This document shows positions 1 through 64,000 of a stretch of 64,000 nucleotides of DNA, in pieces. The notes beneath the pieces were generated by a model. The model had not been told where the DNA came from and did not search any database. It was given only the letters and a program-made list of their open reading frames with translations. Origin of the DNA: Sporolactobacillus sp. THM19-2 (lineage in GTDB: Bacteria; Bacillota; Bacilli; Bacillales; Sporolactobacillaceae); contig NZ_SEMC01000001.1 in the NCBI RefSeq assembly GCF_004153195.1, positions 62,001 through 126,000 on the forward strand, written 5' to 3'. Position 1 is the stretch's first letter; each line of letters starts with the position of its first letter. The position numbers were made by a program, and so were the translations under genes.

Positions 1-1
1 G

Positions 2-991
2 AGAACTTTTCAAAATCAGCAGCTGCATGCCGGTGACACGCTGAAGATCAATCTGATTCTAAGCAGAACACATGCTTTTCCCTTTATCCTGCTGTCTGTT
101 ACGGACGGGCCTGATGATTCAGAGGAAAGCGGGTCGGCAAAGGTTCACACCGGCGCGTCGTTCTGGTCCGGGAAAAGCGTGACCGTTCACTATGCCATTC
201 CTGAGATCAGACGCGGAGAGCACCGGTTTTCTACTGTGCAGGTGAATATTGAAGATCCCCTTGGCTTTTTTAAACGGAAACTGATTCTGCCCTGTCCTCA
301 GTCTGTTCTTGTTTTTCCAAAAATCAGTCAGATCCGGCTGAATGACCGAAGGATGGGAAACGTTGACCCCAGGTTTACCTCACAGGACATCGATCTGTCC
401 CAATTCAGTGGCATAAGGGCCTATCAGCCCAATGACAGGATATCCTGGCTTGACTGGAAATCAACCGCGCGCAGCGGTCGGCTGGTAAGTAAGCAATTTG
501 ATCGCGATCTGGAACGGCACGCCTCCATCGTTCTTGTGGTCAAAGACCATGATTCCGGTCCGGTGTTTGAACGCAGCATTTCTTTCACTGCATCGTTTGT
601 GAAAATGCTGCTGTCGGCAGGATACACCGTGCGGCTGGCCTGCAGTAATCGTCAGGCACCGGCCTATTTACGGGGTGATGTAAAAAAGGGGATGCAGGAA
701 GCAGGGAGACTGCTCGCCGGTCTGACCCGGCAGGATGCTCTGCGAACAGAAGATGTACAGCTTGCCGTGAATAGCAAAGTTGCCGGTTTTGCAGTCAGTA
801 CGGATCCGGCCCTGGCGGCTGCCCTTATTGAGTTTGCCCGGGCAAAAAAACAGCGTCAGACCCTTTTTCTTGTCACCGATCGGCCGGGAGACGCTGATAT
901 TGGCCGGTTTGCTTCCCCTTATCTTTCTCTTTTTGTTGTGGCACATGATCATTTTGACAGTCTGATTCAAGCGAGGGATAAAAATGGCTGA
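2..991 (+). CDS. DUF58 domain protein, 5' end outside window
   Basis: Open frame from base 2 to a TGA at 989-991, so the gene starts upstream of the window; the GTG at 179 is internal because the frame is open and protein-like before it. The middle carries the DUF58 core: a run with F-S-G-I-R-A-Y-Q-P-N-D and then I-S-W-L-D-W-K-S-T-A-R, typical of the YeaD family, followed by a von Willebrand A-like C-terminal half. Family members are membrane-associated proteins of unknown biochemical role, usually encoded next to a MoxR ATPase and a transglutaminase-like protein. The stop overlaps the next start by 8 bp, indicating translational coupling. A MoxR gene would be expected just upstream but lies outside the window. 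Confidence 0.85.
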   Translation, partial: RTFQNQQLHAGDTLKINLILSRTHAFPFILLSVTDGPDDSEESGSAKVHTGASFWSGKSVTVHYAIPEIRRGEHRFSTVQVNIEDPLGFFKRKLILPCPQSVLVFPKISQIRLNDRRMGNVDPRFTSQDIDLSQFSGIRAYQPNDRISWLDWKSTARSGRLVSKQFDRDLERHASIVLVVKDHDSGPVFERSISFTASFVKMLLSAGYTVRLACSNRQAPAYLRGDVKKGMQEAGRLLAGLTRQDALRTEDVQLAVNSKVAGFAVSTDPALAAALIEFARAKKQRQTLFLVTDRPGDADIGRFASPYLSLFVVAHDHFDSLIQARDKNG

Positions 992-3269
992 TTCGTCAAA
1001 AAAATGGTCTCAGACTGTGATATATATACTGGCTGCAGTCATTCTCTGGCTGTGTGTGAAGCCAGTGACTGTCCTGACGATTCTCCGGTCGGAGACGCTG
1101 CTTTTTACTTTTATTGCGGGCCTGATGCTCCTTCTCTATTTTCGCCTTCCCGGCTGGATCTATCTGGCAGCCGGCGCGGGTATGATTTTTTTCAGCGTTC
1201 ATTTTTATTTCTTCAATGCTACACCGCTTTTTGCTTTAAGCTGGATCCGTGACGCCGCAGGAGATATTGTTCATAATGCGGCCCTGGTCTGGAATGGTCA
1301 GCTGTTCATTTTGTCCGATTTGTTTAGTGCGTTCTTATTCTTTGTCATGGTCTGGCTGATCTGCTTTACGGTCCGGTACTGGCTGAGAAACGGACATATC
1401 TTTCTGTTCCTCTTTCTGGCTGCTGTTGCACTTTCTGTTGTCGATACGTTTACGTTCTATGATGCGACCCTGGACATGATCCTTGTCACAGCCCTGGGTC
1501 TGGTCATTCTGGGTATCAGCAAATGGGTTGAACTGAAAAGCAGCGGGACGGGATCGAAAGCCTCTTTCAAAGCATGGGTTATGACGGTTTCAGCTGCTGC
1601 GGCAGGGGTCCTCCTGCTTGGGATACTTGCGCCAAAAGCCGAGGCTCAGTGGAACGGCCCCGCCCGATATCTTCAGAACATCGGATTCGGCAATATGAAC
1701 CAGAACGGCGCCTTTTTTTCAAATGGACAGAGGATCGGATATGATGCGGACGATACGGCGCTCGGCGGATCACTTTCTATGGATGATACCCCGCTTTTCA
1801 CAGCCTATGTGACCGGAACAGGAAATTACTGGCGTGTGTCTTCAAAAGAGACCTACACCGGCAAAGGCTGGGCGGATAATCATCCCTATTATGTTCCACT
1901 GATTCATTTTTCAGATGTATCCGATGCAATGACTCTTTTTGAAGAAAATACCGGAACGTCAAAGGAATCGGCCAGAATCACCTTTTCCAGTAACAGTCCT
2001 GCTGTTCTGCCCTATACCGGCCAGCTGAGTGATATCCGGGTACCGGGCAGAAGGCTGAAGCTCGCTCCGCTTTCAGGGCAGATTCTGACGAGTGAGGAAA
2101 CACGGGCGCGTACAGAGCAGATCAACTATCTGGAACCGACATTTCGAATAGACCGGCTCAGGCAGGTGACCGCTGAGTCCGCAGGCAGTCAGGATCCGGA
2201 AAATATCCGAAAGACCTATCTCCAGCTGCCTGAACGTCTGCCTTCCCGCGTGAGAGAACTGGGGACGAAGCTGACCTCGGGTGAATCTAACCGCTATGAT
2301 CAGGTCCGCCATGTTGTCGACTATCTCAGATCTTCCCGGTTCACGTATTCCATCGATCGTGTGCCGCGGCCATCGCAGAATCAGGATTATGTCGACCAGT
2401 TTCTTTTTGAATCCAAGATCGGCTATTGCGACAATTTTTCAACTTCTCTCGTCGTGCTTCTGCGTTCAGCCGGCATTCCGGCACGCTGGGTCAAGGGGTT
2501 CACGACGGGTGAATACACCGGGCAGGAGAATGCGACCATGATCGGAGGCAGGTCACAGCTGACCTCTGCCTATGAAATAACGAATGCCAATGCCCACTCG
2601 TGGGCCGAAGTCTACTTTCCGGGCAGCGGCTGGGTCACTTTTGAGGCAACGCCGTCTTTTAATAATCCGAATCAATTTGTTCATTCTGCAACAGGAAGCG
2701 GGACGCAGGCTCAGGAGAACGGACAATCTGAGTCCGCATCTGGGGTGCAAAATCAGCAGAATCCGGCGCAGCAGCAAAAGAAGCCGGCGCAAAGTCAGCA
2801 GAACACGCCGCAACAGAAGAAAAAAGACGGGGCGAATGTGCAGGTAAAAGGCGAGGATCAAAACCGGTTTCCATTCTTTCCGGTTGCACTTGCGGCCAGT
2901 GGCATACTGCTTGCGGCGGGGCTTGTTTATCTGATTCTGACACGCAGAAAATGGATGGCGGCTTACTATTTACGGAAGCAGAAGAAGATGATTGTCCGGG
3001 ATGGAACGACATTCTGTCAGGCTTTTGAAAATCTGTCCCGGCTGCTTCGGATCAAGGGGTTTCGCCGAGCAGATTCACAGACTGTCTATGAGTTTTCGAC
3101 CATGGTTGACCGGATCCTTTCCGGCCATGACATGAAGCAGCTGGCCGGGTATTATGAACAACTGATTTACTCTGGACGGGCCGATCTGCCTGCCGGCGAG
3201 CAGCCCCGGATCAGCCGCCTGTTCCGCCGGGTACTTCGAAAGCTGTTCCTCCTGAAGCAAAAAACGTAA
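984..3269 (+). CDS. Transglutaminase-like multipass membrane protein (TgpA/YebA family)
   Basis: 761 residues. The first ~220 residues form about six to seven hydrophobic helices (DUF3488-type N-terminus). An extracellular part carries a transglutaminase-like core with Cys482 in G-Y-C-D-N-F-S and His538 in N-A-H-S-W-A-E-V-Y-F, the usual catalytic pair. A Gln/Asn/Lys-rich linker (about residues 573-625) follows, then one more transmembrane helix (about 630-655) and a cytosolic DUF4129-like tail. Start is the ATG at 984 inside the end of the DUF58 gene. Partner of the DUF58 protein; the substrate is unknown, and peptidoglycan or cell-surface protein processing is only a guess. Confidence 0.9.
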   Translation: MADSSKKWSQTVIYILAAVILWLCVKPVTVLTILRSETLLFTFIAGLMLLLYFRLPGWIYLAAGAGMIFFSVHFYFFNATPLFALSWIRDAAGDIVHNAALVWNGQLFILSDLFSAFLFFVMVWLICFTVRYWLRNGHIFLFLFLAAVALSVVDTFTFYDATLDMILVTALGLVILGISKWVELKSSGTGSKASFKAWVMTVSAAAAGVLLLGILAPKAEAQWNGPARYLQNIGFGNMNQNGAFFSNGQRIGYDADDTALGGSLSMDDTPLFTAYVTGTGNYWRVSSKETYTGKGWADNHPYYVPLIHFSDVSDAMTLFEENTGTSKESARITFSSNSPAVLPYTGQLSDIRVPGRRLKLAPLSGQILTSEETRARTEQINYLEPTFRIDRLRQVTAESAGSQDPENIRKTYLQLPERLPSRVRELGTKLTSGESNRYDQVRHVVDYLRSSRFTYSIDRVPRPSQNQDYVDQFLFESKIGYCDNFSTSLVVLLRSAGIPARWVKGFTTGEYTGQENATMIGGRSQLTSAYEITNANAHSWAEVYFPGSGWVTFEATPSFNNPNQFVHSATGSGTQAQENGQSESASGVQNQQNPAQQQKKPAQSQQNTPQQKKKDGANVQVKGEDQNRFPFFPVALAASGILLAAGLVYLILTRRKWMAAYYLRKQKKMIVRDGTTFCQAFENLSRLLRIKGFRRADSQTVYEFSTMVDRILSGHDMKQLAGYYEQLIYSGRADLPAGEQPRISRLFRRVLRKLFLLKQKT

Positions 3270-3286
3270 ATAAGAATATAATTCTT

Positions 3287-3322
3287 GCCGCAGAAAATAA
3301 TTGATTCTGCGGCTTTTTCTTT
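3287..3322 (+). terminator. Rho-independent terminator after the transglutaminase gene
   Basis: Nine-base perfect stem (GCCGCAGAA at 3287-3295 with TTCTGCGGC at 3305-3313), loop of nine, then TTTTTCTTT. It ends the DUF58-transglutaminase transcript and separates it from spoVR. Confidence 0.85.
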
Positions 3323-3420
3323 CAGGTCTCGTTCAGTGTGGACGCCGGGTTCGGTATATTCTGCTACAGGTCGTTCATAGAATGAAGCAAGACTATTTGC
3401 CTGAGAGGGTGCTGCGCCTG

Positions 3421-4836
3421 ATGAATACAGGAGACCTTAAAGCGCTTGAGCGTTCCATTGACGAAATTACTGAAATCGCAGAAGGATTCGGACTTGATTT
3501 TTATCAGATGCGCTACGAAGTCTGTCCCGCAGAAATTATCTATACATTCGGGGCGTATGGCATGCCTGCCCGCTTTTCCCACTGGAGCTTCGGCAAGCAG
3601 TTTTACAAAATGAAGATGCAATATGACCTTGGCCTGAGCAAAATCTATGAGCTGGTGATCAATTCTGATCCGTGTTATGCCTTTCTGCTGAATACGAACA
3701 GTCTGATTCAGAACAAAATGATTGTCGCCCATGTTCTGGCTCACTGCGATTTTTTCAAAAATAATGTGCGGTTTATCAATACACGCCGAGATATGGTTGA
3801 GAGCATGAGTGCGACAGCCGAACGGATTCACCACTATGAAGAGACCTATGGCAGAAAAAAGGTGGAAAAATTCATTGATGCGGTCCTTGCCATTCAGGAA
3901 CACGTGGATCCGCGGATTATCAGAAAGGGCGACTGGCTGGATAATAAACCGGGGAAGCCGGTTAAGAAAAGGCGCCGCCCATTGTCTGCCTATCAGGATC
4001 TGTTAAACCTGGATGAACCGGAAGACGTGCCGAAAGAAGAAGAGAAAGCCAAATTTCCGAAGCGTCCGGAGAAGGATCTGCTTTTCTTCATTGAGGAATA
4101 CAGCAGGATTCTTGAAGACTGGCAGCGGGATATACTGACCATGTTGCGTGAGGAGATGCTGTACTTCTGGCCGCAGCTTGAGACTAAGGTGATGAACGAA
4201 GGGTGGGCTTCTTACTGGCATGTCCGGATCATGCGCGAACTTGATCTGACATCCGACGAAACGGTCGAATTTGCCAAACTGAATGCCCAGGTTGTGCAGC
4301 CGTCTCAGAGAGGTCTCAATCCCTATTATCTTGGCCTGAAAATCTTTGAAGACATTGAGGAGCACTATAACCATCCCGATGAGAAGATGAGAGAAATGGG
4401 GGTTACAGAGGGATCCGGACGCGAGAAACTTTTTGAAGTCCGTGAACTTGAATCCGATCAGTCTTTTATCCGCAATTATTTATCCAAAGAGCTGGCGGGA
4501 CGGGAAGATCTCTTTCTCTTTGAAAGAAAGGGTGATAATTACACCATCACGGATAAAGACTGGCGAAATATCCGTGATCAGCTTGTCTCCATGCGCGTCA
4601 ACGGGGGATTCCCGTATATTGTGGTAGAAGACGGAGACTACCATGAAAATGGGGAACTTCTTCTGTACCACCGATACGAAGGGATAGAACTGGATGTTCG
4701 TGATATGGAAGGCGTCCTTAAATATCTTGTTCAGCTCTGGGGCCGGCCGGTTCACTTGCATACGGTTATTGAGGATCAACCGACACTTTTCAGCTGCGAG
4801 AATGGGGAAGTCAAGCGCAAAAAACTTGAGCAATAG
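3421..4836 (+). CDS. spoVR: Stage V sporulation protein R
   Basis: 471 residues from ATG 3421, close to the ~468 residues of B. subtilis SpoVR. The N-terminus reads into the family hallmark D-E-I-T-E-I-A-x-G-F-G-L-D-F-Y and then F-G-A-Y-G-M-P[10 protein letters not shown]; the central W-A-S-Y-W-H motif is present. SpoVR acts in spore cortex formation. The frame is open back to a TTG at 3301, but that codon lies inside the terminator hairpin, so it cannot be the start; ATG 3382 is a second alternative. A purine-rich GAGAGGG at 3402-3408 is a loose ribosome site for 3421. No clear promoter seen, although a sporulation sigma factor would be expected. Confidence 0.92.
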
Positions 4837-4922
4837 AAGCGGATATCAGCGGGGGTTTTCCGGGCGCACAGGACGTGCTTGTGCAGGCGGGATAAAATGT
4901 GTCTAATATTTGAACTTTTTAA

Positions 4923-4951
4923 TTGACAAACAGGTTTTCAGTCCGTATGAT
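4923..4951 (+). promoter_or_regulatory. Sigma-A promoter upstream of the fatty-acid operon
   Basis: TTGACA at 4923-4928, 17-base spacer, TATGAT at 4946-4951: near-consensus. The first annotated start downstream is ~545 bp away (5495), so either the transcript has a long leader or it serves an unannotated product. Confidence 0.7.
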
Positions 4952-4958
4952 TAAATTA

Positions 4959-4981
4959 ATCTCAAACAGATAGTTTGAGAT
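4959..4981. promoter_or_regulatory. Perfect 9-bp inverted repeat, candidate operator
   Basis: ATCTCAAAC, five-base spacer, GTTTGAGAT. It begins 8 bp after the -10 box, so it overlaps the predicted transcription start, a typical position for a repressor operator (for example a TetR/FadR-type regulator). The cognate regulator is not encoded in the window. Confidence 0.5.
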
Positions 4982-5426
4982 CCTCCTCCCAGTTAGGTTA
5001 TTTATTCACTTGAAGACTGGTCTTCACCATTTCAAACAAACCTGTGCATGGAATTAAAAGTCTGTGAATCTGTCTTTTCATGACAGGCCTTCATGAAAAA
5101 CATATCGACGATCAAAGATCAAAAACAAAAACTTCTCAGTAACGATCACTATTACCTGTCTGCCATCTTTCAACTGAATAATCGTTTGTCCATTCATGCC
5201 TTCTCAAAAAGATCCGAGTGGAAAGCTGCGCTCAGCATGGCTTCCTGACGGATGCAGACCGCATGGAATGATGAAAAACATCTGACTTTTTCGCACAATA
5301 AAAAAGAAAATGAAATCATTTTAAGGATGATCACAAGGGCAATTAAGGCTAAGCCATCGCCGGAAGGCATGCTTTGTCAGGTCTTCTTCATGGCTAACAG
5401 ATCCTGAGGAAGAAAAGGCATGTAAA

Positions 5427-5440
5427 TGAAAGCGATTACA
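5427..5440. promoter_or_regulatory. Catabolite responsive element (CcpA site)
   Basis: TGAAAGCGATTACA matches the cre consensus TGWAANCGNTNWCA at every position. It lies 55 bp before the first gene of the beta-oxidation operon, so glucose repression by CcpA (roadblock or promoter occlusion) is the likely effect. Confidence 0.75.
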
Positions 5441-5494
5441 TTCGACAAATATTGATATGACCAACCAGATTACGGTACTCAGGGAGGAGCATTC

Positions 5495-6352
5495 ATGCCA
5501 ATTCATACAGTAGCAGTTATCGGTTCGGGCCAAATGGGTGCGGGTATCGCTCAGGTCATGGCTCAGGGAGGGAAGAAGGTATTACTGAACGACATAACGG
5601 AGGAGCGGATTCAGAAAGGAAAGGAGCGTATCGCCGATCACCTTGCGCGATCAGTGAAAAAAGGGAGGATCACTGAAGCCGAAAGAGGAGGGGTGCTCGA
5701 AAACATTCATGTCGCTGCAGATATTGAAGCAACAGCCAGTGCTGATTTTGTTATTGAAGCGGCGACGGAGGACCCGAATATTAAGAAGCGTATTTTCCGG
5801 CAGCTGGATCAGCTGGCCGGTCAAAAGGCCATTCTGGCAAGCAATACGTCATCCATCGCGATAACGGAAATCGCCTCGGTGACCCGCCGGTCCGGTCAGG
5901 TCATAGGTATGCATTTTTTTAATCCGGTACCGGTCATGAAACTGGTTGAAGTGGTCAGAGGACTGGATACATCGGAAAAGACGCTGCAGACGACCCTGCA
6001 TCTTGCCGAAGCATTGGGAAAAGTACCTGTTAAAATTAATGATTTTCCCGGGTTCGCAGCGAATCGGATTTTGCTGCCGATGATTAATGAAGCGGTCTAT
6101 TGTGTCTATGAAGGCGTATCCGGAGCAGAGGAAATCGATCAGGTGATGCGGCTTGGCGCTAATCATCCGATGGGACCGCTTGCCCTGGCGGATCTGATTG
6201 GACTGGATACGTGCCTGTCCATTATGGAAGTGCTCTATCAGGGTTATGGCGATCCAAAATATCGACCCTGCCCGCTGCTCAGAAAGTATGTGCAGGCCGG
6301 ATGGCTCGGCAGGAAAACAGGCAGAGGGTTTTATCACTATGAAAAAGGATGA
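5495..6352 (+). CDS. 3-hydroxyacyl/3-hydroxybutyryl-CoA dehydrogenase
   Basis: 285 residues, the length of the short-chain enzyme (Hbd/MmgB type), not the trifunctional FadN. N-terminal Rossmann motif [11 protein letters not shown] at about residues 10-20; H-F-F-N-P-V-P around residue 140 is the catalytic region; the C-terminal helical domain includes [11 protein letters not shown]. It oxidises (S)-3-hydroxyacyl-CoA to 3-ketoacyl-CoA with NAD+. ATG 5495 is preceded by GGGAGGAG. First gene of an eight-gene operon; its end overlaps or abuts the hydratase start. Confidence 0.92.
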
Positions 6353-6356
6353 GTTG

Positions 6357-7142
6357 ATGGATAACAAACCTGTCGAAGTGTCCGTCGACGGTGCAGTCGG
6401 TAAAATGACGATCAGTCGTCCAGGAGCGCTCAACGCCCTGAACAGCCGGGTGATCCGCGAGCTGGCAGAAGCCTTTGATACATTTGCGGGCCGCTCCGAT
6501 ATCCGTGCAGTGATTCTGACCGGCTCCGGTGAGAAATCTTTTATAGCCGGTGCAGATATTGGCGAAATGAGCGCCATGAATCCGGCTGAAGCCAGGCAAT
6601 TTTCAGCAGCCGGTCATCAGCTGATGGCGCAGATAGAACAGTTTGAAAAACCGGTCATTGCCGCGGTCAATGGCTACGCACTAGGTGGCGGATGTGAACT
6701 TGCGCTCGCCTGTGATCTGCGGATTGCCAGCCGGAATGCGCGTTTCGGTCTGCCTGAGGTGAGTCTCGGGATCATCCCCGGATTCGGCGGGTCGCAGCGA
6801 CTGCCGAGACTGATCGGTGAAGCACCCGCAAAAGAACTGCTGCTCACCGGTGTGCCGGTGAGCGCCGAACGTGCTTATCAGCTCGGCCTTGTCTCCGCGA
6901 TTACGGATTCCAGGCAGGAACTGGATCATCAGGCTGCTCAACTGGCGCGGACCCTTGTCAGCCGTTCACCGGTCGCTGTCAGCCGGCTGAAACAGCTGAT
7001 CCGGAAGGGCATGGACTGTGACCTTGATACGGCACTTGAACTGGAAATCAAGACATTTGAAGCCTTATTCCATACTGAAGACCGGAGCGAGGGTATGGCG
7101 GCTTTTATCGAGAAGCGCCAGCCCCGTTTTCCGGGGAGATAA
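6357..7142 (+). CDS. Enoyl-CoA hydratase (crotonase family)
   Basis: 261 residues from ATG 6357, with AAAGGATGAG as ribosome site; ATG 6339, overlapping the dehydrogenase by 14 bp, is an alternative. Crotonase signature: oxyanion-hole segment F-I-A-G-A-D-I-G-E-M and A-L-G-G-G-C-E-L-A-L-A-C-D, then G-L-P-E-V-S-L-G-I-I-P-G-F-G-G-S-Q-R, which carries the two Glu residues typical of true hydratases. It hydrates trans-2-enoyl-CoA to 3-hydroxyacyl-CoA, the step before the upstream gene's product acts. An open frame extends back to 6198 within the dehydrogenase but has no support as a start. Confidence 0.92.
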   Translation: MDNKPVEVSVDGAVGKMTISRPGALNALNSRVIRELAEAFDTFAGRSDIRAVILTGSGEKSFIAGADIGEMSAMNPAEARQFSAAGHQLMAQIEQFEKPVIAAVNGYALGGGCELALACDLRIASRNARFGLPEVSLGIIPGFGGSQRLPRLIGEAPAKELLLTGVPVSAERAYQLGLVSAITDSRQELDHQAAQLARTLVSRSPVAVSRLKQLIRKGMDCDLDTALELEIKTFEALFHTEDRSEGMAAFIEKRQPRFPGR

Positions 7143-7215
7143 TCAGACAGTTAAAATTTGAACCGGATCGCCTTCGCCTCATGCGTGTGCTCTGGTTTAA
7201 AAGGGTGGATGAATC

Positions 7216-8400
7216 ATGAGAGAAGTGGTTATTGTGGGTGCGGCGCGGACACCGATCGGCAGTTTTGGTGGCGGACTGTCGCGGATTTCCGCGACCGAAC
7301 TGGGTGCTGTTGCAGCCAGGGAAGCGGTGCGGCGTGCCGGTATCTCTGCGGACCGAATTGACGACGTCATCATTGGCAATGTGCTGTCTGCCGGGCTTGG
7401 CCAGAACATCGCCCGTCAGGTCAGCCTGAAAGCAGGCATTCCGGAAACAACGCCCGCACTGACTGTCAATATGGTCTGCGGATCCGGTTTGCGTTCGGTT
7501 ATTCTCGCGGCTCAGTCGATCGCGCTCGGGGAAGCAGACACGATTCTGGCCGGCGGCACAGAAAATATGAGTCAGGCCCCTTTTCTGCTCGAAAATTATC
7601 GATGGGGTCACAAGATGGGTGATACGCGGACGGTGGATTCCATGCTCAAAGATGCACTGCTGGATGCGTTCAGCCAGAATCATATGGGGATCACGGCAGA
7701 AAACATCGCGGAGCGCTGGAAAATCAATCGAGAAAGACAGGACGCCTTTGCGGTAAACAGCCAGAAGAAAGCAGAAGCGGCTCAGAAAGCCGGACATTTC
7801 GATGCAGAAATCATCCCGGTCGAAACGCAGGTAAAGCGGGAAAAGGTGATCATCAGTACAGATGAACACCCGCGGCATGGGACAACTCTCGAAAAACTGA
7901 GCCGTTTACGACCTGTTTTTAAGAAAGACGGCACAGTGACGGCCGGTAATGCCTCCGGAATTAATGACGGCGCCGCCATGCTTGTTCTGATGGCACGTGA
8001 GGCAGCGGAGGCAGCGAGCCTGGATATTCTGGCCACTGTTAAAGCTTATGCAAATGCAGCGCTGGATCCGGCGATTATGGGTTACGGCCCGGTTCCTGCC
8101 TCGAAAAAAGCATTGAAAAAGGCCGGCCTGACAGTTGATGCCATCGACCTTTTTGAAATCAATGAAGCCTTTGCGGCTCAGTCGATCGCGGTTCTCGATG
8201 ATCTTCATCTGGATGAGCAAAAAGTCAATATATCCGGCGGTGCCATCGCGCTCGGGCACCCGGTCGGAGCCTCCGGAGCCCGGATTCTGGTGACTCTGCT
8301 CTATGGAATGAGGCGGACAGGGGCAAAGTCAGGTCTGGCATCCCTGTGTATTGGCGGTGGCCAGGGGACGGCCCTGATTATTGAGAACATGGATTTCTGA
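7216..8400 (+). CDS. Acetyl-CoA C-acetyltransferase (thiolase)
   Basis: 394 residues, a full-length biosynthetic/degradative thiolase. Nucleophile Cys88 in V-C-G-S-G, His348 in G-H-P-V-G-A-S-G, and Cys378 in C-I-G-G-G-Q-G form the known catalytic set. It cleaves 3-ketoacyl-CoA to acetyl-CoA, or runs in reverse to make acetoacetyl-CoA. ATG 7216 follows a weak purine-rich site. Together with the two preceding genes it resembles B. subtilis mmgA-mmgB function, but the gene order is different. An inverted repeat (GACAGG...CCTGTC, 8400-8421) sits just after the stop without a T-run. Confidence 0.93.
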
Positions 8401-8489
8401 CAGGAAAATGGCTGCCTGTCCTCGTCAACGAATAAAACTGAGCGGCTCAAAGAGGTTTCTAACTCGTACCACTCATTAGGAGGATTCCG

Positions 8490-10079
8490 ATGAAACACCA
8501 TTTGTTTATTCCGGATCTGCTGGAGAGGGCGGTGAAATATTATCCGGACAAAACGGCCGTCATTGATGGTGACGTTCGCCTGACCTACCGGCAGTTTCAG
8601 AAACGTGTCAACCGGCTGTCCAACATGCTGACAGCGCTGGGTGTAAAAAAAGGTGACCGCATCGCCTATCTTGCGCCCAACACACTGCAGATGCTCGAAG
8701 GTATGTTCGGTGTCATGCAGATCGGCGCAGTGACGGTGCCGTTAAACACGCGACTGATTCCCGCGGATTATGCATATATTTTAAATCACAGCGGGGCCCG
8801 GATATTGATCACCGACGGAGATCTGGTACACCTCGTGGATCCGGTTAAAAAAGATCTGGAATTTGTCGAACATTTTCTGCTTCTTCCATCTCCTGAACGT
8901 GATGAAAAGGAGGGATGGACCAGCTATGAGCCTTTCCTGAACCGATTTTCGGATGAACGTCCGGAAATTCCGGAGATGGATGAGCTGGATTTGTCCTGTA
9001 TCCTGTACACCAGCGGGACGACCGGGCGTCCAAAAGGTGTGATGCACTCACACAGAAGCCTGTTTTTTAATGTGCTGAATTCAATCATTCATCTGCGCGT
9101 ATCCGATGACGATGTTCTGCTCCATACCCTGCCGCTTTTTCATGTCAATGCCTGGGGCACGCCATTTACATTTACTGGTATGGGGGCCACTCATGTGATG
9201 ATTCGGAAAATCGATCCCGCACATATCTTTAATCTTGTCCGCAAAGAAAAAGTCAGTGTGGCCTGCATGGCCCCGACTGTCCTGAATATGCTGATCCATG
9301 ATCCGAAGGCAAAAGAGGCGGGGAGGGGGCAGAAGGTACGCGTGATCATCGCCGGGTCTGCGCCGCCGCCTTCCTTTGTGAAGCATGTGGAAGAATTTTT
9401 AAAATGGGAATTTATTCAAGTCTACGGGATGACAGAAGCAGCGCCGTTTCTCACGGTGTCTCAGGTGAAGTCTCATATCGATCAGGATGATGTCAGCCGC
9501 TGGCGGATCAAGGCGAAAGCCGGCATGGCCATGCTGAATATGGATATCCGTGTGGTTGATGAGCAGGGGCGGGACATTGCGACTGATGGATTGCAGATCG
9601 GGGAGATTGTTGCCCGTGGAAACAGTGTGATGGAAGGTTATTGGCGCCAGCCGGATGAGACGGATAAGGTACTGAAGAACGGCTGGTATCATACAGGAGA
9701 CATGGCAACGATTGACGAGGAAGGGTACATCGAAATCGTCGACCGCAAAAAGGACATCATTATCAGTGGCGGAGAAAATATCTCCTCGATTGAAGTGGAA
9801 GGTGTGCTTTACAGGCATCCGGCCATTCTCGAAGTAGCGGTGATTGCTGTTCCTCACGAAAAGTGGGGTGAGGTGCCTCATGCCATCTGTGTTTTGAAAG
9901 AATCGGCGGGCGCAGGCGAAGAGGAACTGATCTCTTTCTGTAAAGGCTTGCTGCCCTCGTTCAAAGTGCCGAAATCCTTTTCGTTTGTCCGTGAACTGCC
10001 AAAAAATGCCTCAGGTAAAGTACAGAAAGTCAAACTGCGGGAACCGTTCTGGGCCGGTAAATCGAAGAAAGTGAACTAG
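8490..10079 (+). CDS. Acyl-CoA ligase (AMP-forming)
   Basis: 529 residues. ANL superfamily motifs in order: P-loop Y-T-S-G-T-T-G-R-P-K-G near residue 175, Y-G-M-T-E-A-A-P near residue 315, W-Y-H-T-G-D near residue 400 with D-R-K-K-D-I-I-I-S-G-G-E-N shortly after, and the C-terminal lysine in N-A-S-G-K-V-Q-K. It activates free fatty acids to acyl-CoA with ATP. It resembles medium/long-chain ligases (LcfA/AlkK type); chain length cannot be read from the sequence. The ribosome site AGGAGG lies before ATG 8490. It supplies substrate to the rest of the operon. Confidence 0.9.
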   Translation: MKHHLFIPDLLERAVKYYPDKTAVIDGDVRLTYRQFQKRVNRLSNMLTALGVKKGDRIAYLAPNTLQMLEGMFGVMQIGAVTVPLNTRLIPADYAYILNHSGARILITDGDLVHLVDPVKKDLEFVEHFLLLPSPERDEKEGWTSYEPFLNRFSDERPEIPEMDELDLSCILYTSGTTGRPKGVMHSHRSLFFNVLNSIIHLRVSDDDVLLHTLPLFHVNAWGTPFTFTGMGATHVMIRKIDPAHIFNLVRKEKVSVACMAPTVLNMLIHDPKAKEAGRGQKVRVIIAGSAPPPSFVKHVEEFLKWEFIQVYGMTEAAPFLTVSQVKSHIDQDDVSRWRIKAKAGMAMLNMDIRVVDEQGRDIATDGLQIGEIVARGNSVMEGYWRQPDETDKVLKNGWYHTGDMATIDEEGYIEIVDRKKDIIISGGENISSIEVEGVLYRHPAILEVAVIAVPHEKWGEVPHAICVLKESAGAGEEELISFCKGLLPSFKVPKSFSFVRELPKNASGKVQKVKLREPFWAGKSKKVN

Positions 10080-10118
10080 ACGCAGCCTGTCATTACAGGT
10101 TAAGGAGTGATGAGTCCC

Positions 10119-10886
10119 ATGAATATCTGGGTATGCATGAAACAGACGTTTGATACTGAGGAAAAGATACAGATCAAAGGCGGAGTGATCGATGAAGCGG
10201 ATGCCCGCTTTGTGATCAATCCATACGACGAATACGCCATTGAAGAGGCGATCAGGATCCGTGATGCACAGGGCGGCGAGGTGACGGTGGTCACCGTCGG
10301 ACCGGATCGCGCCGAGAGCGCCCTGCGAACCGCCCTGGCCATGGGGGCGGACAAAGCGGTCCTCATCGATGAGGCGACCCTTCCCGGCACTGATGAATGG
10401 GTTTTGTCGAAGGTCCTTTCACAGCTGATCGGGCGTCATCCATTTGATTTGATCCTCGGCGGCAATTTTGCGATCGACAGCGGATCCGGGCAGGTCGCGG
10501 TCCGTCTGGCAGAAGAACTGAACATGGCCCATGTCGGAGCGGTCACAGGCTTTCAGCTCAGTGGCAGCCGTTTCACAGCCGAAAGAGACGCGGAAGGAGA
10601 TACTGAGGTGGTTACCGGTACACTGCCCGTACTCGTCACCGCGCAGCAGGGACTGAATGAACCACGCTATCCGACTCTGCCCGGGATTATGAAAGCAAAG
10701 AGAAAACCAGTAGAGCGTCTGAGTCTGAGCGATCTGGGTGCAGTGAAGGATCTGGCAGAAAAAACCGCCGTGTCTGGAGTCTTTCTGCCCCCGGATAAAA
10801 CCGCCGGCCGAATACTCGAAGGTGAGCCGGATGATCAGGTCAATGAACTGGTGCAAGTCCTGCGTGCGGAGTGCCATCTGGTCTGA
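10119..10886 (+). CDS. etfB: Electron transfer flavoprotein beta subunit
   Basis: 255 residues from ATG 10119, placed 11 bases after AAGGAG (10102-10107); GTG 10107 and ATG 10110 are too close to that site. The N-terminus has the family pattern V-C-M-K-Q-T-F-D, then N-P-Y-D-E-Y-A-I-E-E-A; Q-V-A-V-R-L-A-E and later E-P-R-Y-P-T-L-P-G-I-M-K-A-K-R-K-P are ETF-beta signatures. It accepts electrons from the acyl-CoA dehydrogenase at the operon's end. Paired with etfA directly downstream, as in B. subtilis. Confidence 0.94.
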   Translation: MNIWVCMKQTFDTEEKIQIKGGVIDEADARFVINPYDEYAIEEAIRIRDAQGGEVTVVTVGPDRAESALRTALAMGADKAVLIDEATLPGTDEWVLSKVLSQLIGRHPFDLILGGNFAIDSGSGQVAVRLAEELNMAHVGAVTGFQLSGSRFTAERDAEGDTEVVTGTLPVLVTAQQGLNEPRYPTLPGIMKAKRKPVERLSLSDLGAVKDLAEKTAVSGVFLPPDKTAGRILEGEPDDQVNELVQVLRAECHLV

Positions 10887-10949
10887 TCCGCTGCTTCATA
10901 ACCCCATATCAGGGGCGCTCCCCTGATGAAATGACAAAGGAGGATGAAT

Positions 10950-11921
10950 ATGAGCAAAAAAGCACTGGTGTTTGCAGAACAGAAGGCCGGGAAGCTCAGA
11001 AACGTGTCTTTTGAAAGTCTGACAGCAGCTAGACGCCTCGCCGAAGGAGGAGAGGTGTCGGCAGTCCTTTTCGGAGACGAAACAGGTGAAAAGGCGCAGG
11101 AGCTGGGCCGATACGGTGCCGACCGTGTGTATGTGATCACTCATGACGCCCTGAGAAATTACACACCCGACGCCTTCAGACAAGCCTTGCTGCGGTTAAT
11201 CAACCATACCGCACCGGATTTGATTGTTATGGGACATACCAGTATCGGGAAAGATGCAGCTCCCGGAATCGCCGCCCGTCTCGGACTGGGCCTGGTGACC
11301 GATTGCACCGATGTCCGGGTAGAGGACGGCGAGCCGGTCTTTGTCCGGCCGATCTATGCCGGCAAGGCGTTCCAGAAGAAAAGGTTTGTGGAACCGAAGT
11401 ATTTTTTTACAATCCGCCCAAACAATATTCAGCCGGAAGAAGCGGTTCGAATTCCTGAAGTGATTCCTTTTGACGTCGAAATAAAAGATATCCGGACAAC
11501 GGTGAAAGAAGTGGTCCGGCGGGCTGCTTCCGGAGTGGATCTCAGTGAAGCCGCCGTGATTGTCTCAGGCGGACGGGCGGTTAAAAGCGCTGAGGGCTTC
11601 AAACCGCTTTACGAACTGGCAGATGCGCTCGGCGGGGCAGTCGGTGCCTCACGTGCCGCCTGTGACGCCGGTTACTGTGACTATGCGCTTCAGATCGGGC
11701 AGACTGGGAAAGTCGTGACGCCTGACCTTTATATTGCCTGCGGGATTTCAGGAGCGATTCAGCACCTGGCAGGCATGTCGCAGTCGAAAGTGATTGTGGC
11801 GATCAATAAAGATCCTGAGGCACCGATTTTCCAGATCGCCGATTACGGCATTGTCGGAGATCTGTTTGAGATTGTTCCGAAGCTGACAGAAGCATTCAGA
11901 AAAGTCTTGTCGGAAAAATAA
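10950..11921 (+). CDS. etfA: Electron transfer flavoprotein alpha subunit
   Basis: 323 residues from ATG 10950, six bases after AAAGGAGG; ATG 10944 abuts that site. The C-terminal FAD domain is clear: R-A-A-C-D-A-G-Y-C-D-Y, then Q-I-G-Q-T-G-K-V-V-T-P-D-L-Y-I-A-C-G-I-S-G-A-I-Q-H. With EtfB it forms the soluble heterodimer that carries electrons from FadE to a membrane oxidoreductase, here most likely the next gene product. Confidence 0.95.
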   Translation: MSKKALVFAEQKAGKLRNVSFESLTAARRLAEGGEVSAVLFGDETGEKAQELGRYGADRVYVITHDALRNYTPDAFRQALLRLINHTAPDLIVMGHTSIGKDAAPGIAARLGLGLVTDCTDVRVEDGEPVFVRPIYAGKAFQKKRFVEPKYFFTIRPNNIQPEEAVRIPEVIPFDVEIKDIRTTVKEVVRRAASGVDLSEAAVIVSGGRAVKSAEGFKPLYELADALGGAVGASRAACDAGYCDYALQIGQTGKVVTPDLYIACGISGAIQHLAGMSQSKVIVAINKDPEAPIFQIADYGIVGDLFEIVPKLTEAFRKVLSEK

Positions 11922-11946
11922 TCGAAACAAGCCGGGAGTGACTGCG

Positions 11947-14148
11947 ATGCTGCAGCTGATTCATTTTCTGCTCTTTGTACTGGTGACCGGTTGCGGAATC
12001 TATTGGACAGTGAAGGTGATCTGTCATCGTTATGATTATATTAAACTGGGGAAAAAAACGCCCTTCCGCCATGATTTCCGGGAACGGTTCTCCGCTTTTG
12101 TCACGCAGGTATTCGGGCAGAAAAAACTATTGAAAGATCCGAAAAGCGGGATTATGCATATCGTTATTTTTTACGGTTTTATCGTGCTTCAGTTCGGTGC
12201 GCTGGATATTATTTTCAAGGGATTGTCCGGGCATCACCTGCCGATCCCGGGCTACCCTTTTTTTCTGCTGTCCCAGGAGATAACGGTCGTGCTGGTTCTG
12301 ATTGCCGTGAGCTATGCTTTTTATCGTCGTTATATTGAGCGGCTGAAAAGGCTGAAGCGAGGCTTTAAGCCGTCTCTGGTTCTCATTTTTATCGCTGCCC
12401 TGATGCTGTCGGTGCTGTTCACATCCGGGTTTGACCATCTGCGACAGGACGGAGCACCGGCCCCGCTCACCCCTGTTTCTTCGCTGATTGCGACCGGGTT
12501 CCAGGGCCTGTCACAGGAGGCGGCAACAGCATTTTATTACATTGCCTGGTGGATGCATCTATTGATTTTACTCGCTTTTGCCCTGTATGTTCCGCAATCC
12601 AAGCACTTTCATCTGATTACCGCTCCGCTCAATATCTTTCTGCATCGCACCGGTCCTGACGGCAGGCTGCGTTCGATTGATTTTGAAAATGAAGAGGCAG
12701 AGTCGTTTGGGACAGGTCGAATTGAGGATTTTGAGCGAAAGCAGCTCCTGGATCTGTATGCCTGTGTGGAGTGCGGGCGCTGTACCAATATGTGTCCGGC
12801 CGCGGCGACCGGCAAGTTTCTCTCGCCGATGCACCTGATCACGAAAATGCGTGATCATTTAACGGAAAAAGGCTCGGCTGTCACGTCAAAGTCGCCCTGG
12901 ATCCCCGTCGATCTGACAAAGAAAACGGTGCATGCAGTTCAGATGGAGCGCCATTACCCCGGCACCTGGCCGGAAAACCCGCTGTCTCAGGAAGCGGCAG
13001 CCCGGGAAGACGCGGACCACCCGCTATCCGGCAAGGCGACCGGGCCGGCCGGGCCGGTCACAGATATCCGGCCCACTCTCCACTGGCAGCACGACACATG
13101 GGGAAAGACGTCGGACCGTTCGGCAGAAGATTTGCAGTTGATCGGCGATGTGATTACCGAGGAGGAAATCTGGGCCTGTACCACCTGCCGTAATTGTGAA
13201 GATCAATGCCCGGTCGCAAATGAGCATGTGGATAAAATTATTGATCTGCGCCGCTATCTGGTTCTGACTGAAGGAAAAGTACCTCAGGAGGGGCAAAGGG
13301 CCATGCAGAACATTGAGCGCCAGGGAAATCCGTGGGGCATGAGCCGCAATGACCGGGCAAACTGGATCGACGGCATGGAAGTCCCCACGGTGAAAGAGCA
13401 TCCTGATTTCGACTATCTCTTTTTTGTCGGCAGCATGGGCTCCTACGACAACCGCAGTATCCGGATCACACGCGCCTTTATCCGCCTGCTCCGGGCTGCC
13501 GGTGTCAACTTCGCCGTGCTCGGCAATGAGGAGAAAAGTTCCGGTGATACCGCGCGCCGTCTGGGTAATGAGTTTTTATTTCAGCAGTTGTGTCAGGAAA
13601 ATATCGCGATCTTTAAAAAATACAACGTAAAAAAAATCGTTACAGCCTGTCCGCATACGTTCAATACATTTAAAAATGAGTATCCGGAATTCGGGCTGCA
13701 GGCCGAGGTGCTGCATCATACCCAGCTGCTGGATCAGCTGATCCGGGACGGACGCCTGAAGCCAGAACATCCGGTAAATGAACGGATCACCTACCACGAT
13801 TCCTGTTATCTGGGCCGATACAACGGTGTGTATGATCAGCCGCGGGCTATTTTGAAAGCGATTCCGGGCGTTGAGCTGGCAGAAATGAAACGGTCCCGTG
13901 AAAACGGGATGTGCTGCGGAGCCGGGGGCGGCATGATGTGGATGGAGGAGACAGCCGGCAAACGCATCAATCTGGCACGAACAGAGCAGGCGCTTGAAGT
14001 CAGGCCGGACACCATCAGCAGTGCCTGCCCCTACTGTCTGACGATGATGGACGACGGAACCAAACTTAAAGGCGTTGATCAACATGTCCGGACGCGGGAT
14101 GTAGCGGAGCTTCTTGCAGAATCGGTATTTGGAGCAGAGCAGTCCTGA
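11947..14148 (+). CDS. FadF/EtfD-like membrane iron-sulfur oxidoreductase
   Basis: 733 residues from ATG 11947 (GGGAG eight bases upstream; GTG 11938 overlaps that site). Layout: five or so hydrophobic helices with a nitrate-reductase gamma-like N-terminus (residues 1-220); two 4Fe-4S motifs, C-V-E-C-G-R-C-T-N-M-C-P (~residue 275) and C-T-T-C-R-N-C-E-D-Q-C-P (~415); and two C-terminal CCG-type domains ending in G-M-C-C-G-A-G-G-G and S-A-C-P-Y-C. This is the architecture of B. subtilis FadF and mycobacterial EtfD, proposed to pass electrons from ETF to menaquinone. The operon position after etfBA and before fadE supports that role. Confidence 0.9.
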   Translation: MLQLIHFLLFVLVTGCGIYWTVKVICHRYDYIKLGKKTPFRHDFRERFSAFVTQVFGQKKLLKDPKSGIMHIVIFYGFIVLQFGALDIIFKGLSGHHLPIPGYPFFLLSQEITVVLVLIAVSYAFYRRYIERLKRLKRGFKPSLVLIFIAALMLSVLFTSGFDHLRQDGAPAPLTPVSSLIATGFQGLSQEAATAFYYIAWWMHLLILLAFALYVPQSKHFHLITAPLNIFLHRTGPDGRLRSIDFENEEAESFGTGRIEDFERKQLLDLYACVECGRCTNMCPAAATGKFLSPMHLITKMRDHLTEKGSAVTSKSPWIPVDLTKKTVHAVQMERHYPGTWPENPLSQEAAAREDADHPLSGKATGPAGPVTDIRPTLHWQHDTWGKTSDRSAEDLQLIGDVITEEEIWACTTCRNCEDQCPVANEHVDKIIDLRRYLVLTEGKVPQEGQRAMQNIERQGNPWGMSRNDRANWIDGMEVPTVKEHPDFDYLFFVGSMGSYDNRSIRITRAFIRLLRAAGVNFAVLGNEEKSSGDTARRLGNEFLFQQLCQENIAIFKKYNVKKIVTACPHTFNTFKNEYPEFGLQAEVLHHTQLLDQLIRDGRLKPEHPVNERITYHDSCYLGRYNGVYDQPRAILKAIPGVELAEMKRSRENGMCCGAGGGMMWMEETAGKRINLARTEQALEVRPDTISSACPYCLTMMDDGTKLKGVDQHVRTRDVAELLAESVFGAEQS

Positions 14149-14227
14149 TTTCAGACGAACCGAAGAGGCCCTGCCGCCCGGCAGACATGCAGCACGGTTT
14201 AAGACCATTTCAGAAGGGAAGAGGAAC

Positions 14228-16006
14228 ATGACTCTAAAAAGAAAGGGAGCTTTTGGTGCGGCCTTTTTGTTTACCGAATCACCCGGCAGTGCTGTGACAC
14301 CGGAAGGCTTCACGGAGGAACAGATGATGATGGCAGAGACCACACGGCAGTTTATTGAAAAATCGGTTGTGCCGCACGATCAGAAAATCGAGGGACTGGA
14401 CTATGAACTGACGCTTCGTTTACTGAAAGAGGCCGGATCGCTCGGACTGCTCGGCGCCGATGTGCCGGAAGCGTTCGGAGGGCTTGGCCTGGATAAAGTC
14501 AGTGCGACCCTGATTAATGAATCACTGGCAAAAGCTTCATCTTTTGCCCTGTCGGCATCGGTCCATACAGGGATCGGCACGCTGCCCATTGTGTTTTTCG
14601 GCAGTCCGGATCAGAAGAAAAAATATCTGCCTGAACTTGCGGCAGGCACGAAAATCGCTGCCTACTGCCTGACTGAACCCTCGTCCGGGTCAGACGCACT
14701 CAGCGCGAAGACGACCGCGCGACTGTCGGATGATGGAAAATACTACGTGCTGAACGGAGAAAAGCAATTTATCACGAATGCCGGATTCGCCGATATCTTC
14801 ATTGTTTATGCCAGAATTGACGGGAAGGGTTTTTCAGCGTTTATTGTTGAACGGAACTGGGACGGGGTCAGTCTCGGACCTGAAGAAAAGAAAATGGGTA
14901 TCAAGGGTTCGTCGACTCGTCCGGTCATTCTCGAAGATGTCCGAGTACCTGCCGGGAATCTGCTTGGTGAGGCAGGGAGGGGCCATGTGATTGCATTTAA
15001 CATTTTGAATATCGGCCGCTTCAAGCTCGCCACGCTCGCTCTTGGCTCAGCAAAAGAAGTCATCGCGCTCTCCACGAAGTTCGCAAATGAACGGGAGCAG
15101 TTCGGCAGACCGATCGCCAGTTTTCCTCTGATCCGGGAAAAACTGGCGGACATGAACATTCGGACCTATGCGCTGGAAAGTGTAATTTATCGCACAGCCG
15201 GGCTAATCGATCAATCCCTCGCCACGCTTGACTACAATAGTCCGGACTCGGGGAAACGGTCTGCAAGCGGCATTGCTGAATACGCTATCGAATGCTCGAT
15301 CAACAAGGTTTTGGGTTCGGAAACCCTGGATTTTGTAGCTGACGAAGGGGTTCAGATCCATGGCGGCTATGGTTTCATTTCCGAATATAAAATTGAACGA
15401 ATCTATCGTGATTCCCGCATCAACCGGATTTTTGAAGGGACAAACGAAATCAACCGGCTGGTCATCAGCAGCACACTTCTGAAAAAGGCCGCAAAAGGAG
15501 AATTACCGCTGCTTCGCATGCTGGGCACACTCGAATCCGATATCGAAGCACTCATCCGGAAAAAACCGGCGCCCGGAGCATCCGGCACAGAGGAATATCT
15601 CGTTGCCGCCTCGAAAAAGATCTTGCTGTATGTCCTCGGACTTGCAACCCGTAAGTTCGACCAGCAACTGCAGCAGGAACAGTTGCTGATAAAATACTTT
15701 AGTGACATGATGATCGCTGTCTATACGATGGAATCGGTCCTGATCCGGTCCATGCAAATACAGGGAAAAGAAGACAGACGGCCGGATGTGCTTACAGGCG
15801 ACATGATGAAGGTGTATGTTCATGAATGTTTTGAAAAAGTCACATCTCTGGCTAAAAAAGTACTGGCCTATCTCGAAAAAGGGGAAACGCTGACCGGGCG
15901 GCTGATCACTCTGGACGAGGTGGCTGTGCAGCTGCCGATTGACTCATTAAAACTGAAAATGCAGATTGGTCAACGCGTCGCAGAAGCAGGAAAGTATCTC
16001 ACCTGA
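14228..16006 (+). CDS. fadE: Acyl-CoA dehydrogenase
   Basis: 592 residues from ATG 14228 (AAGAGG just upstream); about the length of B. subtilis FadE (594). An upstream in-frame extension to 14114 overlaps the previous gene and is not supported. FAD-binding and substrate motifs: Y-C-L-T-E-P-S-S-G-S-D, G-E-K-Q-F-I-T-N-A-G, then G-E-A-G-R-G-H-V and the C-terminal signature Y-G-F-I-S-E-Y-K-I-E-R-I-Y-R-D-S with F-E-G-T-N-E-I. It has an extra C-terminal domain (~170 residues) typical of long-chain (VLCAD-like) members. It performs the first step of beta-oxidation and reduces ETF. Confidence 0.93.
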   Translation: MTLKRKGAFGAAFLFTESPGSAVTPEGFTEEQMMMAETTRQFIEKSVVPHDQKIEGLDYELTLRLLKEAGSLGLLGADVPEAFGGLGLDKVSATLINESLAKASSFALSASVHTGIGTLPIVFFGSPDQKKKYLPELAAGTKIAAYCLTEPSSGSDALSAKTTARLSDDGKYYVLNGEKQFITNAGFADIFIVYARIDGKGFSAFIVERNWDGVSLGPEEKKMGIKGSSTRPVILEDVRVPAGNLLGEAGRGHVIAFNILNIGRFKLATLALGSAKEVIALSTKFANEREQFGRPIASFPLIREKLADMNIRTYALESVIYRTAGLIDQSLATLDYNSPDSGKRSASGIAEYAIECSINKVLGSETLDFVADEGVQIHGGYGFISEYKIERIYRDSRINRIFEGTNEINRLVISSTLLKKAAKGELPLLRMLGTLESDIEALIRKKPAPGASGTEEYLVAASKKILLYVLGLATRKFDQQLQQEQLLIKYFSDMMIAVYTMESVLIRSMQIQGKEDRRPDVLTGDMMKVYVHECFEKVTSLAKKVLAYLEKGETLTGRLITLDEVAVQLPIDSLKLKMQIGQRVAEAGKYLT

Positions 16007-16026
16007 CAGGCTCAACTGCAGATCAG

Positions 16027-16062
16027 GAAAAACGCACATTCTGAAATGGAATGTGCGTTTTC
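16027..16062 (+). terminator. Terminator of the fatty-acid degradation operon
   Basis: Long hairpin: GGAAAAACGCACATTC pairs with GAATGTGCGTTTTCC around a seven-base loop, with a T-run within the 3' arm. It lies 20 bp after the fadE stop and directly before the repeat array. Confidence 0.8.
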
Positions 16063-16072
16063 CCTGTGGCAG

Positions 16073-16555
16073 CGAACCGGCTATTTCAGCCGGTTTCAGA
16101 ATATATCAGCCAAATTTCAGCTTTTCAGCCAATCTCAGAATAAATCAGCCACATCTCAGCTAATTCAGCCGGTTTCAGAATATATCAGCCGAATATCGGC
16201 TAATTCAGCCAATCTCAGAATATATCAGCCGAATCTCAGCTTTTCAGCCAGTTTCAGAATAAATCAGCCGAATCTCAGCTATTTCAGCCAGTTTCAGAGT
16301 ATATCAGCCGAATTTCAGCTAATTCAGCCGGTTTCAGAATATATCAGCCGCTTCTCGGCTAATTCAGCCAATCTCAGAATATATCAGCCGCATCTCGGCT
16401 TTTCAGCCGGTTTCAGAGTATATCAGCCGCATCTCGGCTAATTCAGCCAGTTTCAGAATATATCAGCAAAATCTCAGCTAATTCAGCCAATCTCCGAATA
16501 AATCAGCCGAATCTCAACTTTTTTCAGCCAATCTCAGAATATATCAGCCAAATCG
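16073..16555. repeat. Tandem array of ~12 forty-bp units with a 10-bp internal period
   Basis: Unit starts at 16086, 16125, 16165, 16205, 16244, 16284, 16324, 16364, 16403, 16443, 16483 and 16524 (the last partial), with a partial unit before the first. Each unit is 39-41 bp and consists of four ~10-bp blocks: TCAGCCRRTY, TCAGAATATA, TCAGCCGAAT and YTCRGCTAAT, so TCAG recurs about once per DNA helical turn. The third and fourth blocks form an imperfect palindrome (AGCCG-N5-CGGCT, perfect in several copies). Because 40 is not a multiple of 3, a continuous 131-codon frame (16046-16441) cycles through three phases; I read the array as non-coding. Confidence 0.9.
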
Positions 16556-16828
16556 ATGGTGCAGGCTCATCCTGCCCCCCAACACGGCCTGTGCGCAGCA
16601 GAAGAATTCTACATCAGTGTACTTCTCACATCACGTGTGGCATTCTTTCCCCTGTTAAAAAAAATGACAATATATGAAACGGATTGTCTGATTATCCGTC
16701 CTGCCTTCGTTTTTTGGTATAAAATAGAGGTGATTTATCATTTTTCAAACAGAGTTGTCAGATAAAGTTACAGGAAAGGAGACAGACTGAAGTTTTTTTA
16801 AAAATAGTCATCAGGAGGGAATGTAAAA
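16556..16828. promoter_or_regulatory. Leader and probable promoter of the PTS gene pair
   Basis: An extended -10 box TGGTATAAA lies at 16715-16723 without a good -35. Two purine-rich ribosome-like sites follow (AGGAAAGGAG near 16772 and CAGGAGGG near 16812); only the second precedes a credible start (16829). A 69-codon frame through this region looks spurious. Confidence 0.4.
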
Positions 16829-17344
16829 ATGAAGAAGATTTATAAACGCATCGCTGCCGGTTTGATCTATCCTTTATTAGCCGTTATCATTTACGCCTTC
16901 TTCCAATTACTTGCATTGACCGGTTTCGGGGGATTCAAAGGTGTGGCGGACACATTCGGTTTCTTTCTTCCGTTTACCTTATCTGTCGGCCTTGCTGCAG
17001 GGATTTCCCGTGACAACAGCGGTGCTTCAGCACTTGCCGGCTGTGTCGGCTATCTGGTTTTCTGCGCTTCTCTGACCTCTATCATTCAGTCAAAACTCGT
17101 TTTTAACATGATCACACCGATTCAGATTGGGGGATCGACAGCTTCGACTCTCAGCTTCTTCTTCCTCTGTGCCTGTATTACCGGAATCACTGCCGGCTGG
17201 CTATATAACAAGTTTTATAACATTCACCTGCCTGAATGGCTCGCCTTTTTCGGAGGAAGACGTTTTGTTCCGATTATCACGAGTGTCTATGCCCTTTTTC
17301 TAGGGGCGTTTGTCGCACAGATTGTCCTGGCACATATGAACTAA
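16829..17344 (+). CDS. Half-size PTS EIIC-like membrane protein
   Basis: 171 residues, about half a glucose-family EIIC (~360). It has five to six hydrophobic segments and the EIIC hallmarks G-F-F-L-P-F-T-L-S-V-G-L-A-A-G-I-S-R-D near residue 50 and L-P-E-W-L-A-F-F-G-G-R-R-F-V-P-I-I near residue 135, then stops just after the next helix. Ribosome site CAGGAGGG. It is followed 17 bp later by a complete EIICBA, so it is not simply the front of a frameshifted gene: the downstream protein has its own full EIIC. It could be an accessory subunit or a decayed duplicate that remains open. Confidence 0.7.
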   Translation: MKKIYKRIAAGLIYPLLAVIIYAFFQLLALTGFGGFKGVADTFGFFLPFTLSVGLAAGISRDNSGASALAGCVGYLVFCASLTSIIQSKLVFNMITPIQIGGSTASTLSFFFLCACITGITAGWLYNKFYNIHLPEWLAFFGGRRFVPIITSVYALFLGAFVAQIVLAHMN

Positions 17345-17361
17345 AAAGGGGGGGAAAAGCC

Positions 17362-19284
17362 ATGAGAGGTTTGGGTAGTCTGCAACGATTAGGTAAATCA
17401 TTAATGCTGCCGATCGCAGTTCTTCCTGCGGCCGGTCTTCTGAACAGGCTGGGCGCAGGTGATGTCTGGAATATTCCGTTTATCAACGCCGGAGGGAATG
17501 CCCTGTTCAGTTACCTGGCTTTACTGTTTGCGATGGGTATTGCCATAGGTCTGTCTAAGGATGGAAGCGGATCTGCCGCAATCAGCGGAGCCATTGTGTA
17601 TTTCATCCTGAATTTTGGCGCGACAGGTGTGGATAAAACGATTAACATGGGCGTCTTTGCCGGATTCATCGCCGGATTATTTACGCCGATCCTTTACAAC
17701 AGATTATATGATAAATTTACAGGAAACCCCTATTTCAATGGGAGGCATGTGGCTATTCTGGTTAATGCAGTGGCTGCGATCCTGCTCGTCCTGCTTTTCG
17801 GTCTGATCTGGCCTTACATTCAGAACATCCTGGATAGCGTGAATGGCTGGATTACCTCAGCGGGTGCACTTGGTGCAGCTGTTTTTGGATTTGCCAACCG
17901 CATGTTGATCCCAACCGGTCTGCATCATGTTCTGAATACTTATCTGTGGTTTGGTTTCGGAACGTTCCATGAAGCGACGGGGGACATTAACCGCTTTTTC
18001 GCGGGTGACCCAAGTGCCGGAACGTACCAGGTCGGCTTCTTTCCGATCATGATGTTCGGGCTTCCCGGTGCTGCACTGGCAATGGTTCTGACCGCGAAAA
18101 AAGACAGACGGAAAGAGACTTTTGGCATGATGCTTTCCGTTGCGCTGACGGCGTTTCTGACCGGGATAACCGAACCCATCGAATTTTCATTCATGTTTCT
18201 CGCCTATCCTCTGTATGTGGTTCATGCTCTGCTCGCCGGTTTATCCGGCCTGATCACCAATCTGCTCGGAATTAAGCTGGGTTTCAGTTTCAGCGCCGGA
18301 GCAATCGACTTCATGCTGAATTTTACCCAGGGGACAAGAGCCTGGGAGCTGATTCCCATCGGGTTGGTCTTCTTCCTTATCTATTTTGTTATTTTCTATT
18401 GGGCAATTAAAAAATTTGATATTAAAACGCCCGGTCGTGGAGATGAAAGTTTATTCGCTTTTTCAGGCCCAGGTACGGTTAGTGATCAGGCAGAGATTGA
18501 TTCAAAAAGAAACACGGTTCAGGACAAATACCAATTTATGGCTGAAAAAATCTTTGACGGCATTGGCGGGGACCGTAATCTTGATCAGATTGATTACTGT
18601 ACTACCCGTCTGAGACTGAAACTGAACGATACCTCGCAGGTTGATGAACAGGCGATAAAACGTGCAGGAGTGCGTGGTGTCTTCAGAATTGATAAAAGAA
18701 ATCTCCAGATTATCATCGGGACTGAGGTGGAATTTGTTGCGGATGCATTGAAAAAGATGATTGGCCGTCCATCGAATCCTGCCCATTCGAAAGAAGGCGG
18801 GAAAAGTCATCCTGAAAACGGGACGGAGCGAGTCTTTGCCCCTGCAACAGGTGAACTCGTACCATTGACAGACGTACCGGACCCGGTTTTCTCACAGGGC
18901 ATGATGGGGCAGGGAATCGCCATCCGACCTGAAAATGGTATTTTTGTTGCACCGGCAGACGGTGAACTGGTTCAATTAGCTGAAACAAAACATGCTTTCG
19001 GTATACGGACGCGGCTTGGAGAAGAAATCCTTGTTCACATCGGGCTTGATACCGTGAACCTTAAGGGTGAAGGATTTCAGACATTTGTAAAAGCAGGCGA
19101 TCATGTTTCTGTCGGACAGAGAATCATTAAAGGGGATCTGGACATCATCCGCAGCCAGGCAAAATCTGATCTGAGTATCATGGTCGTGACCAACAGTATG
19201 GATCACGCATTCACCATGGAATGGAAAAAGCCGGACAGAGCCGTTGCCGGAAAAACCCTGCTCTATCAGGCACGCCGGAAATAA
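17362..19284 (+). CDS. PTS EIICBA, N-acetylglucosamine/glucose family
   Basis: 640 residues in order: EIIC (1-365) starting L-Q-R-L-G-K-S-L-M-L-P-I-A-V-L-P-A-A-G, a wording closest to NagE/NagP GlcNAc permeases; EIIB with phosphocysteine Cys413 in D-Y-C-T-T-R-L-R-L; EIIA with His559 in I-L-V-H-I-G-L-D-T-V. It takes up and phosphorylates a hexose using HPr. ATG 17362 follows AAAAAGGGGGGG; an upstream frame to 17236 overlaps the half-EIIC. GlcNAc as substrate would fit the cell-wall sugar genes downstream, but glucose or another hexose cannot be excluded. Confidence 0.88.
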   Translation: MRGLGSLQRLGKSLMLPIAVLPAAGLLNRLGAGDVWNIPFINAGGNALFSYLALLFAMGIAIGLSKDGSGSAAISGAIVYFILNFGATGVDKTINMGVFAGFIAGLFTPILYNRLYDKFTGNPYFNGRHVAILVNAVAAILLVLLFGLIWPYIQNILDSVNGWITSAGALGAAVFGFANRMLIPTGLHHVLNTYLWFGFGTFHEATGDINRFFAGDPSAGTYQVGFFPIMMFGLPGAALAMVLTAKKDRRKETFGMMLSVALTAFLTGITEPIEFSFMFLAYPLYVVHALLAGLSGLITNLLGIKLGFSFSAGAIDFMLNFTQGTRAWELIPIGLVFFLIYFVIFYWAIKKFDIKTPGRGDESLFAFSGPGTVSDQAEIDSKRNTVQDKYQFMAEKIFDGIGGDRNLDQIDYCTTRLRLKLNDTSQVDEQAIKRAGVRGVFRIDKRNLQIIIGTEVEFVADALKKMIGRPSNPAHSKEGGKSHPENGTERVFAPATGELVPLTDVPDPVFSQGMMGQGIAIRPENGIFVAPADGELVQLAETKHAFGIRTRLGEEILVHIGLDTVNLKGEGFQTFVKAGDHVSVGQRIIKGDLDIIRSQAKSDLSIMVVTNSMDHAFTMEWKKPDRAVAGKTLLYQARRK

Positions 19285-19318
19285 CTGATCCTCTCTGCCT
19301 CCAATTTAATAGGAGTCA

Positions 19319-19367
19319 TCAATCAGGTCCTGATATCAATGATCGATATCAGGACCTGATTTTTCTC
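19319..19367 (+). terminator. Terminator after the PTS EIICBA gene
   Basis: A 17-base perfect stem (AATCAGGTCCTGATATC with GATATCAGGACCTGATT) and a short loop, followed by TTTTCTCTTTT. It separates the PTS pair from the alpha-glucosidase gene. Confidence 0.9.
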
Positions 19368-19378
19368 TTTTCCGCTTG

Positions 19379-19407
19379 TTGTCACTGATTGGGTGCTGTG
19401 CTATCAT
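19379..19407 (+). promoter_or_regulatory. Sigma-A promoter of the alpha-glucosidase gene
   Basis: TTGTCA at 19379-19384, 17-base spacer, TATCAT at 19402-19407; the start codon lies 57 bp further on. Confidence 0.65.
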
Positions 19408-19412
19408 GCTAG

Positions 19413-19442
19413 TGAAAGCGATTTAATGAGTAAACGTTTACT
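19413..19442. promoter_or_regulatory. cre-like site plus LacI/GalR-type operator
   Basis: TGAAAGCGATTTAA (19413-19426) matches the cre consensus except for one base. AGTAAACGTTTACT (19429-19442) is a perfect 14-bp palindrome with the central CG typical of LacI/GalR-family operators. Both lie just after the -10 box, so they should repress. No LacI-family gene is present in the window. Confidence 0.65.
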
Positions 19443-19464
19443 ATGCAAGGATGGAGGGATCCGG

Positions 19465-21858
19465 ATGTTTGGAAAATTACAGACATTTAAGCAAAAAGGC
19501 AGTACCATTGATATCGAATTTGAAGATAAAATGGTCAGCATCGAGGTCATCACGCCATCAATTATTCGATTTTTTGCACCGTTTGCTGCAGAACGACGGC
19601 CTTCAAAGGCGATTGAAGATCTTCATCCACATCCCGGAGTTTTTACGGTCAGGCAGGAGGACGGCAAGGTAGTTCTTCAGACAGAGACGCTTATTGTTCA
19701 AATCTCGGACACTTTCAAGGTGGATATTTACGACCTGGAGGGTCACCTGCTCAGTGCCGATTACCGGGGTCATGGGACGGCTTTTATTCGCCGGGGATCT
19801 GGAGAGGGACTGGAACTTGCGGCTGAAGAAGGGCACAAAATGGAAAAAGAGTCGGACAGGTTTAAAATCCGCGTGAAAAAGCAACTGGGGAAGAACACAT
19901 ACTTTTATGGATTCGGCGAAAAAACAGGCCCTCTGAATAAAAAAGGATACCATTACAGGATGTGGAATACCGACGACGCCAGTCCGCACGTGGAACGTTT
20001 TGAAAAAATGTACAAATCGATCCCCTTTTTCATCACCTTAAAAGATAAACAGGCATTCGGTTATTTTTTCGATAACACCTATGAAACGGTCTTCGATCTT
20101 GGTAAGGAAAACAGTGACTATTATTCTTTTGGTGCTGTAGATGGTGACCTGAATTATTACTTTATTTTCGGACCGTCTGTCAAAAAGGTGGTCGGTAACT
20201 ATACGTTTCTGACCGGAACGACGCCTCTCCCGCAGATGTGGACGCTCGGTTATCAGCAGAGCCGCTGGGCTTACACACCGGAGAGCAGGCTGCGGGAGGT
20301 TGCCGATACCTTTCGTAAAAAGGATATTCCATGTGATGTTCTGCATCTTGATATCGATTACATGGACGGGTATCGTGTGTTCACATGGGATAAGAAGAAA
20401 TTTGAAGATCCGGCGAAAGCGCTGGCAGAGCTGAAAGCGCAGGGTTACAAAGTCGTGACGATCATTGATCCGGGCGTTAAAAAGGACAGGGGATACAGTG
20501 TTTACGATGAAGGAATGAAAAATGGATACTTTGCGACGGACAAAGATGGGATCCCCTATGTCAACCGCGTCTGGCCCGGTGATGCACTCTTTCCCGATTT
20601 TTCAAATAAGAAAGTCAGAGACTGGTGGGCGGCTAATCAGAAAATCATGACGGATACAGGGGTAGCGGGTATCTGGAATGACATGAATGAGCCGGCCAGT
20701 TTTAAGGGGCCTTTGCCGGACGATGTTGTTTTTCATAACGATGGAGTCGAAACGGATCACCGCGAAATTCACAATGTCTATGGACATTATATGTCTCAGG
20801 CGACCTACGAGGGACTGAAAAAGGCGACAGGCAAACGCCCCTTTGTCATCACCCGTGCCTGCTTTGCGGGAACGCAGAAATATGCAACCGTCTGGACAGG
20901 CGACAATCAGAGTATGTGGGAGCACTTGAGGATGTCTCTTCCGATGCTGATGAATCTCGGCCTGAGCGGTATTGCTTTCTGCGGGACCGATGTCGGTGGA
21001 TTCGGATGGGACGGCTCGGCTGAACTGCTCTCCCGCTGGGTTCAGGTTGGTGCGTTCACGCCGCTGTTTCGTAACCACTCCAGCATTTTCACGCGTGATC
21101 AGGAACCCTGGGCGTTTGATGAACAGACGGAAGCGATCAACAGAAAATACATTAAACTGAGGTATCAGCTGATCCCGTATCTGTACGACATTCTGCACGA
21201 CGAAGAATCAACCGGACTTCCTGTGATCCGGCCGCTCCTGCTGCACTATCAGAATGATCCGAAGACTTATGAGATTAATGATGAATTTCTGTGTGGAGAG
21301 AGTCTGCTTATTGCACCTGTTGTTGAACAGGGAGCAAAGGCACGCCTCGTTTACCTTCCGGAAGGGGACAGCTGGATCGATTACTGGACGAAGGAGAAAT
21401 ATGATGGGGGACAGTATATCACCAGGGAAACACCGCTCGACATCTGTCCGATTTACATTAAAGCAGGAAGCTTTATCCCGCTTTACCCGGTACAAAATTA
21501 TATCGGTGAAAAGAAGATAGACCGGCTCACTCTGGATATCTATCTTCCGGATAAAGGGTCAGCTGCCACCTATACCCATTATCAGGATGACGGGGAAAGC
21601 TTCGACTACCGGAAAGGGGTATATAATCTCTATACATGGGAATTCAGTCGTGATGGCAGGGGGGTATCCATTAAACAGACTTTAGCGCATTCGGGATATG
21701 ATCCGTCTTATCAGTCCATCACATTGATCCTGAATCAGACCTCACCTGAAAAGATTCTGGCGGACGGCGTTCCTGTACCCTTTGTGACGAACAACGGTAA
21801 CACTTCATTTACTGTGGGAACAGATATCTCGAAGATCCGCGTAACATGTAAAGAATAA
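19465..21858 (+). CDS. Alpha-glucosidase, glycoside hydrolase family 31
   Basis: 797 residues from ATG 19465, seven bases after GGAGGG; a GTG at 19393 would place promoter and operator inside the gene. Family 31 catalytic residues are visible: nucleophile Asp406 in G-I-W-N-D-M-N-E-P and acid/base Asp480 in W-T-G-D-N-Q-S-M-W, followed by G-T-D-V-G-G-F-G. An N-terminal beta-sandwich (about 1-250) and C-terminal beta domains flank the barrel. No signal peptide, so it acts on imported oligosaccharides (maltose- or isomaltose-type). It is expressed as a single gene with its own promoter. Confidence 0.92.
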   Translation: MFGKLQTFKQKGSTIDIEFEDKMVSIEVITPSIIRFFAPFAAERRPSKAIEDLHPHPGVFTVRQEDGKVVLQTETLIVQISDTFKVDIYDLEGHLLSADYRGHGTAFIRRGSGEGLELAAEEGHKMEKESDRFKIRVKKQLGKNTYFYGFGEKTGPLNKKGYHYRMWNTDDASPHVERFEKMYKSIPFFITLKDKQAFGYFFDNTYETVFDLGKENSDYYSFGAVDGDLNYYFIFGPSVKKVVGNYTFLTGTTPLPQMWTLGYQQSRWAYTPESRLREVADTFRKKDIPCDVLHLDIDYMDGYRVFTWDKKKFEDPAKALAELKAQGYKVVTIIDPGVKKDRGYSVYDEGMKNGYFATDKDGIPYVNRVWPGDALFPDFSNKKVRDWWAANQKIMTDTGVAGIWNDMNEPASFKGPLPDDVVFHNDGVETDHREIHNVYGHYMSQATYEGLKKATGKRPFVITRACFAGTQKYATVWTGDNQSMWEHLRMSLPMLMNLGLSGIAFCGTDVGGFGWDGSAELLSRWVQVGAFTPLFRNHSSIFTRDQEPWAFDEQTEAINRKYIKLRYQLIPYLYDILHDEESTGLPVIRPLLLHYQNDPKTYEINDEFLCGESLLIAPVVEQGAKARLVYLPEGDSWIDYWTKEKYDGGQYITRETPLDICPIYIKAGSFIPLYPVQNYIGEKKIDRLTLDIYLPDKGSAATYTHYQDDGESFDYRKGVYNLYTWEFSRDGRGVSIKQTLAHSGYDPSYQSITLILNQTSPEKILADGVPVPFVTNNGNTSFTVGTDISKIRVTCKE

Positions 21859-21901
21859 GGATGATCATATATAATTCAAAATAAACGATCGGCAGACATT
21901 G

Positions 21902-21931
21902 CCGCTTGATATCTGTCCGATTTACATCAAA
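21902..21931 (+). pseudogene. Fragment of a second GH31 gene
   Basis: Thirty bases reading P-L-D-I-C-P-I-Y-I-K, the same ten residues as in the intact alpha-glucosidase (near 21438-21470). The three differing bases are all synonymous third positions, which points to a diverged paralogous coding sequence rather than a recent copy. Nothing recognisable continues on either side. Confidence 0.5.
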
Positions 21932-21944
21932 CCTTATTCAGGCT

Positions 21945-22118
21945 GATGCGAGTAGTGAAATGCTGTAAATCCGCCTGGACAGGGAGCAAGCAGGATATGC
22001 CAATACCTGTCAGTTTTATAGGTGGATGTCTCGGAAGTTCTTGTTGATAGCAAACCTGCTAACAAGTAGCAGGAAACGGAATAGAATTCCGGACAGGCGG
22101 TGCAACCGGACTGACTGA
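21945..22118 (+). ncRNA. Probable group II intron domain I remnant
   Basis: The stretch folds into a branched RNA: CCGCCTG (21971-21977) pairs with CAGGCGG (22094-22100) and encloses a perfect hairpin CCTGCTA/TAGCAGG (22055-22073). A smaller TCCGG/CCGGA hairpin spans the closing stem. The wording (GAGTAGTGAAATGCTGTAAATC-like start, AGCAGGAAACGG) resembles domain I of bacterial group II introns as I remember them. No reverse transcriptase, domain V or intron 3' end is present, so it would be a dead fragment. Another structured RNA class is possible. Confidence 0.4.
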
Positions 22119-22160
22119 AAAAATTATAGAAAAATAAATTCGAGAATCATCATAATTCTT

Positions 22161-22196
22161 AAACCTTCAATTAACACTCAAAATTGAAGGTTTTTT
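22161..22196 (+). terminator. Rho-independent terminator in the gene-free region
   Basis: AAACCTTCAATT pairs with AATTGAAGGTTT around an eight- to nine-base loop, with six T at the end. It sits ~300 bp after the alpha-glucosidase stop and probably ends that transcript. Confidence 0.8.
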
Positions 22197-22306
22197 AGTA
22201 CATGATTTCGACAGGTTTATAATTTTCTAAAAAATGTATGTCATAAAACCTTACAATTACATAGACAAAATAAACGGAGAAAACTAAAATGTAGCTAATC
22301 ATTGAA

Positions 22307-22350
22307 ATAATATTTTACATATGCCAAATGAATCTGGCATAAAATATTAT
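22307..22350. promoter_or_regulatory. Long AT-rich palindrome before the ABC operon
   Basis: ATAATATTTTA, a four-base bulge, TGCCA, an eight-base loop, TGGCA, TAAAATATTAT: 16 paired bases. There is no T-run, so it is more likely an operator or leader structure than a terminator. The RpiR/MurR-like protein encoded at 28350 is a candidate ligand. Confidence 0.5.
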
Positions 22351-22475
22351 ATTCTTAATGTTCAATTATGGATCCGTAAGACTTGAACATGACATCTTTT
22401 CAGGGGGGGGGACACATTCAATCGGGCGATCTACTAACGTACCGGGCTTTTAAAAAGAGAAGGAGGAAAGAAAAA

Positions 22476-24299
22476 TTGAAGGTAATTAAACGGATTCCAA
22501 TGTTCATGTTAATTGCACTACTGGCTTTTTCAATGACTGCGTGCGGTAATTCTTCATCCAACAATAATAATAACGCAAAATTCACAACAGTCTATTATTA
22601 CCACCCGATTTCTCCCGGTGCACCTAAAAACCCATATAACGCAACGGGAAATTCATTCACGAGTTTTAATAAGATGCAGCTTGCCTGGGCCTCAGGATTG
22701 GCAACGGATCTGAATAAATTCTACCCAGGGCTGGCAAAGTCATGGAGTGAGAGCCCAGATGGAACCAAAGCTACCATTGAATTGCAGCCTAAGGCAAAAT
22801 GGTCGAATGGCAAACCGGTAACTGCGGATGACGTGAAGACTTCAATGGCGATTGCATTTACTCAGGGAACGGCGCAGTCCTTCTCACTTGGAAGCGTGAA
22901 AGTTTTATCTGAGAAGAAGCTGGAGCTCTCCCAAGTACCTGGCGGAAAATATAAAATGTTCATGCACGATGCGCTGCAGCAAACAGTGGTGCCTGATTTC
23001 CAGTATCGCAAATTACTGCCGAAGGATATCTGGACCATCATTGAAAAGTCCCAATATACAGGTGACGATAAAGCCAAAACGGCTACAGCTAAAACGGCAC
23101 AGGAACAGTTGACGAAATTAGGGAAGAGTATCACCAAGTTCGCACCAAAAACTGACATTTCAGCCGGACCATTCGTACTAAAACGTCTGAATCCCGGTGA
23201 AGCTTTCTTAGTAAAAAATAAATATTTCTATGCGGCAGATAAGGTCAAAGTTGGCAGTGTTTCCCTTCGCAACTATACCGGCAACCAGCAGATTTGGAAC
23301 TATTTGATTGCCGGACAGCTGGATGCGACCCCATTTACTTCAATGCCGAAAAACATCTTGAATAGTGCGTTGAAGAAAAAAGGTAATCAGAAGGTTGTCA
23401 CACCAACTTATGTCGCTGCAGCCCTGGCGTTTGACCAGAAATTCTATCCATATGGTAATGTCAACGTACGAAAAGCACTGGCTTATGTCATTGACCGGGA
23501 GGCTGTCCAGAAAGTTGCTGAACCGGTTGTCGGTACGCCGTCAAAATATACAGACGGTATCACAGACAGCGCAGCGTCGGACTGGGTCGATGAATCCACA
23601 CGGTCGAAGATGGACACTTATGATGTGAATCTGGACAAAGCTACTTCACTTTTGGAAAAAGAGGGTTTTAAAAAGCAAAATGGCAAATGGATCCTGCCAA
23701 ATGGCAAGCCCTGGTCAATGGATATTCACGTGGTCAACGGCTTCAGTGACTGGATTCAGGGCGGCAAAGTCATCGCCAGTCAGCTGACCAAATTCGGTAT
23801 TGATGCGAAGCCGACGATTGTAAGCAGCTTTGCACAGTATCAGTCGGACATGGCAGCTCAAAAATACGCTGTTGGCTTCTGGCTCGATTCTCTGAGTGCC
23901 AATATGTATACGGCATTTGCCAGAATTTATGGTACGCCTGATGGTTATAACGTGGTAAACAGTAAGCTTGCTTATTACAGTCAAAAAGATAAGACGAAGG
24001 GCAACTGGATCGGGCTTCCGGAAAAACTCAAGATCTCAACAGGTGAAACGATCAATCCCGGTGAGTTGACTTATGAGATGAACCAGATGAAGCCTGAGAA
24101 TCAGAAGGATCATGTACAGAAGCTCGCACTGGTAACGAATGAATATGTCCCAATGATTGAAATCTGGGATTACACGCATGTTCAGTTTGTTAACACGGAT
24201 CGATTCACCAACTTCCCTGTCAAAGATGAAGGGCTAATGAACAATATGCCAGGCGTTTGGATGTCGTTAGGTTATGTCACACCTAAAACTTCAAAATAA
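22476..24299 (+). CDS. Oligopeptide/muropeptide ABC transporter substrate-binding lipoprotein
   Basis: 607 residues from TTG 22476, nine bases after AAGGAGG; an open frame to 22383 has no ribosome site. The N-terminus is a lipoprotein signal: K-R, a hydrophobic run, then M-T-A-C-G-N with the lipidated Cys near residue 26 and an Asn-rich linker. The rest is an SBP_bac_5 (OppA/DppA) fold: W-S-E-S-P-D-G-T-K-A-T, W-S-N-G-K-P-V-T-A-D-D-V and V-R-K-A-L-A-Y-V-I-D-R are standard. It captures ligand outside the membrane for the permeases that follow. Context points to cell-wall muropeptides rather than plain peptides. Confidence 0.88.
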   Translation: MKVIKRIPMFMLIALLAFSMTACGNSSSNNNNNAKFTTVYYYHPISPGAPKNPYNATGNSFTSFNKMQLAWASGLATDLNKFYPGLAKSWSESPDGTKATIELQPKAKWSNGKPVTADDVKTSMAIAFTQGTAQSFSLGSVKVLSEKKLELSQVPGGKYKMFMHDALQQTVVPDFQYRKLLPKDIWTIIEKSQYTGDDKAKTATAKTAQEQLTKLGKSITKFAPKTDISAGPFVLKRLNPGEAFLVKNKYFYAADKVKVGSVSLRNYTGNQQIWNYLIAGQLDATPFTSMPKNILNSALKKKGNQKVVTPTYVAAALAFDQKFYPYGNVNVRKALAYVIDREAVQKVAEPVVGTPSKYTDGITDSAASDWVDESTRSKMDTYDVNLDKATSLLEKEGFKKQNGKWILPNGKPWSMDIHVVNGFSDWIQGGKVIASQLTKFGIDAKPTIVSSFAQYQSDMAAQKYAVGFWLDSLSANMYTAFARIYGTPDGYNVVNSKLAYYSQKDKTKGNWIGLPEKLKISTGETINPGELTYEMNQMKPENQKDHVQKLALVTNEYVPMIEIWDYTHVQFVNTDRFTNFPVKDEGLMNNMPGVWMSLGYVTPKTSK

Positions 24300-24363
24300 A
24301 AAAAGAGGGTCACAACCGGATGAATGTTATAAGGAGTAGAAACACAGGGGGGTGCAGCATTTT

Positions 24364-25356
24364 ATGAAAGATTTTTTAATCCGCCTTGTATGGCGGATTT
24401 TTTCTGGCATTCTAATGGTTCTTGCCGTTGCCTCGCTGACATTTTTCCTCGTCCGTTTGATGCCGGGTAACCCGGTGGATGCGCAGTATAATCAGCTGAT
24501 TATGCAAGGAATGACGCCCGTTCAGGCAGAGAATCAGGTGAAAGTCATGTACGGTTTTATTCCTGATGAACCGCTGGATGAACAATTTATTCATTATATT
24601 TGGAACCTGTTGCATTTTGATTTTGGGCAATCCATCTCGTATGAAGGGATCGGTGTAGCCCACATTATCGCGAACGCGGCGCCCTATACATTGATTTTAG
24701 TGTTTATCGGTTTGATCACAAGTTTTCTGATTGGTGTGCTCGCCGGGGTCATTGCGGCAATAAAGCGTTCATCACCACTCGGGACTTCCTTAACTGTTTC
24801 TGGATCTTTACTGCATGGTGTTCCACAGTTTGTCATGGGGCTACTGCTGGCTTTCTTATTTACAACCTTGTGGCCAATTCTGCCATTTGGCGCGCCTTAT
24901 GATTCATCAATTGATCCTGGCTTCAATGGGCCGTTTATTTCATCGCTAGTCAGTCATGCGGTCCTTCCTGTGGTCACATATGCCCTGTCAAGTTACGGAG
25001 GCTGGTTATTAACGATGAAATCCAGTGTTATCACGGTACTCGGGGATGATTTTATCCTGGCATCCGAAATCAGAGGACTGAAATCTTCAACAAGAATTGG
25101 CTATATCGCTCACAACGCGATCCTGCCGCTGTTCACTTTATTTACGCTGTCTATCGGCTTTATGTTTGGAGGCTCTATCTTTATTGAGAACATCTTTGAT
25201 TATCCAGGCCTGGGTAATTTGCTGCTCAAAGCAATTGATGTTCGAGATTATCCATTAATGAGCGGGGCTTTTCTGCTAATCACGATAGCTGTTATTATTT
25301 CAAACATTGTCACAGATTTTCTTTATTCCATTGTTGATCCCCGGATTAGGAGGTAG
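24364..25356 (+). CDS. ABC transporter permease (OppB/DppB type)
   Basis: 330 residues from ATG 24364; a GTG at 24352 lies within the ribosome site AGGGGGGTG. Six hydrophobic helices. The N-terminal F-F-L-V-R-L-M-P-G-N-P-V-D is the hallmark of OppB-type permeases, and the EAA loop appears as A-S-E-I-R-G-L-K-S-S near residue 235. It forms the membrane channel with the next gene product. Confidence 0.9.
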   Translation: MKDFLIRLVWRIFSGILMVLAVASLTFFLVRLMPGNPVDAQYNQLIMQGMTPVQAENQVKVMYGFIPDEPLDEQFIHYIWNLLHFDFGQSISYEGIGVAHIIANAAPYTLILVFIGLITSFLIGVLAGVIAAIKRSSPLGTSLTVSGSLLHGVPQFVMGLLLAFLFTTLWPILPFGAPYDSSIDPGFNGPFISSLVSHAVLPVVTYALSSYGGWLLTMKSSVITVLGDDFILASEIRGLKSSTRIGYIAHNAILPLFTLFTLSIGFMFGGSIFIENIFDYPGLGNLLLKAIDVRDYPLMSGAFLLITIAVIISNIVTDFLYSIVDPRIRR

Positions 25357-25362
25357 GTTAGT

Positions 25363-26280
25363 ATGACCACAACGGGAACAATTAAATCTCTCAAACCATT
25401 TAAACCCAAACCTTACAAGGGGCAATCTTTCTGGAAGGCCGCATGGAAGTCAATTACACGGAAGACGAGCCGTATGGTGGGCTTTATCATTATTGTCATG
25501 TTTACTTTGATGGCGATTGTTGGCCCTTACTTGTACCCGCCTCATCTTCCCAGTGATCCGAATGCAATTTATGCGCCAATAAGCTGGAAGTATCCGCTCG
25601 GCACGGACTTTGAAGGAACAAGTAATCTTGCATTAATCGTAACAGGTGCTCGTTATGTGCTGCTCGCTGCTGCGTTTGGCGCGCTGTTTACAGTCCTTTT
25701 CGGCACTGTGCTGGGATTGATCTCCGGTTATTTTATTGGCTGGTCTGATTCCATCATCATGCGTATTACTGATTTCTTTTTGACAGTTCCCACTTTTCCG
25801 CTTCTCGTCGTTTTGTCTACAGTTTGGAATTTCGGCCATCCTCTGGCAATGGGGTTCATTCTTGGTATTACCGGCTGGGGTGGTATGTGCCGGGCGGTCC
25901 GGTCACAGACTTTGTCCCTGCGCGAAAGGGGCTTTGTTGAAGCAGCAAGGGGTCTTGGGCTGTCTTCCTTCTATATTCTGTTCAGGGAGATTCTCCCGAA
26001 TGTCAGCTCTTATATTGGTATGAACCTTCTGACATCGATTACGGGTTGTATATACGCGGAAGTCGGCTTGTTTTTCCTTGGTGTTGTACCCTTCCACGTG
26101 AACAACTGGGGCGTTATGCTGAATATGGCCGTATTCTCAGCTGGAGCCATGTCCAGTCCCGGCGCTCTGCCGTATTTACTTTCTCCTCTTCTTGCCCTGT
26201 TGCTTCTGACACTTGGCATTGTCCTATTCCTGGACGCAGTTGATGAAATGTTCAATCCACGGTTAAGAGAGGATGCATGA
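25363..26280 (+). CDS. ABC transporter permease (OppC/DppC type)
   Basis: 305 residues, start ATG 25363 after AGGAGG six bp beyond the previous stop. N-terminal OppC-like helix, then L-G-T-D-F-E-G-T-S-N near residue 80 and the EAA loop E-A-A-R-G-L-G-L-S near residue 193; it ends D-E-M-F-N-P-R-L-R, a common OppC C-terminus. It pairs with the preceding permease. The stop codon overlaps the ribosome site of the ATPase gene. Confidence 0.9.
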   Translation: MTTTGTIKSLKPFKPKPYKGQSFWKAAWKSITRKTSRMVGFIIIVMFTLMAIVGPYLYPPHLPSDPNAIYAPISWKYPLGTDFEGTSNLALIVTGARYVLLAAAFGALFTVLFGTVLGLISGYFIGWSDSIIMRITDFFLTVPTFPLLVVLSTVWNFGHPLAMGFILGITGWGGMCRAVRSQTLSLRERGFVEAARGLGLSSFYILFREILPNVSSYIGMNLLTSITGCIYAEVGLFFLGVVPFHVNNWGVMLNMAVFSAGAMSSPGALPYLLSPLLALLLLTLGIVLFLDAVDEMFNPRLREDA

Positions 26281-26281
26281 C

Positions 26282-27313
26282 ATGGCAAAAAGCTCAATAG
26301 CGAATGTCAAAAATGTTAATGAAGAAAACGGGGCGGATATTGCAATCAAAGCTAGACAGATTAACGTGGTTTATTCGACGCCAACTGGTGATATTCCGGC
26401 CGTCCGCAATGTTGATCTGGACCTGCCGAAAGGAAGTATTACGGGGATAATCGGTGAATCCGGATCGGGCAAGTCAACCCTGATTATGGCCATCATGAAT
26501 GCTGTGACAAAGCCAGGGAAAATTCTGAGCGGTTCGGTTATTTTGAACGGCCGGGTAGATATGCTGAAACTGAGTACTGAACAACAGAGAAATATCAGGG
26601 GTAATGAAATCGGCTTTGTTTTCCAGGCTGCGCAAAATTCATTAAATCCGCTTCGACGAGTCGGTCAGCAAATTCTTGATCTTGGGCGATCCCATGATGT
26701 GAAGGATCTGAGAGGCCTGATTAAATATGCAAAAGAGCTATTAACACGTCTGGGTTTGGACGCAGACCGGGTACTTGCTTCCTATCAGCACGAACTTTCG
26801 GGCGGCATGAGGCAACGGGTAGGCATTATGTTTGCCCTTGTCCTTAAGGCTGATATCGTGTTTCTGGATGAGTCAACGACGGCGCTGGACATGTTGTCGC
26901 AAGCCTCTGTTCTTGAAATTATTCGAGAGCTTCAGAAAGAGAAACATTTGACGATAGCCCTGGTGTCTCATGATATAGGCGTCGTCGCGGATCTGTCGGA
27001 AAGAATTGAGATTTTTTACGCAGGTGAAATTGTTGAGGAAGGTGAGACACGAAAGATTCTTGCCGATCCGCAGCATCCCTATACCCGTGGGCTGATCCGC
27101 GCGATTCCGAGAATTTCCGGTAATATTGACGCTGCTGAGCCTTTAAAAGGCTCACCGCCGGACTTTAAGACCTACCAACAACCCGGATGTCTTTTCTATG
27201 ACCGATGCCCGATTCGAACAGACTCATGTCTGAAGGAAAGACCAAAGCTCGTCAATATAGAAGATTCTCATAAAGTCGCTTGTTTTAGGGTGGGTGTTCA
27301 TGATAGAGATTAA
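26282..27313 (+). CDS. ABC transporter ATP-binding protein (OppD/DppD type)
   Basis: 343 residues from ATG 26282; ATG 26273 abuts the GAGAGG site. Walker A G-E-S-G-S-G-K-S-T (~residue 60), signature L-S-G-G-M-R-Q-R (~170), Walker B A-D-I-V-F-L-D-E-S (~190). The C-terminal Cys cluster (G-C-L-F-Y-D-R-C-P-I...C) is typical of Opp/Dpp ATPases. Its end overlaps the next gene. Confidence 0.92.
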   Translation: MAKSSIANVKNVNEENGADIAIKARQINVVYSTPTGDIPAVRNVDLDLPKGSITGIIGESGSGKSTLIMAIMNAVTKPGKILSGSVILNGRVDMLKLSTEQQRNIRGNEIGFVFQAAQNSLNPLRRVGQQILDLGRSHDVKDLRGLIKYAKELLTRLGLDADRVLASYQHELSGGMRQRVGIMFALVLKADIVFLDESTTALDMLSQASVLEIIRELQKEKHLTIALVSHDIGVVADLSERIEIFYAGEIVEEGETRKILADPQHPYTRGLIRAIPRISGNIDAAEPLKGSPPDFKTYQQPGCLFYDRCPIRTDSCLKERPKLVNIEDSHKVACFRVGVHDRD

Positions 27314-28310
27314 GAATTTGGAAAAAGTTTTCCATATCAAAGCAAAATTTTCAGATAAAAAGACCGTACACGCTGTTCGAAAAGTGAATCTGATTATCCC
27401 TGATGGTGGAGCAATTTCTTTGATCGGAGAATCCGGCTGTGGGAAAACGACTATTGGGCGCATGCTCTGCGGGCTGGAAAAGCCAACAGCAGGATCAATT
27501 ATAATCAATGGTCAGGATATCTCAAAATTAAGACGCGGAGCACGGTCAAAGCTTCTACAGAAAATCCAGTTGATTCAACAGGATCCTTATCAGGCGCTGA
27601 ATCCAACCCACACGATTTATCAAATGATGTCGGCTACGTTAAAAAAGGTGGCTAAAGAAAAGAAAAAGGGGCGGGACTGGGTCCGCTGGAGAATGGATGA
27701 ATTGCTGAATCTTGTCGGTCTGGATCCGTCCACCATCCTGTTTAAATACCCACATATGCTTTCAGGTGGTCAGCGGCAACGTGTGATTATTGCAAGAGCG
27801 CTGACCGTTGAGCCTGAAATCCTGGTTGCCGATGAAATCGTGTCAATGATTGATGTGTCGCTGCGTCTTGGTATTTTGAAACTTTTGCGCAATCTCAGAG
27901 AACAATTTAATATTTCCATTCTATTTATTACGCATGATGTAGCATCAGCCCGTTACCTTGGGGAAAATACGAAGCTATACGTCGTTTACAAAGGTATGAT
28001 TATTGAAAGGGGCCACACTGAGCGCGTTATCCGGCAGCCGCGTCACCCGTATACCCAGGCACTCCTGAGTGCAATGCCAATTCTGAAAGGGATTGAGAGG
28101 GCCGGGAGTGACCGTTTCGTTCTGACTTCGCAATTCAGGCAAAGTGTTCAGGAGCCGGCCGGATGTCTTTTCGCCGATCGATGCCCGTTCAGTCAACCTG
28201 TCTGCCGGGATAAGCGTCCGGAGTTGACTGCTGAAGGCGAAGGGGCAAGCGCATGCTTCTTCCCGAAAGTTCGTAAGGTCGCGGCAGTTGCGGTCAATCA
28301 AGGTGTTTAA
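27300..28310 (+). CDS. ABC transporter ATP-binding protein (OppF/DppF type)
   Basis: 336 residues from ATG 27300, overlapping the previous gene by 14 bp; a GTG at 27294 is an alternative. Walker A G-E-S-G-C-G-K-T-T, signature L-S-G-G-Q-R-Q-R, Walker B I-L-V-A-D-E-I; note Ile where Walker B is often followed by P or S. C-terminal Cys cluster G-C-L-F-A-D-R-C-P-F. It completes a five-gene importer. Confidence 0.92.
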   Translation: MIEIKNLEKVFHIKAKFSDKKTVHAVRKVNLIIPDGGAISLIGESGCGKTTIGRMLCGLEKPTAGSIIINGQDISKLRRGARSKLLQKIQLIQQDPYQALNPTHTIYQMMSATLKKVAKEKKKGRDWVRWRMDELLNLVGLDPSTILFKYPHMLSGGQRQRVIIARALTVEPEILVADEIVSMIDVSLRLGILKLLRNLREQFNISILFITHDVASARYLGENTKLYVVYKGMIIERGHTERVIRQPRHPYTQALLSAMPILKGIERAGSDRFVLTSQFRQSVQEPAGCLFADRCPFSQPVCRDKRPELTAEGEGASACFFPKVRKVAAVAVNQGV

Positions 28311-28349
28311 AAAAATTGGCATGAGCTGAACGTAAGATAAGGTGATGAC

Positions 28350-29207
28350 ATGTTAAAAGGCGGTTTAGCCAGACTCAGACAATCCTATCCGGCATTAAAT
28401 CCATCTGAACAAAAGGCGGCAAAATTCACACTGGATCATCCTGAACAAATGCTTCAGATGACCGTTAGTGAGCTGGCAGAGGCAAGTGGATCCAGCCAGT
28501 CGGCAATTATTCGTCTATGCAAAACGCTCCGAATGAAAGGATATCAGGAGCTGAAGCTGTGCGTGGCCGGAGATCTGAAGGATTCTTCGTCGACTGGCGA
28601 TGAATATAAAGAGATCAACCCAAACAGTGATCTTCCTACGGTCGTTGCATCAGTCTCAAACAACACGATCTTTTCGATTAATGAAACCCTGAAAGTGCTC
28701 GATATTCAGAAGCTGCAGCAGGCCATAGATTTGATCGAAAGGGCACATCGAATCGACTTTTTCGGAACGGGGGCGTCACAGCTGGTTGCCTGCGACGCGC
28801 AGGTGAAGTTTATGCGTATCAATAAGGCTTGTACTGCCTACGCCGATAATCATTTGCAGCTGACGTCGGCGGTCACCTTAACGAGCGGTGATGTTGCCGT
28901 TGCTTTCTCCAACTCCGGAGAAACCTACCAGACGATCGAATGCATCAAAGCTGCTAAGCAGTCAGGCGCGAAAACGATCGGGATTACCCGATACGGGAAT
29001 AATACGCTTGGTCAACTTGTCGATTTTCAAATTGGGATTGTGTCGACGGAATCGGATGTCCGAAGCGCGGCGACCACTTCGCGAATCGTTCAACTTAATC
29101 TGGTTGATATTATCTATCTGGCGGTAGCGGGCTATCAATACGAATCGTCGCTGAAATATTTGAATCGGTCGCTGGATGCAATTAAAAATAGTTTTCGAGT
29201 GAAGTGA
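28350..29207 (+). CDS. RpiR-family regulator with SIS domain (MurR-like)
   Basis: 285 residues. N-terminal helix-turn-helix (residues 1-75; L-A-E-A-S-G-S-S-Q-S-A-I-I-R-L-C-K is the recognition region) and a C-terminal sugar-isomerase (SIS) domain (about 110-245; F-F-G-T-G-A-S and F-S-N-S-G-E-T). Proteins of this build next to murQ sense MurNAc-6-phosphate (MurR). Here it sits between the importer and the salvage genes, so it probably controls both; the palindrome at 22307-22350 is a candidate site. Activator or repressor cannot be decided from sequence. Confidence 0.85.
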   Translation: MLKGGLARLRQSYPALNPSEQKAAKFTLDHPEQMLQMTVSELAEASGSSQSAIIRLCKTLRMKGYQELKLCVAGDLKDSSSTGDEYKEINPNSDLPTVVASVSNNTIFSINETLKVLDIQKLQQAIDLIERAHRIDFFGTGASQLVACDAQVKFMRINKACTAYADNHLQLTSAVTLTSGDVAVAFSNSGETYQTIECIKAAKQSGAKTIGITRYGNNTLGQLVDFQIGIVSTESDVRSAATTSRIVQLNLVDIIYLAVAGYQYESSLKYLNRSLDAIKNSFRVK

Positions 29208-29220
29208 CAGGAGCATAATG

Positions 29221-30285
29221 ATGAATTTTCCATCCTATAAATCAATTGACCAATTTTTAACAGATGAGGTATGCGCCCATCAAATCCCTGGAGCAGTCTA
29301 CGCAGTGATTAATCGGCAATCGACGCTTGCTGAAAATGCTATCGGCTACACTCATAAAGATGAGAAGATTCCAATGGCTCTTGATACTCTGTTTGATCTT
29401 GCCTCGTTGACGAAGGTTTGTGCGACCTTGCCAAGTCTATTATTGCTATTGGAGCAGGGAAAACTGGACATTGATGATCCGGTTCAGCTGTTTTTCCCGG
29501 ACGAGGCGAACAGAGATCTGACTTTAAGGGATCTTCTGACACATACGAGCGGTTTCCCGGCTTCAGTTCCTTTTTACCAATATGGCTGGAGCAAACAGGA
29601 GGTACTGAGATATATTCTTTCCCTGAACACATTAACAGGTAAGCAGGTCGTCTACAGTGATCTGAACTTTATTTTGCTCGGCTTTCTGGTTCAACGCCTG
29701 ACCGGGCAATCGATCGATGTATTCGCTGACGGACACGTTTTCCAGCCGTTGGGAATGACCAGCACGGGTTTCAATCCGAAGGCGGATTTGCGGACGATTG
29801 CGCCGACAGAATGGATGCCGAAAGTGGGACATTACCAATGGGGAAAAGTTCATGATGAGAATGCCTTTTATTTTGGAGGTGTCTCCGGCCATGCCGGTTT
29901 GTTTTCAAATCTCCATGATTTAAAAATCTATGTCCGTATGTTGATGAATGAAGGCAGGACCGATTCGGGAGCTTACTTTCTATCTCCCGCGACGTTAAGG
30001 ATGAGCAGAAGAAATTACACAAAATCACTAGGCAAAAATCGCGGGATTGGCTGGCAACTGGTAGACGACCGTTTTTCTCCGGGTGGATACTTTGTCTCGA
30101 AAGAAAGTTATGGTCATACAGGTTTTACGGGTCCGTTTTTCTGGATTGATCCTGTTGCAAATCTCGGTTTTATCTTGCTGAGCAATCGGGTCCATATCAG
30201 CCGTCAGATTAATATGAATCGTATTCGCCGAATCTTTGTCAATCTGGGGATGAAAGAATGGACAGAGCAGGACAAAACTGTTTGA
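29221..30285 (+). CDS. Serine hydrolase, class C beta-lactamase fold (AmiE/YbbE-like)
   Basis: 354 residues from ATG 29221 (ATG 29218 also possible; CAGGAG at 29208). Penicillin-recognising motifs: Ser62-x-x-Lys65 in A-S-L-T-K, Tyr145-Ser-Asp at the Y-x-N position, and His299-Thr-Gly as the K-T-G equivalent. The B. subtilis mur cluster also has such a protein (AmiE/YbbE), which removes peptides from MurNAc. That one is secreted; this one has no signal peptide, so a cytoplasmic amidase or esterase is inferred. Its substrate is not proven by sequence. Confidence 0.8.
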   Translation: MNFPSYKSIDQFLTDEVCAHQIPGAVYAVINRQSTLAENAIGYTHKDEKIPMALDTLFDLASLTKVCATLPSLLLLLEQGKLDIDDPVQLFFPDEANRDLTLRDLLTHTSGFPASVPFYQYGWSKQEVLRYILSLNTLTGKQVVYSDLNFILLGFLVQRLTGQSIDVFADGHVFQPLGMTSTGFNPKADLRTIAPTEWMPKVGHYQWGKVHDENAFYFGGVSGHAGLFSNLHDLKIYVRMLMNEGRTDSGAYFLSPATLRMSRRNYTKSLGKNRGIGWQLVDDRFSPGGYFVSKESYGHTGFTGPFFWIDPVANLGFILLSNRVHISRQINMNRIRRIFVNLGMKEWTEQDKTV

Positions 30286-30299
30286 TCAGGGGCGAGAAG

Positions 30300-30425
30300 A
30301 TGGCAGAACAGTATATCGTCTGGTTGATATCCGGGACGTCCGTGAATGGTATCGATACGGCCCTGACACGGATTGAAGATCCTCCTTCAATAAATGATAA
30401 GACGACTGGGCGGGAAGGAAAGTGA
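30300..30425 (+). pseudogene. anmK: N-terminal remnant of anhydro-N-acetylmuramic acid kinase
   Basis: A 41-codon frame starting M-A-E-Q-Y-I-V-W-L-I-S-G-T-S-V-N-G-I-D-T. This matches the AnmK N-terminal ATP-binding signature (x-G-L-M-S-G-T-S-L-D-G-I-D), but the Asp after S-G-T-S-x is Asn. Real AnmK has ~370-390 residues; here it stops after the first strand-loop-strand and runs straight into the ribosome site of the next gene. A deletion of over 1 kb is the simplest reading. It shows the cluster once included anhydro-MurNAc recycling. Confidence 0.75.
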
Positions 30426-30430
30426 GAGCA

Positions 30431-31387
30431 ATGAAGTATAGTCCCCTTTTACGGGATCGTGCGGAAGAGATGACGGCACTCTGGAATGCAGAGCTTGGCT
30501 GTGATTTCCCAATGCGGAACGAACTGCTGATCCAAAATAGTTTTGAAGATGATAACGTACTAGAGAGAGGCTCTTTTCTTGCCATTGATGAGGCCGGCGC
30601 AGTGGCCGGATTTATTATTACCAAAATCTATAGCGAATCTATTCCCGTCCCTCTTAATCGTTCAATTGGATGGATCCAAGTGTTATTGGTTGCGACAAGG
30701 AACCGGGAAAAAGGACTTGGTTCTGAATTATTGCGACGAGCGGAGAAAGAACTGGCAAAGGCAGGAGCAAAAAAGATTTTATTAGGGAAAGACGTCTGGC
30801 ACTATTTTCCTGGCATCCCTGCTCAATACCGGGAAGTCAAGCAATGGTTCATGAAAAGAGGATATCATTCTGACGGGATGGAGTTTGATTTGCTAACGGA
30901 ACTTTCTGTTTTGCAAGTGCCCGAAGTTGACGGCGCTACATTTCAAATTCTTGATCCGTCTGATAAGGACCAGCTTATCGAATTTCTTCATCGCAATTTT
31001 CCCGGCAGGTGGGAGTATGAAGGTATTAAATATTTTGAAAGAGGTGGAAATGGCCAGGAATTCGTTGTTTTGAAAAAGCAGCAACAGATGATTGGGTTCT
31101 GTAGAATTAATGGACCATTCTCTGCACAGATTGCACAAAATGTTTATTGGTCGCCTCTCTTCCCAGACGGTCTGGGCGGTATGGGGCCGCTTGGTATTGC
31201 CCGCGGTGAGCGTGGCAAAGGTTATGGTTTTGCAATCGTTTGTGCTGGTTTGGCGTATCTTGGCCAGCGCGGATTAAAGCATATCGTCATTGACTGGACA
31301 CAGCTTCTTGATTTTTATAAGAAGGCAGGCGCACATCCATGGAAAGCATACGCCACCTTTTCTAAAGAGCTTAATGACGATCGGTAA
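30431..31387 (+). CDS. Bidomain GNAT acetyltransferase
   Basis: 318 residues from ATG 30431 (GTG 30422 alternative; AAGGAAAG upstream). Two GNAT folds: the first has the acetyl-CoA loop R-N-R-E-K-G-L-G-S near residue 95, the second R-G-E-R-G-K-G-Y-G near residue 258. A Y-F-P-G-I-P motif sits between beta strands of domain one. B. subtilis also has a GNAT gene (ybbJ) at its mur locus. The substrate is unknown; an amino-sugar or peptide amine is plausible from context. A distant relative lies at 36968. Confidence 0.8.
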   Translation: MKYSPLLRDRAEEMTALWNAELGCDFPMRNELLIQNSFEDDNVLERGSFLAIDEAGAVAGFIITKIYSESIPVPLNRSIGWIQVLLVATRNREKGLGSELLRRAEKELAKAGAKKILLGKDVWHYFPGIPAQYREVKQWFMKRGYHSDGMEFDLLTELSVLQVPEVDGATFQILDPSDKDQLIEFLHRNFPGRWEYEGIKYFERGGNGQEFVVLKKQQQMIGFCRINGPFSAQIAQNVYWSPLFPDGLGGMGPLGIARGERGKGYGFAIVCAGLAYLGQRGLKHIVIDWTQLLDFYKKAGAHPWKAYATFSKELNDDR

Positions 31388-31426
31388 CATGCAGGTCAGA
31401 TCTCTTTGATCACGCCATGTCTAATG

Positions 31427-31457
31427 GAAGTCCTGATAAGTCCGATAGTCAGGACTT
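31427..31457 (+). other. Intergenic hairpin before murQ
   Basis: AAGTCCTGA (31427-31435) pairs with TCAGGACTT (31449-31457); only TCAGCTTTT follows, so it is at best a weak terminator. It may reduce read-through or protect an mRNA end between the GNAT gene and murQ. Confidence 0.5.
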
Positions 31458-31496
31458 TCAGCTTTTAATAAGAGTTTCCAAAAGGATGGTTTTTTG

Positions 31497-32402
31497 ATGC
31501 TGGATAAACTGACGACAGAAGCGAGAAACACGAAGACAACAAACCTCGACAAGATGAGTATTTATGAGATATTACGCTGCATGAATCTTGAGGACCGGAG
31601 TGTGCCTCTTGCAGTGGAGAAAGAGCTGGGAAAAATTGAACAGGTTGTGAAACAAGCCATTCGATCCTTGCATTCGGGAGGACGGTTAATTTATATGGGC
31701 GCTGGGACAAGCGGACGACTCGGTGTTTTGGATGCTGTAGAATGTGTTCCGACCTTTAGTTCACCTCCTGGCCAGGTCATCGGGTTGATCGCCGGTGGGG
31801 ATCGCGCTTTGATTGAGGCTGTTGAAGGAGCGGAGGATGATGAACAGTTGGGCGAGTCAGACTTAATAACCAGCCAACTGACAGAAAAGGATTACGTCAT
31901 CGGTATCGCGGCCAGTGGCAGGACGCCCTACGTTATTGGCGGATTGCGCTATGCCCGCAAGATCGGTGTACCTACCGCCAGTATCAGCTGTAACTGTGAC
32001 GCCGAAATCAGCAAGTTTGCCGATGTAGCGATCGAAGTGGAGACCGGACCGGAAGTGCTGACCGGCTCAACGAGATTGAAAGCCGGAACGTCTCAAAAAA
32101 TGGTTCTGAATATGATTTCGACGGCTTCGATGATTGGTCAGGGGAAGATCTATAAAAATTTAATGGTCGATGTGCAGCCAACCAATGCGAAACTTGTTGA
32201 ACGTTCAAAACGCATCATTGCAGAGGCCACCGGTGCTGACCTCGCGACCGCGGAGAAGTATTACGCCGATTCACGGCAAAATGTTAAGGCAGCGATCGTT
32301 ATGCTTCTCCTTCACTGCCCGCTGAGCGAAGCGCTTGATCGCCTCAGATTGACAGATGGATTTATTCGGAAAGCATTGAATACAGAAAACCAGCAAAATT
32401 AA
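31497..32402 (+). CDS. murQ: N-acetylmuramic acid 6-phosphate etherase
   Basis: 301 residues from ATG 31497 (AAAAGGATGG eight bases upstream). Typical length. SIS-fold motifs: M-G-A-G-T-S-G-R-L-G-V-L-D-A-V-E-C near residue 65, I-G-I-A-A-S-G-R-T-P-Y near 135, and L-T-G-S-T-R-L-K-A-G-T-S-Q-K-M-V-L-N near 185, which is diagnostic for MurQ. It splits MurNAc-6-phosphate into GlcNAc-6-phosphate and D-lactate. The MurNAc-6P should come from the kinase just downstream, since no MurP PTS is present. Confidence 0.95.
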   Translation: MLDKLTTEARNTKTTNLDKMSIYEILRCMNLEDRSVPLAVEKELGKIEQVVKQAIRSLHSGGRLIYMGAGTSGRLGVLDAVECVPTFSSPPGQVIGLIAGGDRALIEAVEGAEDDEQLGESDLITSQLTEKDYVIGIAASGRTPYVIGGLRYARKIGVPTASISCNCDAEISKFADVAIEVETGPEVLTGSTRLKAGTSQKMVLNMISTASMIGQGKIYKNLMVDVQPTNAKLVERSKRIIAEATGADLATAEKYYADSRQNVKAAIVMLLLHCPLSEALDRLRLTDGFIRKALNTENQQN

Positions 32403-32433
32403 GCAAAGAATCAGCTGGAAGAAGGTGCAATTG

Positions 32434-33366
32434 TTGAAAAAGATTTATCTGGCGATTGACGGGGGCGGGACGAAAACAGATGCAGTCCTCTTTTCGAATA
32501 GCGGCAAGATTCTCTCCCGTGCAATCGGAGCGGGTACCAATCCAAATGGCATGGCTTTCGATCAGGTTACCGATCATTTTCGAAAGCTTTTTTTAATATT
32601 ATTCGACGGTCAAAGGGTGACTCGCCTTCAAGGCTGTTTCGCGGGATTGTCCGGAGCCGATCATCCTGTATTGACTCAGCGACTGACCAGAAGCATTCAG
32701 GCTGCCTGTCCGGCAGACATCGCTCATCTTCAGGTTGGAAATGACGCGATGAACGCGTTGTGGAGTGGGACGGACGGAAAACCGGGAATGGTTGTCATTG
32801 CAGGTACAGGGTCCATTGCCTATGGCTTACATGAAGATGGTCGGTCATTTCGTATTGGTGGGTGGGGGTTTCTGTTTGGTGATGAGGGAAGCGGATATGA
32901 TATCGGCCGTGAAACGATTCGTCAGGTACTGATGGAATATGATGGAAGGCGGCCTGCGACAGCATTAACCGGCCAGGTGAAAGATTACTTTCAGGTTACG
33001 GCTATTCCGGACATCATTCCGATCGTCTATCAGGCCAGGAAAGATAAGATAGCCGGTCTGGTTCCGCTTGTTGCTGAATCTGCAGAACTCGGTGATTCAT
33101 GTGCCCGAAAGATACTGGATAAGGCGGCAAATCAGCTCATCCAGCTGATTGGAAATGGATTGGAACATTTTGATACACCGCCTCAGGTCGTTCTGACCGG
33201 CGGTGTGTGGAAATGCATCCTGATCAGGCAAAGGGTTCTTCAGCAAATGAATCGTTCATTTGTGTTTCCTGCATGTCCGCCGGTCTGGGGATCAATGGCC
33301 AGGTGTCTAAACGAGTGGGAACAATCGAATGATCAGATTTCGGAACTTTTAAAGAAGCAATTGTAA
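32434..33366 (+). CDS. BadF/BadG-type sugar kinase, MurK-like
   Basis: 310 residues from TTG 32434, eight bases after AAGAAGG; the GTG at 32425 overlaps that site. ASKHA fold: phosphate-1 loop A-I-D-G-G-G-T-K-T-D, phosphate-2 loop I-A-G-T-G-S-I-A-Y-G near residue 115, then G-D-E-G-S-G-Y-D-I-G-R-E. This is the N-acetylglucosamine kinase family, which includes Clostridium MurK, active on both MurNAc and GlcNAc. Directly after murQ, the role is very likely MurNAc (and GlcNAc) 6-phosphorylation inside the cell. Confidence 0.85.
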   Translation: MKKIYLAIDGGGTKTDAVLFSNSGKILSRAIGAGTNPNGMAFDQVTDHFRKLFLILFDGQRVTRLQGCFAGLSGADHPVLTQRLTRSIQAACPADIAHLQVGNDAMNALWSGTDGKPGMVVIAGTGSIAYGLHEDGRSFRIGGWGFLFGDEGSGYDIGRETIRQVLMEYDGRRPATALTGQVKDYFQVTAIPDIIPIVYQARKDKIAGLVPLVAESAELGDSCARKILDKAANQLIQLIGNGLEHFDTPPQVVLTGGVWKCILIRQRVLQQMNRSFVFPACPPVWGSMARCLNEWEQSNDQISELLKKQL

Positions 33367-33411
33367 TGGATTTACAATCACATTATGAGATTTATGAAAT
33401 GAGGGAGGAAT

Positions 33412-34563
33412 ATGATTCATCCAGGGGTCGAAATACTTCTTCAGGAACAGCTTAACCTGTTGAAGGGGAGACGGATAGGTCTTCTGACCAATATGACAGG
33501 TCTGGATCATCGGATGCGGTCGACTATTGACATATTTTATGATCATCCTGATATACACCTTACCGCTTTATTCGGACCTGAGCATGGGATCAGAGGGGAT
33601 GGGCAGGAAGGCAAACAAGTTCAGAATTATACGGATCCGTCTACACAGCTTCCGGTTTTCAGTCTCTATGGAAAGAGCAGGAAACCAACCAGGGATATGT
33701 TGTCCGGCCTGGACACTATTGTCGTCGATATACAGGATATCGGCGTCAGATATTATACATTTATCTCAACATTGAGTTATGTCATGGAGGCCTGCATGGA
33801 TGAAGGGAAAGAAGTCGTTGTCCTGGACCGGCCGAATCCTGTTAATGGAGTTTACAGAGAAGGGAATATACCTGAAGCCTCTCTGCGTTCTTTTGTCGGA
33901 TTACATGCCATTCCGAACAGGCATGGATTAACGATTGGTGAACTCGCCTTAATCTATAAACATCTTTTCGGGATAAATTGTTCGCTGAGCGTTGTACCCA
34001 TGAAGGGATGGAACAGATCGATGTTTTTCAGAGATACCGGGATGTGCTGGGTTCAGCCTTCACCTAACTCAACCGGTCAAATCATGGCCGTGTTATACAC
34101 GGGTATGTGTCTGATCGAAGGTACTGAATTATCGGAAGGAAGAGGGACCACCCGTCCATTCGAAGTCGTCGGTGCCCCGTATATCGATGGAAAAAAGCTG
34201 GCCGGAGGATTTAATGAATTACATTTGCCGGGTGTTTTGGCCAGACCCACGAGTTTCGTTCCCTGTTACTCAAAATATAAGGGTCAATTGTGTTATGGTG
34301 TACAGATTCATGTTCTGGATCTCACTCAGGTTCAGTCTCTGAAAGTTGGCGTGTATCTGTTAGGCCTGATTGCAGATATGTATCCCGATCAGTTTATGTT
34401 CAGAGATGAGACAAATGATCGGTCCATGTTTCATTTACTTGCAGGGAACAGGAGATTAAAGCAAATGGTCAGAGAAAATAATTTTGGGGATTACTTCGAT
34501 CAATGTCAGGACGACTGCAGACAATTTACTGAAAAAGTTACTCCCTTTTTTCTCTACAAATGA
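33412..34563 (+). CDS. namZ: DUF1343 exo-beta-N-acetylmuramidase
   Basis: 383 residues, ATG 33412 after GGGAGG. DUF1343 signatures: G-L-L-T-N-M-T-G, F-G-P-E-H-G-I-R-G near residue 57 with the conserved Glu-His, D-I-Q-D-I-G-V-R-Y-Y-T-F near residue 107, D-R-P-N-P-V-N-G near 139, and E-G-R-G-T-T-R-P-F-E. The B. subtilis homologue YbbC (NamZ) is a secreted exo-muramidase removing MurNAc from non-reducing ends. This protein starts directly with the mature fold and has no signal peptide. Confidence 0.9.
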   Translation: MIHPGVEILLQEQLNLLKGRRIGLLTNMTGLDHRMRSTIDIFYDHPDIHLTALFGPEHGIRGDGQEGKQVQNYTDPSTQLPVFSLYGKSRKPTRDMLSGLDTIVVDIQDIGVRYYTFISTLSYVMEACMDEGKEVVVLDRPNPVNGVYREGNIPEASLRSFVGLHAIPNRHGLTIGELALIYKHLFGINCSLSVVPMKGWNRSMFFRDTGMCWVQPSPNSTGQIMAVLYTGMCLIEGTELSEGRGTTRPFEVVGAPYIDGKKLAGGFNELHLPGVLARPTSFVPCYSKYKGQLCYGVQIHVLDLTQVQSLKVGVYLLGLIADMYPDQFMFRDETNDRSMFHLLAGNRRLKQMVRENNFGDYFDQCQDDCRQFTEKVTPFFLYK

Positions 34564-34584
34564 GCGTTATCAGGAGGCGACAAG

Positions 34585-36165
34585 ATGACATTTCAGGATA
34601 TATCGAAGCAAATCGGCCAGCTGATGGTGTTTGGATTCCCAGGTCAGAAGATGACGGCAGAAATAAGAACACTGATCCATGAACACAGCTTGGGCAGCAT
34701 CATACTTTTCCCGCGTAATATTGAGGGCCCGGAACAGGTTCGTTCTTTGACTCTGGAACTGCAAACTGAAGCAAAAAGGGCAGGATTAACGCATCCTCTC
34801 CTGATCTGTACAGACCAGGAGAACGGAACAGTTAGAAGGCTGAAGAAGGGTTTTACTGTTTTTCCCGGTTCGATGTTAACAGGTGCGACCCATAATCCAG
34901 CTCTTGCAGCGGAAATCGGCAGACGAACCGCGGAGGAAATGAAAGAAGCTGGAGTCAACTGGGATCTGGCTCCGGTTGTCGATGTCAATAATAATCCACT
35001 GAATCCTGTTATTTCTACACGTTCATTCGGCGAGGACCCGGATGAAGTAGCTGAAATGGCAGAAAACTTTATGACAGGCATGCAGTCGGCAGGCGTCATC
35101 CCGACACTTAAACATTTTCCCGGACATGGGGATACGAGTGTTGACTCTCACCTCGATCTTCCTGTCATCGACCATGATATGAAGCGGCTAAACCGGGTGG
35201 AATTAATCCCTTTTAAAAAATGTATTCAGGCCGGTGCTGATGTTATTATGTCTGCCCACGTTTATTTTCCGGCGATTGAAAAACAACCGGGCGTCCCCGC
35301 TACGCTTTCCAGAAGTGTTCTTACCGGTTTATTAAGAAATCAATTACATTTCCAGGGCGTAATCACAACGGACTGCATGGAAATGAATGCAATCAGTGAA
35401 GGCGTCGGTACGGCTAATGGTGCGGTTAAAGCGCTTCAGGCCGGTGCGGATATGATTATGATCTCCCACACGTACAGTAAACAGCAGGAAGCCTTAAATA
35501 AAGTGCTTGCCGGATTGAAAAACGGCCTGATTGATGAAACACAGCTTGTTCAGTCAATCAACCGAATTCATGTGCTGAAGCAAAAATATCTGAGCTGGGA
35601 AGATGCCTTGAAACGTGAAACCGTCCAAGTAAAAACAGGAACCGATGAGAATAAGGCATTTGCGGACTATGTATACAGTGAAGGGGTATCAATCATCAGA
35701 AATTCAAAAAAGATCATTCCATTTTCTGCGGATGGAAAGACTTTGTTCATTTATGATACGCACATTTCCTATACAAACGTTGAAGACAAAAAAGATCATT
35801 TATTATTTCTTGAAGGTGTCATTCGATCGGTAGCGCCATCAGCTGATATTTTTGATGATTCTGATCCGAAACTGTATGAAGTTTTTGATGAGATGGCAAA
35901 TGGAGAACGTTCGTATTCTGGTATCGCCGTTCTGACTTCATCGATCGCCGGGAATGATCAGCGTGTGGAAAAATTAATGGACTTAGAAAAAGCAGGGATA
36001 CCCATGGTTGTGATCGCCGGGAAAAGTCCATATGTTGTCCGTCACGTGCCGGACAACATACCTTGCATCTGTACGTACGAACTGACGGAACCCGCATTAA
36101 AAAAAGCGATAAAAGCCCTGTTTGGTATGGATGTGGCGAAAGGCATTCCACCTGTAACGCTCTGA
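34585..36165 (+). CDS. nagZ: Beta-N-acetylglucosaminidase, glycoside hydrolase family 3
   Basis: 526 residues, ATG 34585 after AGGAGGCGA. The catalytic nucleophile Asp263 lies in T-T-D-C-M-E-M, and the NagZ-specific loop K-H-F-P-G-H-G-D-T-S-V-D-S-H carries the Asp187/His189 dyad. A second C-terminal domain (~residue 350 onward) is present but shorter than in B. subtilis NagZ (642 residues, secreted). No signal peptide. It removes GlcNAc from the non-reducing end of muropeptide saccharides. NamZ and NagZ side by side mirror B. subtilis ybbC-ybbD. Confidence 0.92.
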   Translation: MTFQDISKQIGQLMVFGFPGQKMTAEIRTLIHEHSLGSIILFPRNIEGPEQVRSLTLELQTEAKRAGLTHPLLICTDQENGTVRRLKKGFTVFPGSMLTGATHNPALAAEIGRRTAEEMKEAGVNWDLAPVVDVNNNPLNPVISTRSFGEDPDEVAEMAENFMTGMQSAGVIPTLKHFPGHGDTSVDSHLDLPVIDHDMKRLNRVELIPFKKCIQAGADVIMSAHVYFPAIEKQPGVPATLSRSVLTGLLRNQLHFQGVITTDCMEMNAISEGVGTANGAVKALQAGADMIMISHTYSKQQEALNKVLAGLKNGLIDETQLVQSINRIHVLKQKYLSWEDALKRETVQVKTGTDENKAFADYVYSEGVSIIRNSKKIIPFSADGKTLFIYDTHISYTNVEDKKDHLLFLEGVIRSVAPSADIFDDSDPKLYEVFDEMANGERSYSGIAVLTSSIAGNDQRVEKLMDLEKAGIPMVVIAGKSPYVVRHVPDNIPCICTYELTEPALKKAIKALFGMDVAKGIPPVTL

Positions 36166-36196
36166 ACGAAAAAAAGAAATCCCGGAGGTTAATCAT

Positions 36197-36907
36197 ATGG
36201 AAAAAAATTTACTTATCGTAGGCGCTCACTGTGGTGATGGTGAATTGCAGGCAGGTGCGATAGCGAATAAATATGCAAAGGCAGGTTATCATGTCACTTT
36301 CCTTCATCTTACTGCTGGAGAAAAGGGCAATCCGCCGGGAATGAGTGTTGAAGAATATCGAAAACAAAAAATAGAAGAATCGGAGGCATGTGCCAAAGTA
36401 TTGGGTGCAGACAGCATGACGCTTGATTATCGTGATGCGGAACTGACATTCAGTGATGAAATCATTACACGTATTGCGAAATGTTTCAGAAAGCTGAAAC
36501 CGGCACTGGTCATCACCCACTGGGTGAACAGTATGCATCCTGATCATGCTCTATGCCCGAGACTGGTGAATCATGCCTGGCTGAAAGCAGCACTTCCCGG
36601 TTTTGATTTAGACGGACTGCCGCCTCATGGGATGAAAGGGTATTTACATAGTGAAAACTGGGAGGACATGGAAGGCTACGTTCCGGATATCTTCATTGAT
36701 GTATCAGACGAGTTCAATACCTATCTCGAAGCGTTGTCGAAGTACTGGTTCATTATGCACTCGAAAGATTTCAGATATTATGATTATTACAAAGCGCTTG
36801 GCACCATCAGAGGCTGCCGGATTAAAAAGCAATATGCACAAACACTGAAGTACCCGGCCGGAGGGAATGTCCGGGTAGGGCAGGAAATACCGGGATTGTC
36901 ATTGTAA
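36197..36907 (+). CDS. PIG-L/LmbE-family deacetylase with altered motif
   Basis: 236 residues, ATG 36197 after CCGGAGG. Zinc ligands are recognisable: His11 and Asp14 in A-H-C-G-D-G-E, and His117 in H-P-D-H. The usual A-H-P-D-D has its first Asp, the general base in MshB-type enzymes, replaced by Gly13. Related amino-sugar deacetylases (MshB, BshB) act on GlcNAc conjugates, so a GlcNAc or MurNAc product of the cluster is a reasonable substrate guess, but the altered base makes activity uncertain. Confidence 0.75.
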   Translation: MEKNLLIVGAHCGDGELQAGAIANKYAKAGYHVTFLHLTAGEKGNPPGMSVEEYRKQKIEESEACAKVLGADSMTLDYRDAELTFSDEIITRIAKCFRKLKPALVITHWVNSMHPDHALCPRLVNHAWLKAALPGFDLDGLPPHGMKGYLHSENWEDMEGYVPDIFIDVSDEFNTYLEALSKYWFIMHSKDFRYYDYYKALGTIRGCRIKKQYAQTLKYPAGGNVRVGQEIPGLSL

Positions 36908-36967
36908 GACATCTGATTGTGAATTTTAATCATATCAAAATTGAAAAACGATGCTGGAGTGATAAAC

Positions 36968-37936
36968 ATGGTAACTTATCGAACGTACCTCCCAGGGGAC
37001 GAGAAAAAAATTACCGCATTATGGAACGACACACTGCTTTATGATCCGGTCACTCCGGACCGTTTCCGGAGACTGGTTTTACTGGATGCCAATTTTGATC
37101 CGGAAGGCCTGCAGCTGGCATTTGATAACGGACGCCTTGCGGGCGTGCTTTACGGACTCAGACGGCGCCTGCCGATGAGCGGAACGGATCTTGAGGAAGG
37201 TTCAGGCTGGATTCCTTTTTTCTTCGTTGATCCGGAGTATGAAAGGCAGGGCACAGGCGAAGAACTGATGGACAAAGCCTTTGAATTTTTTAAAAAACAC
37301 CAGGTGGTTCATGTTTTCTTTTCCTCATATGCACCAAATTATATTGTTCCCGGTATTGATGAGACGCATTATGCCAAAGGTTATGCTTTTTTGAAAAAAA
37401 CGGGTTTTCAGACCCTCTATTCACCTGTAGCGATGGATGCCAGCCTGGTTGAATTCACGTTGTCTGATGAAATACGTTTATTGATCCGGGAAAGAAATAA
37501 AGAAGGTTATGTCTTCAGAAAAGCACAGGATCGGGATCTGGCTCAGCTCATTACTTTTGCCGACACGGTATTTAATCCGGACTGGGGACGCGCGATCAGA
37601 GAAGGTGTCCCTCAGGGACTGCCTCTGGATCGAATCTGGGTTGCATATTATCAGGATCAGCTCATTGGTTTTTGCCTGCATGGCGGTTATGAAGGCATTC
37701 CGGAACGATTTGGCCCATTCGGTGTGGATCCCGCTGAACAGGGAAAGAAACTGGGTAAAATCCTGCTTCATCTATGCCTGTACGGGATGAGGGCAGAAGG
37801 TTGTCATAGTGCCTGGTTTCTCTGGACTGGAGAGAAAAGTCCCGCAGGCTATCTTTATAGAAAAACAGGTTTTAAAGTCACGAGAAAATTTCATGTGATG
37901 AAAAAGATACTGGATGATAAGCCCTTTCATGAATAA
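36968..37936 (+). CDS. Second bidomain GNAT acetyltransferase
   Basis: 322 residues from ATG 36968 (GGAGTGAT eight bases upstream); the frame back to TTG 36941 is unsupported. Two GNAT folds: E-Y-E-R-Q-G-T-G-E-E-L near residue 93 and P-A-E-Q-G-K-K-L-G-K-I near residue 258. The segment I-V-P-G-I-D in domain one corresponds to F-P-G-I-P in the GNAT at 30431, so the two are distant paralogues at either end of the salvage genes. Last gene before a strong terminator. Confidence 0.78.
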   Translation: MVTYRTYLPGDEKKITALWNDTLLYDPVTPDRFRRLVLLDANFDPEGLQLAFDNGRLAGVLYGLRRRLPMSGTDLEEGSGWIPFFFVDPEYERQGTGEELMDKAFEFFKKHQVVHVFFSSYAPNYIVPGIDETHYAKGYAFLKKTGFQTLYSPVAMDASLVEFTLSDEIRLLIRERNKEGYVFRKAQDRDLAQLITFADTVFNPDWGRAIREGVPQGLPLDRIWVAYYQDQLIGFCLHGGYEGIPERFGPFGVDPAEQGKKLGKILLHLCLYGMRAEGCHSAWFLWTGEKSPAGYLYRKTGFKVTRKFHVMKKILDDKPFHE

Positions 37937-37941
37937 CAGGT

Positions 37942-37980
37942 AAAATCCCGCTGCAGATCATGTTTCCTGCGGGATTTTTT
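37942..37980 (+). terminator. Terminator of the muropeptide salvage operon
   Basis: AAAATCCCGC (37942-37951) pairs with GCGGGATTTT, followed by a run of six T in all (37975-37980). It lies 5 bp after the GNAT stop and closes the gene set that begins at 22476. Confidence 0.85.
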
Positions 37981-38067
37981 ATGCTTGCAGGCGTATTTTG
38001 CGATAACCCGAAGTAAGCCTTCATTCGGTGGTTGAAAATTGTTGTGTAAGCGCATAACTCTATCTTT

Positions 38068-38076
38068 TGTTATAAT
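38068..38076 (+). promoter_or_regulatory. Extended -10 promoter of the zinc-ribbon gene
   Basis: TGTTATAAT, a consensus TATAAT with the TG extension and no good -35; 48 bp before the start codon. Confidence 0.45.
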
Positions 38077-38123
38077 AAATCTGAGGATTATCCAATTAAA
38101 ACTCCGGAAAGGGGCCTGATACA

Positions 38124-38450
38124 TTGAATTGTCCTGTTTGTGAAGATGTAAGAATGAAAGAAGTGGAAAAGGACGGTGTTCTGATTGATCTCTGCCCGAA
38201 CTGCAAAGGAGTCTGGCTCGACCGCGGCGAGCTTGATAAGATATCCAGGAGAGTAAGAGAGGTAAGAGAGCCGTTTAATGAATGGTATGATCATGATGAT
38301 GACTTTGACGATCATTACGACAGACGTGACAGTCGGGATTATAAGCGATATGATCATGACCATTATGATGATCGAAGAAAAAAAGGGTACTATCCGCGCA
38401 GGAAAAAGAAAAAATCAGTTATGGATATGCTTGGTGACATCTTTGATTAA
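38124..38450 (+). CDS. Zinc-ribbon (zf-TFIIB) protein with charged tail
   Basis: 108 residues from TTG 38124 (GGAAAGGGG nine bases upstream). The first 45 residues form a zinc ribbon: C-P-V-C near residue 3 and C-P-N-C-K-G-V-W-L-D-R-G-E-L near residue 24, the TFIIB-type zinc-finger signature. The remainder is extremely rich in Asp, Tyr, His, Arg and Lys, probably disordered, with a short helix at the end. Function unknown; such proteins are common in bacteria as single genes. Confidence 0.75.
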   Translation: MNCPVCEDVRMKEVEKDGVLIDLCPNCKGVWLDRGELDKISRRVREVREPFNEWYDHDDDFDDHYDRRDSRDYKRYDHDHYDDRRKKGYYPRRKKKKSVMDMLGDIFD

Positions 38451-38453
38451 CAG

Positions 38454-38510
38454 ACAAATCCGGCACGTACCGCAGACTCGGGCATGCCGGATTTTTGTTT
38501 TTTTTTGAGC
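38454..38510 (+). terminator. Terminator between convergent genes
   Basis: ACAAATCCGGCA (38454-38465) pairs with TGCCGGATTTTTGT, followed by nine or more T. It serves the plus-strand zinc-ribbon gene; the minus-strand HAD gene ends at 38513, and the structure lacks a T-run in that direction. Confidence 0.85.
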
Positions 38511-38512
38511 TT

Positions 38513-39334
38513 TTAAATCAGGTGCAGGTCTTTAAGCCCCTGTACGATACCGTCCTCATCGTTGGACAACGTGACCCTGTCTGCTGATTTTTTCACTTCA
38601 TCGGGCGCGTTTCCCATGGCTATGCCAATCGATGCGAATTTCAGCATATCTACATCATTAAAATTATCCCCGAAGGCGAGCGTCTCCTCTTTCTTCACAT
38701 GATAGTGTTTTATTAAGAGAGCAAGAGCTGCCGATTTGCTGGCGTTTTGCGCGGCAATTTCAAGATAAGTCGGTTTTGATCTGTAAAAGGCAGCCGGCAG
38801 GTCTTCTTTTGTCAGTGCATTCTCAAGAGCAATGATATCTTCAGGCGGCCCCATGCAGAGGAGCTTGTTGATCGGAGGATAAATGGATAATGGTTGTCTG
38901 CCGAAATCAAATATTTTAAAGGGGGTGCGGGCAATGCGATGTTCCTGTTCGATCCACTGGTTTTCAGGTGAGACGACCAGCCATTGATTCAGACTGTAGG
39001 TGCTGAAGCTGATGGATGGGAAACGTTTACAAACAAGCTGATAAATGTCTTGAACCACGTGACGGTCCATTGAAATATTTAATAACGGCTGATCCGGTCC
39101 TTCAGGATCAGGTGTATCCAGAACAAGCGCTCCGCTGTAACTGACAATCGGCTGGCGGATGCCCAGTTCTTCCTGAATGGGAAGGATTCCGGCTGGCATG
39201 CGTGCGGAAACGAGAATAAACGGTATATTATGATCAGACACTTCCCGGATAGCATCCCGTGTCCCGGAACTGATTCTGTGGCTGGAATTAAGCAGCGTCC
39301 CATCAATATCACTGAAAATGAGTTTAATGGTCAT
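38513..39334 (-). CDS. HAD-superfamily phosphatase, Cof subfamily
   Basis: 273 residues. Motif I D-I-D-G-T-L-L-N at residue 9 with the nucleophile Asp, motif II in V-S-A-R-M-P, and motif III/IV in L-A-F-G-D-N-F-N-D-V-D-M-L near residue 210 followed by G-I-A-M-G-N-A. The large cap (type IIB) marks it as a Cof-like sugar-phosphate or cofactor phosphatase. It overlaps the DeoR gene by 11 bp, so the regulator and phosphatase are translated as a pair. Substrate not predictable. Confidence 0.88.
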   Translation of the reverse strand: MTIKLIFSDIDGTLLNSSHRISSGTRDAIREVSDHNIPFILVSARMPAGILPIQEELGIRQPIVSYSGALVLDTPDPEGPDQPLLNISMDRHVVQDIYQLVCKRFPSISFSTYSLNQWLVVSPENQWIEQEHRIARTPFKIFDFGRQPLSIYPPINKLLCMGPPEDIIALENALTKEDLPAAFYRSKPTYLEIAAQNASKSAALALLIKHYHVKKEETLAFGDNFNDVDMLKFASIGIAMGNAPDEVKKSADRVTLSNDEDGIVQGLKDLHLI

Positions 39335-40097
39335 TTATTTCTTCTCCCGTCGTTATGATTTGTGTGCCCGCTTCGCCTGCTTTCAGTATAAAGGCGGAAG
39401 AGGGCTTTGTATTCGTAATGATCATGTCAACCTGTTCCCAGTCCATGCCTCTGAACCGACTGTGTTTTGAAAATTTATTGTCTTCCGCAAGGACTATCGT
39501 CTGGCCGGCACGGGTGGATACGGTTTCATTAACGGCTGCATCATCGCGGTCATCATAGTAGAAACCATCTGATGTAATGCCCGCTGTCCCAAGAAAAACG
39601 GCATCAAAATGGATACGATCCAGTTGCTGCAACGTCTGTAAATCAAAAAAGTACCTGTTCGCTGCATTCAGAACGCCGCCAAATAAAAAGACATCGGCTT
39701 TAGTCTGGTTGGACAGAATCTGTGCAACATCGAGGGAATGTGTGTAAATCGTTGATTCCGTACCCAGTGCCTTTGCCATACAGGAAACAGTTGTGGAAGC
39801 ATTTAAAAAATAGTGCCCGTTTTTTTGTAAAAATCCCAGTGCCATTGAACCTATTTTTATTTTTTCTGCCGAATATTGCTGCAGCCGGTCACGGTAAGCG
39901 AGTATGGTCTCCTGAAATTCAGGAAGTGCGATCCCGCCGTGGGTCCGTATGGCTGCCTTCTGTTCAACCAGCTTGATAATATCTCTTCTTGCTGTGTCCC
40001 GTGATACATGATACTTCAGACAAATGTCACCAACCGACATGGTTCTGTATTTTTTTAAATGTTCAAGGATCCTGACCAGCCGTTCCTCCTGATACAT
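39324..40097 (-). CDS. DeoR-family transcriptional regulator
   Basis: 257 residues. N-terminal DeoR helix-turn-helix (Y-H-V-S-R-D-T-A-R-R-D-I near residue 30) and the C-terminal sugar-phosphate sensor domain (DeoRC; F-L-N-A-S-T-T-V near 95, D-A-V-F-L-G-T-A-G-I near 165, A-E-D-N-K-F near 212). Transcribed divergently from the LevR-type activator with 196 bp between start codons. It likely controls its own operon and perhaps a sugar pathway outside the window. Confidence 0.88.
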   Translation of the reverse strand: MYQEERLVRILEHLKKYRTMSVGDICLKYHVSRDTARRDIIKLVEQKAAIRTHGGIALPEFQETILAYRDRLQQYSAEKIKIGSMALGFLQKNGHYFLNASTTVSCMAKALGTESTIYTHSLDVAQILSNQTKADVFLFGGVLNAANRYFFDLQTLQQLDRIHFDAVFLGTAGITSDGFYYDDRDDAAVNETVSTRAGQTIVLAEDNKFSKHSRFRGMDWEQVDMIITNTKPSSAFILKAGEAGTQIITTGEEINDH

Positions 40098-40229
40098 TGA
40101 ATACCCTCCTCTCTATTAAGTAATTATAAGCAAAATAGCAAGCAATATCAATGAAAAATAAATAATATATAATGAATTGTAAGTAAATGAAAAATCTAAT
40201 TAATACACTTTGTGATAAAATAATAGTAT

Positions 40230-40243
40230 AAAAAGCGATTACA
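40230..40243. promoter_or_regulatory. Possible cre site before the LevR-type gene
   Basis: AAAAAGCGATTACA matches the cre consensus except for its first two bases; 50 bp upstream of the start codon. CcpA control of a PTS activator would be expected. Confidence 0.4.
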
Positions 40244-40293
40244 TGAGCGGCGGGCGGGAGTGTATCCATTTTATTGATACGGAGGCGAATCAG

Positions 40294-43122
40294 ATGAAAA
40301 GGATTGATCGTATTTATCAGCGCCTGAAGGAAAGATGCGAAGAGCTGACGAAAAAACAGCTTCTTGAGAAAGAAGGCTTTTCGGCAAAGGAACTTTCTGA
40401 TGATCTGAATATACTGCGCAACAATGTCAGTATGGAATTGAACAATCTTGTACGGTCCGGACAGGTGATTAAAATCAAACAGCGTCCCGTGCTCTATATT
40501 CCCAGAGACACTGTACGTAATAATTTTGGAACGATCGTCGACCAGACGATTTTGGATATTCCTTCGCTTAAAGAACGGTATCTTGCTAAAAAACCTGCCG
40601 ATATCGAGAAAAATAAAGATCCTTTCAGTCTTCTGATCGGCTCAGACGGCAGTCTGAAAAAAATTACCGGTCAGGCCAAAGCGGCTGTTGTTTACCCGCC
40701 GCGCGGACTTCATACATTAATTCTCGGGCCGACGGGATCAGGGAAAATGCTGTTTGCTCACATGATGCACAGCTACGCAAAATACATGAAACGGATGGAT
40801 GAGGACTCGCCGTTTGTCGTTTTCAATTGTGCAGATTATTATAATAATCCGCAGCTTCTGATTTCACAGATTTTTGGTCATGTAAAAGGGGCTTTCACAG
40901 GCGCAGAAACGGATAAGCAGGGACTTGTTGAAAAGGCTGACGGCGGCATCCTGTTTCTGGATGAAGTGCACCGCCTGCCTCCGGAAGGACAGGAAATGAT
41001 TTTCTATTTTATGGATACCGGACACTTCAACAGGCTCGGTGAGACCGATAAAAGGAGACAGGCGCACGTCCTGATCATCTCGGCAACGACCGAAGATCCA
41101 TCCTCCTCTTTCTTAAACACGTTTTTACGGCGCATACCGATTACGATTACGATGCCCTCCTTTCATGAACGTCAGGCAAAAGAGAAAGTGGATCTGACGG
41201 AATATCTGCTTTCCAAGGAAGCGAGGAGGATTCATAAAGAAATCAGAGTGGATGAAAATGTGATCAAAGCCCTGATCGGCAGTGTGACCTACGGGAATGT
41301 CGGTCAGCTAAAATCGAATATTCAGTTCGTCTGTGCTCAGGGATTTCTGGACAGCATGGGCAAACCATTTGTAGACCTTCATTTGAAAATGCTTCCTCAG
41401 GAAATGAAGGAAGGCTTTAGTCTGATCTCAAGAAATGTGAAGGAAAATGAACAGATATCTAACGTGGTGGGACAGACCACAGTCATTACCGGAGAAGGAA
41501 GTAAAGATCTTGTCGAAGACGATGTTTATGAACTTCCTTTTGACATGTACAAAATTATTGAGGACAAGGCCAATCTGCTCAAGCAGGAGAATGTGGATCC
41601 GGCTGAAATCAACCGGTTCGTTGCAACCGATATTAAAATCCACATTAAGAGTTTCTATCAGCAGATTTCCAAGAGCCCGAACAGGAAACTGGCCAAACTA
41701 GTTGACAAAAGGGTCATGAATCTGGCTGAAGAATTACGATCACTGGCCGAAAGCATGCTGAACCGGACGTTTAATGACAAATTCCTATATTTCATCAGTC
41801 TGCATTTAGATGGGTTGTTGAAAAGAAAGAACCGGCCTGCGGCGGGCATGCCTTCCCCCCATGACAGACTGATTGATGAACAGGCGGATGAATATCTCGT
41901 TGCAACAAAAATGAAAGAAATCATTGAAGATAAATTTAATCTCACGCTGCCGAAAATTGAAATCATGTATCTGGCTATTCTCCTGGACTCAGCTAAAGAG
42001 CTGAATAATAAAGGCAAGGTAGGAATTGTAGTCGCGACCCATGGGGACAGTACCGCATCGTCCATAGTCGGTGTGACGCGCGAACTGCTGGGTGATTACA
42101 ATGTCAAAGCAGTGGATATGCCCCTTGATGTCAGTTTTCATGTTATCCTGAACGAGATTGTCGCTGCGGTGAAAGCCGTTGACCGTGGAGAGGGTGTGCT
42201 GATGCTGGTCGATATGGGTTCCCTGTATTATTCAGAGGATAAGATCCTTGAACGGTCCGGTATCCCGATTAAGTCGATTGATAGAGTGTCCACACCCATG
42301 GTCCTGGATGCTGTTCGAAAAGCGAATTTTCTTGATATGGATTTGCCTGCGATTTATGATTCTCTGAAAAATCCTGAACGTACGGAAGAAGATGAAGTGA
42401 TCAGCCATTCCGAACGGATACAGGAGAAAAAGAAAGCGATTCTGACCATCTGTTCAAGCGGACAGGGGACAGCCCGCAAAATTGAAGAACTCATCCGATC
42501 CTACTTAAACGATTTAACCGATGAACCCATTAAAGTGATTCCGCTTTCGATCCTGAACCTTAATCAGCAGGCACAGGAACTGAGAAAAAAATATCATATC
42601 GTTGCGTCCATTGGCGTGAAAAAGCCGAATATTGCAGCTCCTTTTATTTCACTGGAGCATTTTATCGAAGGTGAAGGCCAGTCGATTATTGAAAAAGCGG
42701 TGCAGGGCCAGAAAGTGACTGGCCAGAAAGATTCCAATAAGATTGTGCGCAGTCTCTGTGAGGACAGTCTGAAGAAAATGCTGACTTATTTAAATCCATG
42801 GCGTGCGATTCCGACTCTGCTCCATTTCTGTCATCAGCTGGAAAGAGTATGGTCTGTCCATCTCAAGAATACGGCCACCCTGCGCATTGTGGTGCATACC
42901 GCCTTTGCACTGGAGAGGGCCATATCCGGTGACGTGCTTCATTATTCCGGACCGGTTTCGGATGAAAAAAGAGATTGGCTGAAAAAGGTAAGAAAGGCAT
43001 CGGAGGTTATAGATAAGGAGCTGAAGATCCACCTGTCTGATGAAGAACTGTATTATCTTGTCGACCTGCTTCAGGATGAATTCAGTACGGCACTTCAGAA
43101 CGCGAACGATCAGACAAAATAA
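40294..43122 (+). CDS. Sigma-54-dependent PTS operon activator, LevR/ManR type
   Basis: 942 residues from ATG 40294 (ACGGAGGCG eight bases upstream). Domains in order: winged helix (1-80), AAA+ sigma-54 interaction domain with Walker A G-P-T-G-S-G-K near residue 150 and the sigma-54-contacting loop G-A-F-T-G-A near residue 203, a first PTS regulation domain, an EIIA-Man-like domain (V-A-T-H-G-D near residue 585), an EIIB-like segment (I-C-S-S-G-Q-G-T near residue 720), and a second PRD at the end. Phosphorylation by HPr and EII components normally sets its activity. It should activate the -24/-12 promoter 170 bp downstream. Confidence 0.92.
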   Translation: MKRIDRIYQRLKERCEELTKKQLLEKEGFSAKELSDDLNILRNNVSMELNNLVRSGQVIKIKQRPVLYIPRDTVRNNFGTIVDQTILDIPSLKERYLAKKPADIEKNKDPFSLLIGSDGSLKKITGQAKAAVVYPPRGLHTLILGPTGSGKMLFAHMMHSYAKYMKRMDEDSPFVVFNCADYYNNPQLLISQIFGHVKGAFTGAETDKQGLVEKADGGILFLDEVHRLPPEGQEMIFYFMDTGHFNRLGETDKRRQAHVLIISATTEDPSSSFLNTFLRRIPITITMPSFHERQAKEKVDLTEYLLSKEARRIHKEIRVDENVIKALIGSVTYGNVGQLKSNIQFVCAQGFLDSMGKPFVDLHLKMLPQEMKEGFSLISRNVKENEQISNVVGQTTVITGEGSKDLVEDDVYELPFDMYKIIEDKANLLKQENVDPAEINRFVATDIKIHIKSFYQQISKSPNRKLAKLVDKRVMNLAEELRSLAESMLNRTFNDKFLYFISLHLDGLLKRKNRPAAGMPSPHDRLIDEQADEYLVATKMKEIIEDKFNLTLPKIEIMYLAILLDSAKELNNKGKVGIVVATHGDSTASSIVGVTRELLGDYNVKAVDMPLDVSFHVILNEIVAAVKAVDRGEGVLMLVDMGSLYYSEDKILERSGIPIKSIDRVSTPMVLDAVRKANFLDMDLPAIYDSLKNPERTEEDEVISHSERIQEKKKAILTICSSGQGTARKIEELIRSYLNDLTDEPIKVIPLSILNLNQQAQELRKKYHIVASIGVKKPNIAAPFISLEHFIEGEGQSIIEKAVQGQKVTGQKDSNKIVRSLCEDSLKKMLTYLNPWRAIPTLLHFCHQLERVWSVHLKNTATLRIVVHTAFALERAISGDVLHYSGPVSDEKRDWLKKVRKASEVIDKELKIHLSDEELYYLVDLLQDEFSTALQNANDQTK

Positions 43123-43125
43123 TCA

Positions 43126-43216
43126 GTGTATTAAATCACTGTTTAAGGCCGGATAGTGTATCAGCACACGTTCTGACGGACGGACTTTTATATTATTTTT
43201 ATGGATAAGTGTATCA
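43126..43216. promoter_or_regulatory. Three GTGTATYA direct repeats, candidate activator sites
   Basis: GTGTATTA at 43126, GTGTATCA at 43156 and GTGTATCA at 43209, spaced 30 and 53 bp, i.e. near whole helical turns. The last is part of an inverted repeat GTATC-N6-GATAC (43211-43226). They lie 80-165 bp before the sigma-54 promoter, the usual position for enhancer-binding activators. Confidence 0.5.
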
Positions 43217-43230
43217 ATAAGGATACATGT

Positions 43231-43278
43231 AAGGACATCTCGCCCTTTTATCAAAGGGTTCCTGATGTCTTTTTTTTA
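43231..43278 (+). terminator. Terminator after the LevR-type gene
   Basis: AAGGACATC pairs with GATGTCTT, with an inner CCCTTT/AAAGGG hairpin, followed by a run of T to 43277. It isolates the mannose-PTS operon from the activator gene. Confidence 0.75.
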
Positions 43279-43288
43279 ATACATAAAC

Positions 43289-43304
43289 TGGCATGGAAAT
43301 TGCT
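43289..43304 (+). promoter_or_regulatory. Sigma-54 (-24/-12) promoter of the mannose PTS operon
   Basis: TGGCATGGAAATTGCT: the GG at 43290-43291 and GC at 43302-43303 are exactly 10 bases apart, as the consensus TGGCAC-N5-TTGCW requires. It sits 45 bp before the EIIA start and downstream of a sigma-54 activator gene. Confidence 0.88.
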
Positions 43305-43348
43305 TATTAAAAGTGTACAGCTGATACGAATGGAAGGAGGGGTGAAAA

Positions 43349-43780
43349 ATGATAGCGCTTATCATCGCCACGCACGGTGCTTTTTCCCGTGAGATTGTCA
43401 AGTCGGCCGAAATGATCTTTGGCAAACAGGAAAATGTGGCGACCGTCACCTTTTCTCCGGGAGAAGGTCCGGATGACCTAAAGAGAAAATACGAGGATGC
43501 GCTGCACGGACTGGATATTCGCGATGGACTGCTTTTTATGGTTGATCTGTTTGGTGGAAGCCCGTTCAATGCAGCATCAAATTTCGCAGCCGGCAAGGAA
43601 AATATGGATGTCATTACGGGACTCAGCCTGCCCATGCTGATTGAATGCTTCTCTAAACGGGATTCACTTAATCTGGAAGCACTGGTGGATGAAATGAGTC
43701 AAACGGCAGTTGAAGGGGTTAAGTCCCTGAATAAGACACTGGGTGAAGCTGAAAACGATTCGGGAGAGGATGATTTTTAA
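43349..43780 (+). CDS. Mannose-family PTS EIIA
   Basis: 143 residues, ATG 43349 after AAGGAGGGG. EIIA-Man fold with the phosphorylated histidine in I-I-A-T-H-G-A-F near residue 9 and D-L-F-G-G-S-P-F-N-A near residue 70. It accepts phosphate from HPr and passes it to the next gene's EIIB. The stop overlaps the EIIB start (ATGA-type). Confidence 0.92.
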   Translation: MIALIIATHGAFSREIVKSAEMIFGKQENVATVTFSPGEGPDDLKRKYEDALHGLDIRDGLLFMVDLFGGSPFNAASNFAAGKENMDVITGLSLPMLIECFSKRDSLNLEALVDEMSQTAVEGVKSLNKTLGEAENDSGEDDF

Positions 43781-44277
43781 TGATTATCAAATTAGCAAGA
43801 GTAGACTCACGATTGATTCATGGTCAGGTTGCCACAGTCTGGACAAAGGAAACCGGTGTCAAACGGTTGATTGTCGTGAATGACGATGTGGCAAAGGATA
43901 AGGTTCGCAGCACTTTATTAAAACAGGTCGCTCCTCCTGGTGTATCAGCTCATGTCGTTGATGTAGATAAAGCTGTAAGGGTCTACAATAATCCGAAATA
44001 TGCAAAGGACCCGGTCATGCTTCTTTTTACAAACCCGACTGATGTGCTTCGCATGATCGAACAGGGTGTACCGATTCATTCAGTAAATATTGGAAGCATT
44101 GCTTATTCAGAGGGAAAGACCATGATTACGAATGCCGTTGCCGTTGGTGCGGATGATATCAAAGCATTTCATACGTTGCATGATCGGCAGGTTGAACTTG
44201 AATTAAGAAAGGTGCCCTCGGATAATAAGGGGGATATTATGCCGTTACTGAAAAAAGTGGAAGGAAAGGAAAGCTGA
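43780..44277 (+). CDS. Mannose-family PTS EIIB
   Basis: 165 residues. R-V-D-S-R-L-I-H-G-Q-V near residue 7 carries the phosphohistidine of EIIB-Man/Lev/Sor proteins; N-I-G-S-I-A-Y near residue 107 is also characteristic. It transfers phosphate to the incoming sugar at the membrane EIICD complex. Starts within the EIIA stop. Confidence 0.92.
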   Translation: MIIKLARVDSRLIHGQVATVWTKETGVKRLIVVNDDVAKDKVRSTLLKQVAPPGVSAHVVDVDKAVRVYNNPKYAKDPVMLLFTNPTDVLRMIEQGVPIHSVNIGSIAYSEGKTMITNAVAVGADDIKAFHTLHDRQVELELRKVPSDNKGDIMPLLKKVEGKES

Positions 44278-44334
44278 TTGAGATAGGGTTAAATGAAATA
44301 TTACCATAAATCATCCTGTTTTTAGGAGGGGAAA

Positions 44335-45150
44335 GTGATGGATGTTTCTGTGATTCAGATTATCCTCGTCTTTTTAGTGTCAAGCATCGTCGGGATGGGG
44401 TCGATTCTGGATGAATTTCAGACGCACAGACCGTTGATAGCCTGTACATTAATCGGCCTGGTCCTTGGAGATATGACGACAGGTGTTATGATCGGCGGTA
44501 CACTGGAAATGATCGCGCTGGGCTGGATGAATATTGGCGCGGCTGTCGCACCCGATGCGGCACTGGCTTCAATCATTTCAACCATTCTGGTTATCGCCGG
44601 AAATCAGGATATTGGAACAGGTATTGCGCTTGCGATTCCGCTGGCTGCCGCCGGTCAGGTACTGACGATTCTGGTTCGTACCATTACCGTTGGTTTTCAG
44701 CATGGTGCCGACCGCGCTTCGGAAACGGGAAATCTGCGTGCCATGGACTGGCTGCACATATCCGCCCTGTTTCTTCAGGCACTGCGTATTTCGATTCCGG
44801 CCATCATTGTTTTCGCAACTGTTGGTACATCGGCAGTCAAAGATATGCTCAATGCCATTCCTGATGTTGTCACCGGTGGTTTGAATGTTGCAGGTGGTAT
44901 GATCGTCGTTGTAGGTTATGCAATGGTGATTAATATGATGCGCGCCGGTTACCTGATGCCGTTCTTCTTCCTCGGATTTGTCGTCGCTGCATTTACCGAC
45001 TTCAATCTGGTTGCCCTGGGCGTCATCGGTCTGGTCCTTGCCATTGTCTATATTCAGCTGAGTCCGAAGTACAATAAACCGGCTGCAGCAACATCGGGAA
45101 ATAGTAATTCAGGTTCTTCAGATGATGACCTTGACGATGAACTGGACTAA
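44335..45150 (+). CDS. Mannose-family PTS EIIC
   Basis: 271 residues. The track-like frame may begin at 44335 or the next ATG 44338-44341 (TTAGGAGGGG upstream). ManY-type features: L-D-E-F-Q-T-H-R-P-L near residue 25, G-A-A-V-A-P-D-A-A-L-A-S-I near residue 70, and about six to eight hydrophobic segments. It ends in a Ser/Asp-rich tail. It forms the sugar channel with EIID. Confidence 0.92.
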   Translation: MMDVSVIQIILVFLVSSIVGMGSILDEFQTHRPLIACTLIGLVLGDMTTGVMIGGTLEMIALGWMNIGAAVAPDAALASIISTILVIAGNQDIGTGIALAIPLAAAGQVLTILVRTITVGFQHGADRASETGNLRAMDWLHISALFLQALRISIPAIIVFATVGTSAVKDMLNAIPDVVTGGLNVAGGMIVVVGYAMVINMMRAGYLMPFFFLGFVVAAFTDFNLVALGVIGLVLAIVYIQLSPKYNKPAAATSGNSNSGSSDDDLDDELD

Positions 45151-45164
45151 AGGGGGTTAATCTC

Positions 45165-46025
45165 ATGAGTAACGAAACTGCAGCTGCTGCAAACGGCAGC
45201 GTAAAAAAACTGACAAAACGTGACTTGTTCTGGGTATTCGTCAGATCAAATTTTCACCAGGGATCCTGGAACTTTGAACGCATGCAGGCACTGGGTTTTG
45301 CCTTTGCAATGACGCCGGCCATTCGAAGGTTATATCCGGCCGGAAGTGAAGAACGCAAACAGGCGATGAAGCGTCATAATGAATTTTTTAATACAACACC
45401 GATGATGACAGCACCGATTCTTGGTGTGACGCTTGCACTTGAAGAAGAAAAAGCGAATGGAAAACCGGTTGATGACGCAGCGATTAACGGAATAAAGGTT
45501 GGCCTTATGGGGCCGCTCGCAGGTGTCGGTGACCCGATCTGGTGGGGTACCGCCCGTCCGGTACTCGCTGCACTGGGCGCCGGAATTGCTATGTCCGGTA
45601 ACATTCTTGGGCCTATTCTCTTCTTCGTCCTCTGGAATGTTCTGCGCCTTGGCTTCAGATGGTGGGGCGTCGCTTATGGTTACAGAAAAGGTGTCGATGT
45701 CGTCTCCGACATGGGTGGAGGTCTTCTGCAGAAGCTGACTGAAGGCGCTTCAATTCTTGGCCTGTTTGTGATGGGTGCCCTGGTCAATAAATGGACAACA
45801 GTGAACATCCCGGTTGTTTTATCACGTGTAAAAAATCCGGAAACCGGTAAATATACGGTAACGACCGTACAGAATATCCTCGATCAGCTGATGCCGGGAA
45901 TCGTACCACTGCTGCTCACCTTTATCTGCATGTGGCTGCTGAGGAAGAAAGTCAATCCACTATGGATTATCTTTGGCTTCTTCGTCATCGGCATTCTTGG
46001 TTACTGGGTACACTTCTTTAAATAA
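45165..46025 (+). CDS. Mannose-family PTS EIID
   Basis: 286 residues, ATG 45165 after AAGGGGG. ManZ hallmarks: N-F-Q/H-x-G-S-W-N-F-E-R-M-Q-A-L-G-F near residue 30, F-F-N-T-T-P near residue 78, and G-L-M-G-P-L-A-G-V-G-D-P-I-W-W near residue 115. C-terminal helices. Partner of EIIC. Confidence 0.93.
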   Translation: MSNETAAAANGSVKKLTKRDLFWVFVRSNFHQGSWNFERMQALGFAFAMTPAIRRLYPAGSEERKQAMKRHNEFFNTTPMMTAPILGVTLALEEEKANGKPVDDAAINGIKVGLMGPLAGVGDPIWWGTARPVLAALGAGIAMSGNILGPILFFVLWNVLRLGFRWWGVAYGYRKGVDVVSDMGGGLLQKLTEGASILGLFVMGALVNKWTTVNIPVVLSRVKNPETGKYTVTTVQNILDQLMPGIVPLLLTFICMWLLRKKVNPLWIIFGFFVIGILGYWVHFFK

Positions 46026-46037
46026 ATGAGGCTTGCG

Positions 46038-46062
46038 GGGATCGACAGGACTTGTCGATCCC
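46038..46062 (+). other. Hairpin between EIID and UPF0266 genes
   Basis: GGGATCGACA pairs with TGTCGATCCC around a five-base loop; no T-run follows (TGTATTAT). It may stabilise the PTS mRNA end or lower expression of the last gene. Confidence 0.5.
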
Positions 46063-46118
46063 TGTATTATAGGATCTGTTTTACAAATCCGGTTTGAAGA
46101 AAAAACGGAGGATAAAAA

Positions 46119-46574
46119 ATGACCCTGACTCTGGTTGTTTTATTAATCATCATCGCCGGTTATACCGCTTATCTGATTTACGATGAATGCGTGAGCCTAT
46201 GGATAAAAGGGAAGACGGTACTCACTGTCAGATTAAGGAAGAGAAGTTTTGTTGACCAGCTTATTCTCGCCGTACTGGTTGTCATTCTCTATATATCCAA
46301 TCGGCTGCAGAATAACAGTGCTACTATTAACCTGCTGCTGCTTATCCTTGCGGGGCTGCTTCTGCTTTATGCCTTCGTCCATACACCGAAAGCACGCTTT
46401 AAGGAGACAGGATTCCTTTATGGCTTTCAGTTCATTGAATACGATAGTATCAAGAACATGAGGCTGTCCAAAGATGGCGTACTTGTGATCGACACCGATC
46501 GCCGCCGCGTCTTGCTCTTTGCCAGAAAGATCGAGGATCTTGAGCAGATTCTGAAGTTACTTCAGGAAAAATGA
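46119..46574 (+). CDS. UPF0266 (DUF986, YobD-like) membrane protein
   Basis: 151 residues, ATG 46119 after ACGGAGG. N-terminal helix, an I-Y-D-E motif near residue 27, two further helices around residues 48-90, then F-I-E-Y-D-S-I-K-N-M-R-L-S-K-D-G-V-L-V, which matches E. coli YobD closely. YobD is encoded right after manXYZ in enterobacteria, so this association with mannose PTS operons is shared across phyla. Function unknown; membrane location suggests a role at the EIICD complex. Confidence 0.82.
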   Translation: MTLTLVVLLIIIAGYTAYLIYDECVSLWIKGKTVLTVRLRKRSFVDQLILAVLVVILYISNRLQNNSATINLLLLILAGLLLLYAFVHTPKARFKETGFLYGFQFIEYDSIKNMRLSKDGVLVIDTDRRRVLLFARKIEDLEQILKLLQEK

Positions 46575-46606
46575 CCGGCCCGTGACCGGGAAATACGGTG
46601 ATGCTG

Positions 46607-46635
46607 TTGACATTTACCTTTATTACGTATAGTAT
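46607..46635 (+). promoter_or_regulatory. Sigma-A promoter upstream of a long cspA leader
   Basis: TTGACA at 46607-46612, then TAGTAT at 46630-46635 after a 17-base spacer (overlapping TATAGT boxes give spacers of 15 or 20). The next gene starts 440 bp downstream. Confidence 0.6.
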
Positions 46636-46639
46636 AGTA

Positions 46640-47074
46640 ATGGCCTAATGTGAATGATAAGAATATTCGTTTCGCCTGTCCGGTGAAATGGATATACTGT
46701 CTTTTAAAAAATGGATTGAGGGATAGTATGAAATATCAGGGGATATTGCGCTGAATCATACTGGCTCGGTCAAGGAACCGTAAGGATGGAAGAGAGGTAG
46801 GGCTTTCGTTGTTTCGGCGCCGGAATGTGTAATGATGCTTTTGTTTTTGTTTGTTTATGTTAGGCTCAAATTTGATTATTCGTATGATAAATCAGGACAT
46901 TTATGATTCACGTGTCGCAAAGAATGATCAATGTGGAGGTTTTTTATTGATAATCTTTACGATATGTGAATTTTTTACTGACATGGGCAGAATCTCCGGT
47001 TTCCGGCAGACGCCTCTCGGATAAAACATGCGCATATATAAAATATTTTTAGTTAACTTTAGGAGGTTTTCTTT
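46640..47074 (+). ncRNA. Possible structured RNA or long leader before the cold-shock gene
   Basis: No credible protein gene on either strand. Two hairpins can be drawn: AGTATGA-AATATC with GATATT-TCATACT (46725-46762) and CGGT/ACCG (46767-46780). A G-rich stretch (AGAGAGGTAGGGC) and a GGCGCC block follow, and then a T/G-rich tract near 46838-46860 that could be a 3' end. The part nearest the gene (47000-47074) is AT-rich with the AGGAGG site. I could not match it to a known riboswitch class. Confidence 0.35.
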
Positions 47075-47278
47075 TTGAAAACAGGTACAGTAAAATGGTT
47101 TAACGCGGACAAGGGATTCGGCTTTATTGAAGTTGAAGGCGAAAATGATGATGTATTCGTACATTTCAGTGCGATTCAGGGCGACGGCTTCAAGACGCTT
47201 GACGAAGGTCAGGCCGTTCAATTTGAAGTAGTCGATGGCAACCGTGGACCGCAGGCCGCTAACGTGACAAAGCTGTGA
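47075..47278 (+). CDS. Cold-shock protein (CspA/CspB family)
   Basis: 67 residues from TTG 47075 (TTTAGGAGG upstream). RNA-binding motifs K-G-F-G-F-I at residues 14-19 and D-V-F-V-H-F near residue 28 (RNP1/RNP2), with T-V-K-W-F-N at the start. It acts as an RNA chaperone in the cytoplasm. The upstream ~440-nt leader may carry temperature control, as known for csp genes. Confidence 0.95.
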
Positions 47279-47290
47279 TCCGGATTTTCT

Positions 47291-47331
47291 GAAAAAGCTG
47301 TCCTCCGTAATCGGAGGGCTGCTTTTTTTTT
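47291..47331 (+). terminator. Terminator after the cold-shock gene
   Basis: CCTCCG/CGGAGG stem around a four-base loop, extended by AAAAAGC/GCTTTTT flanks, ending in nine T. Confidence 0.88.
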
Positions 47332-47505
47332 GAGCAATCGGCTGGAATTATTTGCGAAATTTTTTTATACTTTTAACACCTGTAACATGTCAATGAAAAA
47401 AAACATCAGAAAAAAAACGAAACCTCTGGCTGTGTCAAAGACTTACCGGTCAGCGGGCGTTTCTTCACAATCATTCATGATAGACTGAATCTGGAGGGGT
47501 GGATT

Positions 47506-48054
47506 TTGTCACAGCTTGAGAATATTTTGGCTGATAATAAAAAATTTGTTGAAAATAAAGGGTACGTGCCCTTTGAAGCCGGAGGAAAGCCCGTCAAAAA
47601 AATGACGGTGGTCACCTGTATGGATTGCCGATTGATCGAGCTGCTGCCGCAGGCTTTGCACTTAAAAAACGGCGATGCGATTATGATCAAATCTGCCGGG
47701 GGCATGGTTGAAGGACCCTATAGCAGTGTGATGAAGAGCATTCTTGTCTCTGTCTACGAACTTGGTTCTGAAGCTGTTTATATTATTGGCCATACAGACT
47801 GCGGTATGCATGGACTTCATGGCAGTCAAATGGTTGCAGACATGCAAAAACGCGGAGTCAGTAATCACGATTTTGAAAAAGTGCGAGATGCCGGAATTCA
47901 GCCTGATCAGTGGCTGGGCGGATTTGATGACGTAGCCGATCAGGTAAAAGACAGTGTCGATATTGTAAAAAGCCATCCACTCTTTCCGGATGATACTCCG
48001 GTATACGGCCTTGTTATTGATCCGTTAACCGGTGAACTCAGGCCTGTAGCATAA
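47506..48054 (+). CDS. Beta-class carbonic anhydrase
   Basis: 182 residues from TTG 47506 (GGAGGGG seven bases upstream). Zinc-binding residues: Cys and the Asp-Arg dyad in T-C-M-D-C-R near residue 40, and H-T-D-C-G-M near residue 100. G-G-M-V-E-G lies between. It interconverts CO2 and bicarbonate. Slightly short, in line with the small Bacillus-type (YvdA/YtiB-like) enzymes. Single gene. Confidence 0.9.
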   Translation: MSQLENILADNKKFVENKGYVPFEAGGKPVKKMTVVTCMDCRLIELLPQALHLKNGDAIMIKSAGGMVEGPYSSVMKSILVSVYELGSEAVYIIGHTDCGMHGLHGSQMVADMQKRGVSNHDFEKVRDAGIQPDQWLGGFDDVADQVKDSVDIVKSHPLFPDDTPVYGLVIDPLTGELRPVA

Positions 48055-48121
48055 AGTGCGATCATCACTTCTTTTAGCCAATTGCCGGTTCATTGATTTC
48101 AAAAAATTACCAGGCTTTTTG

Positions 48122-48152
48122 GGAATATAGAAATCAGGTGCTGAGCAAAATA
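48122..48152 (+). promoter_or_regulatory. Candidate forespore (sigma-G-like) promoter of the SASP gene
   Basis: GGAATA at 48122-48127 and CAAAATA at 48146-48152 with an 18-base spacer resemble the sigma-G pattern TGAATA/CATACTA with some mismatches. The assignment rests mainly on the product being a spore protein. Confidence 0.35.
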
Positions 48153-48175
48153 GGCTTACAAGGGAGGTGAAACAC

Positions 48176-48370
48176 ATGGCAAATTCAAATCAGTTAGTCG
48201 TGCCAGGTGTACAGCAGGCGCTTGATCAGATGAAAGCAGAAATTGCCGGCGAATTCGGCGTAAACCTTGGACCGGATACCACTTCAAGAGCGAATGGTTC
48301 GGTCGGAGGCGAAATTACGAAGCGGCTGGTTGCGCAGGCACAGTCTCAGTTTGGCGGTTTCCAGAAATAA
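48176..48370 (+). CDS. Alpha/beta-type small acid-soluble spore protein
   Basis: 64 residues from ATG 48176; AAGGGAGGTGA lies upstream, and GTG 48167 is part of that site. The two family signatures are present: A-L-D-Q-M-K-x-E-I-A-G-E-F-G-V with the G-P-R protease cleavage region, and [17 protein letters not shown]. These proteins coat and protect DNA in the spore and are degraded at germination. Direct evidence that the organism forms endospores. Confidence 0.95.
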
Positions 48371-48402
48371 AAAAAGTATGCTCTGTCAATAGTAAAATTA
48401 AA

Positions 48403-48428
48403 TGGGAGCGGCATCTGCCGCTCCTTTA
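48403..48428 (+). terminator. Terminator after the SASP gene
   Basis: GGGAGCGGCA pairs with TGCCGCTCC around a two- to four-base loop and is followed by TTTATC; T-run short but stem strong. Confidence 0.65.
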
Positions 48429-48496
48429 TCTATAGGCATCGTCTTTTCTCTCTGTTAAAATAAGAGCAGAGTCTGTCGGAAAAAGGAAGTCGTGCC

Positions 48497-49639
48497 TTGC
48501 ATACATTTTATCAGATTTTTATCCCTGTGATGACCGGTGCGCTGGTCGGCGGGCTGACCAATCTGCTGGCGATTAAAATGCTTTTCCACCCTTTTCAGTC
48601 GATTTATATCGGGAAATGGAAACTGCCATTTACTCCTGGTCTGATCCCCAGACGCCGCAAGGATATCGGGGTAAAGCTGGGTCAGCTCGTGATGCGGCAC
48701 CTGGTCACTGCGAAAGGGATTAAAAATAAATTAACGGATACCGGGTTCGTAAAGTTGCTGAGCAGACGGGCGGTTGAAAAGGTCTCTTTTTTTCTGGACA
48801 GTAAGCGGACAGTGCAGGACGTGCTGGACGGATTGCATCTGAAAACCGGACAGGCTCTTCACCTTGAGGACGCTGTGAATCAGCTGAGCAGGACACTCAT
48901 ACAGGCCTTTCTGGATGCGAACCGGGATAAAAAGCTTCACACCCTGCTTCCGGAGCAGACTTTTCAGATGCTGGAACGCCGCCTTCCGGATCTATCGGAT
49001 CTTATCGTTGACGCATTATTACATAATCTGGAAACCGAAAAGGGAAGAACGCTGATTGAAGAGAGCATCACGTCATTTATCCACAGCCGGGGGTTCTTTG
49101 GTGAACTTTCCCTGAAGCTGATTGGCGGGAGCCATCTGACAGAGCGCCTTTATCCTGTGGTCTTGCAGTTCGCCGGATCTTCTGAGGTGCGACATAAAGT
49201 CCTGAAATTTCTCAGAGAGAAAGCAGCCGGACTCAGAGAACAGACTCCCGCTGACATTCTGGACAGGCTGGGTGTGGACGCCGGAACAGTGTCTGATGGC
49301 GTCGCCAAAGTGGTCCGGCGTGTTTTGACCGGCCATTCGATGATGAATCAGCCCGTGCAGCAAATCACCTCTCCGGTCAGAAGTCAGATTCTGGATCTTG
49401 TTCCCACTATGCTGGCAGGATTTTTATCGGTAGCAGCCGCCCATATCGGATCAATTCTGGAGGCTTTTCAACTGGAGGATATGGTATCCGATCAGGTGAA
49501 CCGGCTTTCCCTTTCAGAACTGGAACATATGATTTTTTCCCTTATGAAAAAAGAATTGAATATGATTGTCAACCTGGGTTATCTGCTTGGCGGGCTCATC
49601 GGTGTCATCCAGGGGGTCCTGATGATTCTCCTGTCCTGA
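48497..49639 (+). CDS. DUF445 membrane protein (YheB-like)
   Basis: 380 residues from TTG 48497 (AAAAGGAAG eight bases upstream); B. subtilis YheB is 377. N-terminal helix with G-A-L-V-G-G-L-T-N-L-L-A-I-K-M-L-F-H-P-F and L-P-F-T-P-G-L-I-P-R-R-R, both diagnostic of DUF445, then a long amphipathic helical region (about residues 60-340) and a C-terminal membrane helix. Function unknown. yheB lies near yhaM/yhaN in B. subtilis too. Confidence 0.88.
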   Translation: MHTFYQIFIPVMTGALVGGLTNLLAIKMLFHPFQSIYIGKWKLPFTPGLIPRRRKDIGVKLGQLVMRHLVTAKGIKNKLTDTGFVKLLSRRAVEKVSFFLDSKRTVQDVLDGLHLKTGQALHLEDAVNQLSRTLIQAFLDANRDKKLHTLLPEQTFQMLERRLPDLSDLIVDALLHNLETEKGRTLIEESITSFIHSRGFFGELSLKLIGGSHLTERLYPVVLQFAGSSEVRHKVLKFLREKAAGLREQTPADILDRLGVDAGTVSDGVAKVVRRVLTGHSMMNQPVQQITSPVRSQILDLVPTMLAGFLSVAAAHIGSILEAFQLEDMVSDQVNRLSLSELEHMIFSLMKKELNMIVNLGYLLGGLIGVIQGVLMILLS

Positions 49640-49732
49640 CCGGACAAGAGACCTTGTTCTATTTACTGTTAACATGACATAAGCTTTCAACAGGAATGAG
49701 GTAACGAATGGATTCCAAAAAGGGGGAGGACC

Positions 49733-50572
49733 TTGGTATATCGCTTATTGGCTCTTGACATCGACGGGACTCTTTTAAACGGGAATAACCGGCTTGACCG
49801 GCAGACGAAGGAAGCTGTTTCTTATGCAAAAAAGAAGGGGATTATTGTTACTCTGGTTTCCGAAAGGCATTTTCATTCAGCGGCCAGGGTTGCCCGCACG
49901 CTAAAGCTGAATCATCCGATTATCGCACACAATGGCGCATTTGTCTCCTCATCAATGGATCACCCGGTATATACCAGCAAAATGGATCACAGTGTACTGA
50001 TTCAGCTTGTGGAATTTCTTGAGACGTATCCGTGTCAGATTCAGATTTCCCACGAAAGGCTGTCGATCAGTAACCGGCCCCGTCAGAAAAATCTGATTGC
50101 AAAGATGACCATCGGCATGAACGAACCGCTTTTTTATCCGGTTACTTATGTAGATACGCTCAGTCAGTATCTCCTTGAGAATTACGAAGGAGCAACGGAT
50201 GTGAAGATAAAATTGAAGGATGAGACGGTGATGGATGAGATTGAAAAAGCGATGGGGGACTATTTCCCCTCACTTGACGTCAGAAGAGAATCACCATCTG
50301 ACCTGACACTGGTACGGCAGGGAACATCTAAATTTAACGGACTGCTTTTCTTTGCAGGACAGCTGGGGGTACCACTTCATCAGATTGTGGCTGTCGGCGA
50401 CGGACCGGAAGATGCAGAAATGATTGAAAAAGCGGGTCTTGGTGTGGCGATGCGAAATGCGTCGAAGGAAGTGAAGGCGAAGGCCGACTGGATCACCCGT
50501 TCCAATGATATGAACGGTGTGGCTTACATGATAAAAGAAGTTTTTCGCAAGCAGCTGCGCGTACGTTTATAA
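49733..50572 (+). CDS. HAD-superfamily phosphatase, Cof subfamily
   Basis: 279 residues from TTG 49733 (GGGGGAGG upstream). Motif I L-D-I-D-G-T-L-L-N at residue 8, motif II region T-L-V-S-E-R near residue 40 (Glu where Gly is usual), motif III/IV V-A-V-G-D-G-P-E-D-A-E-M near 223. Type IIB cap. It is only distantly like the HAD protein at 38513. Single gene with its own terminator. Confidence 0.88.
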   Translation: MVYRLLALDIDGTLLNGNNRLDRQTKEAVSYAKKKGIIVTLVSERHFHSAARVARTLKLNHPIIAHNGAFVSSSMDHPVYTSKMDHSVLIQLVEFLETYPCQIQISHERLSISNRPRQKNLIAKMTIGMNEPLFYPVTYVDTLSQYLLENYEGATDVKIKLKDETVMDEIEKAMGDYFPSLDVRRESPSDLTLVRQGTSKFNGLLFFAGQLGVPLHQIVAVGDGPEDAEMIEKAGLGVAMRNASKEVKAKADWITRSNDMNGVAYMIKEVFRKQLRVRL

Positions 50573-50587
50573 CAGAACTTATTCAAT

Positions 50588-50608
50588 CCCCGGAAACGGG
50601 GCTTTTTT
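50588..50608 (+). terminator. Terminator after the HAD phosphatase gene
   Basis: CCCCG-GAAA-CGGGG with a GNRA tetraloop, then CTTTTTT. Confidence 0.88.
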
Positions 50609-50749
50609 ACATATTTTAAGAAAACACGGAATTTTTGCGGGGAAAAGGTTCAGAAAAACAGGTTTGATGATTTAACAGAACATGTGATCGTATGACTTGA
50701 TAAAGTATGGTAAAATAAAAAGCAAATGAGCGAGGAGGAAGAGGAAAGG

Positions 50750-52027
50750 ATGATTCGGTTTATTCACGCAGCTGACCTGCACTTGGACAGGCCGTTCGAG
50801 GGGTTATCAGATCTTCCGCGCCCTCTTCATGAACGGGTCAGGAACAGTACCTTTAAAGCACTTGATAAGATGGTGGACATTACGCTTTCGGAACAGGCTG
50901 ATTTTCTGATTATTGCCGGGGATATTTTCGACAGCAGCCACAGAAGCATTACAGCGCAGCATCGTTTTATCCATGCGATGAAGAAGCTGAGTGAAGCTTC
51001 TGTTCCCGTATACCTTGTTTTTGGAAATCATGATCATCTTGATGATCCCTGGAATCACCTGAGGCTTCCCGAAAATGTGCATGTTTTTTCTGATAAACCG
51101 GAAATGATTCCCTTTCAAAAAAAGAACGGGGAGCGGGTGCATCTGTACGGATTCAGCTATCGCCAGCGCAGAATCAGGGATAACATGGCTGCGCGTTATC
51201 AAAAGGAAGACGGTGCCGATTACCATATTGGCATCCTGCACGGCGCCCTTCGAAAAGGTAACAGGGAAGATACGTATGCCCCGTTTTCGCTGAAAGATCT
51301 GACAGAAAAGGATTTTAATTACTGGGCGCTCGGACATATACACAAACGGATGCAGCTCTCCCCTGAACTGCCCGTCTGGTACCCGGGAGATACCCAGGGC
51401 CTTTCGGTTAAGGAAACCGGCGATAAAGGGGTCTCCCTGGTCGAGCTGAATGGTATGGAAGCACATGTACGCTTCTGTTCAACAGCGGACATTATCTGGA
51501 TGCGAAAGGGGATCTCCATTCAGGGGGAATTAACCGCAGACACGCTCGAGTTGAAAATCAGTCAAATCAGAGAGGAGATGCGGCGGACGGATGAAACCGG
51601 TGTGTTTCTCCTCCTTGATCTGTCAGTTGCCGGTTCAGATCAACATTTTGAGGGCACCGAAGAGCTATTTCAGGAGCTTTTGGATGCGATGAATGAGGAT
51701 GAAACATACCGGGATGATTTTGTGTGGCTGCTAAGCGGTGTGGTTCGCTTTATGCAGCAATGGGATCCGGGTCAGATCCTTAAGAGCCCGCATTTCCTCG
51801 GTGATGTTTTTCGATTGATTGAAAGTGACCAGGCGATCCATGAAGCGCTCAGTCCGCTGCTTCAGCATCGGCTGGGCAGGCGTTATCTTGATGCGCCTGA
51901 TGAAGAAACAGCTGCCCGTATCAAAGCAGAAGCGGAACAGATTCTGGCTGAATCTCTGTTTCCCGGATCTGCCTCAGGAGCAGCTGAAAGGGGGGCGGAG
52001 GAGTCCGGCAGGCTCCGCAGAAAATGA
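50750..52027 (+). CDS. yhaO: YhaO-like metallophosphoesterase (SbcD/Mre11 family)
   Basis: 425 residues from ATG 50750; ATG 50726 is an alternative, but its first codons are the purine-rich ribosome site. Metal-binding motifs in order: H-A-A-D-L-H-L-D (residue 5), G-D-I-F-D (~55), G-N-H-D (~92), L-G-H-I-H (~197). With the next gene it forms an SbcCD-like DNA end-processing nuclease. The 4-bp overlap with yhaN confirms pairing, as in B. subtilis. Confidence 0.92.
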   Translation: MIRFIHAADLHLDRPFEGLSDLPRPLHERVRNSTFKALDKMVDITLSEQADFLIIAGDIFDSSHRSITAQHRFIHAMKKLSEASVPVYLVFGNHDHLDDPWNHLRLPENVHVFSDKPEMIPFQKKNGERVHLYGFSYRQRRIRDNMAARYQKEDGADYHIGILHGALRKGNREDTYAPFSLKDLTEKDFNYWALGHIHKRMQLSPELPVWYPGDTQGLSVKETGDKGVSLVELNGMEAHVRFCSTADIIWMRKGISIQGELTADTLELKISQIREEMRRTDETGVFLLLDLSVAGSDQHFEGTEELFQELLDAMNEDETYRDDFVWLLSGVVRFMQQWDPGQILKSPHFLGDVFRLIESDQAIHEALSPLLQHRLGRRYLDAPDEETAARIKAEAEQILAESLFPGSASGAAERGAEESGRLRRK

Positions 52028-54810
52028 AGATTAAATCACTGGAAATCGACCGTTTCGGCCGTTTTGAGAGGCAGAAAATCCATCTGACCGGCCAGGCGCT
52101 GACCGTTGTCTATGGCGAGAATGAGTCAGGTAAATCGACAATCATGCAATTTCTCCTGGCGATACTTTTTGGCTTTCCCCAGAAAAATGCAATGAGTCGA
52201 TGGATGGATGAAGGCGATGAAAATCTGACAGGTGGAACTGTGCTTTTTACTTCTGATGACGGGCGGCTCTGCCGGCTTAAGCGAACCTATACGGACAACG
52301 GACGTCCGCAGCTGCTCATCGGCGATCAGAAAGCCGATCTCGGAAAATGGCTGACCGGGGTCGACCGTCTGCTTTATCAGAATGTATTCTGCTTCGACCT
52401 GACCGGCCTTCAGGGGATTGAGAAGAAAAGACCGTCCGATCTGAACGATCTGCTCCTGGGTGCAGGTATGACCGGTACCCAGGTGTTAACTGAGCTGGAA
52501 CAGCAGCTGGCTAAAAAATGTGGCGAACTGTTTAAAAAGGGCGGTAAGAATCCCGATCTGAACCGTCTTTTCCGTGAACTTGATGCCACGGGGGCAAAAA
52601 TAGGAAAATGGGAACAGAAACTGTCTGACTTTCTCGAGCTGGAAGAGAGAATCAGACAGCTTAAGGAAACGATTAAAAAATGCGAAACGGAGAAAAAGGA
52701 AGTACAGACCCGCTACCGCGACTGGACCGCTTTTACTGCAATCAGGCCCCTGATCATCCGCGCCCGTGCAATTGACGCGGAGATCAGGAAGCTCGGCCCG
52801 GTCCGCCCCTTCCCGGAAGACGGAAAGGCGCGTTATGAGGACATACGCAGACAAAAAGATACGCTGGAACGGGAAGTCTCCGAACGGGAGGAGCAGATCC
52901 GAGAGACAGGTGATCAGATTGGCGCCCTGTCTGTCCGGACAGACTGGCTGGCTGAAGAGGGCAGACTGACAACCCTGTTCCGTTCAGCTGTGCGTGATGA
53001 GCAGAATATGGGTGAAGTCCGCCGGCTGCATGAGGAACTTGCGGAAAAGAAATCGGCTTACCGGCAGCACGTGAGACGCCTGGGGCCGGATTGGGACGAC
53101 TCCCGTGTGGCTTCGGCAGATGTGAGTCTGTCATTTCTGAAGACGTTTAAAGAGAAATCGGAACTGTGGAAAAAGGCGGCAGAAGAGAAAAGAAGAGCAG
53201 ATGACATCCGGGAAAATCAGAGTGAGGCAGTCAGACAGCTGACAGATCAAGTGAAAATAGTACAGCAACAACGGGCATCAGCTTCCGGGGGCGATCGCGC
53301 AGACAGGAGAGGCGGCAGGCAGGCGAAAATCAGCCGTTTCACTTATTTAGCAGGTGCAACGGTACTTGTCCTGCTTTCAGTCCTTGTCTCTGTTTTGATT
53401 ACCCCCTCTGCGGGCGTGCTCTTCTTTGCCTTCGGTCTGGTTCCTGGTATTGTGGTTGTCATGGGCCGGCGATTTTCAGAAGGCAGATCTGAGAGCAGGG
53501 AAAGTGCGGGACCGGATGACGCAGAGTTCAGATTCCGGATGAAGCAACTGGCTGACGCGGAACGGCTTGATAAAGCAAAACAACAGGCAGCAGAAGAAGC
53601 CGGCCATGGACGTGATCAAAGAGAGCGGGAACTTATCGCCTGGCTGAATGACCGGGGATATAAAGGTATTGCCCCTGATTTTGCAGAAGAAGCCGTTCGA
53701 CTGGAAGGTGAAGCACGGATACTGCTTGACAAGATCCGGACGCTTGAAAAAAGAATCACGGAGAGGCTCGGGGAGCACCGGCTTTTTGAATCTGAGAAAT
53801 CAGACCTGACCGGACGGCTTGGCCTTCCTGAAGGGGATATTACTTTTCTCGAGCAGATTCTTGACAGGGAAAAGAAAAAGGGCAGTCGTATTGATGAACT
53901 GAAACGAAACAGGATGTTATATGTCAAACAGAAAGAGCGCCTGCTTTCCAAGCTGGAAAAACTGACAGCGGCTGCCCATGATCTGTTCGAAAAAGCAGGT
54001 GCCGAATCGGAGGAACAGTTCCTTCAGGCAGCGGAGAAGCATGTTCATCACCGTGAATTGCAGAAAGAAAAAGAGAAAAAACATCTGGACATGATCGAAA
54101 CTGCAGGTTCCGAAGAACAGCTGAGGATTTATATTGACGCTCTTGACAGTGGAAAATGGGCTGATACCTCGGAGGAGAGTTTTCGGGATCAGACGGAAGA
54201 AATCGACAGTCGGCTCAAAAAAGCGAGAGCGGATCTGATTGCAGGACAGGCCGAGCGTCAGAGCCTTGTGGCGGATGACACTTACCGGGACACTCTGGAC
54301 CATTATGAAGCACTGCGTACGGAAGCCGGCGAAAAAGCGCGGAAATGGGCCTCTCTGCGCATGGCACAATGGGCAATCAGGAAAGCAAAAGACCTGTACC
54401 GGAAAGAGCGCCTGCCCGGGGTGCTGGATCAGGCAGGCCGGTATTTTAACTATATTACTTCAGGAAAATATAAAGCGCTGCGCCTTGAAGATTCCGACGG
54501 ATTCATCGCTGTACAGGATGACGGAAGCCCTGTACGCGCAGAACAGCTCAGTCGCGGGGCCGCAGAACAACTGTATCTTTCTCTGCGGTTTGCCCTGACA
54601 GATGCCTTTAGCGGGCGGGAAACCCTGCCTCTGATCATCGACGAAGGTTTCGCAGAATTTGATGCCCTGAGAACCAGACGGGTTTACCATCTGATTGAGA
54701 AAATGGCACAAAAACGCCAGGTGATTCTGTTTACCTGTCATCAGTCTGCATTTCTGCATGACCATCCGGAATACGTTATTTCGCTCTCTAAAGAGGTCCC
54801 GACGATATGA
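52024..54810 (+). CDS. yhaN: YhaN-like SMC/SbcC-type ATPase
   Basis: 928 residues. Walker A Y-G-E-N-E-S-G-K-S-T near residue 33, long coiled-coil arms (about 170-400 and 520-800), and Walker B L-I-I-D-E-G-F-A-E-F-D near residue 870 after the signature L-S-R-G-A-A-E-Q-L-Y. Unlike classic SbcC it carries two hydrophobic helices in the middle (about residues 440-480), a feature of YhaN proteins that suggests membrane association. Partner of YhaO. Confidence 0.92.
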   Translation: MKIKSLEIDRFGRFERQKIHLTGQALTVVYGENESGKSTIMQFLLAILFGFPQKNAMSRWMDEGDENLTGGTVLFTSDDGRLCRLKRTYTDNGRPQLLIGDQKADLGKWLTGVDRLLYQNVFCFDLTGLQGIEKKRPSDLNDLLLGAGMTGTQVLTELEQQLAKKCGELFKKGGKNPDLNRLFRELDATGAKIGKWEQKLSDFLELEERIRQLKETIKKCETEKKEVQTRYRDWTAFTAIRPLIIRARAIDAEIRKLGPVRPFPEDGKARYEDIRRQKDTLEREVSEREEQIRETGDQIGALSVRTDWLAEEGRLTTLFRSAVRDEQNMGEVRRLHEELAEKKSAYRQHVRRLGPDWDDSRVASADVSLSFLKTFKEKSELWKKAAEEKRRADDIRENQSEAVRQLTDQVKIVQQQRASASGGDRADRRGGRQAKISRFTYLAGATVLVLLSVLVSVLITPSAGVLFFAFGLVPGIVVVMGRRFSEGRSESRESAGPDDAEFRFRMKQLADAERLDKAKQQAAEEAGHGRDQRERELIAWLNDRGYKGIAPDFAEEAVRLEGEARILLDKIRTLEKRITERLGEHRLFESEKSDLTGRLGLPEGDITFLEQILDREKKKGSRIDELKRNRMLYVKQKERLLSKLEKLTAAAHDLFEKAGAESEEQFLQAAEKHVHHRELQKEKEKKHLDMIETAGSEEQLRIYIDALDSGKWADTSEESFRDQTEEIDSRLKKARADLIAGQAERQSLVADDTYRDTLDHYEALRTEAGEKARKWASLRMAQWAIRKAKDLYRKERLPGVLDQAGRYFNYITSGKYKALRLEDSDGFIAVQDDGSPVRAEQLSRGAAEQLYLSLRFALTDAFSGRETLPLIIDEGFAEFDALRTRRVYHLIEKMAQKRQVILFTCHQSAFLHDHPEYVISLSKEVPTI

Positions 54811-54882
54811 AACAGGGGCGTCCTCATGATATAATTTATGAAAGAAAAGCGTAAATAATGAACGAACAGGGACGGATCAGTA

Positions 54883-55560
54883 ATGGATGAAACGACTTTT
54901 AAAATTAATCTGGTAGAAGATGAAGAAACCCTGGCGTCAATTCTTAAAGCCTATATGGAAAAAGAAGGCTGGGAGGTTTCCGTATTTCATACGGCTGAAG
55001 AAGCCGTGAAATATATGCATAACGGTGTCCACCTGTGGATACTTGATATTATGCTTCCGGGCATGAATGGTTATGATCTGTTAAAAAAAATTAAAGAGAA
55101 TCATTCAGAACAGCCGGTAATATTTATTTCAGCGAGGGACCAGGATCTGGATAAAATCATCGGACTCGAGCTCGGAAGTGATGATTATCTGGCGAAGCCT
55201 TTTCTGCCCAAGGAACTGGTTATCCGCGCACAAAAATTGTTACATCGTGTATACGGTAACGGCATACATGAGAGTATGCTTGTAATATCCAGATATCAAA
55301 TTGATGTGGTCAGACGAAAAGTCTTCGATGAAGAAGAACATGTCATCGATCTGACGACCAAAGAATTCGATGTCCTTCTTTATCTGGTGGAAAATGCCAA
55401 TGTGGCGAAATCGCGGAAAGAAATTCTGAATGAAGTATGGGGAAAAGATTATGTAGGATCTGATCGCGCGGTCGATGATGTGGTACGACGGATCAGAAGA
55501 AAACTGAGCAGACTTTCTCTTGAAACAGTTTACGGTTCCGGATACAGGGTTGTGTCCTGA
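54883..55560 (+). CDS. cssR: OmpR-family response regulator, secretion stress (CssR)
   Basis: 225 residues. Receiver domain with phospho-acceptor Asp55 in L-W-I-L-D-I-M-L-P, then F-I-S-A-R-D near residue 85 and the lysine in Y-L-A-K-P-F-L-P-K-E-L. The wording L-G-L/I-E-L-G-S-D-D-Y-L-x-K-P-F-L-P matches CssR closely. C-terminal winged helix ends Y-G-S-G-Y-R-V-V-S. CssR controls HtrA-type proteases when misfolded exported protein accumulates. The TGA overlaps the next ATG. Confidence 0.85.
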   Translation: MDETTFKINLVEDEETLASILKAYMEKEGWEVSVFHTAEEAVKYMHNGVHLWILDIMLPGMNGYDLLKKIKENHSEQPVIFISARDQDLDKIIGLELGSDDYLAKPFLPKELVIRAQKLLHRVYGNGIHESMLVISRYQIDVVRRKVFDEEEHVIDLTTKEFDVLLYLVENANVAKSRKEILNEVWGKDYVGSDRAVDDVVRRIRRKLSRLSLETVYGSGYRVVS

Positions 55561-56936
55561 TGATTCGGATAAGGTGGACACTGACCAAGCGTATCTGGCT
55601 TTCTTTTGCTTTGCTGATCCTGCTGATCGGTGTTGTGACATCCATTGTTTATCCTTTTATGATAAAAAGTGCCTTGCGGGAGGATTCCTTTGATACGATT
55701 GAATATGTACAGGAGACGCTGTATCAGGGCAGAGGAAATTATGGAATCGGAGACTCGAAAACGGAACTGGACCGTCAGCAGGCGGCTAAAGCTGTTGGCA
55801 ATGTGATTATCGACGGATCATATGATCAGCTGTATGGTAATCTGATTCGTCAGCCTTCAGTTTATAAACGGATCAGGCGGGATTTGGTCAGCCAGAATGT
55901 GAACGTGAAGCGGTACGAGCTGGAATATCAGGGTGCGACATTGTATTATGTGGTCAGAAAGGTTACTGATAATCTCGGCCATGCTTATCTCGTGTCCTAT
56001 ATGTGGGATACATACCCGAAAGAACTGATGCATGAACTTTGGACACGCATGATTTATATATTTATCGTTGTCGGGATTTTCAGTCTGTTTATTTCCTTCT
56101 GGCTGGCAAGATATTTAAAGCGTCCTCTGGATATATTAGGAAGACGTTTCGAAGAAATTTCGCGTCTGAACTGGGAAAAACCATTTGAATGGAAAGGTGA
56201 TGAAGAATTTGAACGCCTGTCTTCTCAGTTTGAGAAGATGAGACGCAACCTGATCAAATACGATAAATCGCAAAAGGTATTTCTGCAGCAGGCCTCTCAT
56301 GAACTGAAGACCCCGATTATGGTGGTTCACAGTTATGCCCAGTCTTTAAAAGACAAAATTTATCCCCGGGGAAATCTGGATGATTCTATCGACGTCATCA
56401 TTAATGAAGCGGAACAGATGGAGACAAAGGTGAAAAAACTGCTTGACTTTACCCGGTTTGATTCTTTAAGCGGTCAGACCATTGATTATCACCTGATTCG
56501 GTTCGGTGATCTTGCCGTCCGAATCAGGGAACGTCTGGGGGTTCAGCGTCCGGATATCACCATTGACATTGAAGGTGAAGAAACAGTGGTCTGGGGAGAC
56601 AGAGAACAGCTTCAGACCGTTTGCGAAAATCTGGTGGAAAATGCGCTGCGCTACGCCAAAAAAAGGATCACGATGAAAGCCGTTGGATCAGGTCATGAGA
56701 CGCGGATTTCGATTGAAAATGATGGGGAACACATTCCGGAGAACCAGCTGACATCCATGTTCCGCCCCTTTGAAAAAGGAAAAAAAGGTCAGTTTGGGCT
56801 CGGACTGGCGATTGTCAGCCGGATTGTCCATTCTCATGGTGGCAGCATCACCGCAAGGAACCTGGCAGAGGGTGTTGCTTTTGTGATCACCCTTCCTGCA
56901 CCTCCGGACGGGGTATTGCCGGAGGAAGAGCGATAA
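55560..56936 (+). CDS. cssS: Sensor histidine kinase, secretion stress (CssS)
   Basis: 458 residues. Two membrane helices (about 12-34 and 160-183) flank an extracellular sensor domain; then a HAMP-like linker, the dimerisation helix with phospho-His247 in Q-A-S-H-E-L-K-T-P-I-M-V-V-H-S-Y-A-Q, and a HATPase domain (N-box E-N-L-V-E-N-A-L-R-Y-A near 360, G-L-G-L-A-I-V near 418). The I-M-V-V-H-S-Y-A-Q wording is typical of CssS. Location two genes before prsA fits its role in sensing export defects. Confidence 0.85.
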   Translation: MIRIRWTLTKRIWLSFALLILLIGVVTSIVYPFMIKSALREDSFDTIEYVQETLYQGRGNYGIGDSKTELDRQQAAKAVGNVIIDGSYDQLYGNLIRQPSVYKRIRRDLVSQNVNVKRYELEYQGATLYYVVRKVTDNLGHAYLVSYMWDTYPKELMHELWTRMIYIFIVVGIFSLFISFWLARYLKRPLDILGRRFEEISRLNWEKPFEWKGDEEFERLSSQFEKMRRNLIKYDKSQKVFLQQASHELKTPIMVVHSYAQSLKDKIYPRGNLDDSIDVIINEAEQMETKVKKLLDFTRFDSLSGQTIDYHLIRFGDLAVRIRERLGVQRPDITIDIEGEETVVWGDREQLQTVCENLVENALRYAKKRITMKAVGSGHETRISIENDGEHIPENQLTSMFRPFEKGKKGQFGLGLAIVSRIVHSHGGSITARNLAEGVAFVITLPAPPDGVLPEEER

Positions 56937-57000
56937 AATATAACATGCTATTGAAAGGTTAACGAGTGATCGTCTGTTGATCAGAAAGGGATGATTCTAT

Positions 57001-57996
57001 TTGAAAGGTATTGCATTCTATAAGGAGGGCGAGCATGTTCGCGATTTTCTTTTGATCAAATCAGTCAAACGCGGGACGGCTAGTAACGGTAAACCCTTCC
57101 TCACGCTAATTCTTCAGGATAAAACAGGGGACATTGAATCGAAACTCTGGGGCTCGACTCCCGAGGATGAAAAAAACTATGTCACCGGAGTGGTCGTTCT
57201 GGCAGAAGGCGACATCACGACATTCCGCGGGAGAAATCAATTCAAGATCCGCAATATCCGCATGGCGGATGCGCGTGATGCAATAGATAAATCCGAACTT
57301 GTCATGGCTGCACCGGTTTCGGCAGATGAGCTGAAAGACAAAATCACCCAGTTTTTATTCGATATAAAAAATCCGGTGATTCAGAGGCTGACGCGGGCCT
57401 TGCTCAAAAAGCATCATCAGTCTTTTTTTGAATATCCGGCAGCGGTACGCATCCATCATAATTTCCTGTCCGGGCTGGCCTATCATGTATGTTGCATGCT
57501 GGAGCTGGCCAGATCGGTTGTGAAGTTATATCCGGAAATCAACAGTGATCTTCTGTATGCAGGTATTATCCTGCATGATATGGGGAAATTGAAAGAATTA
57601 TCCGGAGTGACCGCGACACGTTATACCCTTGAAGGAAACCTGATCGGGCATATCTCAATCATGGTCGATGAGATCGGTGAGGTGGCAAAAGAGCTGGATA
57701 TCGAGGATAAAGAGGAAGTGCTGCTGCTGCAGCACATGGTGCTCAGTCATCATGAACATCCTGAATGGGGGAGTCCGAAACCGCCGATGTTTAAAGAAGC
57801 AGAAATCCTTCATATTCTGGATGACATGGATGCGAAGATTAATATTATGACACGGGCGATTCGAAAGACACGCCCGGGTGAATTCTCAGAACGGATTTTT
57901 GCAATGGATAATCGTTCTCTGTACAGACCGTCATTTGATCAGGCTGAAGAAAAAGAACAGGAAAAACTTTCATCGGACTCTGAAAAGCACGACTGA
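57001..57996 (+). CDS. yhaM: 3'-5' exoribonuclease YhaM
   Basis: 331 residues from TTG 57001 (AGAAAGGGATG upstream). N-terminal OB fold (about 10-100; L-I-L-Q-D-K-T-G-D-I-E-S-K-L-W) and an HD domain with H-H-N-F-L-S-G-L-A-Y-H near residue 156, I-L-H-D-M-G-K-L near residue 190, then conserved S-H-H-E. It degrades RNA and single-stranded DNA in the cytoplasm. Same gene order (yhaM-yhaL-prsA) as in B. subtilis. Confidence 0.93.
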   Translation: MKGIAFYKEGEHVRDFLLIKSVKRGTASNGKPFLTLILQDKTGDIESKLWGSTPEDEKNYVTGVVVLAEGDITTFRGRNQFKIRNIRMADARDAIDKSELVMAAPVSADELKDKITQFLFDIKNPVIQRLTRALLKKHHQSFFEYPAAVRIHHNFLSGLAYHVCCMLELARSVVKLYPEINSDLLYAGIILHDMGKLKELSGVTATRYTLEGNLIGHISIMVDEIGEVAKELDIEDKEEVLLLQHMVLSHHEHPEWGSPKPPMFKEAEILHILDDMDAKINIMTRAIRKTRPGEFSERIFAMDNRSLYRPSFDQAEEKEQEKLSSDSEKHD

Positions 57997-58018
57997 AGAC
58001 GTCTAATTGTCCAGACTT

Positions 58019-58082
58019 CCGCATAGAGATAGGGTACAGGCTTCGTGATACGAAACGGTATCCTTATCTATCATTTATGCGG
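58019..58082 (+). promoter_or_regulatory. Long hairpin abutting the yhaL ribosome site
   Basis: CCGCATA (58019-58025) pairs with TATGCGG (58076-58082); GATAG (58028) pairs with CTATC (58068); the tip TTCGT-GAT-ACGAA (58042-58054) is perfect. The outer 3' arm runs into GGGAGG (58081-58086), so the fold would cover the edge of the yhaL ribosome site. No T-run follows. Confidence 0.45.
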
Positions 58083-58093
58083 GAGGCGGAAAA

Positions 58094-58384
58094 ATGAAAC
58101 AGGCAAGACGTTCACTTTATGCTGTTGCCCTGCTTTTTTTACTCTTCATGATGCAACAGTTCGGTATGACTGATCCGGTATTGACCGCAATGGAAAGTGT
58201 GGACTGGTGGGTGTATCTGCTACTTGCCGGCATTCTGTTCAGCGGCTACCAGGCCTTTTCCTTTTCCAGACAGGATAAGGAAGTGGATCAGGAATGGGTG
58301 GAAACACAGGGAAATGTCTATATGAAACGTATTGAGGCAGAGAAACAACGGCGTCATAAAGGAAAAAATCCCAAAGCCATGTAG
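58094..58384 (+). CDS. yhaL: Sporulation protein YhaL
   Basis: 96 residues, ATG 58094 after GGGAGG. Two hydrophobic segments; the second, W-W-V-Y-L-L-L-A-G-I-L-F-S-G-Y (~residue 38), and then V-D-Q-E-W-V-E-T-Q-G-N-V-Y-M-K-R-I-E-A-E match YhaL, with a longer N-terminus here (B. subtilis YhaL is about 70 residues). A membrane protein of the mother cell with unknown mechanism. The last codons lie inside a bidirectional terminator. Confidence 0.8.
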   Translation: MKQARRSLYAVALLFLLFMMQQFGMTDPVLTAMESVDWWVYLLLAGILFSGYQAFSFSRQDKEVDQEWVETQGNVYMKRIEAEKQRRHKGKNPKAM

Positions 58385-58405
58385 ATGTGGCTTTGGGATT
58401 TTTTT
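58366..58405. terminator. Bidirectional terminator between yhaL and prsA
   Basis: AAATCCCAAAGCCA (58366-58379) pairs with TGGCTTTGGGATTT (58388-58401). T-runs follow on the plus strand (TTTTTTT), and A-runs precede (GGAAAAAATCCC), giving a T-run on the minus strand, so it serves both convergent genes. It includes the final codons and the stop of yhaL. Confidence 0.88.
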
Positions 58406-58433
58406 CGGTTTTGGTACTGATTGAAGTGATACT

Positions 58434-59303
58434 TTATTGAGCTGCCGACGCATTATTGAATAGATCTTTGAAATCTTTATCCTCTACTTTTATATTGGCC
58501 TCTTTAATCAGTTTCTGCATGACTTCACTCTGTGATTTCTGTTTGCTTGCCAGATACGCTTCTTTTGCAGACGATTTGAGCGAATTATAATCATCACGCT
58601 TACCCTCAAGCTTGATAATATGGTATCCACCGTCCGTCTTAGAGTAGACAGGACTGCTGATCTGGCCGACTTTCAGTTTCATGGCTGCATTGCTGAATTC
58701 TGGAACCATGGTGGACTGCTTGAACCAGCCCAGTTCGCCGCCGGCATTTTTTGTGGCTGTATCGATTGTGTTCTTTTTCGCAAGTTCAGCGAAATCGGCA
58801 CCGCCCTTTAACTGTTTGACCAGGTTATCTGCTGTCTTCTTATCCTGAACCAGGATATGACTGGCTTTCAGCTCAACCAGCTGATTCGCATTCTTATTAA
58901 AATAATCCTTTAGATCCTTATCTGAGACTTTGATTCCTTCCTGCTGTGCTTTGGTCATCATCAGAGAATCTTTGATCTGACGTTTAAACTGACTTTTCTT
59001 CAGATTGTTTTGAGCAAGTGCCTGTTCAAACTGCTGCTCGCTCGGGAAAGACTTAACGACCTCATTATATTTTTTGTCCACGGCCTTCCCGGACACGTTA
59101 TACTTGTCTTGAAGCAGTTTCTCAAATACAAGATTCTGAAGGACCTGATCTCCGTATGTTTTTTTCATTTCATTGTAGAAATCCGCTTTGGTAATGTTCC
59201 CACTATCTGTTTTTACAACAGCAGCACTGCCCTCACCGTTTCCGCATGCGGAAAGGCTTGCGAGAACGAGCACCGCAGTAAGTACGATAATCAGTTTCTT
59301 CAC
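58434..59303 (-). CDS. prsA: Foldase lipoprotein PrsA (parvulin-type)
   Basis: 289 residues from GTG 59303 (AGGAGTGG upstream on the minus strand); the longer frame to 59333 adds non-signal residues. Lipoprotein signal ending L-S-A-C with the lipidated Cys near residue 20. Parvulin domain (about 130-220): L-K-A-S-H-I-L-V near 125, G-G-E-L-G-W-F near 185, G-G-Y-H-I-I-K-L near 225. It folds exported proteins at the membrane-wall interface. Nearby cssRS senses the same stress. Confidence 0.93.
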   Translation of the reverse strand: MKKLIIVLTAVLVLASLSACGNGEGSAAVVKTDSGNITKADFYNEMKKTYGDQVLQNLVFEKLLQDKYNVSGKAVDKKYNEVVKSFPSEQQFEQALAQNNLKKSQFKRQIKDSLMMTKAQQEGIKVSDKDLKDYFNKNANQLVELKASHILVQDKKTADNLVKQLKGGADFAELAKKNTIDTATKNAGGELGWFKQSTMVPEFSNAAMKLKVGQISSPVYSKTDGGYHIIKLEGKRDDYNSLKSSAKEAYLASKQKSQSEVMQKLIKEANIKVEDKDFKDLFNNASAAQ

Positions 59304-59512
59304 TATGTCCACTCCTATTATGAATTGTTCCATTCTACTTACAGTTTTTCGAAGGAACGCTTTTTTATCCGTCGCACTTATTTTTTCTTAAGAGAAATGA
59401 CGGATTGAATTAACACTGTCCATTCTAACCGAAAACAGGAGCGGTTGTCGAGAATGGAAAACAGCAGGACCTTTCTGAACGAGAATGAGCGAACAGATTG
59501 AAGTAGCGCCTT

Positions 59513-59540
59513 TTGCCGTGAGATGGAAATAAGCTATAAT
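59513..59540 (+). promoter_or_regulatory. Sigma-A promoter of the YpmS-like gene
   Basis: TTGCCG at 59513-59518, 16-base spacer, TATAAT at 59535-59540; 75 bp before the start codon. Confidence 0.45.
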
Positions 59541-59614
59541 AAATTAATGCGAAAAGAGTTTTCAAAACACAATGGATGCGTCACTGATATTTAAGCCTGA
59601 GAGGGGCATAAAGC

Positions 59615-60235
59615 GTGTTAACAGGTCTTAGAAAAGCAAGACATCAGAAAAGAGAAAGAAATTTCTGGAAAACAGCTTTTTTTGTACTCTTGCTGCTCAT
59701 CCTCGCTGCGGTACTTTTTCTGACCATTGCACTTACCGGCGGGTCTTCAGAGAAGGAATTACAGCAGGACAACCTGGATGACAAGAGCAGGAGTGAGGCT
59801 ATTTTTACTGTACAGGCAAACAGGCAGCAACTGGAATCGCTGATCAACAATCAGATCAGGTCCGCTGAGAATGATCGTCTGACTTATCACGTAACGATCG
59901 GAAAACACCTTGTGCTGAAAGGCCATTTTCGGCTTCTCTTCACTGGTATTCCCTTCTCACTGACTTTTGATCCGAAAGTCAGTCATGGAGACATTATATT
60001 AAAGGAAGCTGATGTAAAAATTGGAAGTCTGAACCTTCCGGATAAAGAGGTATTAAGCTTTCTGAAAGCCGGTACGGATTTTCCGGAATGGGTCGTCATC
60101 AACCCGAATCATCGTGAAATATATATTAACCTCACTCAAGTGAAGATACAGGATGGTCTGTATCTCAGAGCAGAGACGATTAATCTGCCGGATGAGGTAT
60201 CCTTTACTGTTCATCAGCAGGACAAGGGCAAATGA
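59615..60235 (+). CDS. DUF2140 (YpmS-like) membrane-anchored protein
   Basis: 206 residues from GTG 59615 (GAGAGGGG upstream). One N-terminal membrane helix (about residues 20-43) after a basic stretch R-K-A-R-H-Q-K-R-E-R, then an extracellular domain matching YpmS: L-I-N-N-Q-I near residue 77, H-F-R-L-L-F-T-G-I-P-F near 105, L-P-D-K-E-V-L-S-F near 140. Function unknown. In B. subtilis ypmS lies elsewhere. Confidence 0.75.
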   Translation: MLTGLRKARHQKRERNFWKTAFFVLLLLILAAVLFLTIALTGGSSEKELQQDNLDDKSRSEAIFTVQANRQQLESLINNQIRSAENDRLTYHVTIGKHLVLKGHFRLLFTGIPFSLTFDPKVSHGDIILKEADVKIGSLNLPDKEVLSFLKAGTDFPEWVVINPNHREIYINLTQVKIQDGLYLRAETINLPDEVSFTVHQQDKGK

Positions 60236-60332
60236 TACAGACTTGTGAACGGACTTGCTATAACATCGGGTATGCGTGATACAATAAGCATTGGAAACGT
60301 TTTACCGAACGTCACAACTGGAGGCGAAGAGG

Positions 60333-61565
60333 ATGAAAACATTTTTACAAAAACTAGAAAAATATGCGGAATTAGCGGTCAAAGTCGGTGCGCATGTGCA
60401 AAAGGGGCAGGAAGTGATCGTCAAATCTCCCATCGATGCCGGAGAACTGGCGAGAATGGTGACGAGGAAGGCGTATGAGGCAGGAGCGAAACGCGTCTAT
60501 TTTAACTGGACGGATGATCAATTGGACAGAATGCGTCTGAAATATGCCAATGAAGAAGTGATTCGTGAGTATCCAGTCTGGAAAGCGGATATGCTTGAGT
60601 CCCTTGTCAAACGGGGAGCAGCATGTATTGATATCCGTACAACCGGAATCGGCATGACCGACGGCATCGATCCTCATAAAGTAGCACTGAATCAGGAGGC
60701 TATGTGGACGGCGCTGAATACGTATTATGATTATCGGATGAATGACCGTGTCAGCTGGACGATTCTGATTTATCCAACTGTAGAGTGGGCGAAGAAGCTC
60801 TTCCCGGGGAAAATACGGGAGGTGGCGATGAACGATCTCTGGGATGTGATCTTCCGTATGACCCGTGTTGACCGGGAGGATCCGATTCAGGCGTGGGAAG
60901 CCCATTTGGATACACTGGCGAAAAAGCGGGCCGTACTGAATAAGAAAAAATACACGAAACTTCATTATCATGCGCCGGGAACGGACCTTGACATTGCATT
61001 TGATCCACTGTATCACTGGGACGGCGGTGCTTCGACAGCAGCTAACGGGGCCAGATTTGTCGCCAACATGCCGACTGAAGAAGTCTATACTCTCCCGGAT
61101 AAGAACGGTGTGAACGGGACAGTTACGAGCACCAGGCCATTGATTTATGGGGGTACTCTGATTGAGAACCTGTCTCTGACCTTTGAAAAGGGGCGTATCG
61201 TAAAGGTACATGCAGAGCAGGGTGAAAAAGTCATCAGGCGTCTGATCGAAACAGACGAAGGTTCGCATTACCTGGGTGAAGTCGCCCTCGTACCTGATGA
61301 TTCACCGATATCAGCATCGGAAATGGTATTTCATACGACATTATATGACGAAAACGCGTCTTGTCATCTGGCGATCGGAAAAGCGTATCCGACCTGTCTG
61401 GATGGAGGGGCGGATATGTCTCGTGATGAATTGAACGCGCACGGTGCAAATGACAGCCTGGTTCATGTCGATTTTATGATTGGATCAGCTGAGCTTGATA
61501 TTGACGGCCAGACAGCGGACGGAAAATGGGAGCCGGTTTTCCGAAACGGACTTTGGGCTTTCTGA
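60333..61565 (+). CDS. ampS: M29-family aminopeptidase (AmpS/AmpT)
   Basis: 410 residues from ATG 60333, the length of Bacillus/Staphylococcus AmpS; GAGGCGAAGAGG upstream. Family M29 features: N-terminal L-Q-K-L-E-K-Y-A-E-L-A-V-K-V-G, then I-A-F-D-P-L-Y-H-W-D-G-G near 225, N-M-P-T-E-E-V-Y-T-L-P near 250, G-S-H-Y-L-G-E-V-A near 312 and H-L-A-I-G-K-A-Y near 345. A two-metal cytoplasmic enzyme that removes N-terminal residues. Single gene. Confidence 0.93.
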   Translation: MKTFLQKLEKYAELAVKVGAHVQKGQEVIVKSPIDAGELARMVTRKAYEAGAKRVYFNWTDDQLDRMRLKYANEEVIREYPVWKADMLESLVKRGAACIDIRTTGIGMTDGIDPHKVALNQEAMWTALNTYYDYRMNDRVSWTILIYPTVEWAKKLFPGKIREVAMNDLWDVIFRMTRVDREDPIQAWEAHLDTLAKKRAVLNKKKYTKLHYHAPGTDLDIAFDPLYHWDGGASTAANGARFVANMPTEEVYTLPDKNGVNGTVTSTRPLIYGGTLIENLSLTFEKGRIVKVHAEQGEKVIRRLIETDEGSHYLGEVALVPDDSPISASEMVFHTTLYDENASCHLAIGKAYPTCLDGGADMSRDELNAHGANDSLVHVDFMIGSAELDIDGQTADGKWEPVFRNGLWAF

Positions 61566-61620
61566 TGAAGAAACAACTGGCGCCTGTCCTAGCAGCTTAT
61601 ACTGATGTCGAAATACTGAA

Positions 61621-61654
61621 GAAACCCCTGGATGGTTAATCATCCAGGGGTTTC
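61621..61654. terminator. Hairpin between convergent ampS and yhaH
   Basis: GAAACCCCTGGATG pairs perfectly with CATCCAGGGGTTTC around a six-base loop. Long perfect stem, but only short T-runs on either strand; it probably ends both convergent transcripts. Confidence 0.7.
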
Positions 61655-61663
61655 CCTATCAAA

Positions 61664-62068
61664 TCAGAGGGAGGGTGGCGTCTGTTCCTCTCCCGGTTTC
61701 TTTTCCGGGGAGTGTGCCTGCAGTTTATTGGTCAGTTTCTCTTTTGCAGCTTCAAGCTGGACAACATTATTCTTGATTCTTGTCAGATAAGGCTGAACAT
61801 CCTCTTTCCATTCTTTGAGCAGACTGCCCAAATCTGAGACCGTTGATTTCAGAACAGGAACACTGTCATCTTTTAAAGCAATCACCCGATCTTTTACAAC
61901 ACCCAGATTGTCTGCGGCATCTTTCAGGGGCTGCTGAATCGATGATGCTTTTTTCTTTATTTCATTTCTCACTTCAGCACCATTTTTAGGCGTTGTCAAA
62001 AGCACCACCGTACCGCCGACAGCACCACCGATGATCGCGCCCAGGGTGTATGACAGGAATTTACCCAA
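61664..62068 (-). CDS. YtxH-like/YhaH general-stress protein
   Basis: 134 residues. N-terminal glycine-rich membrane helix (G-A-I-I-G-G-A-V-G-G-T-V-V-L-L, residues 10-25) with T-T-P-K-N-G after it, then a helical, probably coiled-coil region (30-120) and a Pro/Glu-rich tail. This is the YtxH-domain layout. Its place between ampS and trpP corresponds to yhaH in B. subtilis. Function unknown; homologues respond to general stress. Confidence 0.78.
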   Translation of the reverse strand: MGKFLSYTLGAIIGGAVGGTVVLLTTPKNGAEVRNEIKKKASSIQQPLKDAADNLGVVKDRVIALKDDSVPVLKSTVSDLGSLLKEWKEDVQPYLTRIKNNVVQLEAAKEKLTNKLQAHSPEKKPGEEQTPPSL

Positions 62069-62172
62069 TATCTGTCACCTCTTTATGAAGTATTCTGTTT
62101 ATACTATATATATTATACCCTACTTGTGATCTGTTATCACTTCATGTCCCTTGCTCCTGGCTGAACAGGCTC

Positions 62173-62206
62173 AAAAAAAGCCCCTGCTGATCAGCAGGGA
62201 CCGACG
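62173..62206 (-). terminator. Terminator of trpP (minus strand)
   Basis: On the minus strand: CCCTGCTGATCAGCAGGG with a T-run of seven following (plus-strand A run at 62173-62179). Only 13 bp beyond the trpP stop. Confidence 0.88.
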
Positions 62207-62218
62207 ACACTTTATGAG

Positions 62219-62764
62219 TTAATGTGTTAACGATTTAGGGTTACTTTGAATCAACTGGCTTCTCCGGGCGATGCGTATAATGATCGGGTAGAGTATAGCG
62301 ACGCAGACCATATTGAAGGCAGCCGTAGGAAGTACGAGCGCCAGATACAGCGTCGGAAAAGACAGGGGAGCATTCATCAGCAGGATCATCGAGCCAAGGA
62401 ATATAGCACCGCTTAATGCCGTTCCCAAAAAGCTGATAGCCAAGCAGGTGAAATATTTCGTTTTGCCTGCCATTTTTGATGCAATAAGCTGATAGGCAAA
62501 GAATACCGCGACAGTTGTTGTAAATTTATCGATCACTGACGGAATCTGTCCGGCCGGCATCGAAGTCGTCAATGCGCCGAGTATTCCGGCAGCAAGACCA
62601 ATCGCGAGAAAGGATTTATAATCAGCAAAAAAGTACAGGGCAAGAAAGAGCAGGACCAGCATCAAGTCCGGTTTCATTCCGAAGAAAAACCCGGGAACAA
62701 TCGCATGCAGAACGGCTCCTATGGCTAAAAATAATCCAACAATAATTAGTTTTTTTAACTCCAT
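62219..62764 (-). CDS. trpP: Tryptophan transporter TrpP (YhaG)
   Basis: 181 residues with five to six hydrophobic segments and few charges. It starts M-E-L-K-K-L-I-I-V-G-L-F-L-A-I-G, then F-F-G-M-K-P-D-L-M-L near residue 27 and L-T-T-S-M-P-A-G-Q-I-P-S-V-I-D-K near residue 65, matching the TrpP family, a small S-component-like importer. Position between yhaH and hit is as in B. subtilis. The leader has several GAG/TAG triplets around its ribosome site, discussed as a weak TRAP candidate. Confidence 0.88.
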   Translation of the reverse strand: MELKKLIIVGLFLAIGAVLHAIVPGFFFGMKPDLMLVLLFLALYFFADYKSFLAIGLAAGILGALTTSMPAGQIPSVIDKFTTTVAVFFAYQLIASKMAGKTKYFTCLAISFLGTALSGAIFLGSMILLMNAPLSFPTLYLALVLPTAAFNMVCVAILYPIIIRIARRSQLIQSNPKSLTH

Positions 62765-62884
62765 TCTAATCTCTCCTCAGCTAAGCTGTTTTTTCCTCCA
62801 GCAGTGCCCCACCGGCCTGCTGCAAGGTGTAATCAATAATATACACGTCATGCTCAGAAAATGCAATATTTCTAAACAGGTCTT

Positions 62885-63322
62885 TTACGGCTTTTCAATG
62901 TTTTTCGCGATTTCTTCGGCGATATGAGCGAACTGCTCCTTTGAGTAGTCATCTGTATGCGTCTTAAAGCCGAAGGTAAAGGTGTCGGAATCGCCATAAC
63001 GCGGAATCAAATGTAAATGATAATGGAAGACACTCTGCCCGGCAATCGATCCGTTATTATTCAGCAGATTGATACCTTCCGGATGGAACGCTTTGTTAAT
63101 GGCTGCTGCAATCATCGGAACGCGGCGGAAGAGTCCGGCGGCTATATCCGGATTCAGATGAAATATATCTTTCTGATGGACTTTCGGAATGATCAGCGTA
63201 TGCCCTTTTGTCACCTGACCGAGATCAAGGAAGGCATATACATCCTCATCTTCGTAAACTCTGGCACTTGGGATCTCTCCACGTATGATTTTGCAGAATA
63301 TGCAATCTGACTCTTCCGTCAT
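62885..63322 (-). CDS. hit: HIT-family nucleotide-binding protein
   Basis: 145 residues from ATG 63322, seven bases after AAAGGATG; ATG 63331 is an alternative inside that site. C-I-F-C-K-I-I-R-G-E-I-P near residue 7 and the histidine triad H-Y-H-L-H-L near residue 98 define the family (HinT-like). It hydrolyses AMP-linked small molecules. B. subtilis hit is followed by ecsABC; here a different gene begins divergently on the plus strand. Confidence 0.93.
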   Translation of the reverse strand: MTEESDCIFCKIIRGEIPSARVYEDEDVYAFLDLGQVTKGHTLIIPKVHQKDIFHLNPDIAAGLFRRVPMIAAAINKAFHPEGINLLNNNGSIAGQSVFHYHLHLIPRYGDSDTFTFGFKTHTDDYSKEQFAHIAEEIAKNIEKP

Positions 63323-63437
63323 GATCTTCATCCTTTCTGTTACCGGCTTTTTATTTCAATAGAATTGACTCTATTTTATCACATCTTTGTGTTCCGTGAA
63401 GGGGGAAGGAATATATGATCGTCATTCCGGAATATTC

Positions 63438-63466
63438 TTGAATGTATCCGCTTCTTCTGATTTAAT
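63438..63466 (+). promoter_or_regulatory. Possible sigma-A promoter of the last gene
   Basis: TTGAAT at 63438-63443, 17-base spacer, TTTAAT at 63461-63466; 36 bp before the start codon. Confidence 0.4.
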
Positions 63467-63501
63467 TAGGATAGTATGCATTTGATAATTGGAGGAATCT
63501 C

Positions 63502-64000
63502 ATGATCTATTTACTCAGCCTTCTTGCGTTAACTTTAAATCCTGCAGTCTGGCTGAAATATCGCCGCCGAAAAGCTTTCATACTGACACAGGCAGGAAGG
63601 CTCGCCCTTGGCCTCCTGATCGTCTTCGTGCTGTCTTATTTCGGGCTGGTTGATCAGACCTGGCAGGCGTTTCTCAGCTATGGTTCGCTGATCTGGGGTA
63701 TTTTCCTGGTGGCGGATGTTACCTATTACAGGACGCGGTTCGGCACTATATCCCCTGCTCTGGGCGTGATTTTGATTCTCTTTTTCTGTTATCTTCATTT
63801 TCTTTATCCCTTAACCATTACCAGGGCGCAGTATCACTATGTTGCAGAGCGGACAACGGTTGTGGAAAAAGACGATATATCCATGGATGAGCAGCATATC
63901 CCGGTTGTCCCGGAAAAATATGCACGTTATAAAAGTGAGAAAGTGCTGGGTGAACTGGATCATGTTTCTTATTATGAGCTTGGCCATACCTCACTGCAGA
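63502..64000 (+). CDS. Membrane protein, partial (3' end outside window)
   Basis: Open frame from ATG 63502 (TTGGAGGAATC upstream) to the window edge, at least 166 residues. Three or four hydrophobic segments in the first 115 residues (about 1-13, 30-50, 55-78, 90-112), then an outside domain with I-P-V-V-P-E-K-Y-A-R-Y-K-S-E-K and S-Y-Y-E-L-G. I do not recognise the family. In B. subtilis ecsA would be near this position, but this protein has no ATPase motifs. Confidence 0.7.
   Translation, partial: MIYLLSLLALTLNPAVWLKYRRRKAFILTQAGRLALGLLIVFVLSYFGLVDQTWQAFLSYGSLIWGIFLVADVTYYRTRFGTISPALGVILILFFCYLHFLYPLTITRAQYHYVAERTTVVEKDDISMDEQHIPVVPEKYARYKSEKVLGELDHVSYYELGHTSLQ

Follow-up and report, generated by a model that had tools for sequence, protein, structure and literature searches.

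We identified a block of 14 genes, all on the forward strand at 22482-37936 of the 64-kb window (the whole stretch of DNA that was analysed), that probably forms a self-contained operon for the cytoplasmic salvage of peptidoglycan sugars fed by ABC import. An Opp-type importer is encoded alongside a MurR-family regulator, MurQ, a MurK-like kinase and three cell-wall hydrolases that appear to remain inside the cell.

Gene content, candidate regulatory sites and proposed route

Every gene named in the preliminary description was recovered on the single strand and at the coordinates given there, with intergenic gaps of -20 to +136 bp. The features of the block and its upstream region are as follows.

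22262..22290, forward strand: candidate promoter, TAGACA-17-TAAAAT (10 of 12 consensus matches)
22303..22353, forward strand: candidate MurR operator, TGAAATAATATTTTA with a downstream inverted half-match (conservation)
22482..24299, forward strand: SBP_bac_5 lipoprotein, substrate-binding protein of the importer (Pfam, 158 bits)
24352..25356, forward strand: OppB-type permease, named by similarity (open reading frame, 85-90% in four congeners)
25363..26280, forward strand: OppC-type permease, named by similarity (open reading frame, congeners)
26273..27313, forward strand: OppD-type ATPase, named by similarity (open reading frame, congeners)
27294..28310, forward strand: OppF-type ATPase, named by similarity (open reading frame, congeners)
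28350..29207, forward strand: MurR/RpiR-family regulator (HTH_6 and SIS)
29218..30285, forward strand: AmiE-like serine hydrolase of beta-lactamase fold, no signal peptide by hydrophobicity (Pfam)
30422..31387, forward strand: GNAT1, GlmA-like double GNAT (PDB 5kf1 set match, E 4.8e-53)
31494..32402, forward strand: MurQ, MurNAc-6-phosphate etherase (TIGR00274, 373 bits)
32425..33366, forward strand: MurK-like BadF-family kinase (best PDB match 8zo3, E 2.1e-33)
33412..34563, forward strand: NamZ, exo-N-acetylmuramidase, no signal peptide by hydrophobicity (NamZ_N 280 bits, NamZ_C 164 bits)
34585..36165, forward strand: NagZ, GH3 N-acetylglucosaminidase, no signal peptide by hydrophobicity (Pfam GH3)
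36197..36907, forward strand: PIG-L-fold protein with AHCGD replacing AHPDD (Pfam, alignments)
36941..37936, forward strand: GNAT2, second double GNAT (Pfam)

The Pfam scan covered 10 of the 14 proteins, all of which passed their cut-offs; the two permeases and two ATPases lay outside it. The families represented were SBP_bac_5, RpiR HTH with SIS, the beta-lactamase fold, GNAT (two proteins), GKRP/SIS, BcrAD_BadFG, NamZ_N with NamZ_C, GH3 and PIG-L. MurQ exceeded the TIGR00274 cut-off of 302 bits, and the MurR-like protein passed no NCBIfam equivalog. As the top PDB match of the BcrAD_BadFG protein is named a MurNAc/GlcNAc kinase, it is assigned as a putative MurNAc/GlcNAc kinase of the BadF family. 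Chance clustering of the genes was ruled out because 12 of the 14, all but the PIG-L and GNAT2 genes, recur as a group in four congeners, their proteins being 53-90% identical.

Upstream of the block, the candidate promoter is conserved by eye in an alignment of the upstream regions of five congeners; the promoter scan overall returned no excess of sites (32 versus 27.3 in shuffles, sd 5.6). The two operator-type matches in the window are within chance (23 of 100 shuffles), and the case for the candidate operator thus rests on conservation. The palindrome TGAAATWAWATTTYA lies upstream of both Opp- and CUT-type clusters, and the consensus operator was present in 12 of 15 clusters, a descriptive count for which the consensus was written after some of the counted clusters had been viewed and the first gene of each cluster was picked by hand. 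A MurR repressor at TGAAATWAWATTTYA would switch the operon on.

In the proposed route, an Opp-fold importer from the oligosaccharide-binding branch would take up small wall fragments unphosphorylated, namely the disaccharides GlcNAc-MurNAc and MurNAc-GlcNAc, either bare or carrying a stem peptide. The AmiE-like amidase would strip the peptide inside the cell, the GlmA-like GNAT1 would re-acetylate GlcN residues so that NagZ could act, and NagZ and NamZ would alternately release GlcNAc and MurNAc from the non-reducing end. MurK would then phosphorylate both sugars at the expense of ATP and MurQ would yield GlcNAc-6-P, leaving NagA and NagB, whose genes are present elsewhere in the genome, to finish the route. 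From the preliminary description we retain the cytoplasmic placement of the hydrolases, the substitution of ABC import for MurP and the succession of MurK and MurQ, but not its hints of a novel acetylation and of PIG-L deacetylation. Its proposed cargo of muropeptides or GlcNAc-MurNAc is widened by NamZ to MurNAc-GlcNAc or longer chains, which had not been considered.

Import and the location of the hydrolases

No murP gene was found in the block or in the 3.0-Mb genome, where a murP PTS gene elsewhere had been named as evidence against the proposal. The genome contains eight PTS_EIIC matches, each closer to other sugars than to MurNAc. The best genome score with the MurP NCBIfam model was 174 bits (cut-off 516); calling MurP by this model alone was dropped, as just 1 of 14 control genomes reached the cut-off. 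A profile built from three MurPs adjoining murQ gave no genome match at 1e-60, and the same profile reached 575-590 bits in seven same-genus genomes. In addition, the genome holds one murQ copy above the cut-off, one NamZ, which is of the cytoplasmic type, and no match to AnmK of Gram-negative anhydromuropeptide recycling; the last is encoded in the operon of genomes G003 and G012 and is split by a stop in G005.

Signal peptides were judged from N-terminal hydrophobicity alone, a simple measure rather than SignalP. Maximum Kyte-Doolittle values at the N-termini of the AmiE-like hydrolase, NamZ and NagZ were 1.07, 0.85 and 1.08, which is not hydrophobic. By comparison, the lipoprotein reached 2.65, and the secreted NamZ homologues among relatives, which are 33-62 residues longer at the N-terminus, gave 2.35-3.07. 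The earlier observation that these three hydrolases start without signal peptides is borne out by this measure, and a cytoplasmic location is supported for them. Set against the MurP-PTS type of salvage known from E. coli and B. subtilis, the genome has MurQ, but neither a MurP nor the secreted NagZ, AmiE and NamZ of the B. subtilis form were found, with secretion again called from N-terminal hydrophobicity.

NamZ relatives were retrieved with an alignment-based scan, a single-sequence scan having found none, and the survey comprised 50 mutually related NamZ clusters, each holding two or more partners of the pathway. NamZ had no signal peptide in 23 of these, with a CUT importer in 13, an Opp importer in six, no importer seen in four and a co-directional MurP in none, such that 19 of the 23 have an ABC importer. 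The remaining 27 clusters, with a signal peptide on NamZ, included three with MurP, four with CUT and 20 with no importer seen; NamZ was secreted in all three co-directional-murP clusters. MurK accompanied the Opp importer in 6/6 clusters, CUT in 8/17 and MurP in 0/3. The survey of relatives that had been suggested earlier thus places NamZ without a signal peptide with ABC importers and never with a co-directional murP. The contrast between cytoplasmic NamZ with an ABC importer, often with a kinase, and murP with secreted NamZ may aid pathway calling, on the basis of 50 related clusters of which just three have a co-directional murP. As a separate observation, the four CUT-importer clusters with secreted NamZ run contrary to the pattern.

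These counts also bear on whether free MurNAc and GlcNAc enter by another route after cleavage outside the cell by unrelated hydrolases, with the cytoplasmic hydrolases turning over internal precursors. A NagE-like PTS gene upstream of the block (17236-19284) would give GlcNAc its own entry, and relatives do have secreted homologues. However, with no MurP found in the genome, its one NamZ being cytoplasmic, and the 23 cytoplasmic NamZ clusters showing 19 ABC importers and no co-directional murP, we consider this explanation very improbable.

The cargo of the importer was approached through its binding protein and permease. When the SBP profile was compared with the PDB, the best 14 rows scored 149-107 bits and the remainder at most 80; a chitin-oligosaccharide-binding protein headed these 14, which also included a mannoside binder. 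The single SBP sequence gave 63 and 62 bits versus 54 for OppAIV, a small margin over peptide binders, and its AlphaFold model (pLDDT 46) was too poor for a fold search. The earlier concern that the protein might bind ordinary peptides is set aside, as its profile appears closest to oligosaccharide binders. The top three OppC relatives outside the genome itself, from 398 phylum genomes, lie no more than 20 kb from NamZ; those of G443 and G286 run divergently to the NamZ genes, the NamZ operon of G286 has its own CUT importer, and the Opp genes of G478 lie 7 kb downstream. None of the next three relatives is close to NamZ, and among the last five, four adjoin GH130 or homologous loci, which indicates that the importer family is broad. 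In the OppC tree, 11 cluster rows separate from five paralogues of the window's own genome; the outgroup is narrow, and the rows were chosen by similarity to the window.

Could the importer instead serve chito- or manno-oligosaccharides (or peptides) in general, with the enzymes handling GlcNAc oligosaccharides and MurNAc salvage secondary? The chitin-oligosaccharide and mannoside binders among the SBP relatives and the GH130 neighbors of some OppC relatives would fit this, as would the acceptance of GlcNAc by MurK-type kinases that the name of 8zo3 implies. A system for chitin, however, would have little use for MurQ, NamZ or an amidase of the AmiE type. In addition, the block is found where congeners carry murP, and its top three OppC relatives lie within 20 kb of NamZ. 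We therefore regard general oligosaccharide import as unlikely and favor uptake of wall fragments for MurNAc salvage.

Acetyltransferases and the PIG-L protein

GNAT1 matched the PDB 5kf1 set over its full length (184 bits), with a second match to the C-terminal part of 4zm6. We take 5kf1 to be GlmA of C. acetobutylicum. GlmA, a glucosaminide N-acetyltransferase, has been proposed to take part in cell-wall recovery, and GNAT1 is a putative enzyme of this type. Because of this match, re-acetylation is not new to such a pathway, in which the acetylation step had earlier been described as without precedent.

The PIG-L protein retains the AH..D and H.DH motifs, whose His/Asp/His are presumably the metal-binding residues, and Foldseek gave a TM of 0.79 to 5cgz and 2ixd. 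The second Asp of AHPDD, which we take to be the catalytic base of PIG-L deacetylases, is replaced by Gly or Ala in the block protein, and the same holds for all 21 of the 22 relatives in which the position was readable. Since the whole subfamily has Gly/Ala for the usual Asp, the protein is probably no ordinary deacetylase, and the deacetylation step hinted at in earlier work is doubtful. The deacetylases BshB1 and BC1534 and the hydratase GalB (5cgz) share with it the fold, the His/Asp of AH..D and a later His. The Asp that serves as the base in BshB1/BC1534-type deacetylases is the residue replaced in the block protein, and in the alignment GalB is also without it. A literature search for GalB with PIG-L returned no match.

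GNAT2 was in view at 19 of the 22 other loci carrying this PIG-L type. Both genes are missing from the block in four congeners, and they are therefore considered accessory rather than core. Speculatively, they could form a two-step salvage module in which PIG-L opens or removes a non-acetyl N-substituent of an imported muramic sugar (for example, spore-cortex muramic-delta-lactam) and GNAT2 acetylates the freed amine, giving MurNAc for MurK and MurQ. We hold this to be a long shot; a module of this kind would be undescribed so far. SwsB, a protein of another fold that has lost its catalytic Asp and is engaged in muramic-lactam chemistry, offers a precedent for a PIG-L without the base (PMC12444981). 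A Spirochaetales MAG (L130) with a PIG-L of the block type and no GNAT2 in view speaks against the lactam reading.

History of the locus and relation to known systems

In five congeners, the same chromosomal locus contains murR-murQ-murP-mupG, and in G005 the block adjoins a leftover murP-mupG, an intermediate arrangement. Among 14 same-genus genomes, the block was found in five, murP in seven and both in one, with three having neither system. This exclusion is not significant alone (approximately 0.13 by hand calculation), so the argument for exchange is drawn from the shared locus. The block appears to have taken the place of PTS import and a 6-phospho-muramidase at this site, with ABC import, NamZ and a kinase in their stead. 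A less probable alternative is that the block descends from an older cluster of ABC type in the family without ever having displaced a PTS operon, in which case the shared flanks would mark a hotspot. Family members do have related CUT-importer clusters, and the block MurR shares 65-70% identity with the MurR of four such clusters, versus 25-29% with the MurR of the genus's PTS operon. MurQ of the block, however, groups with the MurQ of the genus PTS operon and of one family CUT cluster (12 rows, SH-aLRT 98), and the persistence of murP-mupG next to the block in G005 likewise favors exchange in place.

Reith and colleagues reportedly described cytoplasmic cell-wall recovery with MurK and GlmA in C. 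acetobutylicum in 2011. In the excerpted text of a published account, muropeptides are cleaved inside this Gram-positive cell (PMC4974736), which the block resembles in its predicted intracellular cleavage, putative MurNAc/GlcNAc kinase and predicted GlmA-type re-acetylation. Beyond this system, the block adds NamZ, an AmiE-like amidase, an identified Opp-type importer and the PIG-L/GNAT2 pair.

For B. subtilis, we take ybbC to be namZ. Its operon murQ-murR-murP-amiE-nagZ-ybbC, as given in sections of PMC5061867, likewise joins homologous MurQ, a MurR-family regulator, AmiE, NagZ and NamZ; AmiE and NagZ are extracellular there and the MurP PTS takes up MurNAc, whereas in the block MurP was not found, signal peptides are missing by hydrophobicity, and a kinase and ABC importer are present instead. 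The S. aureus MurP-MupG route has its counterpart in the murP-mupG of congeners at the block locus, and MupG splits phosphorylated MurNAc-GlcNAc according to parts of PMC6262408, whereas NamZ of the block would split unphosphorylated fragments. In Agrobacterium, YejBEF-YepA is likewise a binding-protein ABC importer that feeds muropeptides to cytoplasmic NagZ and amidase; it differs in being Gram-negative, in carrying anhydro- and other muropeptides and in supplying AmpD/NagZ (PMC9790009, in extracts). ABC uptake of wall fragments has also been published for Gram-positive recovery, as DppBCDF-YkfD, in a review whose available passages place NagZ and NamZ outside the cell and draw no link between an Opp importer and MurNAc sugar salvage (PMC13204101).

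The PIG-L protein represents an unexplored subfamily linked to cell-wall sugar salvage. The block provides a testable Gram-positive case in which PTS import of MurNAc would have been exchanged at one locus for ABC import of larger fragments, with both import forms and an intermediate inside a single genus. Such import would deny the fragments to competitors and make secreted hydrolases unnecessary.

Operon content and location of the hydrolases

Fourteen genes, all on the plus strand with intergenic gaps of -20 to +136 bp, were found at 22482-37936, and the preliminary description was correct in its coordinates and gene list. OppB, OppC, OppD and OppF were named via similarity, outside the domain scan; MurQ scored above its curated cut-off (373 versus 302 bits) and NagZ above that of the N-acetylhexosaminidase model (229 versus 207).

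Genes of the operon in order (22482-37936, plus strand)
1, SBP_bac_5 lipoprotein (SBP)
2, OppB
3, OppC
4, OppD
5, OppF
6, MurR/RpiR regulator
7, AmiE-like serine hydrolase
8, GNAT1, double GNAT (30422-31387)
9, MurQ
10, BadF-family kinase
11, NamZ
12, NagZ (GH3)
13, PIG-L protein
14, GNAT2, second double GNAT (36941-37936)

Export was judged with a hydrophobicity measure rather than a trained predictor, and among the proteins measured the SBP alone has a hydrophobic N-terminus (2.65; AmiE-like hydrolase 1.07, NamZ 0.85, NagZ 1.08). In relatives NamZ is of two sorts, one starting as in the window and one with 33-62 additional N-terminal residues including a hydrophobic stretch; three relatives (genomes G015, G032 and G077) hold both. 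We surveyed 113 NamZ neighbourhoods, of which 33 came from relatives and 80 were the top-ranked of at least 588 named records; a full NamZ was present in 112 (L078 was left out). The count took in the 50, window excluded, that had at least two of MurQ, MurK, NagZ, AmiE and AnmK within 10.5 kb on the same strand, and left out the remaining 62. NamZ lacks a signal peptide in 23 of the 50, where the transporter genes encode CUT-type sugar permeases in 13, Opp-type in six, none in view in four and a co-directional MurNAc permease (MurP) in none, the divergent murP of L050 (genome G005), at the edge of the stretch examined, being missed by the same-strand count. In the 27 clusters whose NamZ carries a signal peptide, MurP was seen in three, CUT in four and none in 20. 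Fisher tests gave 0.013 (ABC versus MurP) and 2e-6 (ABC seen or not), on rows that are related to each other.

NagZ, where judgeable, matches NamZ in signal-peptide state in both groups, as AmiE mostly does; the exceptions are signal-less AmiE proteins in five secreted clusters (L065, L066, L088, L089, L093). MurK is found in every one of the six Opp clusters, in eight of the 17 with CUT importers and in none of the three with MurP. This comparison with relatives supports the core of the earlier interpretation, an ABC-fed salvage of MurNAc in the cytoplasm. Two loci, L065 and L066, combine outside and inside elements, a secreted AmiE/NagZ/NamZ trio being followed by a signal-less AmiE, a CUT importer, MurK and MurQ. 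Another, L096, has MurK, MurQ, NamZ and AnmK on a contig that binning assigned, possibly wrongly, to a Bathyarchaeota MAG.

Published work states that muropeptides are cleaved inside by C. acetobutylicum, unlike B. subtilis (PMC4974736), and enter Agrobacterium by ABC import (PMC9790009); the pathways of B. subtilis and S. aureus are set out in PMC5061867 and PMC6262408. A review states that ABC transporters such as DppBCDF-YkfD underlie Gram-positive recovery and that NagZ may be located inside or outside (PMC13204101). Passages of PMC10465942, PMC4858229 and PMC13041923 added nothing on the block's importer. Neither an Opp-type importer joined to a cytoplasmic NamZ nor an exchange at the murP locus is described among the matches listed, a weak absence given that these are titles and abstract openings and that most subscription literature lies outside their scope.

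The importer and its upstream region

The binding proteins of five close congeners and of L062, six in all, were built into a profile and compared with the PDB, where the best 14 rows (149-107 bits) are headed by the chitin-oligosaccharide-binding protein 1zty; 4pfu, titled a mannoside sugar-binding protein, is among them. Several others of these rows carry peptide-binder titles, and we take them to be Vibrio chitooligosaccharide and Thermotoga sugar binders. Below the top 14, AgaA and OppAIV reach at most 80 bits and MppA 62; the window SBP alone gives 63 and 62 bits versus 54 for OppAIV, a small margin.

An OppC search at 1e-45 over 398 genomes sampled across the phylum found 11 places outside this genome. 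The three best (G443, G478 and G286; 231, 231 and 208 bits) have NamZ plus MurQ, NagZ or MurK no more than 20 kb away. Their Opp genes are divergent from NamZ in G443 and G286, and in G478 follow it on its own strand, 7 kb downstream. No NamZ lies near places four to six (G419 twice, G267) or the last five; among these five, L215, L217 and L219 carry a Pfam-confirmed GH130, and L216 has ORFs similar to theirs. In a Chloroflexota MAG (L122), co-directional Opp genes, NagZ, NamZ, AmiE, AnmK, MurK and MurQ form one cluster. The importer is thus probably an oligosaccharide type, and its closest kin accompany NamZ, although its family is broad. The G286 locus (L211) holds two importer classes, a NamZ-MurQ-MurR-MurK operon with its own CUT importer standing divergent from the Opp importer.

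A promoter-like site and the palindrome TGAAATAATATTTTA lie about 180-220 bp 5' of the binding-protein gene; overall the promoter scan stayed at chance (32 sites versus 27.3 expected). Of 15 clusters, 12 carry the consensus TGAAATWAWATTTYA, drawn up after some of the counted sites were seen, with at most one mismatch in the 350 bp preceding their first gene; these are the window cluster, those of four Opp-type congeners and seven of CUT type. At that threshold no match was seen in L062 (Opp-type, 275 bp upstream searched), L075 or L056. Even with two mismatches allowed, shuffles of the upstream regions matched 0 to 0.4 times, and whole loci 1-14 times. Right at the beginning of the OppB gene (24378-24399), a GC-rich hairpin precedes a T run, possibly a read-through terminator that would raise binding-protein output, although such sites are not above chance here.

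MurP and the shared locus

Eight PTS_EIIC matches, seven full-size proteins and one 171-aa fragment, were found in the genome, which is 100% complete at 3.0 Mb in 70 contigs. Nearest models for the seven are glucose, GlcNAc, beta-glucoside (two, one also sucrose-like), mannitol and fructose-type (two); the MurP model, whose cut-off is 516 bits, reaches at best 174. A profile from three MurPs adjoining murQ found 7 of 24 searched genomes at 575-590 bits, every one a congener, with the next best at 320 bits and no match at 1e-60 in this genome. Neighbouring nagA and nagB lie on a different contig. No anmK was found in this genome or in G002; it lies within the operon in G003 and G012 and is broken by a stop in G005. 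Elsewhere in the window, the 171-aa fragment (16829-17344) overlaps the start of a NagE-like PTS ORF (17236-19284) and looks like a truncated duplicate, mannose-family PTS genes (43780-46025) adjoin a LevR-like regulator (40243-43122) by ORF reading only, and a BsrC small RNA family match (64.7 bits) lies at 46736-46822 on the minus strand.

Five of seven murP-bearing congeners (L180, L181, L182, L184, L186) share the order LOG - murR-murQ-murP-mupG - SpoVR - TG - DUF58 - MoxR, MupG being Pfam-confirmed in L180 and L185 and assigned elsewhere by similarity; L183 has no LOG or SpoVR neighbours in view. The block occupies related positions: LOG - block - SpoVR in G003, pflB-pflA - block - GH31 - SpoVR in G002, and block followed by LOG-pflA-pflB in G012, where the contig ends on the other side. 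G005 (L050/L185) has LOG - block - murP-mupG - SpoVR, with murP-mupG divergent beside the block and PTS-type murR and murQ not in view. The window has DUF58-TG-SpoVR to the left of the block and HAD-DeoR-LevR to the right, keeping the congeners' order apart from additional genes on the left, and neither LOG nor pfl genes were seen. Across 14 genomes of the genus, five have the block, seven MurP, one both and three neither.

In the tree, the block's MurQ groups with the genus PTS-operon MurQ and one family CUT cluster (12 rows, SH-aLRT 98), and its MurR is 65-70% identical to those of four family CUT-type clusters versus 25-29% for PTS-type MurR. From locus order, MurQ grouping and MurR identity, we infer an in-place exchange in which an ABC-type cluster would have mixed with the resident murQ lineage.

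Acetylation and the PIG-L protein

Across its whole length GNAT1 aligns with the 5kf1 set (E 4.8e-53); 5kf1 is presumably C. acetobutylicum GlmA. In 4zm6, named an N-acetyl-beta-D-glucosaminidase, the C-terminal part matches GNAT1 and the N-terminal part NagZ, and their joining in one solved protein links the two steps. The acetylation step, earlier suggested to be undescribed, is thus already known in kind.

The PIG-L protein has AHCGD in place of the deacetylase AHPDD/AHADD. At the position of the lost Asp, Gly or Ala stands in every relative that could be read, 21 of 22 rows, L197 being the one with an unreadable start. Foldseek on the window protein's model (pLDDT 78) placed the GalB hydratase and the BC1534 deacetylase nearest and about equal, in the sequence profile BC1534 led with 77 bits and GalB came fifth with 56, and GalB likewise lacks that Asp in the alignment. 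In SwsB, another deacetylase fold, PMC12444981 describes loss of the base with muramic-lactam cyclase activity, a parallel that may serve purely as an analogy.

The PIG-L and GNAT2 genes are missing from the blocks of four congeners (G002, G003, G005, G012). GNAT2 is in view at 19 of 22 loci with PIG-L relatives; at the 11 fetched via PIG-L alone (10 further genomes out of 398), it is in view in 10, at most 50 bp away or overlapping in nine, and NamZ is present in seven. Four genomes of 2.2-2.5 Mb (L192-L195) have the two genes adjacent (3 bp gap) and no salvage cluster in view. PIG-L and GNAT2 are likely paired in function, and it is this enzymatic pair, rather than the acetylation part, that is possibly new.
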